The notes under the pieces are model-generated. The model saw only the letters and a list, made by a program, of their open reading frames with translations, did not search any database and had not been told where the DNA came from. The position numbers and the translations under genes are program-made. From contig NC_135553.1 of the NCBI RefSeq assembly GCF_964340395.1, forward strand, positions 501,001-565,000: 64,000 bases of DNA. The letters are read 5' to 3'. Origin of the DNA: Glandiceps talaboti. Taxonomy: Eukaryota > Hemichordata > Enteropneusta > Spengelidae. Positions 1-64,000 of the stretch are shown here, in pieces. Each line of letters opens with the position of its first letter. Position 1 is the stretch's first letter.

Positions 1-184
1 TTAAACAATGACAGAAAATGCAACTACTCAAAACAAAGTATTACAAAGTAAAACACAAAATCTCCAGCTATTACAACATCAAAGGTCAATTTAGAGAACT
101 AACTGGTATACCAAATGATTAAGAAAACTCAAAAAATCATAAAATGTTGATATTAGACAATGAATCACAACACCAAATATCTAC

Positions 185-3100
185 CTTAGCTGAGATTTTA
201 GATTTGGTCCTCCTCTTTGTTGGCTTCTCATCTTCTGATCCACTTTCCTCTTCACTGTCACTCTCTTCTGACTGTAAGAATCACGACATTTCAAAATTAT
301 AAAAACTCACTCCAGTGACAATGTACTTTCTTCTGATCATAAGAATTAACAATTTTTTCATTTACAAAACTCATGCCAGTGACATTGACATACACTAAAC
401 ACTAGTTTTTACTCGTCACACTATTGAAGAATACACATACAGCCACAAAATAAATACACACAATCACAAAATAAGATAAAGAGAGGCAAGTTATGTTTCT
501 GAAACTATGTGACTAGGAACTGACAAATAACACAAGCAGAGCTAACCAGCAGCCAGTCCAAACTCAGAGGGTTTATAGTTTCCATTTCATATATCTCTAT
601 TCTGAACTGTTAAAAACACTGAAGGTATGTAGCACTCCCTAAATGAGTGAATCAGATTGGTGGTAATAATTGACATTCTACTGTCAAATACACTGATTCA
701 TTACATGGGCTTCCTTTTCAAGACAGCTACATGTACATACATTTTGTCTTGTATGTAAATCTATGACATTTCCAAAATGGTGTCAGCTGGTACAGATATA
801 AAACAAGTTTTCTAAATGGTCAATAAGTTACAGGACAATGGCATATTTTGGCCATGTGAGGGCGTACTACATATATGTGAAAACCTTCAGTGTTTTCAAG
901 GGTTGAGCATGGAGATTAGCTCTTGTTCATTCAACAGACTTACAAGCCGGTACACAATAAGACAATCAAAATATGTGATGAATACATTGAATGAACAGCG
1001 GACTAATGTCTGTTGACTGAATATCTGGATGGTGTTACCTCAGATTCTTCTTCAGACTCACTAACACTTTCTTGTTCACTTTCATCATCTTCGTCTTCCT
1101 CTTCTTCTTCTTCCTCTTCTGACTCTGCAAGTTATAATTAAAATTGTCCATCAATATGTCACTTCCACAGACAAGTCATTTAGCAATCAAACAAACTGAT
1201 TAGATTCCACTGATTTCCATAGGGGAGAAAGAGGGAATCAGTCTAAACAAAATTTGTCGGAAATTTGTAATGAAACAATTTCAAACAATTTATAGGTTAT
1301 ATAGGTTAATAATTTGCATAAATTAGCATATACCGGTATTATGCATATTGTCATAAGTATAGTATATAGTATAATTTATTTTATTTGACTACAAATAATA
1401 CGTACAAAGATACACTAACATCAACATACAGAAAAATAAACAAAACATTAAAATACACCTAAATATTAAGTAAAGCATATTGTCTAAATTACTGTCAGTA
1501 TATGCCTGTACAGCCAATTTACAATCCTAACATGAGCACACATGTACACACAAAGGGATGTGGGATTATGTGTTGCTAGTATATAATACACAGTGAGGGA
1601 GAAATGTGACATTGTTTATAACCCTGATTGAGTTGTGTTCATCAATGAAAACATACATTTCCAATAAGTTCCCTATTCCATCTTTTGGTTATTGAGATGT
1701 CAATTAAATACACACCCAATTTTTGCAACTCACCTTCACTCATGATATCTCCAAGACCAACGTCATCATCTTGTAGGAAATCCTGAGAGCCAATCAAGTG
1801 TGGTAATGGTCTGTGTGCATACAAATCCTGTTGGTACACACAAAATAAAAAGCTACAAATTATGACAAATGTTTACCAAACAACGTGACCATTATCAAAT
1901 ACACATAATTATAGATACCTATAACTGATATACCAGTATTACTAATCTTTACCAACCGGATATGGATTTTGCAGACTGACATTGTACAGTATTTGGGCCA
2001 ACCTTGGGAGGGCCTGTAAGCCATACTACTGCGGTCCACAAAACCCATATCTGGTCCATAAAAGATTTATCATATACCATATCAAGCATTAAAATACGAC
2101 ACATTACAAAACATTATTTTGCTTATTTTTGGGCAAAATAATGGTTCAACAATTCACACAACTGACCTTATATGCAATACAGGAAATTATCATGAGGGGA
2201 ACATCGCCTTTGCCAGCAAAGTGCAATTCTTGCACTTTCTTATCAATCCTTATCAGCTCATTACCGTAACTAAGTGTTTGCTTTTTTGACATTGTCCCTC
2301 ACTGAATTACAATGGAGGCAATACGGTGGATATGAAACTGGGTAATAAATGATAAATGTCAGTATGTCTTCTGCTACATATAAGGGAATAGACTTATAAT
2401 CCTTGTCATTACATGATGCCTTCATTTACATGACTGTAAAATGAAGGATTGCTTCTTGCACTAATATAGGAACATTGGCATCACAATGTTTTACCTTGAG
2501 TTCTGTGGTAAAATGCTTTCTACTGGCTATATTGACACCATAGTGTCTTACCCCGAGGTTCTAAGCTAGGATAATTTCTATTGGCTACAATCAAGCTTTA
2601 CCTAGAGTACTATGATAGGATTATTTCTATTGGCTACACTCATGTCTCACCTTGGATACTATGATAGGATCATTTCTATAGGCTATATTAATGTCTTACC
2701 TTGGGTACTATGATAGGATAATTTCTATTGGCTACATTAATATCTTACCTTGGGTTCTATGATAGGATCATTTCTATAGGCTACATTAATGTCTTACCTT
2801 GGGTTCTAAGATAGGATCATTTCTATAGGCTACATTGGTCTCATCTTCATCCTCAGAGTCAGAGATAGCATCTTTGATATCCAATTTATCAAAGGCATTG
2901 TCCAAAACAGACAGGCCATAACCTATTGCTTCTGTTACTTTAGGAATTAAATCGGACTCCTTTTCTTCTCTGCTTTTATCCTGTATTTGGGGAAAATATG
3001 TGATATTTATCAGTCAGAATGGATTGTTTATTTCACAAATATCATACAGCAATGTCACAAATTATCATACTGGTATCTATCTCAACCTCAAGCAGAGTTC

Positions 3101-6100
3101 AAAAAAAAAATCACTATATATGTACAGTATGTAAGAACCTACTTACAAAACATAAACGATGTAATGTTCATTGGACCCCAGCAATCATGGTTAAATATAC
3201 ACAAATCAGTGTTCACTGAACCCCAGTCTATTCACGACCAAACATGTATAATGTTCACTAATGCTAATAATTTTGTATTCACTTCTTTGATATTGAAAAG
3301 TTTTGTCCCAGATTTTACCTCTTCTTTCTTGTCTTTGTCTTCTTTCATTTCCTGTTTGCTATCTGCCTCTTCAGGAGAATCATCATAAACTCTCTAAGGA
3401 AAACAAAACAAAATTACACAGAATTACAGTATTATCAACAACAAAAGAATGATTTTCAGATTTATAGTTTGGTTAGCACTATGTGTACATGTGTAGTGGT
3501 ACAGACAGATCTTGTAGCAACTGGTGTATCTTCAGCTATATTAACATGTATCGACTGTGAATGAAAACGCAGAATCCACACATGTAATGAAATATCACAT
3601 CTCTAAATTTCATCGCTACCAATAATAGGAACAAGCAGGCAAACTTACATTTTCGATGAACTGCGTGTTGGAAAGCATAAGGAAGTCATTGAAAACATTG
3701 TGTAATCTTCCATCAGTGCTTTTAGTGCTATGAACAAGGCCTTCCACTTGCTTCTCTATTTCATGGGTACGAGAGATCATCTTCTGGGAAAACTCTTGCA
3801 TGTACAGCAATAACTGTAAAAAAATCAAAACAATGGTTCCAATAGAAATACTTTAAATAAAGGCACTCTGTACCATCTGTCTATTTCCTACATTCATTTA
3901 AGAGAAGTATAAACTCTATTTGAACTTTAATAATTGATAACAGATACAAGACTACTACCTACATTCTAGTAACTACAGTACTGGTATGGCATTGCATGTA
4001 CCGGTATCTATCAATTGAGGAGGATAGTAAATGGAGAGTTAGTCCTTTTACTATCTGCCATTTAGACCAATTAAAGTCTTGTCTGTGCTATCCATTGATC
4101 AATATGACTATGAGTGACAGCATCAAGTGGTATAAAGCATTTAATGGATCCATGGGTATTGTAACTTACATTCATAATTTCAATCTTAATCTTACACTTA
4201 GTGTGTGGATAAATCAGTAATCTTACACTTAGTGTGTGGATAAATCAGTAATCTTACACTTAGTGTGTGGATAAATCAGTAATCTTACACTTAATGTGAG
4301 CATATACATGTAGTCATACTTACCCCTGAATCAGATGCCAGAGACCAGTTTGTACTTCCCTTACGCAATTCACTGATTGTCCAAGGTCGTTCCCAGGATT
4401 TACCTTCACCTGATCCCTCTGCAACAGGTCCATTAGAAAGGCCTGTTGCTCCCTTATCATTCATAGGTCCATTTACCTTGTATAAAAACATTAAAATGAC
4501 GATAATGACAACAGCGAATATCAACCACATCAAGTCATACATGGCTGTGCAGTGAATATCAACCACATCAAGTCATATGGCTGTACAGTGAAATAGTATA
4601 CTCATACTTTTAGTAGCCAAAATTCAATAGAAGATGAAGCACAGTTTTTGTTTTATTGTAGTCTATACATGGACCTTAGGAAATCATTACTAGACAAAAT
4701 AACAACTTTAATTAACACCAAAATCAAATAAATATACATGATAAATTTCCACATTCAATGACAAATTTCCCATCATACCACAAACTTTTTACATGTAACT
4801 TCCAATCACAGCAAACACATAATCAGACATGACAACTACTATTTATTTATTTAATGTTGTATACTTTGTGCCTTATAAACCAGAGGACTGGGTGTGGCTC
4901 TTACATTGTAAACTGTACTACGAACTATATTTATAATTTGATAAGTCCACATAGGACACTTTAAATAAACAAATTAGATAACATAACAGCAGCAGGGTGA
5001 GATACGATAAAATGTTTTGAGTCTTATCCCTCCAGTGTAACTCAATATAACCACATTGCTATCATTGTAAAGATAAAAGATTGTATACATATATACACTT
5101 TAACATTCGATCAATTTGTCTTTGTCTCCATTGTTGTAAATTTGGGGTTTTTAGTCAGTCCTTTTTTTTTAGTCTTTTTGTGTTTTTAATATTATTGTAA
5201 TCATCTGTACGTTGCTGCTTTGCACAGTTACAGTACTCACTAAACAGATTCATAAGGTTGGAAGTTCACACTAATATAGTATCATTCTTTGATACACAAC
5301 AGAAGGTGGCGATCACTCGAAACAAAAACAAACGACACAAAACTATGGAAATAGAGGTAAATAAAGCATTTAGCCACTTTCACCACATTGGTTTTTAATC
5401 AGATTGGGGTACAAAACAGATTCCAATTTTTAAAAGCAAAATTGTTGGATAGGCACTAAAATCGTTCAGAACCCCACCCACCCCAAAACTAAAAGTATTA
5501 ACTTTTTTATCCTAACTATTGATCTCACCCCTTTACTTGGCAGAATACGAAGGAAAGGAACTTTGTGCAAACATGGGTATAGGATCATACAATAGTTTTA
5601 ATCATAGCTCTGCCAGGCAGATTATTATCACATCTCTCAATAATACCCTGTACATGAGTTGGCCATATTAAATACCATTGGGCCTGTAATTCATTCTATA
5701 TCAGTAATCTCTGCAAAATCATGTAAGACTAAGGGGTGGAATGGCAAACACAATATTACAATGTCCAGGAAACATGTGTTTTGTACATGTATTTATGTCT
5801 ACATATATTCAATATGGTAAGTTTCATAACAGAAACATTTTTCATTTTTCAAAATAATTAATTTCAAGACAAATTACTATTTACAATGCCAATATCAATA
5901 TAATCATTAATAGTTTCCAGTAAAATTAAAATATTTTGTTAAATAATGCTGTTATGAATTGTCTTCAAAAAGTCATCCGAGTCAACAATCTACCAAATGA
6001 CATTGCATTGCGTTCACATAACATATTACATCAACTCCAATATTTAGAACACTGGAGTTGGTGGGTGTGTATTTTCATTTTGACATGATGAGGTCACAGG

Positions 6101-6319
6101 AGGTGAGCTATACATGCAAGGCAAGTTATTATCATCCAGTAATTTCTTCATAAAATTGTCACTGTCGTAATTTGGAATATCCCATACTTATTCTACCTGT
6201 GACGTGTGACAACAACTTACCTCAGAGGAATCTCCTTGTATGGTTTTCACTGAGTTCGACATCAATGTTTCAGGCTCAGGTGGAGGAGGTGGTGGAGCTG
6301 GTGGAGCTGGCGGCGCCAT
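185..6319 (-). CDS. WASHC2: WASH complex subunit 2 (FAM21), N-terminal part, 8 exons, partial
   Basis: WASHC2/FAM21 is the long tail subunit of the WASH complex, which makes branched actin on endosomes and links it to retromer. Exons on the minus strand: 6221-6319, 4324-4476, 3649-3813, 3319-3393, 2798-2980, 1734-1827, 1039-1124 and 185-271; all join in frame (314 codons) and the gene continues past the left edge. The conserved head is clear: [20 protein letters not shown]-like [60 protein letters not shown] and [13 protein letters not shown] all match vertebrate FAM21 in order. Exons 7 and 8 are acidic Ser/Glu-rich, as expected before the retromer-binding repeats, which are not in the window. 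The start (ATG 6317-6319) gives a proline-rich leader, so about 63 residues precede WERPW against about 18 in the human protein; a later in-frame ATG exists in exon 1. The donor of exon 5 is copied in tandem (see 2466-2838). Confidence 0.93.
2466..2838 (-). repeat. 49 bp minisatellite that carries the WASHC2 exon 5 splice donor, 7 copies
   Basis: Each unit holds about 41 bp of the exon end (codons [13 protein letters not shown]) plus the donor. Donors follow boundaries at 2798 (true), 2749, 2700, 2651, 2602, 2552 and 2495: four steps of 49, then 50 and 57. Sequences diverge with distance, yet all seven keep GT, mostly as GTAAGA or GTRARA. Confidence 0.92.
4201..4292. repeat. 31 bp tandem repeat, WASHC2 intron 2, 3 copies
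   Basis: Unit atcttacacttagtgtgtgg plus ataaatcagta; ends about 25 bp from the exon 2 donor without overlapping it. Confidence 0.85.
5290..5406. mobile_element. Possible half copy of palindromic family B (WASHC2 intron 1)
   Basis: The sequence ggcgatcactcgaaacaaa, atggaaatagaggtaaata and tttttaatcagattg follows the order of the right arm of the family. No left arm is visible. Confidence 0.4.
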
Positions 6320-6649
6320 CTTGATCGGAAATCCCGGAAGTCACGAGAGAAATCCTCATCTTTTACCCATATACCTCTTCGGGTAAAATGGCTGCCCCCA
6401 TACGTGAAACACGCAAAGTGTTGCAACATTTATATTGAACATGCTTTGAAATGTCACATGTTGCAATAATTCGGCAATTCTTTTTTTGGATAGACAGCAC
6501 GTTATGAAAAAGCAGTGATCACTGTACATTCACAGTATTTGTGAACAGGGATTACGGCACTACGGTTTAATATTTCGATCGGTGCGCATTGCCTGTGCCT
6601 TATTACTATATTACTCTTTATATTTGTAAGTTATAACTGCGGTGTGAGC
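6320..6649. promoter_or_regulatory. Shared head-to-head promoter of WASHC2 and TSR3
   Basis: Only 330 bp separate the two start codons, which point away from each other. The stretch holds an ETS/GABP-type core (cccggaagtc, 6333-6342), a YY1-like aaaatggctgcc at 6386-6397, and an inverted repeat ttttaccc/gggtaaaa at 6361-6388. No TATA box is obvious next to either start. ETS and YY1 sites are typical of two-way housekeeping promoters; their use here is inferred. Confidence 0.6.
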
Positions 6650-8817
6650 ATGGGGAGAAAACGAGGACAGGGCGGACATCATACTGGTGGTGGTTGGAAA
6701 GGAAGAGAGAAAAGACGACAAGGACAACTTGATAAAATGGAAAGGTTTACGAATGATCTGACGACAGCTTTAGAAGGTACAAACCTCGGACCACTAACAA
6801 ATATTTTTAGTGGTCTGAGGGTAAACAAATGTTTTTCAAAGTGGAACGTTCAGATTTATTGCGGGGTGCTGTAAAAAGGGGGGCTTCACCTCATTTCATT
6901 TATTAAGAGGCAAGGGGCGGTTGTCTTATTGCATTTCCATGTTGGCTAGAAGTATTGTTTGGTTAGCATTCTCTTTTTGTTTGCCATATTGGGAATAGCG
7001 ATGCCGTCAATATACATGTAGCTGAATGGGCCAAACAATTTGTGATAAATAACGTTGCTACAAATGATTTTCCACACACCCTTAGAAATGGGCGCTCCCT
7101 AACTTTAAATGGTAGCGTGTCAGAGATGCTGCATGTAACATATAATGTATAATAATAATCCATTGTATTCTTTTGTCTTCTCTATTTTCCAACCATACAG
7201 ATGATATAGATACAGAGGAATGTGAAGGTGCCTGTTCAATGGAAGAAAAGCCCATCAAATTTCCTTGTCCACTGGCAATGTGGGATATGGGACAGTGTGA
7301 TCCTAAGAAATGTAGTGGTCGTAAATTGGCCAGAATGGGATTTGTGAAATCACTTAGACTTTCTCAGAGATTTGGAGGTGTCATTTTATCTCCAGTTGGT
7401 TCAAAATGTGTCTCGCCAGAAGACAAGTATGGTCAATTAACTTCTCTTTTTGGTTAATATTTGTGTTAAGTTGCTTTAATATATCTCATTCTATTTTTGT
7501 CTCATTAAATGACTACCATAGGTAGAAAGTTGAAATTTTGTCTCAATTACAACTCAAAGGAGCTTTGGTTTTACACCATTTTTAGATACAAATATGCGTC
7601 ATATTACAAAACAGTATAGCTTTGCTTATAATTTCATCATCATTATCACCATCATCATAAATCAGATTTTCTTTTCAATTCTTCAGTGATTATTGTGTAA
7701 TTAGCAAATGTTAGTGTTCGAATAGGAAAATTCTGAAAAGGGCAAGTTGATCCATTGCAGTAAGAAGTATGAACTTGTTCTAAGTGCAAATTTATAAATG
7801 TCTGTTTGTGTAGTTAGAATACTTTACCTGTATACAAAAGATGTGACGATATCCATAATGATTTCTTTGTTATCAAGGGAACTTGTTGCACAGCATGGTA
7901 TAGCAGTAGTGGATTGTTCATGGGCTAAGTTAGAAGAAACACCATTTAGTAAAATGAAAGGTACACACCTACGACTTCTACCATACCTGATTGCAGCCAA
8001 TCCTATCAACTATGGAAGACCATGTAAATTGTCATGTGTTGAGGCCTTTGCTGCAACACTTTATATAGCTGGTAAGTACAGCAGTATTGTACAGCTAAAA
8101 CAGGCAGTGTTCACCAGAAGACTATATATAAGATATACACTTGTGATCAAAGTTGATCATTTTGCAAGTTTTGGTGCAGTTCTTTTCTTACTTGGTAGAT
8201 AAAAACACCTTTACTGCTGAGCACAGCATGATTGTTTCTGAGGGAAGTTTCAAAAGCTACTAGTATATGAACGTAAACAAAACTCTCGATTCAATCCCTT
8301 CAATCACAATCCTGCTATGTTCAGCAATAACGTACTATTATCTTGCTGAGTAAAACAACAATCTTAACTGGCCAAAGATCGACTTCGATATTGAATTTAT
8401 TTGCTATGTACAGTCTTCTGGTGAACATTCCCTGTTTTAGCTGTACATGTAGTTATTATCACGTGGCATGCATACAAAACTATTACTCAAGGATCAGATA
8501 CTAAACAAAATTTACAGGTAGTGGTGATCAATAAGTATGCATATAACGCTGTTATGTATACCAGTATGGTATGAAAATTAGTTAAGAATCCTTTTCAAGT
8601 TTGCTGCATTCCTTGTCATGGAAAAGTCATAATATGAAACTATATCATATTTATATATGCAACTACAATTTCCATGTAATTATGATCTTTTTACTGTAAC
8701 TTTGAGATAATCTCATTCTGATAAATCATACTAATAAATACAAATAAATACATTAATTGGCACATTCTCATTATCTACAGATACCCATGTTCATACATGA
8801 AGACATGCATGATGCTG

Positions 8818-8868
<51 letters not shown>

Positions 8869-10392
8869 CACACGCATTTGTGTGTAGTGTGTTACACATG
8901 CACAGACTTAAGAACACACACATACTTATACAGACATACAGATGTACTTATACATATGATATAGAACATAAATGAAGTATTGGTTTAGCTATTTGTATTT
9001 TAATTGCTTCTCAAAAAGTAACAACATGAAGTTTAGAGTAACCAGTTTTGCAAAATTAATACTAATGGCACTATTTCTGGATTGAAGGTTACAAAGAAGT
9101 GGGTGAGTTCTTATTAGAGAAATTCAAGTGGGGACCGGGTTTCTTTGATATCAATCGAGAAGCACTGAAATTATATGCATCATGTAGGACAGGAGCTGAA
9201 GTCATAGAAGCACAACAGAAATGGATTGAACAATGCCAAGCCAAACCAGGATATAGATCCACAGGTAAGAATCTCTACACACATCATATTAAAAAAAAAC
9301 ACAGTTCCTGCAAGGAACTTGCAAACCCTCCATCTTGAATATCCAGGATGGTGCATCATGGGAAGTGATACATGTAAATCAATCATTATTGCAAACAATA
9401 GTGTAATATTGTTTGTAAGCACAGATAAACAAGTCATGGTTACCCTGACCATTGTAGGTTCATTCTATTGATAGCTTCAGTATTTATTACCATAACTACA
9501 GGTAATCCCATAGTCCTTTGTATCTGAGCATGATCAATCTGAACTACAAGTTCCCTATTTGATTATCTAGGATGTAGCTAATTTTTGTAATATGAGGGAT
9601 ATCTAAAAAAAAAAAAAAAAGAGTAGATGGACATATACTATATAATTCAATGAGAATTACTAAAAGTAATTGGTAAAACGTTGTAAAGATGTGAAGAGGA
9701 TGGTTGGTTCTTGTTGGACATTGATTCTTTTTTCATCCCTGACTCATGGGGTAGGTCTCTTATGCTGGTATAATTGTTATTATGAAGTAGATTGTGATAG
9801 TGTATCACCTTGTATTAGGTTTAAACAAATTTGACTCATCCTTGGCTGGGAAAAACCTTTGGACACATGCACATAGAGAGGAGGAACCTATTACTGACCC
9901 TGTAACCTCTTCATTGTGACCATCATGACTTACTAGCATATAGCCATTTCATACAGAGTTGTCACATGAAAACAAGTACCCAGTGATGTTTATTTGTAAA
10001 TCAACATGATACTACTATACCTGTGTAAGACTCCTATATTGTAAAAAATACCTTTCATTGATTCAAATAATGCAAACTCTTTGTTTTGATGTTACTCAGA
10101 GTCTGGAGATGAAGAAACAGGCCTTGATAAATTTAACAGACAACCTGAGTATGACATGCCACCCTCAGAAAGTGAAGAATCATCTGAAGAGGAGGAGGAA
10201 GAGAACCAAGATTCAAAGATCGATTGCAAAGACACGAAAGATGCACAAGAAGAGAACTATAACAGAACTGAACACAGTTGTCAATCTACTCATAGTGACA
10301 GTGGAAGACAGAGAGATTGTACAGATGTTGAAAGGACAGAAAATGATGATTCTGGTTCTGAATCCACACCAGCACTTACAGGGAATGACTGA
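6650..10392 (+). CDS. TSR3: 18S rRNA aminocarboxypropyltransferase TSR3, 5 exons, complete
   Basis: TSR3 transfers the aminocarboxypropyl group of S-adenosylmethionine to the hypermodified pseudouridine of 18S rRNA, a late step of 40S maturation. Exons: 6650-6776, 7201-7426, 7878-8071, 9088-9264 and 10100-10392, joining in frame to 338 residues (human about 312). Family motifs in order: [20 protein letters not shown] (about residues 68-87), [60 protein letters not shown] and [19 protein letters not shown]. The N-terminus is basic and Gly-rich and the C-terminal exon is acidic and low in complexity, both usual for the family. I chose ATG 6650; the codon just upstream is GTG in the same frame. 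It shares a promoter with WASHC2 and converges with ERCC1. Confidence 0.95.
8819..8870. repeat. (TG)n microsatellite, TSR3 intron 3
   Basis: About 21 TG units followed by a short CG/CA run. Open frames across it are artefacts. Confidence 0.95.
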
Positions 10393-11660
10393 AAACAAAG
10401 CTGTATTCAGCGTACGGGAAATGATGACTGTACACAGAAATGTTCATATGCAAAGTGCACAATTATAGTGTATTGCCTAAAGACTCATCACTGTAACAAT
10501 ATACACTGTTGCACATACCAGATAAATATGACAGATATTGTACTGCTCCGTGTTGACAACTCCACTTAAAGTTACCAAAACAGAGACTTCTGTGAGAAGA
10601 GGATAAACTGTTTGGCAATTAATCAAAGTTGTCTAGCAATCTTAGACATGCACACATCACATACAGTGTCATAAAATTGATTATCATTTTCTTCCCTGTT
10701 TACAATTGCAGCTTTGTTATCACTTTTGGAAAAAGAACATGCAAATACTTGTGGCTATATACTCTCATTGTAAAACAGAAGGGTTGTGAAACGAAACTCG
10801 TGATTATGGAAACAGATTACATGTAAAAAAAAAAATATGTGAAATTTTGCATGATTTCAGAGCTTCCTTGCAGTGATAGTTAAATACCCAGGAGCTCTAT
10901 CACTGGAACTATATGTTGTATAATTTTTGTTCATGGTTTCACTTGTCTATGTTGATGTACTTGCCGTAGTATGTATGACCACCTAAGTATGTACAATGAT
11001 CAAACCCTGTTAGCATTCCACAAATGTACAATTTGTTGACAATTGATTTCATGGTCAGGACTGTTTATTTGTAGTGTTTACATATGGATATCAAGTCCAT
11101 GTACATAGTACCATCAATGAGTAGTAGAGGTATTTAAGCAAATCAGGAAAATTCAAATATTTCAAATACATTTTTGATGCACATGTTTAACATGTTTTGT
11201 TGATACAAAAAAATGTAAAAAAGTGAAATGTTACAGTCTGTAAGGTAAGCCATGATGGGGCGCCCTCACACATCAGTCAATCCCTTTCGAAAGCAGGCAA
11301 GGGCAGAGTAACACAACGAATCTTGGACTAGAAATGTTACAACTACTATTACATACTACATGTATACCTACATAATCTGTCTACAGAGTGGAAGGATTCA
11401 GACGATACAACTCGCTTGTCTTTACATAATATATATTTTGCATACTAAATATATTCAGTTTGAATTCCAGATTCATTTATTTATCTGTATTGAAATGCAC
11501 AATATGAAAGTACAGGACACTAAGTGTGTACAATTGAAAAGGAAATATATACAGTCTATTAATGGTGCGACCTTTGACCCAGCCTACTATTGTAGAATTG
11601 TATAGCCATAGGGCAAATAAATTATTTTATTTGAAATGCAGTCCAATGGCTTGTCTATTG
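10393..11660. other. Intergenic stretch between convergent TSR3 and ERCC1
   Basis: This holds the 3' UTRs of the two converging genes. I see no coding exon. No plus-strand AATAAA appears until 11616-11621, so the TSR3 transcript may run almost to the ERCC1 stop codon. Confidence 0.6.
11614..11633. terminator. Palindromic two-way poly(A) signal
   Basis: The arms CAAATAAA and TTTATTTG form an inverted repeat. It gives AATAAA on the plus strand (11616-11621) for TSR3 and on the minus strand (11626-11631) for ERCC1, whose stop codon is only about 30 bp away. Use on the minus strand is likely; use on the plus strand is inferred. Confidence 0.55.
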
Positions 11661-12507
11661 TCAGCTCTTTTTACTACTAGTTCCTGGTTTGACTTGCTCT
11701 TCCAATTTTGTCTTCTTGGAACGGAGAAAAGGTTCCTGGAACACATCATGTAGTCTTTTTGCCTAAATATGAAATAGTTAAAATGGCATACATGAAATAT
11801 TAAAAATTATGTATCTATCATTCATTGAGAATTTCAAGCTATGGTAATTGTTGTATGTTTATTCCATCAGCTATAAACTGTTACATATCTTTTTAATACT
11901 AGTATACATATGTGTCAGATGACTTGCTGATTATGTTATTACAGTATGTCCAAACAACCTGTCTGTGGAGTCTATATGTTGTCTAACACAGATATTGTGT
12001 TTGGTGAAAATAGTTTCAGACAGTGTCATATTTTGGTCATGTCACATGTTGGGGCATGCTACATACACAGTGCAGTCAATGTTTTCACGATTTGGAATGG
12101 ATATGGATATTTCAAGATGGGGTAGACAGAGATTCAACACTAAATATTGGCAAACAGTCTCATATTTTAGGTGATATGTTCAACAGCAGGAAACGTATGG
12201 TAACAATTACTGTGTAATACAGAGATTACTGCTTACATAGCAAAGCACAGTGATGTCCTACCTTGTTTGGTCCAAAGCCAGGACACAATGAAAGTTCATC
12301 TTTGGATGCCTTCACAATGCCTTCCATAGACTGAAATAGACAAGTTGTTGATCAGCCCTGTTATAACAATGTTGTATATTGGAAATTTACAAAGGAAAGT
12401 GGTTGTCTAATGAATTCAAGCACTCAGTTTGAACAGCAGTACTTACTTAAATGCAAATGCTTGAACATTCGCACTAAACTAGTAAATACATACATATGTA
12501 TGTACGT

Positions 12508-12538
<31 letters not shown>

Positions 12539-12730
12539 TAGACATACACAAGCAGACAGACAGACAAAAGGCAGTTTGAATTCTCACACAACAGACCAGT
12601 AAATGTCAATACTCAATTTAAACATTCACAATGCTTACATTGTACAGTAACTTACTCTGAATGTGGACAGCAATGTCACTACGTCTGTTTTGTTGACTTT
12701 CTTCACTGTAGTTAGACAGTCAGTAGCCTG

Positions 12731-12773
<43 letters not shown>

Positions 12774-15700
12774 ATACAAACATACCTTGACAGTACTGTA
12801 TGGACACCTTCAGCTTTACATTGTATGGCATTGACTTATTAAATCTCACACTGACAAAGACTCACTAAACACTTCTTCATAAAAAAAATTATATCCCATT
12901 TGCTGGAAATATATCCCAAGACAAATTGAATATTCCCACTGACATGATCCCTTTGTGTCTCTGATCACTCAACCTGGAAACCACACAATATGGAATATAC
13001 ATAGTGTCTAATATCAATTCTCTTCTCCAATATGGAATAGTGTCTATTATCTATTCTCTTCTCCATGTACATGGATATACCTACCCTAGACACGTAATCG
13101 CCTTCCACTTTCTCTTTTAACATATCAGCTGGTTTGTTTTCATATGCTTTATATGTTTCTAAGTAACGACCTGCTTCTTCAGCACTAGAAAAAAATATAA
13201 TATAAAAAAAAAACAATGACAATAGAGCATGGATGTAATGAAGTGTTCTATGATATGGACATGAATATAATGAAGCATTCTGATATGGATATGAATGTAA
13301 TGAAGTGCCCTATGATATGGACATGAATATAATGAAGCATTCTGATATGGATATGAATGTAATGAAGTGCTCTATGATATGGATATGAATGTAATGAAGC
13401 ATTCTGATATGGACATGAATGTAATGAAGTGCTCTATGATTTGGATATGAATGTAATGTAGTGCCCTATGATATGGACATGAATGTAATGAAGTGCTCTA
13501 TGATTTGGATGTGAATGTAATGAAGTGTTCTATGATATGGATATGAATATAATGAAGCATTCTGATATGGACATGAATGTAATGAAGTGCTCTATGATTT
13601 GGATATGAATGTAATGAAGTGCTCTATGATATGGACATGAATGTAATGAAGTGCTCTATGATATGGACATGAATGTAATGAAGTGCCCTATGTTACAGAC
13701 ATGAATGTAATGAAGTGCTCTATGATATGGACATGAATGTAATGAAGTGCCCTGTGATATGGACATGAATGTAATGAAGTGCCCTATGATATGGACATGA
13801 ATGTAATGAAGTGCCCTATGATATGGACATGAATGTAATGAAGTGCCCTATGATATGGACATGAATGTAATGAAGTGCCCTATGATATGGACATGAATGT
13901 AATGAAGTGCTCTATGATATGGACATAAATGTAATGAAGTGCCCTATGATATGGACATGAATGTAATGAAGTGCCCTATGATATGGACATGAATGTAATG
14001 AAGTGCCCTATGTTACAGACATGAATGTAATGAAGTGCTCTATGATATGGACATGAATGTAATGAAGTGCTCTTTTGGTGAGTTGATAGTATATACAATG
14101 ACTTACCTCCATGCTAAAATCAATGTACAATCAGCTCGGATAGCAATCTTGGTTAAATCCTTGACAGCGTGATGTGGATCTTTCTACACAGAAACATATG
14201 AACCAAAGACAATATCAGACACTATCTAGTGTACCAGGTAGTATTAGCTATGAAACATATGACTGATTTACCATATCTCATCATCAATTCTTTCATCATT
14301 CTAATTCATTTTAGTTTGTGTTTGTAAAACCAGATTAATTAATACAAGCTACACTTACCACATCAACTAATACAAGCTAAACTTACCACATCAACTAATA
14401 CAAGCTAAACTTACCACATCAACTAATACAAGCTAAACTTACCACATCAACTAATACAAGCTAAACTTACCACATCAACTAATACAAACTACACTTACCA
14501 CATCAACTAATACAAGCTAAACTTACATCGACTAGTACAATCTACACTTACCACGTAAACTAGTACAAGCTACACTTACCACATCAACTAATACAAGCTA
14601 AACTTACCACATCAACTAATACAAGCTACACTTACCACATCAACTAATACAAGCTAAACTTACCACATAAACTAATACAAGCTACACTTACAACATCAAC
14701 TAGTACAAGCTACACTTACCACATCAACTAATACAAGCTACTTACCACATCAACTAATACAAGCAACACTTACCACATCAACTAGTACAATCAACACTTA
14801 CCACATCAACTAGTACACGCAACACTTACCACATCAACTAATACAAGCAACACTTACCACATCAACTAATACAAGCAACACTTACCACATCAACTAGTAC
14901 ACGCAACACTTACCACATCAACTAATACAAGCAACACTTACCACATCAACTAGTACACGCAACACTTACCACATCAACTAATACAAGCAACACTTACCAC
15001 ATCAACTAGTACAAGCAACACTTACCACATCAACTAATACAAGCTACACTTACCACATCAACTAATACAAGCTACACTTACCACATCAACTAGTACAAGC
15101 TACACTTACCACATCAACTAGTACAAGCTATACTTACCACATCAACTAGTACAAGCAACACTTACCACATCAACTAATACAAGCAACACTTACCACATCA
15201 ACTAGTACAATCAACACTTACCACATCAACTAGTACACGCAACACTTACCACATCAACTAATACAAGCAACACTTACCACATCAACTAATACAAGCAACA
15301 CTTACCACATCAACTAGTACACGCAACACTTACCACATCAACTAATACAAGCAACACTTACCACATCAACTAGTACAAGCAACACTTACCACATCAACTA
15401 ATACAAGCTACACTTACCACATCAACTAATACAAGCTACACTTACCACATCAACTAGTACAAGCTACACTTACCACATCAACTAGTACAAGCTATACTTA
15501 CCACATCAACTAGTACAAGCAACACTTACCACATCAACTAATACAAGCAACACTTACCACATCAACTAGTACAAGCTACACTTACCACATCAACTAATAC
15601 AAGCAACACTTACCACATCAACTAGTACAAGCTACACTTACCACATCAACTAGTACAAGCTACACTTACCACATCAACTAGTACAAGCTACACTTACCAC

Positions 15701-18584
15701 ATCAACTAGTACAAGCAACACTTACCACATCAACTAGTACAAGTAACACTTACCACATCAACTAGTACAAGCAACACTCTAAGTTCATAACTATACCCAA
15801 GTTGTTTCAGTCTTTCATGAATGTAGTCTGGTTTAAGATGGTGGTATCTGATACTGTCAAAAAAAATGACATTGTATGTTGTTAAAATTGCAAGCTGTTT
15901 CTATGGGTCAACTTAAAGCAAGATGGCCCATTATTTGGTAACAGTGTTACAGTAAAAATTAAAGTCAGTCCATAGTTATGAGACTGACTGAGTCTACATC
16001 AGACCAACATTTTCACAAAGTAATTGGTCCTTAAATTTAAAGAACTAAATCATAATAATGTATTATAATGATTTTGTAAAGGGCAGTAAGTATATATGCA
16101 TAAGGTGGTCACACTTTATAATTACATGTATATCTGCTTGACTTACCTCAAAAACAAAGCACATGTTGTTTTGCCCATAACATAATCAGGAACGACATCT
16201 CCATACTCCCAAGGTACATTTCGTATATGTTTTATAATTGGGTTGCCTTTCTGAAAGACATTGACAATAAATCTCATATCATTCAGACTTATTGATAGAC
16301 ACTGTCAACACATACATGTATTTGAAATGTGGCACATACCTTTCTATCTGGTAAAGTCTTCTAAAATGGCAACATAATGTATAATCATTGATTGAATTCA
16401 ATTGTACCAATGTTTTAATCAAAATAAGTAATATACTTGTATTGTCATTGCAACATACCCTCTATAGAAAAGTGTCATTCCAATCTGTACACTTTGATCA
16501 CCAAGTATGTTTCTTTTCAACCGTCTACATAAATCCCATGCTGTTCCCAGCAATTCAAGGGTTTTGTTTTCTGATGAGTTTCTATTATCTTTCTTTCAAT
16601 CATTGAACATTTCAACACAAACAGAACACTTCACTGTTTTTGAAGGTGAATTATCCTTTGACTATCAAATACTTTAGGCTTATACTCAAATACTTTGCCA
16701 GATCAGCGGCATAAGCAATAACAGCAGTGTGTGATGTTACACCTGTGAGTTTCTACTCACCTGCCTTGGGTGTACAATTATACTATTGGTTGATTTACCA
16801 CCTGCTACACTAGCCACTGATGTTTCAGATCCTTGGGGTCCTTCAAAATGTTTAGAGTCTTTTAAATCAGAAAATGCTTCGGCAAATGAAACTCCCTTTC
16901 TCCTTTCTAACATTGGATTTTGAATCTCAGCAGTGTGTGTTTCACTAGCATTAGTACTGTAACATTGGGTTTTGTCAGAGTTTGTTGTTTCACTAGCATT
17001 AGTACTCTGACATGGGGTTTTGTCAGAGTTTGTTGTTTCACTAGCATTAGTACTCTGACATGGGGTTTTGTCAGAGTTTGTTGTTTCACTAGCATTAGTA
17101 CTGTAACATTGGGTTTTGTCAGAGTTTGTTGTTTCTCCTCCAACCAAACGTCTTAGACTTGAAGCTTTCTGATGTATTGTTTTATCACTAGCTGTATTAG
17201 CTATAATCTGACCTGACCTTGCACCCACTGTCAATGTATCACTAGATGTTTTCTGATTGTGTGTATCAGGTATACGAAGTGTGTTGGTACTTTTAGTAAA
17301 CTGTTTACTGACACTACTCTTAAATTGACATTTGACATGCAATGCTGTGATCCTATCTGTGGTATCATAGTTCTCTCTAGTCACATGGTCAGTTTTCTGT
17401 TGTTCAATAGTCACATTTTGTTTCAGATCAGTACTGCTTGGTTTGCTGGTATTGAATAAAGGTTTCACCTGTCATACAAACAAATATAAAAAGATGTATT
17501 CATTAACATTGCATAATGTGGTAAAATAATGGACTTACAAGCCAATGAATGTGGAAACTGACCATGGAAAAGTAACAATTACACATTGATACTGTAACTG
17601 GTGTCTTTTCCAAGGCTTTCTAGTCAATTGGACCCCTAGTCAATTGGACCCTAGTCAATTGGACCCCTACCCAAATGAACCCTTGCCGTAACCAATGTAA
17701 GTTGTTCAGGGATATTCGACACAATCCAGAAACATTACTATTAAGAAATAGATAGCACAAATATGAGTGTAGTCTGTTTGCAGTTTGGGTGTGGGAAAGG
17801 TATCCACCGTAAAATTAATAACAAGAGTAAAGCGTAGAACGGGAGCTGTCTTGCGCTGGAGTCTTGCGAACCATGCATCCATGTGGGTTAAACGAACTAC
17901 AGATTCACGATGTGCAGTAAATGAGACCAAACTTTTATCAACGAAGCAATGAAATTCACCAGTTGCAATTGATAAATTTCCTTGCCTCAGGCATAGTCCC
18001 TACACTCGACGAGGGTTCATTTGCTTAGGGGTCCAATTGACTCGGGTCCAATTGGTTAGGGGTCCAATTGACTAGGGTCCAATTGACGAGGGGTCCAATT
18101 GACCTGTTTCCTTTTCCAAGGTTTGGGAACCACGAAAGTGATTGGTTTGGTTGGGAGTCCAGATCAAGATCATTTAGAGAACTTGGGCAGTTTTGGTCTG
18201 TTTTTTACGAACACATGAACACTGGAAGAGAAGCCATAATTGTAATTTGTAACCCTTAATGTCTGTGATTTAACCATAGACCCCTCCACTGTCTATGATT
18301 TAACAAACATGTCGGTATCACTACATTGTATGATAACAGTAAAACAAGCAAATGTCGCCAACGTGGAAGTCCACAGTTTTTTGCGTAGGTTGCAAGACTC
18401 AAGTACTTCTTTCATCCTCAAACTTCAAGATCCCGCAATATATGCATCCCCACTTCAGACTTGTACAATCTTTCTATACCCTCATTACATTCAGTATACA
18501 AATCAGACTTGCCTGTGGACGTTCACTACTCAACTTTTCTACATCATTGGCGCTGGGTATCACAAACTTTTTCCTATTCGCCAT
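11661..18584 (-). CDS. ERCC1: DNA excision repair protein ERCC1, 9 exons, complete
   Basis: ERCC1 is the non-catalytic partner of the XPF nuclease in nucleotide excision and crosslink repair. Exons: 18513-18584, 16761-17468, 16147-16250, 15754-15853, 14107-14183, 13085-13184, 12656-12727, 12262-12330 and 11661-11762; 467 residues against 297 in human. Exon 1 reads [11 protein letters not shown], matching human ARKKFVIP, and is followed by VKPLF and [12 protein letters not shown]-contact residues are kept: Asn in KGNPIIK and both Tyr in RYHHLKPDY. The HhH2 region ([19 protein letters not shown]) and the XPF-binding Phe in VFQEPFLR are present. The extra length is a Ser/Thr-rich N-terminal insert with a four-copy 16-residue repeat, plus a longer basic tail after EPFL. 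Exon 1 ends in a GC donor (CAG then GCAAGT). An in-frame ATG 33 bp upstream (18615-18617) could add 11 residues. Confidence 0.94.
12507..12533. repeat. (AC)n microsatellite, ERCC1 intron
   Basis: Short CA tract in the intron between exons 7 and 8, flanked by ATGT-type repeats. Confidence 0.9.
12731..12775. repeat. (AAAT)n microsatellite beside an ERCC1 acceptor
   Basis: About 11 AAAT units begin directly next to the exon 7 splice acceptor (CAG at 12728-12730), so on the transcript strand they form an ATTT tract that serves as its pyrimidine tract. Confidence 0.9.
13220..14076. repeat. Minisatellite, about 32 bp unit, ERCC1 intron 5
   Basis: About 26 tandem copies of atggacatgaatgtaatgaa plus gtgccctatgat, with variants. 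The 3' half is very uniform and the 5' half more diverged. It lies wholly in the intron between exons 5 and 6. Confidence 0.93.
14345..15777 (-). repeat. 28 bp minisatellite that carries the ERCC1 exon 4 splice donor, about 50 copies
   Basis: Unit on the transcript strand: CTAGTTGATGTG then GTAAGTGTTGC, that is the last codons of exon 4 (VDV) with the 5' splice site. The array starts inside the exon (15754-15777) and runs about 1.4 kb into the intron, with GTAAGT kept in nearly all units. It shows higher-order structure: 14761-14940 recurs almost identically at 15181-15360, exactly 420 bp (15 units) away. Confidence 0.93.
16941..17133 (-). repeat. In-frame 48 bp coding repeat in ERCC1 exon 2, 4 copies
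   Basis: Four copies of [16 protein letters not shown]. The outer two carry QCY and the inner two PCQ. The unit is 48 bp, so the frame is kept; all copies are nearly identical, which indicates recent expansion. Confidence 0.9.
17616..18110. mobile_element. Foldback-type transposon in ERCC1 intron 1
   Basis: The ends are inverted repeats built from tandem sub-repeats of GTCAATTGGACCCCTA: about three on the left (17621-17670) and five on the right (18020-18103). An 11 bp direct repeat, CTTTTCCAAGG, flanks it at 17605-17615 and 18111-18121 and is a candidate target-site duplication. No transposase-like frame lies inside, so it is non-autonomous. Superfamily not assigned. Confidence 0.75.
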
Positions 18585-18617
18585 TGCCACAGTGAATATT
18601 TTGGCCGTCCTACGCAT

Positions 18618-22550
<3,933 letters not shown>

Positions 22551-25210
22551 TCATGATAACCGGGGGAAACTGTCAACTTCTCCAACTTCTGTCACTGTCT
22601 GTTCATTCAGGCTGTATGATAACTTATACTTCAATCTTACTTTTTCCTGAAAGAAAATACAATAATTGAATATTAACAGAATGTGATTATAAAGACACAG
22701 CAATCCTTGTTTTGAACTACTATCACTATGGCAATGTTCTAGGGGTTATGAGTCTATGAGAATGTCATTTGGAGAGATTTCATAGAACAGGCAACAATTA
22801 GCCATACTCCTATTGACCAAGGAACCATCCTGTTTGTCAAATGAATTATCTATCATCAACAATTAAGATTTCTGTCACTTGACTTGAAAAATACCTTATT
22901 TGGATTGGATAACAGCATGACTTGAAACATACCTTATTTGGATTGGCTAACAGCATGACTTGAAAAATAACTTATTTGGATTGGATAACAGCATGACTTG
23001 AAACATACCTTATTTGGATTGGCTAACAGCATGACTTGAAGCATACCTTATTTGGATTGGCTAACAGCATGACTTGAAACATACCTTATTTGGATTGGCT
23101 AACAGCATGATTTGAAACATACCTTATTTGGATTGGCTAACAGCATGACTTGAAACATACCTTATTTGGATTGGCTAACAGCATGACTTGAAACATACCT
23201 TATTTGGATTGGCTAACAGCATGACTTGAAACATACCTTTGGATTGGCTAACAGCATGACTTGAAACATACCTTATTTGGATTGGCTAACAGCATGACTT
23301 GAAACATACCTTATTTGGATTGGCTAACAGCATGATTTGTGTTATTGCTGCTGGTGGCAGAATTGGGTTAAAGGCTGGCAATTCAGATGCTGATGGAGGT
23401 TGTAGTTTCACTTTCATCACCTATAATATAAAGTAACATTTCAAATCAATTATTGTACTTGGCAATTTCACATTATACAATTCATAAATGGACACTTACA
23501 GCTGTATACATAGTCTTTAGAATGACTTAGTAAATGTATTTCATAAATGGACACTTACAGCTGTATACATAGTCTTTAGAATGACTTAGTAAATGTATTT
23601 CATAAATGGAAACTTACAGCTGTATAGTCTTTAGAATGACTTAGTAAATGTATTTCACAAATGGAAACTTACAGCTGTATAGTCTTTAGAATGACTTAGT
23701 AAATGCATTTCATAAATGGAAACTTACAGCTGTATACATAGTCTTTAGAATGACTTAGTAAATGTATTTCATAAATCGAAACTTACAGCTGTATACATAG
23801 TCTTTAGAATGACTTAAAGTAAATGTATTTCATAAATGGAAACTTACAGCTGTATACATAGTCTTTAGAATGAATTTAGTAAATGTATTTCATAAATGGA
23901 AAATTACAGCTTTATACATAGTCTTTAAAATGACTTAGTAAATGTACTTCTATCATATTTGACCAACTAACTTATTGCTTTCATTACCCTTTCAATTCTA
24001 ATTATCAAAACCCTTTTATTGTCTGATTCCAAGTCACAAACACGTTTGTAAGGGCACTTGATTACTCACAAGACTGTCCCAGAAAGGACATGAAGTAGTA
24101 AACATACTTATGACATGAACTGAAAACGATACATATACATTTTTGTCAAGTTTTAGATTATTTATTATTAATTACTGGTAATCTTTAAAACTAATTTCCC
24201 CTTCTATTTTTCCTTTCTTATTTTCAACACATGTTCAAAGTCTCCTACAAAAAAAAAATCAGAGGGGTTGTAAACAGTGAATGAGAGTGAATCTGAGACC
24301 GTATTTGAGACTCTCAACGGGCTCAAAAACTGTAAATGCGACTTATTCTGAGACCATCCAGCTACTACGGTAGTACCGTATGACTTTATCATTCACATCT
24401 AACTGTATAACGATCACAGTGGGTGACTGCTGAATTTTCGCCATGATGAATATCTACGCAACAATATGAAGTAGACAAACTTACATAATGTTTATGATAT
24501 GTACTAGCAGCAACGACATGCTCCATTGATCTGCAGTGCCATTGGCAGCTTGGAAGACTACATTTTTAACATGACAGACTTACTTCAGGAACTGCAGCTT
24601 GGAAGACTACATTTTTAACATGACAGACTTACTCTAGGTACTGCAGCTTGGAAGATTACATTTTTAACATGACAGACTTACTTCAGGAACTGCAGCTTGG
24701 AAGATTACATTTTTAACATGACAGACTTACTTTAGGAACTGCAGCTTGGAAGATTACATTTTTAACATGACAGACTTACTTTAGGAACTGCAGCTTGGAA
24801 GATTACATTTTTAACTGGTGATGGATTAGAACTCATAGTGGATACAACAACTACCAAAACATCAGGTCTGGGTGAATCCTTCGCAAAGTGGAAAACTGTC
24901 CTAACATTATTCTTGTCATATGTTGTGATAGGGGCATGGCCACCTGCAAAAGTCATGTTATCACAATTATAAAATATCTGTGTACAAACATATCTAAATC
25001 TACTAAAACCATTTGTGAAATATTGAGTTTATAAATGTTATTGTAATACAAATATGACAGACCCTAGCTGGGTCAAAAGGCATTGCTGAAGGTTTTTATA
25101 ACAAGATTGAACTCGCCCTGTAGTGTGTGTCTGTGTGTATGTACCCTGTATCATGTATGTGTGTATTGTGTGTGTGTGCATTGTGTATTGTGTCTGTCTG
25201 TCTGTCTGTC

Positions 25211-25286
<76 letters not shown>

Positions 25287-28200
25287 TGAGTGCATAACCT
25301 TTGTAAAACCTTATTATCAAAGTTGTCTTAGGCGAACAAGTTATGACTTACCTGGTTGTACACTTTCTAATGGTACAAAGACATCTGCCAATGAAAGGAC
25401 TTCTTTACTTGGAGTAGAGGGACCAGACCCTGGTACAGGACTTCCTGGTAAGGTTTGACTTGTTGATATCACTGGTTGTGAAGCTGGTTGTGTAGTGGTG
25501 TCTACCAATGGCTGCTGAACTGGTTGAGTGCTGGGTTTTTGGACTGTTGGTTGGTTGCTGCTAGCTTCATTTGGTTTCAATGACGACTGGGATTTACTGT
25601 AGTGTAATACGGTGAGAGGTGGAAATATAACAGGCATCATTATACAATATGAGTAGACAGTGAAATGTATATGTCCATGGATACAGAATACATACATTTA
25701 AAAGAAGTCTGCAAAGCAATTTCAATGTTGTCTTTGGTAGAGTGAAAGTGTATACTTACGTTGTCTGTTGAACAGTGACCGACTGTTTTGTTTGCTTGGT
25801 TGGTTTCTGTACTTGTTCTATCATACTTTTACTGAGTACATCAAGGTCATCAAATGGTGATGGTTTAGGATCTGTATTGGTGGTGGTAGGTGGCGGTGGT
25901 TTGGATGACGTTGCTAGTGGACTACTACTACCCATTGGTCTTGCTCCTATTGTATTTGAAAAACCATGTGAGGGCACTGGTCCGCCAATCACACCAGTTG
26001 TCATGCCAACACCACCCATTGGCGGTCTCATGACTCCTGCACCAAATGCTCCAAAATTTTGCTGCTACAACAAACAAACAGCAGAAGTCAAACACAGCAA
26101 ATATGACAACACATCTCAATAGTTAGTCTTCTAGTTGCCCACCATTAATGAATCACAAATGGATGAACTAGTCTTCTCTGTAAGATCACAAGTAACACAG
26201 GCGCCAAGCTACTTATATGGTTTTCCTTTACAAATCATACATTGTGAATCACGACATATTTTAAACATTCAGAAAAAAAGTAATCCAATCAACACCAAAT
26301 GACAGTTAAGTGTATCTACCATACACTATTACAATACGAAGATAAGTGTATCTCCCACATACTGTTACAATACCATGCTAAGTGTATCTACCATATAACA
26401 TTACAATACCAAGCTAAGTGTATCTACCATATACCGTTACAATACCAAGCTAAGTGTATCTCCCATATACCGTTACAATACCAAGCTAGTGTGTTCATCA
26501 TCTTGTTAGCATTCAAGTTTAAGTGTATTTTTCTGTAGCCCTTGGATGTAAGGGTTAAAGTACTGGACACTGGGTCATACAGGTACTAGTATATAGTACA
26601 TGGAACTTTGAGAGTTAAGTTCTTACTTGAGTTGGGAATGCTGTAAATGGCTGAGCTGTGGGTTGTTGATGTTGTTGAAGCTGAAATGGTTGCTGACTTT
26701 GTACTGGTACTGTTGTTGCTACCGAGTTCTGCTGTGGTCCACTAAGTAGATCATTCAAGACTGAACTGTAATTTGACTGGGGTTGTTGTGACGTTTTATT
26801 ATCATCAAAACCTGCCACAAAAAAATAACAATACATTACGAGTTTTAAATATTCTATTAAATCAATTAATAATTTATTGTAATTATAGTTTACACATAAC
26901 TTTAATTCTCAAGACTTGAGTTTTATTTTATTTTCATTGTTTGTCGGAAGACATTTACTCAGACACATATTAAATACCCTCATTGTCTTTCATGACAATT
27001 AAATTTCAGTGACAAGAACCCAGGAGAACCCAAGCAATTTCTGTTTTTGAGTGTATCATGCCTGGGTCTCATGCAAGACATGATATGTGTGAGACAATCT
27101 GATTGGTTGTTGTAGTGATCTACAAAGTAAGTAAATTAGCTATTTATAAATAACACTTTTGTATGTGAATGAACCCACAGCCTTTTTGACAGTGCAGCTT
27201 GGATGGCACCATAAAAGAGGCTGTGGTTTATAATGATGGTCTCTTTCAAGCCAAGCTTCTGTGATCACAGTGAACCTTGCCAGTGGTTCAAAATAAATTA
27301 CCCATTTCTCATCCGTATGGTCACTTATAAAGTCTCCAAAAATGTCTGACAAATGAAGGAATAACTTACCTAAAGCTGAAAGTTGATCTTCTAATAGTGC
27401 AGCACTTGCTGACTGTGGTGCTTGCTGCGATGCAGTAGTGGATGCTGCTGCTGCTGCTGCTGCTCCTCCATTGGCACCATTAGAGGACTCTGTTGTCAAA
27501 GTAGATAACCCTGATGTTGGGTCTGACATCGACATATTCAGCATACTACTATCCACATCAATTAATGAAGAACTATTGCCTGATGAGTTAAAATGGTGAA
27601 AACACCCAGCTAAGATGAGGAGTAGGAGCAAGATGATAGTTTGATAGACATGTTTATCAATTTACAGATTATATGAGATTAAATTATTATTATTATTATT
27701 GGTGGTGGAAGACCATATCAACATAAAGAAGGTAACACTCATAGCACTCTTGGCAGTGCATCTTGGACAGTGCTGTAAAAGAAGGCCCAGTGTGGTTTAC
27801 AATGATGCTGAAGCATGGCTGCTAATGAATGAATATGATGCCCAGTTTACGTGATAGCTTTTATATTAAGTTTGTGAGCATTGGCTGATTTCTTTATAGT
27901 TAACTCACTTCACTGGATATTTGGTATATGTATAGCAAACCATTGAGGATTTGAAATATTTGCTGTTACAAGTGTCTCTATGCACCAAGAATGATAGCTG
28001 CAACCTTAGTTAGTGTTGCCTGTTGACAGCTCATAACCCACCTGTGGTAGATGCTGATGACCCTTGTTCTAATCCAACTGTTGATTTATAGTTGTCCATC
28101 ACTCGAACCAAAGCATCGTTTGCTTGCAGAACATCATCTTTAAAAGATACAAATCAATACACTCAATAAATATAACCAATATAGTAAACAGGTTATATTA

Positions 28201-31200
28201 GTCTAATACATGATAATATAGTAAGGGTTGTCAGTATCTGAGCAGTTAATACTAATAAAGCTGTCTTGGGCCTTTTACGACAGCAGTCTGGGTTTGAACC
28301 TGGCTAGTGTTGGCAGGCTTTGATTGAAAATTAACCAGATCTGTATGTAAGAATGATGCAGTGAGGGCAATGCTCAGTTTGACACTACAAAACACAGGTA
28401 TTCCTCAAGTAATTTAGTTTCCTCATGCTTTAACACTAGGGCTCTGTACAAGTGGTAATCATATTTCAATGTCTGACTTTGATATGGATTAGTCGTGCTG
28501 AACAAATTAATAATAACTAGTGATGAATAAATTAATAATAACTAGTGATGAATAAATTAATAATATCTAGTGATGTGAATGAATTTTAGGAGGAAAGAAC
28601 AAAATATTGGTTTGTAGGAAAAACTTTCTGCTGACTCCCATGAGGCAATGTGGCCTACAGCAAACATACCGTGTAGATCAACTTGATACTTCTCTGAAAT
28701 AGCAAGTAATTGCAGGTGATGTAAAATCATGGAATGACTGAGAGTCTGTCTCCAGAACCCATAGTTAAGAAATTTCCTAGAGTGGCATTCCCCTTAAAGA
28801 CTGAACAAATTAGTACAAAATCAGGTGTGAGCCTGAAATATCTTTATTTTCACAATGAACATTTTCTATTCACTGTATTTTTTTTCACCAACTCAAGTCC
28901 TACAAGAGTTGACATATTGTGACTTACTAAGTTCATCATCCTTGTCGTCAACATCACTAGCTAGTGTAAATAATTTGGGTCCTACAAGAGTTGACATATT
29001 GTGACTTACTAAGTTCATCATCCTTGTCGTCAACATCACTAGCTAGTGTAAATAATTTGGGTCCTACAAGAGTTGACATATTGTGACTTACTAAGTTCAT
29101 CATCCTTGTCGTCAACATCACTAGTTAGTGTAAATAATTTGGGTCCTACAAGAGTTGACATATTGTGACTTACTAAGTTCATCATCCTTGTCGTCAACAT
29201 CACTAGCTAGTGTAAATAATTTGGGTCCTATAAGAGTTGACATATTGTGACTTACTAAGTTCATCATCCTTGTCGTCAACATCACTAGCTAGTGTAAATA
29301 ATTTGGGTCCTATAAGAGTTGACATATTGTGACTTACTAAGTTCATCATCCTTGTCGTCAACATCACTAGCTAGTGTAAATAATTTGGGTCTCATCCTTT
29401 CACAAGCTTCATACAATTCCTAAAATATGACACAATGGAAACATCATGAATTATTCATTGTGAAACATATATAAAACAAATGCCAGCTCTGTAAGTACCA
29501 GTGATTCAAATTATATGTGATTTGCATGGGAAGTGATTGTTAGTGGTTTTCAGAAGGCTGTGGGAAGTGATTGTTAGTGGTGATCAGAAGACTGAAGGAA
29601 ATATGGTATTGGAAAAAAACTTACCTTTTTAGGTCTTTTTTTATCATTAGGTACTTTGTATATTTTACCTTTGTGTACTTATACCTTTTTATTATTGTTT
29701 TTCTGATATGTGGACATTTTAAAGGTTTTTCAAATGGTGTATTCATTGTCTGTTTATTCCTGTCAGTTGTACAGAGTGTTGTGATTATTTTAATGAAATA
29801 TGCTTTACAAGAAATAAAGATTAAGAATAAGATTGAATAGTCTAGATCTAGATCTACCCCTGGTACCAAATCATCTCTTCACCCTGTCTACTAGCTCAAT
29901 GAGAAATCATGAACCAAATGTTGTTCATGCAAATGAGTAAACCTCCAACTCTTAGAATGATGTAAACAATGTATAAGTAGCATTCTGATCTGACAAATAT
30001 ACCATATTTGGACATTAAGTAACTGCCTCCAATAAACAGTAATTATTTGGACATGATGTTAATGAGTGTGTGGGTTGATACAGTTGATTTGAAATTTCAT
30101 CTCAGGACCTCATCCGCCTAGATGTAAAGAGAGATCTTGAGATTTGATACCACAGATAGCACTAGTCTGACTAGTTACTGAAATGAAATGAATTAAAGTG
30201 TGACTGTTATCAGAGATTACAATATTATTACATCAAAATAATGCTACAAATATTGCACTACAATTTAATATTAAACATAAAGGATAGATATGTTGAGTGA
30301 CAGTAGATACAAACATGATAGCAACATGTTATTTCAGATGAACACATTACGAAAACAGGAGAATTCACATGACACATTAACAACACAACAGATCTCTTGA
30401 ACCGAACATACAATATTACATAACATAACATAATTCACAACACAACTTGATTAAGCAGCAATAAACACAACATAATAATTAATTAACTACTCTAGGTTGG
30501 CACATTACATAACAAATTGACATGTCACTTGGCACAAAGAACATGACAATCTACATGACAAAATGCAGCAATTTGACAATTCAGTTAAAATGTACAGAAA
30601 CAAATGGATTCATCTTATAAAAATATGACAATTCATTTAAACGTAGTAAAAACACATTTCACATGGTATAACTATAATATGATAATTCCATTCATTATAA
30701 CTTCATAGAAACAAAACAATTCACATGATACAACATATTATGATCTTCCATGTAACATACATGAACATTCATTTAAACTTGAGAGAAGCATAAATTCAAA
30801 TCGTATAACACAGTATGACAATCCATATCACACAGTATGACAATCCATATCACACAGTATGACAATCCATATCACACATCAAGTCATGACAATTTACAGT
30901 CTGGTGATATCCTGTATCTCAGACCACTAAATAGATTTAGTGGTCTGAGCCTGTATCGAATCTCAAGATATCTCTTTGGGATCAGAGATGATTCAATACC
31001 ATGTTAGCACCAAGACAATTCAGATTCGATGTCATGTTAGCACCAAGACAATTCAGATTCGATGCCATGTTAGCACCAAGACAATTCAGATTCGATGCCA
31101 TGTTAGCACCAAGACAATTCAGATTCGATGCCATGTTAGTACCAAGACAATTCAGATTCAATACCATGTTAGCACCAAGACAATTCAGATTCGATGCCAT

Positions 31201-34200
31201 GTTAGCACCAAGACAATTTACCATCTTTAGCACCAAGACAATTCAGTGCAACAACAAAGAAATTTGCCAACTTACCTTCATCAAATCTAACTCAGCATCA
31301 CTAGTTACACCAGGTGTGTAATGTAACAACATTTCATTCAATAATTTCACATTATTATTACATGTTTCTAATTCTGTCAGTCTTCTCGATACCTTCTCCA
31401 TTCTGTTAGAATCTTCCTTCACCATATTTTTAATCAATCTGTTAGCTGCCTGTAAATCTTCTGGATTTTTACTTTTTAATAGTCGATCTAATAACTGTGT
31501 AAATGTCAAGAAACAAACAACAAATCTGGTTGGATTGAAATCTACACAAACAAAAACATATTTTGATATGAGATGAAAGATCAAAATCCCAGTAACTGTA
31601 ACTAATTTTCAATTTTAACATTTTTTGTTAATTTTTACCCACTGAAAAATACATTCTAACTGTTTTCGCAAATGTTTCAATACTTCTCACTAGCTGAATT
31701 ACTTCATTAATAATCATTGATGGAATTGTGTACACTGGCTTGATGTCCATATATAAACAGTGGTGAGTCAGATATAAATCCAAATTACCAGTTTGTCAAC
31801 AAAGTGTAATTTTGGGGGGGGGAATATTTATACGATTTGATGATTAGGTGTGATATATACTTCAGCAATCAACATAAATACACAAGTCAAGAATAAGAAT
31901 TCAAATGATGAAAAATTGAAAAATATGACTACTATTGTTCTTGTTACAGCTACTGGGAAAAGCCTACTGTTGGATGTTGAAAAATTACCAGCATTATTCT
32001 CATTTATATCTAACATTAACAAATTGTATAGTTATCTTTTATTAATATTTCAAACAAACAACCCAGCGGGTGTATTTTGTATCTGTGTTGTAACTTGTAT
32101 GGCTCTCCAATGCAAACAGACAATAAACACAATGTATATAAAAATCATTGGCCCTGCACATGCATGACAACTTTGACATTACATCACTGGCCCTGCAACA
32201 TGCATGACAATTTTGACATTACATATATACAATATATCCAGGTAACATGCAGAAATTCATCTCAATGTAAGTGACTATTTTTGCATGAACAGTTTTTCAA
32301 CCATGCATATACCAGTTTTAATCTTTACACAAAGATTCAAACCCTTTGCTTCTAATGAAATACAAATTTGACATCCAGCTGATTTCTATACTTAATCAAA
32401 AGAGGCATAACTAAAAACCAACACATTTACAAAGCACACAGATTTGAGGGTTATTTGAAAGCTAGGACAACCCTTGACTTACATGCAATCTTACAGATTT
32501 ATATTAAACAGTAATGATGGAGACTGAGAGTCAAAACTAGATTTCATTCACTGCTTCTCTTTCACACATCATTAGTCTGGGTAACCTTGACATTCAATTC
32601 TACTTCTGATTAATTTAACCATGTCACATACCATCCTAGTCAACATCAGCATATAAATGTGTTCAAGAATGTTATAACTGCATGTGATATAGGTTATATG
32701 CTCAAGTATTGCTACAAATATGAAGGGTTCCCCTGTACATATAATATGTCATCAGATAAATATGATGTCCCCCTGTACATGTAGTACAATGATGTCATTC
32801 AATAAATATGATGGGTTACCCTGTACATGTATTAATGTCATCAGATATATGGTGAGTTTCCCCCTGTACATATAGTATAATAATGTCATTCAATAAATAT
32901 GATGGGTCCCCCTGTACATGTAGTCTAATAATGTCATCAGATATATGGTGAGTTCCCCCTGTACATATAATATGTCACCAGATAAATGGTGAGTTCCCCT
33001 GTACATATAATATGTCACCAGATAAATAATGGTGAGTTCTCCCTGTACATGTGTTACAACGGCAATTATTTCATCTCTAATAGATAAACTTCCTGACATA
33101 ATGACCATTGGTCTGATCACTGTGGTCCTTAACTAATGATGACAGCACTTCTTGCTACCATCTAAAGAATACTGATTGATCAAATACTGATTGTCTGCAC
33201 TGTGAGGATAATACCAGTCTATACATAATGAAACTAGTAGAATCTAAATATAAAACAGGACTAAAAGCACACTTGATAATGATCAGATGACAACAATCAT
33301 GGTATTATAGACTTGTCTTATCCTACGATCTATTTAGTATTTGATAGTTGCTGTTTGTTTTCATGATTCACATGTTCTTTGTTGTTTTGGTTTTGTACTG
33401 GAGGTCCTAATTTCATTAGCAACATGCATATCGCTATGGTTACACTGTAACAATGTACTTTTTAAGGTATCACCTTCTCAGACTATGCTCAAAGCAATAC
33501 CCATGCCACAGACCTAAAATGTAATAGTACAACCCCTTATACATAAGTACATCAACTCTCTGGGTGCATACAACCCGTAATGCCTCTCTATAAGCACTCA
33601 GCAACCTCTGTCCTGCAGGTCTCCATTTATAAAGCTAGGCTATATACAGAGCTTCAAAACCCTTACAAGCCACACTAGCCACTAACCCCATCAAGATTTC
33701 ATATGTACACATCACTAAACTCTGACTTATTCATACTGAAAATACTCTCATGTTGTATGTAAAATTCTCTTTGTTTCTAAGTGACATGAAGCTACTATTA
33801 TCCATTACCTGTAGATCATCCTGAGTGCATGAAAATGAAGGGTGACCAAAATGCCAAAAAACCATGGAATAAAAAACAGTGAAGGTACGATGGGACAGTG
33901 TGAATCAACATCCCACTTATACATTTCTATCATTGTTCTAATGATATATACCTTCCTCCTTGTTGTGGCATTCACAAGTATTCAAGATATACATTAAACA
34001 TTTGAAAATACACAAAGTTGAATGTAACTAAACACAATAATAATGTCCTATCATCCAATGCAAATAATATTAATCTGTAGTATAAGATGGGTCATCAGTG
34101 CTGGCCTTCACTTATACAGGAGACTGTGCAATAGAATTACAACCAGTGACAGGCAAGCACCAAAAGTAAGCAACTGAATTAGAATAATAACATTTGACAT

Positions 34201-34201
34201 A

Positions 34202-34267
<66 letters not shown>

Positions 34268-37053
34268 GAGTTATTTTTCAAGTACTTTTTGTATATGTAT
34301 ATTATCAGTTTTTCTTACTCAAGCTTGTTTTAGTTTTCAAATGAAACTTGATTTGTAAATTTCAAATGAATTCAATCATTCAAAATAAAAATATTGAATG
34401 CCTGAACATTGATTGAGAATAACCACTGTCTAACAGGCAAAACTGAGTACTTGACTGTAACATGAACAGTCATTGGAATATGATATTTCCTGCAACATGG
34501 TTAACTTCCATTCATACAGTGAAAAAGAAGATATTCTAGACAGCCACTGTGAGATTCATCACATTTAGCTGTGTTAAGGTGTCATTCACATTTTTTTGCT
34601 ACAATATTAAAACTTGCTCTAGACTTGATAGAGCTGGTACATTACAAAGTATGTACAATGTATGCTACAATTTGGAATGCAATCAGTAAATTACAAGCAA
34701 AGTTATAAGCTTGGGTTAGGAGTAATTTCACACAAGTGTAGCTTTTTAAAACTCACAAAGTCTTGTGAAATAAATAATTTACATTGTACTTTTACTTTCA
34801 TTTGCCATGATTAATAAAATTTGCCTTTCCTGAGTGTCAAACACAGGAAATTTGTAATCCCTCCGTAACATGTTTCTTTTCTCTTTTTACCGGACAATAC
34901 AATCGATTAAATATCGTCTATTGTCACATGCACATTGTAACAACACAGCCTATTGGGTAAATGTACATTGTATCAACACAGCCTATTGGGTAAATGTACA
35001 TTGTATCAACACAGCCTATTGGGTAAATGTACATTGTAACAACACAGCCTATTGGGTAAATGTACATTGTAACAGCACAGCCTATTGGTAAATGTACATT
35101 GTAACAACACAACCTATTGGTAAATGTACATTGTAACAGCACAGCCTATTGGTAAATGTACATTGTAACAGCACAGCCTATTGGTGAATGTACATTGAAA
35201 CAACACAGCCTATTGGTAAATGTACATTGTAACAGCACAGCCTATTCAATTGGTATAAATGTATTTTGTAATAGCACAGACTATTGGACAATGGTGTATG
35301 TACAGAGCCTGGTACATACACACTGTAACAGCACAGCCTATTGGTACTTGCAAACTGCTACAATTCAGACTATTGGTACATTGTACATGTAGCACATTGT
35401 AACAACACAGCCTATGGTATGTGCACATTGTAACAAAACAGATTATTGGTACAATCACATAGTAACAGCACAGTCTATTGGTACAATCACATAGTAACAG
35501 CACAGTCTATTGGTGCAATCATATAGTAACAGCACAGTCTATTGGTGCATGCATACTAACAAAGCTGCCAAGTGACAACACTGAACACAACAAAACAATC
35601 AAAAAATAACATCAAGTGTAAAAATACAACACAAATAGCTTTCTAGTGCTAAAACACATTCCTTTCATATAACATCTTGTTACATTTAAACAATTGTATC
35701 AAAGTTGGTACTGGGATAGAGACTGTAAATTTTCATACATCCAAAATTACCACTTCAATAAAAACATCCCAAAGTTCCAACCTACAAAAAGCTTTAAAAT
35801 GCCATTCTAAGCCATATTTCAACTTTGATGTGACAACACAATTCATTGGTTCAGTGAAACAACAGCACCGAACAGTCTTAAAAAGAGTCTCATCAGCCCT
35901 TAAAAACAGGTCAATATTTACCTTAGCTTTGTCGTCATCTTCAAACAATGTATTCTTAGGTCTTGGTGGAGGTGGAGCCTCATATGTTTTATCTAGGTAT
36001 GTAGGATCTGTTTTCACTATTCCTGTGAACATATAGATAAAGAATTTCTTACAGGGTTTACAACAGTCGAGTCAAAAGCTGACATTCTGGTTAATATTAT
36101 AAAACATCTTCTAACTTGATTAAATAAAGCACTGACATAATAGGATTAGCACCTAATGTGTGATCAGAAGTAAACTTTAACTTCCATTCCTAAATTCTTA
36201 AATATATAACTCTTTACATTACTAAAACAAAATATTGTTGACTTGGAATGCTCAGCGATACAAAGTACAAATACTGAACAATTTCATCTCAAAGATATGC
36301 AAATTTCTTTTTTTTTTCTTGTTTCCAATCTTCAGTCAAAGGTTTTTTGCAATAATTAGTGTTTGGTTTGTACAGTATAGGTTTGGTGATTACATTTTCA
36401 GTTCCCAAAGCAACATTTCTCAGAGATGTTCTACCCCAGAGGAAATATTGTTGTAAACATAAAAGCAAAGCTTAAAGTTGTTAGTGATTTCTGCAGTGAA
36501 ATCTGCACCTTGCCTTTCAAAACAAATATTTCACAAAGATTCACTTATTGTGAACTTGCCCTGACCCCTGACTTGTAAAGACATCATTATGAAATATCAC
36601 ATACCTTGTTTTTTCAGCATCTGATATGCATCTCCAATCTTGGTTTCATGTGGCAAGCCAATACTCCAACTAAATATCAATTCTATAACTCTGGTTTTTA
36701 CTCTCTCTGTTGTCTTCTCCCCTAGGTACTATAGTCAAAAATATCAACTGTAACTCATTGCATTTTGTAGTAATTTCTTCTCCAATATGACATTAATAAA
36801 TCTAAATTTAATGATTTTATGAGATTTTGAAATATAAACTGTTTTCATGTTACCTTGTATTACCACATACAGTATATATAAGTTTGCCATTGTAACTGTG
36901 TTGATGTGTGTGTTTGTAAATTAGTATGACTGGATAGTCAGTTTCTCGGCTAATTGTTTCTATGTCTGTCTGTATGTGTGCAGCTGTGTGTATAACTGTG
37001 TCTGTGTTTTCTGTTTGTGAGCAGCACTGAGTCTGTGACAGGTTGTATCCATG

Positions 37054-37112
<59 letters not shown>

Positions 37113-39385
37113 TGTGTGCGCTGAATATGTGCATACTTTGAGTAGTTCATTATATATGGATATATAATTCAATTGTACAGTGTGTTACAATATAATAACC
37201 AACTTAATATACAGCTAATGATAATCAATACAAAACAACAACATTTATATATAGTATCATGTTAAAGAAAGATAATCCATTGCGACAGGGTTAAAAGCCC
37301 TGGTACTCACATTGCAAAACAAAGTTTTATAATAAGTTATACTAACAGAATCATTCTTCTGTTAAGGACAACTTTTTCTATAGCTCTGCCATACAACTAT
37401 TTTACTATACTATCTCACAGCCTGGCTACTTTTGCAGTGAGCGTCGTTCCCCCCCCCCCCCCATCCCCAATGATTTAGCAAAAGTAGCTGTGAGAGTGTC
37501 TACTACTTGTCTAGCCCAAAATTTAATCCAATCCCAACACTGGCCTTTATTTCAACACCATGTGTACAAATTTCTCTCATAGTGTACATCAGTTTAGCTT
37601 ACCTTTGGAGACACTAATTTGATCAATTCATTCAGAAACCTAAATTTTCCAAGTTCTTGATGAAATCTTCTGCCACAGTTTTTAACACATGCTTCTAAGA
37701 CAGTGAGTGCCTGCATTGCTTCATTATCTTGTGGTGACTGTATTTTATGAGCTATCAGTTTGGTAGCAATCTGAGGACTGGAAAAACATCATAAAAATTT
37801 ATTAAATACATTTATAAACAATATGTTAATGTAATTATTGAGTTTTAACACATTAAAATATAGTTCCCATCCACCTCTACAACATACAAATATATCTATA
37901 TATATATACTAGTAAATTCTTTCATTTGAAGAAATATAAGAAGAAAGTAATGATGGTGAGAAGAATCTAGGAAAAAGCTAATTAGACACACCACCAACTT
38001 GCATTGAAACACAAATCTAGTACAGCCCCAATACTTCTCTCAAGCAAAAAAATTAATTCTGAAATTTGAAATATTCCTAAAACACTACAATCAGATACAG
38101 ATACATGCATGCACACATAATATCACACACAAAACACATGTTATGATTTTAAACAAATATTGTGGTACACTATGTTTCCCTCTGTAAGTTTTTCATGTAA
38201 TTCATTCATTGGTGTCAGTGTTTTGCAAAGGGTTTTGATATCTATCTGAGAGGAATCAGAAAAAAAATGAGTCAAAATATCAAAATATCAAATAACCTAG
38301 GGAACTAGGTACATTTTACCCATGCCACTGACCATGTCTTTAACTCAAACATTGATAGGAATCCTGGTAAATGATTGGGAATCACATAGATTTTAACTCA
38401 AACACTGAATGGAACTACTCACCCTTCAAGTTCTTTATTGACTTGGTCACAAAATCCAATAATATACTCCCAATCTTCTTCTCGATTGGCAGGATTGGTT
38501 GCTTTATCTGTAACAATTAATGAAAATGAATACTTCCTCAAGTATTTGCTGCTGCTGCCTTGAGTGTGGATTGGAACTGAGACTGATACAAAGCCTACAC
38601 TTCAGAATTCTTGCAGAATGCTTGTTACAGTAATGAAATTACCCTCTTTTCAAAATGACAAACCTAGGAAAACAACCATTCTTTCAATCCCTCCTATACT
38701 ATTACTTGCCAAAACCATCCATCAAGTAATTTGACTCCAATTTTATATTTCACCTTTTTTTTTTAAAGCTTTACAGTTTCTCAAACATTTTCTTTCTTTA
38801 TACTGAAATAACGCTACCTATGGGAAAACGAAAATAAAGGGAAACCTTCCTTATCAGCATATCACCCCCCCCCCCACACACACACACACACACACACACT
38901 CGCTAACACTTACACTTACATCTCATAAAAGGTACACGCCCTCATTTCTATTGATTTAGCATTGCCCATGTACTTGTTCAATAATTTTTTTTCATATTGG
39001 TGTATTAAATTGGGAGACGACAAGGCTGATCATAGACCGAATACGATTACATCTACCTCCCTGGTAAGGTCATGACGTGTATGTGTGTCCGTATTTTGAA
39101 AGCCGGAAAACACGAACGAGATTTCAGACTGTGTGTATGAATCATATGCATTGCTATTGGAGTAGACACTGGACGTTACGTCGCGTCGACAAAGTCGGTT
39201 TAAAATGCAATGCATAATCTCATATATAGGATCGAAAATATTGAACAACAAAGATACCAATCGTGAGAAGTTGCATCATGCCAATTTTTGTACTTCGTTT
39301 ATTTCCTGTTTTGAAAAAATAAAAAATAATAATACTCACTGAGCCACGACTCGAGACTATCTCCATCTTCCGCCATGTTGGACAT
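22551..39385 (-). CDS. GGA: GGA-type ARF-binding clathrin adaptor, 15 exons, complete
   Basis: GGAs are monomeric adaptors that sort DXXLL cargo at the trans-Golgi and endosomes. Exons: 39340-39385, 38423-38517, 37603-37777, 36605-36728, 35922-36022, 31276-31494, 29338-29419, 28042-28137, 27370-27579, 26637-26811, 25760-26064, 25352-25596, 24780-24943, 23310-23420 and 22551-22646; 747 residues, all phases consistent. VHS (about 1-150): NKATNPANREEDWEYIIGFC, ALTVLEACVKNCGRRFHQEL, KFRFLNELIKLVSPKYLG. GAT (about 180-312): LLKSKNPEDLQAANRLIKNM and the ELYEACERMRPKLF helix. Hinge (about 313-624): LLEDQLSALGF and PFDDLDVLSKSM align with human GGA1 hinge motifs, but the GGA1 autoinhibitory DDELM reads EDQLS here. 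Gamma-adaptin ear (625-747): VRTVFHFAKDSPRPDVLVVV, VKLQPPSASELPAFNPI and EKVRLKYKLSYSLNEQ. Three exon ends carry tandem-copied splice donors. I cannot say which vertebrate paralogue it is closest to; one gene would be expected in an invertebrate. Two candidate ATGs, 9 bp apart; I used the first. Confidence 0.95.
22880..23336 (-). repeat. 38 bp minisatellite that carries the GGA exon 14 splice donor, 12 copies
   Basis: Each unit holds the last 27 bp of exon 14 (codons MLLANPNK) followed by the donor GTATGT and a short intron piece. Donor positions fall at 38 bp steps from the true site (23309) back to about 22894, with one shorter step; one unit has a damaged donor. Confidence 0.92.
23470..23940. 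repeat. Minisatellite, about 59 bp unit, GGA intron 13
   Basis: About eight copies containing acttacagctgtata and gtctttagaatgacttagta. It starts about 50 bp upstream of the exon 14 acceptor and does not overlap an exon. Confidence 0.9.
24545..24815 (-). repeat. 49 bp minisatellite that carries the GGA exon 13 splice donor, 5 copies
   Basis: Units hold the last 36 bp of exon 13 (codons for KNVIFQAAVPK) plus GTAAGT. Donors occur at 24774 (true site), 24725, 24676, 24627 and 24578, exactly 49 bp apart, all with GTAAGT intact. Confidence 0.92.
25122..25284. repeat. (TG)n/(TCTG)n microsatellite, GGA intron 12
   Basis: An irregular TG-rich start, five TCTG units, then about 35 TG units. Confidence 0.95.
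26300..26490. repeat. Minisatellite, about 36 bp unit, GGA intron 10
   Basis: Five copies of a unit containing aagtgtatctaccatata and cgttacaataccaagct. It is wholly intronic. Confidence 0.85.
28222..28572 (+). mobile_element. tRNA-derived SINE-like element in GGA intron 8/7 region
   Basis: The head resembles a Leu-type tRNA promoter: an A-box-like tctgagcagttaata (28237-28251) and a B-box-like GGTTTGAACC (28291-28300). About 180 bp of body follows. The 3' end is a tandem tail of gatgaataaattaataat units (about 28520-28572), as many SINEs have. It lies between GGA exons 7 and 8, opposite to the gene. I cannot assign the family. Confidence 0.5.
28892..29391 (-). repeat. 82 bp minisatellite that carries the GGA exon 7 splice donor, 6 copies
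   Basis: Each unit holds the last 54 bp of exon 7 (codons KLFTLASDVDDKDDEL), the donor GTAAGT and about 28 bp of intron. Copies start every 82 bp exactly (28919, 29001, 29083, 29165, 29247, 29329) and differ at only a few bases, so the expansion is recent. Exon 7 is itself 82 bp long, though the unit is not the exon. Confidence 0.94.
29835..30175. mobile_element. MITE-like element, family A, copy 1 (GGA intron 6)
   Basis: About 330 bp that recurs in diverged form at 50838-51195. The ends are imperfect inverted repeats (ggtaccaaatc, atctcttcac and agctcaatgag on the left; their complements near 30100-30165 on the right). The interior shares gagaaatcatgaac, gatgtaaacaa, gacatgatgttaatga and tttgaaatttcatctc with copy 2. 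No coding capacity. Confidence 0.65.
30985..31240. repeat. 33 bp minisatellite, GGA intron 6, about 7 copies
   Basis: Unit contains catgttagcaccaagacaat and tcagattcgatgc. The 33 bp period keeps several frames open on both strands, giving false repetitive ORFs. It ends about 40 bp from the exon 6 donor without overlapping it. Confidence 0.9.
32690..33055. repeat. Irregular minisatellite, GGA intron 5
   Basis: About eight diverged units with cccctgtacatgtagta, atgtcatcagata and aatatgatggg blocks. No exon overlap. Confidence 0.75.
34206..34264. repeat. (AT)n microsatellite, GGA intron 5
   Basis: About 29 AT units. Confidence 0.95.
34925..35550. repeat. Minisatellite, about 33 bp unit, rich in ATTGG/CCAAT, GGA intron 5
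   Basis: About 19 copies, becoming degenerate rightward, of a unit with gtaacaacacagcctattgg and taaatgtacatt. Almost every unit keeps ATTGG, which reads CCAAT on the GGA strand. Confidence 0.88.
37056..37108. repeat. (TG)n microsatellite, GGA intron 3
   Basis: About 26 TG units. Confidence 0.95.
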
Positions 39386-39791
39386 CTAAAATACCACTTA
39401 AGCCCTTGCAAAAAATAAGGTAATCAAGCAGTGATTGTAATGTAAGTAGATTTGAAAGTCGTTTATTGGTACCATAAACAACTTATATTTGTGAGTGACG
39501 ATTTACTGCAAAAGTGACGGCAGCCCTTTTCACGAAATATTAACGTTAGTGTTGCAAGCGGTCATATTGCAAATATTTTATCGTCTAGGTGGGCCAACCC
39601 TCTTTGGTTGAATCGACACATGTACAAAACATTCATGAAGTGATGCTAGGTGTGTCCAGCTGACACCACGATGCGGGTTTATGGGTGTGTTTACATTTCC
39701 TTTGTCGATTACATACGCTTCTCTTAGTATAGCATAATTGCCAATCGAAAGTTAGAAATTCGTACCGCTAAAAAAACGAACTGAAGCGTAA

Positions 39792-39915
<124 letters not shown>

Positions 39916-40736
39916 TTGTTTTGTTTCTGTATATGATTACATTAGTCATATCTTCTCCAATTTTTTTAGTGGTGTATTTTTTTAATTTCAATTTCAATTT
40001 AATTAATAAAGTGCTGCTCCTAACCTCAGACCACTATTATAGTGGGTCTGAGTCTACCTAAGCCCCTGATACAAAAGGGATGCAATACATAAATAAACTG
40101 TACGTTGTCAGAACATGCATGCAGCTGTCTTCTCTATTTTCTCACCTGTACACTCACTATTAAAGCTTATACTATGGTGCGGGCTTTATCGATATCATTA
40201 TTATTATTTTTTTATCTATGATGCTATTATATTACACAGATATATACTGTAGGTCATGTAGGTGAGGCGATGAAGCCAACAACGCCATAGTCCTGGATTT
40301 TGATCGACTTATAATGTTTGGGAGAAGGAGCTACATCGTCTATATTTTAATGGGGGTATAAGGAAGGGGAGACCTTTAATATACCTCCATATGGTTTAAC
40401 AGAAAGTCTTTAACATTTAAATGAAATATATTTATGCAGGATAGCTTTAAAAAAAACTCTTACAATACTAAAGTAAATGATGTACTTCTTTCCATTGTGG
40501 CCCATTTTCGGTTTCTTTTTCTTTTCTAAAGCAAAATTCTTTGTACAGTGGAAGCCTAATAACTGAAATTAATTTTATCAGGATAATCAACTTTCTGACA
40601 ACATATTCACGCTAGTACTTTATTTGACACATTCATACACCAGACCATTGAATTATATATAACCCAGTGCAGTGTCCATATAGGGTTGTATTTCCAAAAT
40701 CGGACAATGTTTACGGAAATCGTTTTGCTATCGGTG

Positions 40737-40830
40737 TAGTCTAGTTCCTGACTGCCATTATTCCGTATTACGTTATCTTTATACTATGAAGATAATGTAG
40801 TACGGAATACGGTCCGTCAGGGACTAGCTA
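40737..40830. mobile_element. 94 bp hairpin MITE with 9 bp target duplication
   Basis: Arms of about 38 bp pair imperfectly: CTAGTTCCTGACTGCCATTA on the left against TAGTCCCTGACGGACCGTAT from the right, both continuing through TTCCGTA and TTATCTT. A perfect 9 bp direct repeat, CTATCGGTG, flanks it at 40728-40736 and 40831-40839. The ends begin TAG. The length is too small for coding. Confidence 0.8.
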
Positions 40831-41739
40831 CTATCGGTGGGATATAGTTTATAGCGTTAGTTTGAGTGCAAACCCCGGAACGATAAAAAGCCCCACTCAA
40901 TAGTATTTTCCGGAGCAATCACCGGCGTTGGTATTTTTTGAATATCGTAAATACCTAATAACGTCATTAGTTTGTATTATGATCATCCGAGAATGGAATG
41001 TTATCATCCTGGAATAGAATACTAGCTCACAAATGACTGTAGACAAATGCTATATTTCTAAGGGGTTTGATTTTTAGCCTAAAAGAGAAATTGTCTGATT
41101 TTTCTAGACCTAATTCTCACTGATTTGGGAAAGTATGTGTATGGTATCTATGAAGAAAAAAATATGTTCAGGGGGGATTTTTAACGGATAAGCACATCCA
41201 AGGAAGACAGTGAAAATAAACTCATATATTTAATATTTGTTCAGAGCATGCGATTGTGTGGTTTATAATAATTTAGCATTGAAAACACCACTCATTTGTT
41301 AATTTTGAATTGGGATCATTTTTGTCACAACTTTATTAATTCATGTCATTCGACTGATTTTTGCACTACAGGATGATGCATGATGCATGTCTGGGGGGGG
41401 GGGCATGTCTCTGACCACAGGGGCACGTATTATTGCTTAGATTGCCGTTTTCTTAGGAAAATATCGTACGAATTCTGCTGCTACAAATGTATCAATCTCT
41501 ACACTATACTAGTAGAAACACTTTCTCCTAATAGGTAGGAATATATAGTCAAAAGATTGTTATATTTAGTCCGTAGACCTGGAAAAACAACAATCTATGA
41601 AATATTACACGCCCCTATGTCTCTGACCTATACAATCATGAGCTCAGGTCTCGGTTACGTATTCTGAACGTACGTTGACCATACGTCGTTGTTGAAGATC
41701 GACCTTGGGGGCGCTGTAACATTGAGAGCACATTTCAAA

Positions 41740-43832
41740 ATGGCGAAACATCATCCGGATCTCATCTTTTGTAGAAAGCAACCTGGTGTTGGTAAGTTCC
41801 TTACTTTATGTGTCGAGAGATGTTGTTAGATTTCGATATATCATGTAGTCTGACTTTGTAAATTCTAAAGTAGAGAAATCAGTAAACTAACTTTCATATC
41901 ACGATCACGACTACTATTCTGCTGTGTACAATGAATGCACATGGTTTACATGTAACTTGTAAGTCTTGCTTGCAGACGGTCCCTCAATAGAAGTAGACCG
42001 GGGGGACAATGTCAGAATCGAGTCCCGACTTACTCCGGACTAGAACAGTGTTATTTAGACCGCTTTTGACATAGAATATGAATCTGGAAAACAGAAGATT
42101 ATTTGAATTTGTATACCGATAATTGAAATTTAATCTGTTCTAGATATTTTGAATGAATACGTAACTGCTACATCATTTATAGTGTTATCCATTTCACAAT
42201 AATAGCTTTGGTGCCATTCTCATTCAGTCCAGTCAGTCCAGTCCAGTCATTGTGTCTGGCTTTGGAAGTTGAAATGTGACAGCTAGACTGTACATAATAT
42301 AATTGTAATTATGTGTCTAGAATTATGTCCTTATGAAGTATTGACATGTTGCATTGTTGGTGTTTTCTAAGATGTAACAGACTGACTATCGCTGGATAAT
42401 ATACTACGGTGAAATTGATACTCAGACTAACACTGTAAGTCTAGTCCTGCTTGCAGACAGAGTAAGTCCAGTCGGGACTATGTCCCTCCCCTTCAGACGC
42501 TTCGTGTGTTTAGGGACATTGTCAGAATCACGTCCCTTACACCATTTGCAAGCAGGACTTCTGTAAGTATTGCCACGTCTCTGCAGCTTATTATAGCTCT
42601 GCTTGCACATGGAGTAAGTTGTCCTTTCCTTCTCCGTCCTGCAAAGAGACAGCTATGAAAACTTGGCTTACTAGAAATGCTGGTAACTAAAGAATTAACA
42701 CACCCTGTGGTCAAGTATTAGCAATATATCAATTATTTAGTAATTTTACCCCGCCGTGGCTACAAAAGTCCCAGTTGCGGTGTTTGTAAGGTGGGACATT
42801 TGAAATTACAGTCCGAACTGGAAAACTTCTCATTTCGACACTTTTTGTGATCTTACCAGTGACTACTATCATCAAAGAGATGTAAAATGAGTACACATTC
42901 AATCAATTGCTAATATATGGTAGCCAGGTATGAAAATTCTTTTGGTATTGGTGCAACAGCATTTTGCTGGTGTACTCAATATAGGCTGGTTACATTGCTT
43001 TTCACAGGACGATGTTGAGCAAAATGCATGCACAGTGCACCATCTGCAAGCAGGACTACTTGTTATGCAGAGGTACATATGACCTACCAATGACAAACTT
43101 ATTAGCCTTCTATAACTAAAAGGAGAATTAATTTTAGTTATTTTGAAATTCATAGAAATGTTTGGAAGTACAGAATGACTTGCCAATGTGGAGTTTGTAA
43201 CTAACTTATTATACTATTACTGTGTGAGTTGGTAACAATACTTTCCATTATACATTTCAGCTATTGGGCGACTGTGTGAAAAGTGTGATGGTAAATGTGT
43301 GATATGTGATTCCTATGTACGTCCATGTACCCTGGTTAGAATCTGTGATGAGTGTAATTATGGGTCATATCAAGGTCGCTGTGTCATATGTGGAGGACCA
43401 GGTGTATCAGATGCCTATTACTGCAAAGAATGTACAATACAAGAAAAAGATGTAAGTAGTCAACAGTAACCATGGTAACACAGTACAGCAATTGAATTAG
43501 TCATTGCAAATTTGTATGAATAACTTTATAGTTTATAATGATGGAAGTGGAAAGTGACTGCAATGTCAAATCCTCATATACAATATAAGATCATCAAGTT
43601 ATATGTGTATATCCTATGGTAGTTTGAAATGTTCACATAACACTTACGTGGAATCATTGAAGATAAAGGGTAGTCTAGAATTGTCTTTCAGCACTGACAC
43701 CTGAAGTGAAATTACTTCTTTCTTTTTTTTATTTTCTTTCAGAGAGATGGCTGCCCGAAGATTGTCAACCTCGGAAGTGCCAAGACAGATCTCTTCTATG
43801 AAAGAAAAAAATATGGCTTCAAGAAAAGATAG
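41740..43832 (+). CDS. PHF5A: PHF5A, SF3b subunit of the U2 snRNP, 3 exons, complete
   Basis: PHF5A is the small zinc-knuckle subunit of SF3b and helps hold the branch-point adenosine during spliceosome assembly. Exons 41740-41791, 43261-43451 and 43743-43832 give 110 residues, the same length as human. Recalled against human, I see two changes: Ala to Pro at residue 15 (CRKQPGVA) and Ser to Ala near residue 94 (NLGSAKTD). The Cys pairs that bind three zincs are all present ([38 protein letters not shown]). Lys29 and Tyr36, known for acetylation and for pladienolide binding, are kept. Exon 2 is followed at once by an RFX-like palindrome (43466-43479). Intron 1 carries three hairpin-element pieces. 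A poly(A) signal at 45187-45192 suggests a 1.3 kb 3' UTR. Confidence 0.98.
41963..43060. mobile_element. Cluster of related TIR elements in PHF5A intron 1
   Basis: Three related pieces lie in the intron. The clearest, about 42433-42562, has inverted ends AGTCCTGCTTGCA and TGCAAGCAGGACT. A second uses ctctgcttgcacatggagta at about 42597 and tctgcaagcaggact at about 43050. A third at 41963-42042 shares cttgcttgcagac and gacaatgtcagaatcgagtc with the first. All are non-coding. The longer pair may be one element into which others inserted. Confidence 0.6.
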
Positions 43833-44484
43833 ATCTCAAGCATTGCCATTTCTTTTTGTTTTTGTTTTAAGTTCCTCTCTTTCTGGAATAGATTGAACTT
43901 TGCAAAGTACTAGAATCCATACCAGACTCCTTGTACTGCTATATTCTGGCAAGCTACTCACCTCTTGTGATGTGAGTACTATACTACAACTGTAAGCTGG
44001 TATTAGTCTCTTCCATGAGTTATGTTTATTAGGTCAGTCAACATATTAGGTCAATTCTGATAGTATGAGCAAAACAGATACATTTGTACCAGTATTATCA
44101 GCGATTACTGGTAACATTTTACTTGTTCCAACTTTGTCAAACTCTGTGGTGTTGGGCATCCAGTATTGTGAAATCAAACATGAACTTTAACCCTTCCTTG
44201 CAAGTTTTCACAAATATTCAGTTCATTTCCATGGGCAGACATGGCAAACTATGTTGTCTTATTGGCTGAATCTAGCTGGAAAGTTTTATTGTTTTGGGCA
44301 CTCTTTAAATCAATTCCCAAACATCATGTGGAGAAATTTAAAGAAGACCCAGTATGAGAGATCTTTCAGGCTAGACTACCTACAAGACTGGCTTGTGTTG
44401 AGAAGTGCTATGTATTATATATTACAATTATTGTTTTCTACCATCCACATTACACCAGTGTAACTTTTGACTTTATCTGATGGG

Positions 44485-44518
<34 letters not shown>

Positions 44519-45293
44519 CACATTCATTTCCCAGTAGCTTACTGTAAGCATTCCAATATTCATGTTTACTTCATGTAAACTGTAAATTTTATGAGGTTTC
44601 CAGTCCTCAATAAGCAGCCAATTGTGTGTTCTGTTGTCTGTTAAAACTATGTATGTTTTCTTTCCCCAATGATGTCTCCACATATTTCATCAAACTATCA
44701 CAGAAGGGGTATTCTGACCAACTTCATTTATTTTTTGATGGAATCATATTTTGGAAACACAATTATTTTTCCTCTCCACATAATGGATAAAGAATATACA
44801 AATGGCTGTCTTTGTAGGTATTAGTATTTTGCAGACCCATGATGTCAAAAGTAGATTTTAAAAAGGCAGTCATCGGGTGTTCAGTGCTTTCATCAAAGAA
44901 GAAAATTAACTTTCACTCTAAGAAGAAATATTAAATCCTGTTTTAAGAAACTGCTGGTAAATGTTATAAACAATCAAGTTTGCTATAGTATTACTCAAGG
45001 TAACACAATCAATGTTGCAACATAAACACATCGTAACACAAACACATCAATTAATTCCAATCTCAAATTTTGTGTAACAGGTCATTCATTCCATAGTTCG
45101 GAATTTTTTGTTGTGAGCGTAGCTTTCCTTTACTTTTGCCTGGTATGGTTTCTTTAACATTGTGAATTCTATGTCTACTATTTCTAAATAAACATTTTGT
45201 ATCAAAAGTACTTGGTTATGTGTTCTAGAATGAAATGTGCATATAGGAATTGTCAGACACTATATTTCATGCATGTTTGTATTACCATATCAA

Positions 45294-45327
<34 letters not shown>

Positions 45328-46070
45328 TGTGATAAATTCAGTGTGGCATGTGCCATATTTATATCACAAAACCTAATTGGGCACAGTAAAAAAATGACAT
45401 CAGTAAAAGACCTAGGGATGAGTATGACTTGGCAAAATTGACAAAGTGAGTGTTGAGCACTTTTACGCTCACTTTGTCAATTTCAGGACCCTTACATACC
45501 TGTGTTGGGGTTACATTAAGACGAAAAATGACAAATGGATTCCATTCAATGTTGTGAATTGTAAATGTATATATAATTTCCATCATTTTCATTTGACTAA
45601 GTCATTTGCATTGTGAAAAGTTCCCACATTTCGAGAACCTGTAGATGTGTTTTTCTTTAACATGTCAGGCCAAATAAAAAAAGTTGTTTGGTTCCAGTTA
45701 CCTGACTCCACTTAGTTTTTCACGCCAACCCTAAACTTTTTTTTTACATATTCAAGAAAAATAATAATAAAATCAAGAAAACTGTGAAGTCTCACAAGAA
45801 ATAGTGGGTGTGGAAACTGACATCAACTTAAAAAGACCATATAAAACTATTCTTCCAATCTGTAATGGCTGTACATCAGATAGGAAGAATTAAACAACAC
45901 AGAGACCATTTGGAAAACGATGGAAAACCTGAATTAGAGATATGGGAGTACACACAAATATAAAATAAAATAAAAAATCTACCTACCCCACCTATTTCAA
46001 AATTGAATGTAATCGGAACCACACAATTTTATTTTTACGCCTAAAAGGAAAAAAAGGAAAAAAAGTAACT
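43833..46070. other. PHF5A 3' UTR and downstream gap
   Basis: This includes a (CAA)n tract at 44486-44519, the PHF5A poly(A) signal AATAAA at 45187-45192, a (GT)n tract at 45296-45325 and a hairpin at 45436-45485 (arms ATTGACAAAGTGAG and CTCACTTTGTCAAT). No further exon seen. Confidence 0.55.
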
Positions 46071-46141
46071 TGCATTGGCCGGGAATCGAACCCGGGCCTC
46101 CCGCGTGGCAGGCGAGAATTCTACCACTGAACCACCAATGC
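46071..46141 (-). tRNA. tRNA-Gly (GCC)
   Basis: 71 nt. It folds as a standard cloverleaf: acceptor GCATTGG with CCAATGC, D arm with GGTTCAGTGGTAGAA (A box), anticodon stem-loop with GCC, and T arm GGTTCGATTCC (B box). No intron and no encoded CCA, as normal for a nuclear gene. A T-rich tract follows the 3' end on the minus strand and would stop RNA polymerase III. Confidence 0.97.
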
Positions 46142-46543
46142 GCTGATGAATTTGATCGATTGTTTTATAATCTTCAATACTGTATCTATAAACTATAGAA
46201 CATCCACGCAATATACCATGTTTGTTTTATCTGCAGTGTTATATGGGAGTGCACGTAAAATGCTCTATCAAAACCATGTATGAAAATTCGTGTAGATTGT
46301 CAACTCTAATGCAGCGCCCTCTGTCGTTACATAGTACGGGCAGAGCTCTGGGTCAAAGGTTATGTGAATCAGGAAAGCGCCACTCGAAGTGAAGGCACGG
46401 TATTCATATAAATATATATTCATATAAAGTAAATTTACTTTGGAGTCATTTCATGATTTCACAGGAATTTCGCTCGATTGCCAAGAATTGTCATATTCAC
46501 AAACTTTTTTTCACATTATTGTTCTCGTAGCAGTGGTCCAGTG

Positions 46544-46772
46544 CAATCTGATTAAAATCTGATGTTAGATAGGCTGGTTTTCCTGTATTTACCTTTATTC
46601 CATCGTTATTGCGTCTTTTACGTTAGTTTTTTTTTTTCTGGGCGAACGCCTTTCCAACGTTGGAAAGGCGTTCGCCCAGAAAAAAAAAACTAACGTAAAA
46701 GACGCAATAACGATGGAATAAAGGTAAATACAGGAAAACCAGCCTATCTAACATCAGATTTTAATCAGATTG
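46544..46772. mobile_element. Near-perfect 229 bp palindromic transposon, family B, copy 1
   Basis: The two arms (about 114 bp each) are perfect complements apart from one base in a T/A run (11 against 10), meeting at AACGTT with no loop. The ends are CAATCTGATTAAAATC and its complement. A perfect 10 bp target duplication, TGGTCCAGTG, flanks it at 46534-46543 and 46773-46782. Lack of arm divergence means a very recent insertion. Duplications of 9-11 bp are typical of Mutator-like elements, so that superfamily is a reasonable guess. Confidence 0.9.
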
Positions 46773-47824
46773 TGGTCCAGTGTTGCTTCATGGGAGCTCG
46801 TAAGCAGACGTGTATTAATTATGTATTGGATAAACAATGAATATTCATGACTATCATAGTATCATGGGGATTCATGGATCATTAGATGTATTAGAATACA
46901 TCCATGGTAAATATGTACTTCAGTTCAGGAGACATCAGTATTTATTGTTCATCAAATAAATATGTATGTCATGAGGCAAAGTATCACTGCTAAGAGCAGT
47001 CACTGAACAATGAATGTGAAACTTCTTTGCAAATTGCATCATAATTTTTCTTTATATACAGTGAGAGGCATATTAAGGCAAACAGAAACACACACACTAA
47101 TATATAAGCAATCACCTACCTCATGTAAATTGTAACTTATCCACACAAATGCAAGTTATTGTAACAAGAAATAACTAAAGCAATTAAGTGAAGGGCTTGA
47201 CTTCAAAACTATACAACTCAGTTGAAGGGTCAAAAATAACAAATAATAGTCACTTCATTTTTCATGAAAGGGAGTACAGTCTTGTTTTAATAAAAAATAA
47301 GACTTCAGACAATGACAATTAAACAACAATAACAATACTTTACTTTAGTTATATTACAGTGCAATCTGGGTGGTATTCACTCACGGGACATGATACTTTT
47401 TGCATATACATTACAATGCCAGACTAACGATAAGAGAGAGACGCGCAATACACAACATGATGCTAATAGCATAATCACACTGAAGTCATTAAAAGATATT
47501 GTTATTAATCTACAGTGCAGCAGAAACTGGCTACTGCAGAAATGATTACACATAAATTTGGTGATTTTGATGGTTTCAACTGTTTACTTTCTTGCTGATA
47601 AGCAACATAATTATAATGTATTTTCTGTGTCTACATCTCAACTATGCACAGCACCTCTACAATTGTCTGTCATGTCCAATAAGTGAAATGCCAAGCCAAC
47701 TCCAATTTTGCTGTAAAATAGTCAGATGTTGTTGACTTCACCAAAGATCCCATACAGTAGTCTGTGATTTTATCTCATTGATTACCATCTTATATTCAGG
47801 TATTGAGAATGACTCCACTGACCA

Positions 47825-48995
47825 ATCTTTAGTAAAGACTGCATGGTGACTAATTTTTAGTAAAGACTGCATGGTGACTAATCTTTAGTAAAGACTGCAT
47901 GGTGACCAATCTTTAGTAAAGACTGCATGGTGACTAATCTTTAGTAAAGACTGCATGGTGACTAATCTTTAGTAAAGACTGCATGGTGACTAATCTTTAG
48001 TAAAGACTGCATGGTGACTAATCTTTAGTAAAGACTGCATGGTGACTAATCTTTAGTAAAGACTGCATGGTGACTAATCTTTAGTAAAGACTGCATGGTG
48101 ACTAATCTTTAGTAAAGACTGCATGGTGACCAATCTGTAGTAAAAACTGCATGGTGACCAATCTTTAGTAAAGACTGCATGGTGACTAATCTTTAGTAAA
48201 GACTGCATGGTGACTAATCTTTAGTAAAGACTGCATGGTGACTAATCTTTAGTAAAGACTGCATGGTGACTAATCTTTAGTAAAGACTGCATGGTGACCA
48301 ATCTGTAGTAAAAACTGCATGGTGACCAATCTTTAGTAAAGACTGCATGGTGACTAATCTTTAGCAAAGACTGCATGGTGACCAATCTTTAGTAAAGACT
48401 GCATGGTGACTAATCTTTAGTAAAGACTGCATGGTGACCAATCTGTAGTAAAAACTGCATGGTGACCAATCTTTAGTAAAGACTGCATGGTGACTAATCT
48501 TTAGTAAAGACTGCATGGTGACTAATCTTTAGTAAAGACTGCATGGTGACTAATCTTTAGTAAAGACTGCATGGTGACCAATCTTTAGTAAAGACTGCAT
48601 GGTGACTAATCTTTAGTAAAGACTGCATGGTGACTAATCTGTAGTAAAAACTGCATGGTGACCAATCTTTAGTAAAGACTGCATGGTGACTAATCTTTAG
48701 CAAAGACTGCATGGTGACCAATCTGTAGTAAAAACTGCATGGTGACCAATCTTTAGTAAAGACTGCATGGTGACTAATCTTTAGTAAAGACTGCATGGTG
48801 ACTAATCTTTAGCAAAGACTGCATGGTGACTAATCTGTAGTAAAGAATTCATGGTGACCAATCTTTATTAAAGACTGCATGGTGACCAATCTTTAGTAAA
48901 GACTGCATGGTGACTAATCTTTAGCAAAGACTGCATGGTGACCAATCTGTAGTAAAGAATTCATGGTGACCAATCTTTAGTAAAGACTGCATGGT
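47825..48995. repeat. 28 bp minisatellite, about 41 copies
   Basis: Unit gactaatctttagtaaagac plus tgcatggt. Variant units (ctgtagtaaaaactgcatgg) recur at intervals, showing higher-order blocks. It lies away from any recognised exon. Confidence 0.95.
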
Positions 48996-50129
48996 GTGTG
49001 CTATACAGTAAGCGTAATCTGTTTGCTGTGTACTATGATTGTCACTATGGTGATATTGTCACTATGGTGATAACTATACAATCAAATCTTCTATAAAATA
49101 CTTCTATGTGTATTAGATAGACTGCTATATATAATATTACAATATTATACTTGATATAAATGCTATCAATTATTGCACAATTAAACTGAATACAAGCTGT
49201 ACAAATCTAAATAAATAAATAAACAATAATTCAAGACTATAAAACCATGCACTCTGCCATGATGGTAGCATATTACACACAATCAAAAGTAACAGCTCAA
49301 AACATTTCTCGTTCAATCAATCTAAATAAATATTTCTCATTCAAAATCACTACAGCAACATAATCTCAAAAATTCTCTACCATTGCAATGAACCTCACAA
49401 TACAGTGAAAATTAGGGTAATTATAAACAGATGTAACTGCCGACTTGCCTTGATGTAGTACTATACTTTGCCTGTGTCTTGGGACACTAACTTGATTCTT
49501 AAAAATATCCTGAATATCAGGAGGACCACACAAGCTGTAGCCAAATATGATGCTCAGTAAGGTCAAATAATAATAAAAATAATAAAAAAAGACATTATAA
49601 CTTCTATTGTTGTCTGTCTCAAAGGGTTCATAATTTTAGTGTCATTTGAATTTCTAGGAGTTTAGCGTTATTTTCAGGCATTTTTATGGTCAATGTATGT
49701 AATCTCTCTTAGACAATTGTATTCTATATTTTACCAAAGGATGTCATGATGGAAAGTTTACTCATTATATAGCTGGGCCATTTTAATATTTCATTGCTAC
49801 TTTGGATTTCAAGGTACATTTTAAATTTTTGATACTTTCCAGGAATTGTTTGAAATTAAATGGAACATATGAATGGCCTTTTAATCTCTTAAATAATTTG
49901 ATAGATGAAACTTTAACTATACAGTAATAATATTCAGTGTTATACTGCAGTTCACCTATGACAAACTTAAATAAAAATGAACATATGAAACAAAAACAAC
50001 ACCAATGGCAATTTTAGCTCTGTCACTTCAAAGTTTAACTATAAATATTATTAAATAATTAAAATATGCACAAATCAATTTTCATATCAAGGTTTAGTTT
50101 CAAGGAAGTATCTGTTTATTGTTTGGATC

Positions 50130-50680
50130 CCTACAACATCCTCAGCATACACCTCCCCACCCCACCCTGTTATAACGACATCCTCAGCATACACCTCCCC
50201 TACCCTGTTATAATGACATCCTCAGCATACACCTCCCCTACCCTGTTATAACGACATCCTCAGCATACACCTCCCCCACCCTGTTATAACGACATCCTCA
50301 GCATACAACTCCCCCACCCCCACAGTTATAATGACATCCTCAGCATACACCTCCCCTACCCTGTTATAACGACATCCTCAGCATACACCTCCCCCACCCT
50401 GTTATAACGACATCCTCAGCATACACCTCCCCCACCCTGTTATAACGACATCCTCAGCATACAACTCCCCCATCCCCAGTTATAACGACATCCTCAGCAT
50501 ACAACTCCCCCACCCTGTTATAACGACATCCTCAGCATACACCTCCCCCACCCTGTTATAACGACATCCTCAGCATACAACTCCCCCATCCCCAGTTATA
50601 ACGACATCCTCAGCATACACCTCCCCCACCCTGTTATAACGACATCCTCAGCATACACCTCTCCCTTCCCCACCCTGTTA
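50130..50680. repeat. 38 bp minisatellite, about 14 copies, pyrimidine-rich
   Basis: Unit ctcccccaccctgttataac plus gacatcctcagcatacac. No gene overlap. Confidence 0.93.
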
Positions 50681-50837
50681 TAAATTTGACAACACTACCA
50701 GCTAACACTATTTCTATAGGCTTTATGCACAATACTCTGTGATTTTTACAGGTGACCACATGTATCATAGTAGGCAGTAGATTAGGGCAGTGGTATCCAT
50801 AGAAATAAAGATTATGGTCACACAGTACATGTGAATT

Positions 50838-51195
50838 CTATCAATGGCTCTGAATCTCAAGATCTCTCTTCACCACGTCTAGCTTAATGAGAAATCATGA
50901 ACAAAAAGTTGTTCATGTAAGCAATTGTGCAAATGCACAAGTAAACTCCCAACTGTTAAAATGATGTAAACAATTAAGTAGCATCTTGATCTGATAACTG
51001 TACAATTGGACATTATGTGACTGTCATCAATAAACGCTAACAATGTCAATGGGCAGAATTCTGTGATTGATTAATAAAGACATGATGTTAATGACTGTCT
51101 GGGTGGCTTCAGTTGAATTTGAAATTTCATCTCTGGACCTCATTGAGCTAGACATGAGAAGAGTTTTGAAGCCACAGATAGCCTCTAGACTAATG
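50838..51195. mobile_element. MITE-like element, family A, copy 2
   Basis: A diverged copy of the element at 29835-30175 with the same order of blocks: caagatctctcttcac, gagaaatcatgaac, gatgtaaacaa, gacatgatgttaatga, tttgaaatttcatctc and ccacagatag. It has extra internal sequence around 51010-51075. Confidence 0.65.
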
Positions 51196-51589
51196 AAAGA
51201 CAGACACAAGCTTGAAATGTAGCTTCACACTACCATAGCCCTGCTGAACACTACATATAATCTGTAAATAAACTACTACTGATATTATAGAAATCTGAAG
51301 CTGTGGTCAAGGATGGAACTATTATTCTGCCATAGCAGAACTCATGAAATTCATATTGATACATATTATTACATTAAAATGTTCTATATTGCACATTTCT
51401 ATGAAGTCAAGGTCAACCCAAATATATAAACTTACAAACCATATACAAAATATGCAAATAACAGTCAGAATATTCCTTAAAATTGTCAATTTTACCAAAA
51501 CACAGAACGATCTAGAAATACTTGTTATACATACAGGCAATATTTTTTGCTGTACTTTTACTATCTAACTCACACACCACAGGTACTTG

Positions 51590-51800
51590 TAACCTTGTGT
51601 GCCAAATGGACCCTTTGTTAATACTCTAATGTACAAATGAATAACACCACAGGTACTTGTAACCTTGTATGCCAAATGGACCCTGTGTTACTCTAATGTA
51701 CAACTGAAGAACGCTACAGGCACTGGTAACTTTGTATGCCAAACTGACTCTTTATGATTTTACAGTTGAAGAACACTACAGGCTGTTGTAACCTGGCATT
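51590..51800. repeat. Tandem repeat, about 65-70 bp unit, 3 copies
   Basis: Units with acaggtacttgtaacctt and gccaaatggaccct blocks; the third is diverged. Confidence 0.75.
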
Positions 51801-52409
51801 CTATACTAGTTCTGATGCTGTATCACAACAAGATTAGCCTGTTATAACATAAATATACATTTCTATTTCATCTGAAGGCAACATTCTGCTATTTTAGCCT
51901 GATAGGAACCAAGTTATCATTTAATCTAATTGATAGGTTGGTCAGTCTGATGGATATATATCCCATAATACACAATGTACCAAATATGATCCAACTGCAG
52001 GTTTACAAGATTGTGAAATGCTTACAGAAGTACAATGCTTTGCTCATAATTACATATTTGGATATATATATATATCTGGTATATTTTACTTATTATTTAC
52101 ACACAGACAGTATTACCCCCATTTCAATGGTGCTCATTGTTAGGGAAGTAGTCAGAAATCTGACAAATGAAAAAATATTTTACCCAAAATCACACATACA
52201 GAGAACTGCAGGATGTTTTGTGTATATCATCCTATCATTGTGTCCAAACACAGATTGTATATTTGATATGGGCTTCATCAAGAACTACCATTCTAAATAT
52301 AATGAAATGGTTTTAATACACATGAACAAAAACAAGTAAATATGTGTATTCCAATTTTACTGTAAGTACTACGGTACTATCCATTGATAATAAATATAAA
52401 GTATGATTA

Positions 52410-52660
52410 TACTACCACCTAGTGGTCAACTGAAACTAGTGAACAGTCATTCTGAAGCGGATCATCAACCCTGACTGATAACACTACCACCTAGTGGTCA
52501 ACTGCAACTCACAAACAATCACTCTGAAGATGATCATCAACCCCGACTGATAACACTGCCACCTAGTGGTCAACTTTAATGAGTGAACAATCACTATCTG
52601 ATCTAAAAGATGATCATCACTGATGACTGATGATACTGCCACCTAGTGGTCGATGTAACT
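52410..52660 (-). promoter_or_regulatory. Tandem array of four CTCF-like motifs
   Basis: Four repeat units, 72, 72 and 80 bp apart, each with a minus-strand CCACTAGGTGGYAG at 52412-52425, 52484-52497, 52556-52569 and 52636-52649. Units 3 and 4 match the published core CCASYAGRKGGCRS at every position; units 1 and 2 differ at one base (C to T). The core is kept while flanks between units vary. Binding is inferred. Confidence 0.55.
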
Positions 52661-53529
52661 AGCTTTTAGCCTTCAATCATTCAGAAGAGAATCGTCAACT
52701 CTGACAGCCTCAAAGCTCAATGTTACTTTTCTAAGTTGAACTCTCTTTATAACTCTGTTCAGTTACAAATGAACTCATGAACATTATTTTATCATTTGTA
52801 TGTTAATTCTGGATAATGCAGAGTTCTTGAAATAACTTACAATATAAATTTGGCAGTGCAGATTGAGTATAATATCTTGATTATATTTGTTACATTTATC
52901 TATAGGAAGTCCTTTATTAATTCTTTTTTATTTTTTTGTCATGGAACTATCATTTGTGATGGTGTATGGGTAAATTTTCATAACAAAATGTAATATTGTT
53001 AACCATGGGATAAAACCTACTCTGGGGCTATCTATCCTCATTAGACTGATCATTTCTGACAGAGTAAGTGTAGTTATGTTCACACTGGAGTAAGACTATA
53101 AGTCTGAAAAGATAGCTGCTGGTTGGGATGTCTGTATAGGGCTGACATAGAACTGTATTTCTTTTTGAATTCTGAAAACAAGTAATACTAATCACTAAAC
53201 ACATTTGCAAGGATTATTACGATCCAATACTAGGCTTTCAGTACATCAACAACAGTTCTAATAGACTCTAAGATATGTTGTGTTGTTCAGCCCTATCAGG
53301 CTTCTAAACTGGCTGATAACATGGTACAAATGTCATATCTTAAAGACTACAATTCTTGTGATCCCAATTGTTTATCTTTTACACTGCAATTACCTCACTT
53401 TGTATACCAATATCAAAATAACTGAAATTCAGCCATTTTTGAATCAAACCCTGATAAACGTTACATAGTTTGTGTGTGTTTCCATATAATTCATACTCTC
53501 CTGTTCTACTTTACAACATGATTATTGTT

Positions 53530-54050
53530 GTCTTCTAGTATGGCTATTTGTAGCCTGTAATCCATACTGTCCTGTTCAACAGTATAGCTTGGCTATTTGT
53601 AGCCTGGAATCCATGCTGTCCTAGCTGTTCTACAGTATAGCATGGCTATTTGTAGCCAGGAATCCATGCTGTCCTAGCTGTTCTACAGTATAGCTCGGCT
53701 TTTTGTAGCCTGGAATCCATGCTGTCCTAGCTGTTCTTCAGTATAGCATGGCTATTTGTAGCCAGGAATCCATGCTGTCCTGTTCTACAGCATAGCATGA
53801 CTACATAGTATTTGTAGCCAGGAATCCATACTGTCCTGTTCTATAGTATAGCTTGGCTCTATGTAACCTGGAATCCATGCTGTCATGTTCTACAGTATAG
53901 CATGGCTATTTGTAGCCAGGAATCCATACTGTCCTGTTCTACTGTGTAGAATGGCTAATTGTAGCCAGGAATCCATACTGTTCTTTTCTACAGTTGGCTA
54001 TTTGTAGCCTGGAATCCATGCTCTCCTGTTCTATATCACATGCCTATTTC
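53530..54050. repeat. Minisatellite, about 50 bp unit, about 9 copies, near the DAGLB 3' end
   Basis: Unit with gtatagcatggctatttgta and gccaggaatccatgctgtcc. It is 280 bp past the DAGLB stop codon and so is probably in its 3' UTR. Confidence 0.88.
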
Positions 54051-54328
54051 AACTATAGCCTAGCATTCATGCTGTCCTTTTTGACACGGCTAGTTGCAAT
54101 GCTAGCAAGAACCCCATGGTGTCCTATATTTACTGGTTAATATATTTGTTTTTTTCACAAATCTAAACAATCCTTCATTTATAGCCAATTAAAATCTGTG
54201 CACGAATTCTTTGCACAATGAAACCCTCTCCCTTGCCCATACTGTAAAACAGGACAGCATTGCTTCCAGGGTGACTTTTCCCTTTCTGCTGGGGTTGGTA
54301 TTTGAGTCGTCATACAATCTGATTGGAT

Positions 54329-57300
54329 TTAGGTAATTACAGGTTCTTCTTCATCCAAACTATCATCACTAGTCAGACCGACATGGTTAGTGGTTTCTGG
54401 TGGTAAGAGTGTTGACTCTGCTAATTGATTGAGAGCTTTCAATACAGTGTCTGGCATATGATCCAGTACCATTCTGGCACTCACGACAATAGAACTGAGG
54501 GTGTCATGGCCAGCCCAGCTTGCATGATATACAACCTCACCACAACAGGTTCTGAAATGATAAAAAATAATTAGTATCTAATCAGATTATGGCTCTTATT
54601 CCTAGATCATCACCACTAAGTAAGGGTGCCTAGATCTTCACCACTACACCATCACCACTAAATTAAGGTGCCTAGTTCTTCACCACTAGTTTACTGTGAA
54701 AAGTTCATCATCATTAATTTGAGGAAGCAATCAGTTTTTGTAGTCTGTCATAAATATTTGGGTTAGAGTACATGTAACACAACAGTCACACATTATATAC
54801 GTTTCAAGTGTTACCTAGGTGATTCTTCTGTTATGTGTATAACCTGGCCAGGTGGAAAGAGAGCTGTTCTGTTACTGACACTGTCTGGTTGTGATTGGTC
54901 ATCAGTGTAACTCCTTGGTCTGTTTCTATTGGTTGAAGCTCTTTCATCTAACAATGGCTGACTGATATTTGGTCCACTCTCAACGTCATCAGTTGGGGCT
55001 GGTAATTTCTCTGGAAATCCACAAGCTGTATACCAACACCCACCAAGTAAAATTTGGTACTGGAAAACAAAATGAATTCGTGATATTTTTTGTTGCAAGG
55101 GATTGGCATCAACAATAACATGCTTCATAATAATGAAATGCAATACTCATGGTGATAACTTTATTGATAGAAATGTTCAAGTCAAGAAATAAAGTGAGTT
55201 TGGCTTTTGTGTCTCAATCATTCAAATGTTTTCATTTACAACCCTTGGCAGTCCGTAATTAAGCCATATACAGTACTCAATTGTAAGTGTGGCTGGCATT
55301 GTCATATATGCACAAAGGATGTTTTACAATTAGTGTTTAATAGTCCCATAAACATGCGATACACTGATGCAGGAATACAAGAAATCAGATATGCAAATGA
55401 AGCACATACTGACCATTTTCACATTTACATTGAATGTCTCCTTTTTTAAAGAGACAAGTGTCGCACAAATACTAAAAACTACATTTTCCATGACCATGAA
55501 ACTACACGGAGAGTGTACATTGCCTTCCAGTCAACATATCACCAAAGTTTTCACTAGTACGAATGTGTCAGACATACCTTGGGTTGAGTGTTATTTCTTA
55601 AAACACGATGTACTTTCTGTTTCAAATCATCCAGAGACTGTAAACTTAGTCTGCAATGGTAACAAATGAAATATGAAGGTAATTGCTAACAAGATTGAAA
55701 TATTGTGTTCTAATCTACAGTTTACATTCTTTACAGACAATGCTAAGGTGTGAACCTAGATGAAAATTTAAAGTTTGTTTTTGTAAAAAATTATAGTACT
55801 GACATTACCCTCTATTCTGTACCCTTTTCACCACAGGCACATAATGTAACTTTTCTAACTGCCATGTTGTCAGACTAAACATCTGATTTGATCTACCTTG
55901 GTATGACGTCTTTGTCAAGTATTTTGAATGACCTACCTTGGTAAGACGTCTTTGCCAAGTACTTTGAATGACCTACCTTGGTAAGACGTCTTTGCCAAGT
56001 ACTTTGAATGACCTACCTTGGTAAGACGTCTTTGCCAAGTACTTTGAATGACCTACCTTGGTATGACATCTTTGCCAAGTACAACAGATGTAATAAAATC
56101 CTTACTATACAAACATCCCTCAGCACTGCAAAAAATTACAGTTTGAAAATTATCAATAATAATCAAAATATTTTATTTATAGAGCAATGTAATTTTCTTG
56201 TAAAAATGTTAGACTTGACTGGCAACATTCAGTATCTTGTAGGTTTATGTGATTTGATGGGCGATTATGACAGCAATGTCCAGATTGTAAGCCAATCATC
56301 AAGCCTCCATTTGATAGGGGATTAAGACAGCAATGTCCAGATTGTAAGCCTCCATTTGCAGTGAGCAAATTACAGAATAAAAATGTGACTTTGTGCAATA
56401 TTTCTAATATATATGTCAAACTTACTTTAGAAGTCCCCCTGGTGGTGAGTAAGCATAGCAATAGAGACCAGGCCAAGTGTTATGTAGTAATATGGATAAT
56501 AAAGCAGCTGCACCAGCTCCTAAGCTGTGACCTACTATCACCACTTTGTAATCCTGTAATAATCAATGAGAATAAGCAATGATTAGACACTGCCCAAGAC
56601 AAGAGTCAGTGAAATAATCAGAAGTATCACAACCAATGATTAGACACTGCCCAAGACAAGAGTTTTTAAAATGATCAGAAGTATCATAAGCAATGATTAG
56701 ACACTGCCAAGACAAGAGTCAGTGAAATGATCAGAAGTTGCATAGAGATCCCGTATATCAGCATTGTCTTACCGGTGCTTCACGGAATGCCCTCTCCAAC
56801 ACATGTTCATTCTCTAAGATATTTCTAATATATTTAGCAGCTTGTAAGATGCCTTTATGGGCCTTGATTTCCTCTCCACTGTCAACCTCCACTGGTGAAC
56901 ACTCAGCTGTCATGTCTGTCAAGGCATCCTGTATGATAAAGCAATGGAATTGTGTTGAGAGAATGCATTGGTTGTATGACATATGATAGTCTACGAATGG
57001 TAATGCAGTAAACTAAACATTAGATACATACCCTGAGAGATAGACTTCCTCTTATTGATATTACTACGGCTAGCTGAGAATGGTCTATGGCGACAAAGAA
57101 TGGAATTTCATAAACCTATAAGACAAATAAAAGGAAAGGTATATCAACTGAGATGAAACTGTATCACATATGATAAGAATAAGTACAATGTATTACTTAT
57201 GTTGAATTGATAACAAACTCTTTTCAGTATATCATGTACACAAGTAAAGTTTACAGTGTCATGACAATGCCTCCTAATGTCTACATAAGGCAGGATTATG

Positions 57301-60300
57301 GAGGGTGGGGAGGGGGGTGTTAATGACAGCATAAATCTGAACTTATTCTGAACCAATCCTGCAATTTTCCAGACTTGAGACACCCATAGGTGTACAGTTG
57401 TATAGACACCCATAGGTGTACAGTTGTATATAATATCAATCAGACACCCATAGGTGGTGTACAGTTGTATATAATATTAATCAGCTCCCAAATATTTTCT
57501 CACAATAGAACTAAGAGACCAGTAATGCCATCTGTAGTTGTTGGTTAGAGACCAGGAAGGAAAAAATCTTGGCCCTACTAGTGGCTGTTTCTGATATCAT
57601 TTGTGCATAAAATAAAGTAGAAAGTATGCCTTTTCACTTTATCGAAAGGGTACTCATGAATTACAAGTTTGGCATCACATTCTTGTTACTACTCTGGCAA
57701 TCAAGGTCTCGGTTTAATACTTTACTGACACAAACTGAAACTATTGTTGTGACATGTTGGACATTGGTTTAATTGTACTCACAGTAGGGTGGCATTTCTG
57801 ATGACATCCGTTATCTTGCAGTGTGCATTTTTGGGGACATCCAATGTTTACACAGGATGATCTGATTCAAATAACAGAGGCATCCCTATAATCTACCACA
57901 TCAAATATCAACAGTTTTAGTTTGTGTCTATCTTAGTACCTAAAACTGAGACCTTGATTGCCAGAGTAATGATTGAGTTTACAAACATTTCTGATAGGCC
58001 TTACTTTATTATGAAAACTGCAATAGATAATATCGCTTTGTCTCAGTCCTGTAGCATTCTTCAACGCTGCAGTATTACACTCACAACAATTATCTTCATT
58101 AGAAGTACTGATGGTACAACAGGTACATCTGATAAGATAAAGAAACCAACAAATGTTACAGTAATACATGTAATGGACATGTTGATAATGTGTATTGACA
58201 TGCTGATATAGTTTATAGACATGGTGATATTACATAGGAACATGCTGATATTGTACATTAACATGTTAATATTGTGTTAATGTTTATAGTATTGACTGCT
58301 TTCCCTCTAAAACTTCGCAATCTCATTTCTTATTTGCATGAGGATTTGTTTTTACACAGCTATAACATTGTAAGCACATTTAATAGTACAACTGAAGCAG
58401 ATTCAATGGTGTGAGTGCTAACATTGCCAACTTATTGACAAGAAAGCAAGTTTATTGACTATGAAATTATTGTCCATGATGGTTTGGTTGAATTGTCACC
58501 CACAGGAAAGAAATGTCAGAGTTGTCATAGCTTTAATAAATTAACATATGTCTTTTTTTTCATATCAACTCACAATAAAGTGAATTGTTTTGGAATTTGA
58601 TTCCAGGGATAACTGAAGTTCAGAAATGTAATATTGCAATATATCCTAGAAAAAACCACCTTAAGGTATGAAACTAGTTGGAAATTCGACAATTTTTTAG
58701 TGTATCAAATAACCACAGATATTGTAAACCATATAATGCTATAACATGTGTTACATGCTGATGTAATCCTAATCTTTTCAATCACATGTCCATCACTAAT
58801 CACAGCATCAGCTGTGCAACTACACTAACAAAGTGACTAGATTATCTAGGCATGCAATCTCCGTGTTGATTAAAAATGTCTGGTGCAAAAAAAAAAAAGA
58901 AAGATGAAATATGACAATGTATGGTATAAAAGTACTCACAAATGAAATCCATACATGCCAATATGATTGCAATGGAATAGAAGGAAGACATTGGAATACA
59001 TTAATATACAACATTAGTGCAAGCTGTGGCAAGGGGTCAATTTTAAGACAACCTTTGAATGTTATCATTAAATTTGACCCCTTGCCACAGCATTAGTGCA
59101 AGCTGTGGCAAGGGGTCAATTTTAAGACAACCTTTGAATGTTATCATTAAAATTGACCCCTTGCCACAGCATTTAATAATGCAAGCTGTGACAAGGGGTC
59201 AATTTTAAGACAACCTTTGAATGTTATCATTAAAATAACTGTTATTTAATATCACACAGGATTATCCACTACAAGTAGGACAAACACCTAGTTAGCTTAG
59301 AATTGAAATATATATTAATGGCACACACATTCTGAGCATTAAATTATTAATTAAAATTAATGAAGTATATTAAATGATGTGTTGAAACTGAATACTAAAT
59401 ATAATTATATGATGCACTGTGATGATGAATAATAAATTTGTTATGTTGATGGTAGTAAAATTTTATACGCATTAAAAGCCATACAATGTAAATGTTTAGT
59501 ACAGAGACTCTGAGAGGGTAATTATAGGATTCATTAACATGACAAGGCCATCATACATCAATAATGATACAATGGTCAGGTCATATCGTAACTCATAAAA
59601 TTCTTTTGTGTACAGACCATTAGTACAGTTGTTATCTATACAAATACCTATAGCACTGGATGTGCATAGCAATAGTAGTACATGGTAGTAGTATTGTCTC
59701 CATTCAAATGATGAATACCATATGTGTATGTATAATAGTAATACAGTATCCATACAAAGGTCTTGTATATATGATACAAGGGGATTTCACTTACATATAT
59801 TTCAAACACATTTTTTTCATAATAGGAAGTTCATTTCCTCTGGATCAAGCTATTATTCTAGTAAAGTCAATAGGAAGTAATCATTTATCCAGCCATTAAT
59901 CAATCAGCCTTCCAATCAGTCCACCCAACCATTCATCCACCCACCCACCAATCCACAAACCCACCCACCAACCAATCAGTCCATCCATCCATCCATCAAG
60001 TCATCAATCCATCTATCCGTCTGTCCATCCATCCACCCACCCATCAATCCATCAAAAAAGACCCCATATAGGTAAATGGTTTGTATTACATACCTACATT
60101 CTACACACAATTGGCACAGACCACACATTGGATTAGCATACACAAACAATGGCCAACCATAGGCAGCTGAGGCATACTTCATGTAATAGGCTACATTGTG
60201 AATATCGGCATAAGGTGAACCTGGTGGGCGTGGAAGACGAGGCTGTTCGGTGATTGCTGGTACTAGTACTGGGGCGTTACCACAACGTTCCTGAGCTTCT

Positions 60301-62285
60301 TGTTCTAGTTGTATTAACGCCAAACCTGCCGCAACGTCTGAAGGCACAACATCTGTATCCTGAAACAACATCAAATCAAACCATGTATGACTTGATGTCC
60401 TGGGTTATGTCAAACAATATCGATATTTTGATTTCTTTCATACAATTGTCCTAGAACTAGAAAAGACAAATCAAGACAAGATTCTTGTTCAAATTCAGTG
60501 AAAGTGGCTGTACATAAAAGGATTCATTAACACTTTACCTTGAAAAAACCAGACAAGAGTTCAGCTACGTCACTAAATGCTGAGTGTGAATTCTCATCAA
60601 AGGCTGCACAACAACACAATAATTTACACCTGGTGAAGAAAAATAATATACAGATTATGTTAATCACCTTGACAACACAATAATTTACACCTGGCAAAGA
60701 AAAATAATACACAGATTACATTAATCACCTTGACAACACAATAATTTACACCTGGTGAAGAAAAATAATACACAGATTACATTAATCACCTTGACAACAC
60801 AATAATTTACACCTGGTGAAGAAAAATAATACACAGATTACATTAATCACCTTGACAACATAATAATTTACACCTGGTGAAGACACTAACTAGCCAATAT
60901 GATGCAGCACTGATACACAACAACTTAGTGTTCCTCCATCCCTAACTATGTACATGTATTGACTCACAAAAACAGTTTTATCATTTTGAGAAAGAAATAT
61001 GTTACCTTTCATTAGAAATCCCACTGTATATCATCTACATGACATGGACCATTGTATACTGTCTATATGACATGGGGATACCTACCACTGTCATACTATT
61101 TGTAGTGTTTTCAAACACATTTCATAACAACTACTAGTTTCAATGCTTTTGAATATTAAAGTGCTAACTGTTATATTTTACAAATTACACATCTTATACC
61201 CAACATATAATTTCAGTAAATGTCACATAATGAATACCTCTAGTAACTATGGTAACATGACTCTTTAACATACTGGATTACTATAGTAACTGGTTCATTC
61301 AACACATTAATGTACCACATGGTAACTCATATCAAAAACATGCATGTATGGTTACTGTGGTAACTGTTACATTCTGATGCCATATATATGGTTACTATGG
61401 TAACAAGCATATTTGATGCATAGTTACTGATGTGACACATTCAACACATAGTTGCCATGGTAAACTGTGATACTGAACACATCTGGATTTCGTGTGATAA
61501 CCAAATCATGGGGGTATTGACAGCCTTAAACTTATATTCAAAAAATTCTACATATTCAGGAAAATTAATTTCTTTAATATTACAACTGCAACACTATTGA
61601 GTATGTGAACTTTATCATATCACAACTGTACCTTCCATGGGCTTAGTAACTAAAGATAAATAACAGCAGCAATAATTCTGGTCGACAGTAATACAGTACA
61701 TTATACAAGGACAAAACTTAGCAGGGTATAATACAATACATGTACCTACTAATGAGTTATAAAGATGATATGCGAAAGTAATAAGCTTACCTATTTTCCC
61801 ACAGTCTGTGAGCTGCTAAGTGGGCACTTTGTCTTAACTGCTCAGTTTCACTGCTTTGTAGTTGATTACTCTTGTTAATGGTGACTGTTAACTTTCCCAG
61901 TGGATCAAAGACCAAGGCAATTCCAATAAGGACAGAGAGTAGGATAATCCAGCTAGAGATGACAGCTCCTTCTACGGTCCTCACAACATCAGCATCACAC
62001 TGATTCACCTTATGGAAAACCCAACGTGTTCCCAATATTGACCATAAAAACTCACCAATAAAAAATAATAGTCTGATGTAGAGCAAAACTGGCAGGTGCC
62101 TCCTTGGGTATGTGTTTAATATAGTTCCTTGCATACTACAATAAGTTATGCCTAGTTCTAAAATGATGACAATGGCTAAAATAGCTAGTAAACCAACAAG
62201 GTATGACAGTAGTAGGTCTCCTCCCTCATCACAAGCTAACAAATCCACTCTATGTACTTGGTATACAACTGATATGGCAATAATC
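54329..62285 (-). CDS. DAGLB: sn1-specific diacylglycerol lipase, beta-like, 11 exons, 5' end missing
   Basis: DAGL hydrolyses diacylglycerol to 2-arachidonoylglycerol at membranes. Exons: 61791-62285, 60539-60629, 60094-60359, 58005-58128, 57032-57115, 56773-56928, 56426-56553, 56057-56125, 55578-55650, 54815-55059 and 54329-54551; about 650 residues, phases consistent. The largest exon encodes the membrane segments ([58 protein letters not shown]). Then come Cys-rich [39 protein letters not shown] and the lipase core: nucleophile elbow [16 protein letters not shown] and the acid in [10 protein letters not shown]. Late His residues in QVIHITEE and LDHMPD are candidates for the triad base. 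The short tail (ends EEEPVIT) fits the beta form (672 residues in human), not the long alpha form. About 35-40 N-terminal residues lie beyond the window or in an unseen exon. Two exons have tandem-copied splice sites. Confidence 0.93.
55891..56083 (-). repeat. 40 bp minisatellite that carries a DAGLB splice donor, 5 copies
   Basis: Each unit holds the last 27 bp of the exon with the catalytic acid (codons LGKDVIPR) plus the donor. Donors sit exactly 40 bp apart (true site ends at 56056; copies at 56016, 55976, 55936 and 55896). Four read GTAGGT and the most distant GTAGAT. Confidence 0.93.
56570..56735. repeat. Tandem repeat, about 57 bp unit, 3 copies, DAGLB intron
   Basis: Units with aatgattagacactgcc and caagacaagagtcagtgaaa. 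Intronic only, starting about 15 bp upstream of an acceptor. Confidence 0.85.
57375..57482. repeat. Tandem repeat, 3 copies, DAGLB intron
   Basis: Three units of gacacccataggtgtacagt plus tgtataatat, of uneven length. Confidence 0.8.
59023..59236. mobile_element. Tandem trio of a 69 bp hairpin element, DAGLB intron
   Basis: Units 59023-59091 and 59102-59170 each have complementary arms (GCTGTGGCAAGGGGTCAATT and its complement) around the same short middle. A third at 59184-59236 has only the left arm. Units are nearly identical. It looks like a tiny inverted-repeat element that was copied in tandem after insertion. Confidence 0.7.
59900..60055. repeat. CCAT/CCAC-rich simple repeat beside a DAGLB donor
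   Basis: Irregular (CCATCCATCAAT)-type repeat ending about 35 bp from the exon donor at 60093. Confidence 0.85.
60611..60888 (-). repeat. 61 bp minisatellite that carries a DAGLB splice acceptor, 5 copies
   Basis: Each unit holds a full 3' splice site, TTATTTTTCTTCACCAG, followed by the first 19 bp of the exon (GTGTAAATTATTGTGTTGT). Copies of cacctgg/cctgg lie at 60627, 60689, 60749, 60810 and 60871. Only the most 3' copy joins the true exon (60629). One copy reads TTTGCCAG. Confidence 0.92.
61240..61465. promoter_or_regulatory. Cluster of RFX/X-box-like palindromes, DAGLB intron
   Basis: Palindromes GTAACTATGGTAAC (61243-61256), GTTACTGTGGTAAC (61351-61364), GTTACTATGGTAAC (61391-61404) and GTTGCCATGGTAAA (61451-61464), plus a weaker one near 61278. 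They approach the X-box GTNRCC-N(0-3)-RGYAAC; the last fits best. Function is inferred. Confidence 0.4.
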
Positions 62286-64000
62286 CTGAAAAGAGAAGAG
62301 ACAGAAAATACAGAAATTTATTCTCTTTGTCATTCTACAAGACTTAAGTTTTATCTGCGCTGCACAACACTACACTATACTATACTATACCACACCACAC
62401 ACCACACCAAACCAAACCACACTACACAAAACCACACACTACACTACACCACACTACACTTCATTACACTACATTGTACTAATTTACACTTACTAAAATA
62501 TGAAATTAATTTTTTTAAACTAGACAATCGTCTTTAATCAATAAATATATTCCTTCAGTCAGATACTTGTGTTACAAGAAACTGCCCACTGTCTTACCCC
62601 CCCCCCCCCCCCCCATGTAGTGATACAAGATTTATGGACACCATCCTAACCCTACTTGTTGCAAATTCAATATTGAAGGATATAACAAGTATTATCTATG
62701 ATATTTTCCATATGCAGGGCTGTTGTTGTTTTTTATAAGTAATGATAATGATAGAATTAGAGGTTGTAAAATAATTGAATCTCGGGAGACATTAAAATGG
62801 ATGACAAAATAGATAGAGATGTTGGGGATTACGATGGTACATGTACATTGACACAAGAGGATGGGTTACAATTTGTACACCATAACATGAAAGGTGTTGA
62901 TACATGTTGATATTACTAAGTACATAGCCATGTCATTTTAGCAACAATTTTAGTCAATTTACATTTACTCTAGCCACACTGTACACGTCTGTACCAGCAC
63001 TTATTGCCAAAATACATTTTTGTAATTTTAGCCACTGTATGCTTTGTTAACATGACAGGAATTTTACTGTACAGTGGCTCTGTTATTTAAACCCCAGGTA
63101 GCTGTAACATTTTGGTATTTTGTATTAATTTTTGCAATGCCCATGAAAATTATAAAATTAACTAGACTCAGTTTTCTTTTGATTAGGTGAATTACTTCAC
63201 TTGACTGGTGGCGCAGTCAATCTGATTAAAATCTAATGTGTTGAATACCTCTGGATGTCTTGTATTTACCTCTATTCCCTTCATATATTGTCATTTGTTT
63301 GCAATTTTTTTTGTTCTTGATATCATCATCGCATTCTTCCTACATTTGAAGGTGATCACGCCAGGAACAAAGAAATAAAAAACAAATGAAAATATAAGGA
63401 ATTCGAGGTAGGTAAAGAAAATGAGCCACAACTCTAAAACAGACTTTCAGATTGGTGGTACAGTTTACCTGACTGAAGAAATGCATACCAATAAGTATAA
63501 ATTAGATACTGTTCCTATAAAAAATGTGTATCAACAAATTTACAATTTGTGAGATGTTGATAGGATTTGTTCATGCTTTCTGAGTACATAAGCATAAAAT
63601 AAGTCTGAAAATGGAGAACAAAATTGATTCAAAAACTTGCTCCAGTTACAACTACTACAGATTTAGTCGATATTGTACAAGTGGAGAGACATTGTGAAAC
63701 ATGTCAAATCAATATACAAGTATCCAACATGTACACATCCTTGACAGTAATAAGGCAAAGAAAAAAAATAATTGCGTGTTTCCAATAACACGGCCTCACA
63801 AAACAGGGTAGGTAGGTCAGGATTTGATTTGATTTTATATTAGTTTATTTGACCTTCTTAATTGTTTTTAGTTTTTTTAATATGGCTTCAACCAAAAAAC
63901 AAATGAAATGTCAATCAGAATACTCTTCTGTGATACTTTGGTGAAATACGTACAGACATCACTGAGGAAAGAAAAATGACATGCATGAAGGTGAAGAAGA
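62286..64000. other. DAGLB first-intron sequence up to the right edge
   Basis: No DAGLB start exon (expected motif of the type FGRRWxxASDD) is seen, so this should be intron. It holds a CA/CCA-rich simple repeat (62361-62465), a C run (62598-62614) and the family B element copy. Confidence 0.55.
63218..63454. mobile_element. Palindromic transposon family B, copy 2, diverged
   Basis: The left end CAATCTGATTAAAATC is identical to copy 1 (46544) and continues with the matching blocks tcttgtatttacctctattc. The right end TCAGATTG also matches. The arms still pair but with many mismatches, so this copy is older. The flanks gtggcgcagt (63208-63217) and gtggtacagt (63455-63464) fit a decayed 10 bp target duplication; the two differences fall at a CG. 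Confidence 0.75.

Follow-up and report, generated by a model that had tools for sequence, protein, structure and literature searches.

Do the minisatellites that lie across exon-intron boundaries in this DNA reflect chance in a repeat-rich genome or a recurrent kind of structure, and which of the copied splice sites is used? The window, a 64-kb stretch from one assembly of the hemichordate (acorn worm) Glandiceps talaboti, was chosen because such straddling arrays are present in it.

Arrays across coding splice sites

The annotated G. talaboti proteins for ERCC1 and GGA were mapped to the window as exact spliced alignments to locate their exons, and the annotated DAGLB protein was mapped likewise (650 of 682 residues). 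Spliced models of TSR3 and PHF5A were built in this analysis. The first ERCC1 exons were placed by hand, as were the exons of the gene bearing the straddling array with the lowest coordinates, which we take to be WASHC2; Pfam and PDB searches with this WASHC2-like gene returned nothing. These models gave 92 coding splice sites, close to the ~98 boundaries estimated in the original prediction. Array spans and periods are those of TRF rows, with overlapping rows merged. The window contains 39 minisatellites, 31 of them genic. TRF recovered all seven arrays predicted to cross coding exon-intron boundaries, in the WASHC2-like gene, ERCC1, GGA and DAGLB (Table 1). As predicted, every one starts within an exon, with 19-54 bp of exonic sequence, and enters one intron. 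Six span donors and one spans an acceptor (60629/60630), with periods of 28-82 bp.

Table 1. Straddling arrays of the window, with two further ERCC1 arrays
Feature	Unit x copies	Position	Strand	Gene and context
Donor-spanning array	49 bp x ~6	2544..2836	-	WASHC2-like exon 2798-2980; TRF, hand-placed exon
Wholly intronic array	32 bp x 27	13228..14073	-	ERCC1 intron 13185-14106; neighbours 28-bp array
Donor-spanning array	28 bp x 52	14329..15778	-	ERCC1 exon 15754-15853
Wholly coding array	48 bp (16 codons) x 4	16938..17135	-	ERCC1
Donor-spanning array	38 bp x 12	22880..23339	-	GGA exon 23310-23420
Donor-spanning array	49 bp x 5.5	24545..24815	-	GGA exon 24780-24943
Donor-spanning array	82 bp x 6	28897..29391	-	GGA exon 29338-29419
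Donor-spanning array	40 bp x 4.8	55889..56082	-	DAGLB exon 56057-56125
Acceptor-spanning array	61 bp x 4.5	60611..60883	-	DAGLB exon 60539-60629

The proposal that such arrays lengthen introns was supported in ERCC1, where the 32-bp array makes up 92% of the intron at 13185-14106 and the 28-bp straddling array occupies 91% of the intron at 14184-15753.

Choice among the copied splice sites

The annotated protein models use the exon-proximal site in all six straddling arrays of ERCC1, GGA and DAGLB. At the array exons, GGA and DAGLB also align collinearly with their orthologues from Ptychodera and Saccoglossus. The splice site had been predicted to be copied every time. This holds for most extra units, with exceptions such as the GGA copy at 22963-23000 in the 38-bp array, which is without its GT, and the decayed distal copies of the WASHC2-like array, which extend to ~2491. 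The six donor arrays hold 84 intronic copies, and GT was retained in 66 of the 67 compared, after exclusion of 17 that were length-variant, partial or degenerate.

Such retention is what would be seen if, as the original prediction suggested, the copies served as a backup, maintained because they rescue splicing upon loss of the main site. However, all six donor arrays have an in-frame stop 1-50 nt beyond the working donor, within the first extra unit, and in the DAGLB acceptor array each of the four upstream acceptors, all of which keep their AG, adds a stop. Use of another copy would therefore bring an early stop in seven of seven window arrays, and no window period preserves the frame. Nor did the donor motif show better conservation among copies than other positions of the unit, with 6 variants in 54 sites compared with 19 in 232 (P=0.59). 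Collectively, these results make a backup role very improbable.

Differences between copies were ordered along the arrays. In six of six window donor arrays and in one array from another gene (L022), copies in the half nearer the exon were more similar to the exon copy than those in the distal half, when terminal pieces were dropped by hand; L025 gave no value. The gradient was reversed in the acceptor array. In the WASHC2-like array, the exon-proximal copy reads ILEPK, followed by IIEPK, IIVPK and IIVSK. The DAGLB 40-bp array has DVIPR in its exon copy, which is the reading in three aligned hemichordate proteins, DVLPR in the three inner copies (three of four intronic copies) and DVIP again outermost. 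Similarity that fades with distance is possible in any tandem array.

Recurrence in other genes and comparison with chance

An independent sample of exons from myosin and dynein genes elsewhere in the genome was examined. It drew on 71 of the 78 matches to myosin, 15 of the 85 to the dynein profile PF08393 and none of the 89 to PF12774. The stretches picked were exon-dense ones, myosin ones with longer introns and the leftover myosin exons. Straddling arrays were found at 8 of 174 independent exon ends, all eight at myosin exons, compared with 7 of 92 in the window, giving a sampled rate of 15/266. One exon (L025) lies outside the profile matches and was added on account of its array, so the independent count is biased upward by one; without this exon, the counts are 7/172 and 14/264. 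The independent arrays have periods of 31-141 bp and are shorter in copy number: two of eight have at least four copies, compared with seven of seven in the window, and the other six have 2 to 3. Arrays of at least four copies were accordingly rarer at independent exon ends (2/174 compared with 7/92, P=0.009). Near misses were left uncounted (L020 1713-2040 and 3239-3425, L019 7854-7922, L029 1055-1092, L043 1-332 and L047 87-353). The array at L019 7854-7922 spans its donor if decayed copies are read loosely. Eighteen random stretches (180 kb, of which 13,715 are N) contained 51 minisatellites, a count of arrays alone.

A shortage of periods divisible by three had been predicted. None of the seven window periods is so divisible (P=0.059), but four of the eight independent ones are (141, 48, 60 and 105), making 4/15 overall, and the lack in the window was chance. 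In the window, the period is a multiple of three in both wholly coding arrays, compared with 10 of 30 noncoding arrays, as expected if the frame is all that selection protects.

One alternative is density alone, in which a minisatellite-rich genome produces straddlers by chance and boundaries are not enriched. For the window, the outcome of shuffling array positions was set by the null model. Uniform placement of all 39 arrays predicts 9.4 straddlers, compared with an observed 7 (P=0.89), since long arrays placed without regard to gene structure land on exons. Naive placement was rejected as the sole test, since it drops arrays over whole exons. When engulfment of exons was forbidden, the expectation fell to 3.5 for the 39 arrays (P=0.055) and 4.0 for the 31 genic ones (P=0.09), and when one unit was seeded at random in each of the 31 genic arrays it was 2.6 (P=0.011). 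Among genic arrays scoring at least 300, a cut chosen post hoc with the data already seen, 7 of 14 straddle, compared with exon-sparing and naive expectations of 2.0 (P=0.0005) and 7.0 (P=0.61), respectively.

Outside the window, exon-sparing random seeding predicted 2.7 straddlers for the first independent loci (L019-L031), where 4 were seen (P=0.28), and 1.27 for L032-L051, where 4 were again seen (P=0.026). For all independent loci, 8 were seen and 3.96 expected under random seeding (P=0.036; Poisson 0.049); without the L025 exon, 7 stand against ~3.9, an expectation carried over rather than recomputed (Poisson P~0.10). The window and independent loci together gave 15 compared with 6.5 (P=0.003), or 14 straddlers without the L025 exon (P=0.007). 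Donors outnumber acceptors 12:3 (P=0.035), or 11:3 without that exon (P=0.057). Density alone fits the uniform placement, the first loci, the weakened excess without the L025 exon, the low copy numbers of six of the eight independent arrays and the choice of the window for its arrays. The excess over random seeding in the later, independent and combined sets argues against it, and we regard it as possible but doubtful. As recurrence in other genes, the original suggestion of a genome habit is supported. Strong targeting is not, as the excess is about twofold over random seeding and disappears under naive placement, and arrays of at least four copies are rarer at the independent exon ends than in the window.

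Origin of the arrays and known counterparts

The arrays most probably represent local tandem duplications across splice junctions, with intron growth as a by-product. Their tolerance would be due to the success of the exon-proximal site in competition and to the early stop in transcripts spliced at other copies. An accidental duplication with its ends on either side of the junction would start the array, and unequal exchange or slippage would enlarge it. The copy touching the exon body would keep the reading frame and remain the working splice site, probably favoured by exon definition, and the remaining copies would be displaced into the intron as decoy junctions that lengthen it and decay. 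Mis-spliced RNA would be removed. The recurrence of these structures would follow from the abundance of minisatellites in the genes of G. talaboti. Genome searches found no second location for the GGA 82-bp array, which supports a local origin, and five weak matches elsewhere (68-70% identity) for the ERCC1 28-bp array, which count against it. The twofold excess counts against pure accident, and the donor bias is not required by this explanation. In a further reading, minisatellites of this genome would arise preferentially at exon ends and most of all at 5' splice sites, with a transcription- or splicing-linked process at the donor seeding duplications and the conserved exon copy repeatedly re-seeding fresh ones; we consider this unlikely. 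If it were true, exon edges would be a steady engine of intron lengthening.

Alternatively, exon duplication could yield new splice sites so that copies turn into intron, as proposed for amphioxus mirages in a globin paper (PMC3087553). In potato, intron gain by duplication across an intron-exon boundary has been reported (PMC4974935). L044 is a candidate case: nearly all of its unit is exon sequence, and the donor GTAAGA forms at the junction between two copies. However, each unit in all seven window arrays holds its own intron sequence, suggesting that the intron probably pre-existed the array, and intron creation is improbable here. Misassembly is common for tandem arrays, but the pattern occurs on all six contigs concerned (C4, C5, C6, C12, C17 and C22; 21-32 Mb each) and substitutions between copies follow an order, so that an assembly artefact is hardly credible.

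The original prediction knew of no named system of this kind. This was mistaken, as the mirage minisatellites of amphioxus, described in Adh3, the globins BflGb6 and BflGb9, troponin C and PGBD5, are the same structures (PMC3087553, PMC3902484). There, exon-intron boundaries are copied in tandem at 5' or 3' ends, in units of 10-72 bp (Adh3) or ~150-160 bp (globin), and regular splicing is reportedly undisturbed (PMC3087553, PMC3902484); splice signals occur in many but not all copies (PMC3087553). By their sequence, the Glandiceps arrays look like lancelet mirages, here in a hemichordate: the boundary lies within the unit in the seven window arrays and the eight in other genes, and the window copies carry GT or AG as described above. 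Allele-length and somatic instability are reported for amphioxus, whereas the Glandiceps arrays are known from one assembly. Beyond the different host, exon ends of several genes were sampled here, which gives a rate per exon end and an excess over random seeding, and donors are in excess. Our literature search, which mostly covered papers outside subscription and does not establish absence from print, found no report of mirages in hemichordates and no Glandiceps genome paper.

If 15/266 holds genome-wide, mirages would extend from lancelets to hemichordates and provide a route of intron growth without transposons. The genome would also offer many naturally occurring experiments on splice choice, in which near-identical sites compete side by side and one is used, and a test of how exon definition chooses among identical sites.

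Human genes offer two further comparisons. The 31-bp VNTR of CBS, c.1444_1467+7(16_21), varies in copy number (PMC2630376). By its name, its unit has 24 exonic and 7 intronic bases and spans the donor like the window donor arrays. Unlike the Glandiceps arrays, it is a single polymorphic locus, and it is said to affect enzyme activity. In human segmental duplications, tandem repeats of minisatellite-size units likewise occur at exon-intron boundaries, with 27 intron modifications after curation (PMC2812944). Those repeats alter the exon-intron structure of recent paralogues, whereas the annotated Glandiceps proteins are without such change.

Genes, exon borders and minisatellites

The Glandiceps talaboti assembly comprises 590 Mb in 47 contigs. 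Exact spliced mapping of the species' own annotated proteins placed 8 ERCC1 exons, 15 GGA exons and, within the window, 11 DAGLB exons. Spliced models were used for TSR3 (5 exons) and PHF5A (3), while the exons of WASHC2 and the first ones of ERCC1 were set manually. TSR3 and PHF5A, both on the plus strand, were identified by Pfam, and ERCC1, GGA and DAGLB (lipase domain), on the minus strand, by Pfam and annotated proteins. The hand-spliced models had as best matches annotated G. talaboti ERCC1 (100% identity across 55% of the query), GGA1-like (95%) and DAGL-beta (100%). A further minus-strand gene, whose model had zero Pfam matches, is one that we take to be WASHC2-like. The window also contains a tRNA-Gly and 92 coding splice sites (46 donors and 46 acceptors).

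Minisatellites were defined as TRF repeats of period at least 10 and score at least 50, with overlapping rows merged. Of the 39 found in the window, seven cross a splice site, two are wholly coding and 30 are noncoding; the seven are exactly the arrays named in the original prediction. Six straddle donors and one an acceptor. The wholly coding arrays have periods of 15 and 48, which are multiples of three, as are 10 of the 30 noncoding periods. The annotated ERCC1 protein (258 aa) begins downstream of the 48-bp array. The 28-bp ERCC1 array (about 14345-15777) has five weaker matches at 68-70% identity, two on contig C5 and one each on C6 (the window's own contig), C11 and C15.

Features of the window and of stretches fetched elsewhere (L, local positions)
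Location	Positions	Feature
WASHC2-like	2544-2836	straddling array, donor
ERCC1	14329-15778	straddling array, donor
ERCC1	16938-17135	wholly coding 48-bp (16-codon) minisatellite, long N-terminal exon
ERCC1	18513-18584	putative first exon; donor GC instead of GT (CCACAG/gcaagt)
GGA	22880-23339	straddling array, donor
GGA	23481-23950	intronic array, 59 bp x 8
GGA	24545-24815	straddling array, donor
GGA	28897-29391	straddling array, donor
Window	46544-46772	palindrome; two 93-nt arms, 100% complementary; central 31-nt perfect inverted repeat
DAGLB	55889-56082	straddling array, donor
DAGLB	60611-60883	straddling array, acceptor
L030	3300-3583	donor mirage, period 141
L034	590-705	acceptor mirage, 48-bp unit
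L044	512-682	58-bp unit, nearly all exonic

No named system of this kind had been recognised originally. Amphioxus "mirages", tandemly duplicated exon-intron boundaries, are described in alcohol dehydrogenase, globin, troponin C and PGBD5 genes, reportedly without aberrant mRNAs or splicing interference (PMC3087553, PMC3902484), and the human CBS 31-bp VNTR is described with the same geometry as the Glandiceps arrays (PMC2630376). Accounts also exist of boundary repeats in human segmental duplications (PMC2812944) and of a potato intron created by a boundary-crossing duplication (PMC4974935). The Glandiceps arrays belong to the known mirage kind; new here are a hemichordate example, a rate over the genes sampled and perhaps an excess of donors.

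Recurrence outside the window

Seven straddling arrays exceed the number expected in the window under exon-sparing placement (3.5-4.0) or single-unit random seeding (2.6, P=0.011), but not under uniform placement (9.4). Since the window had been singled out for its arrays, independent sampling was called for. Myosin and dynein exons elsewhere in the genome were located by profile search, with 78 matches to PF00063, 85 to PF08393 and 89 to PF12774 (not used). The sample covered 97.7 kb and 86 exons (71 myosin, 15 dynein); one more exon (L025), noticed beside an array, brought it to 174 exon ends. These ends are the edges of profile matches, with visual checks confined to those near an array.

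Straddling arrays recur outside the window, at eight of these ends: six donors (L022, L025, L026, L030, L042, L044) and two acceptors (L034, L040). The 15 dynein exons had none. Random seeding predicted 3.96 in the sample (P=0.036) and 6.53 in window and sample together, where 15 were seen (P=0.003). Without the added exon, the counts fell to 7 (P ~0.10) and 14 (P=0.007). Batch L019-L031 had 4 vs 2.69 expected (P=0.28) and batch L032-L051 had 4 vs 1.27 (P=0.026). An excess of about twofold is likely, though not proven. The overall rate did not differ between window and sample (P=0.40), but arrays of at least four copies occurred at 7 of 92 exon ends in the window vs 2 of 174 in the sample (P=0.009). 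The sample arrays were shorter, with four or more copies in just two, L022 (7.9) and L025 (4 by TRF, ~8 by eye). The proposed "genome habit" thus stands as recurrence, with a likely excess of modest size and with long arrays scarcer than in the window.

The spliced copy

The exon-proximal copy, which touches the exon body, lies on the path of the annotated protein in six of the seven window arrays (none was obtained for WASHC2). At the arrays, the GGA and DAGLB proteins align without insertions to Ptychodera and Saccoglossus orthologues. The DAGLB exon copy encodes DVIPR, a reading shared by the three hemichordate proteins aligned; the corresponding residues are DLVPR in amphioxus and a starfish, and three of four intronic copies read DVLPR. 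The WASHC2 exon copy encodes ILEPK, followed by IIEPK, IIVPK and IIVSK in the next three copies. An in-frame stop lies 1-50 nt past the working donor, ahead of the next donor, in all six window donor arrays, and each of the four upstream acceptors in the DAGLB acceptor array adds a stop. Among 67 same-length intronic copies (out of 84), the donor motif (6 variants in 54 sites) was as variable as the remaining unit sequence (19 in 232; P=0.59). With the proximal copy used by the annotated proteins, stops met otherwise in the window arrays and the donor motif not extra-conserved, nothing favours the suggested splice-site backup.

In L022 and in each of the six donor arrays of the window, copies in the half next to the exon resemble the exon copy more than do those in the far half; in the DAGLB acceptor array this gradient is reversed. 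In the L030 mirage both copies and the intervening intron part are open in the exon frame, so distal donor use could lengthen the protein.

Periods, donor bias and intron growth

Periods divisible by three, originally noted as absent, were found in 0 of 7 window arrays and 4 of 8 sample arrays. The pooled 4 of 15 fits one third (P=0.79), so the earlier pattern is attributed to chance. Donors outnumbered acceptors 12:3 in window and sample (P=0.035), 11:3 without L025 (P=0.057) and 6:2 at the independent loci alone (P=0.29). A natural guess is that acceptor arrays are less tolerated, because their extra copies precede the working acceptor and the first site encountered may win.

The suggestion of intron growth is supported: minisatellites occupy over 20% of the length in 14 window introns, 92% and 91% in two introns of ERCC1, and 7,247 of the 35,883 bp of all window introns.

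In L044, the donor GTAAGA arises where two copies join, a candidate for a splice site created by duplication itself. The L034 unit contains CTAAC (branch-site-like), a pyrimidine tract, AG and the exon start, and so repeats the 3' splice region in full. Most units of the intronic GGA array carry GTAAGT (donor-like on the gene's strand), with no known exon adjoining; it is perhaps an old mirage severed from its exon, or chance. The palindrome is perhaps a foldback element, and a sequence resembling it by eye lies near 63200-63400.
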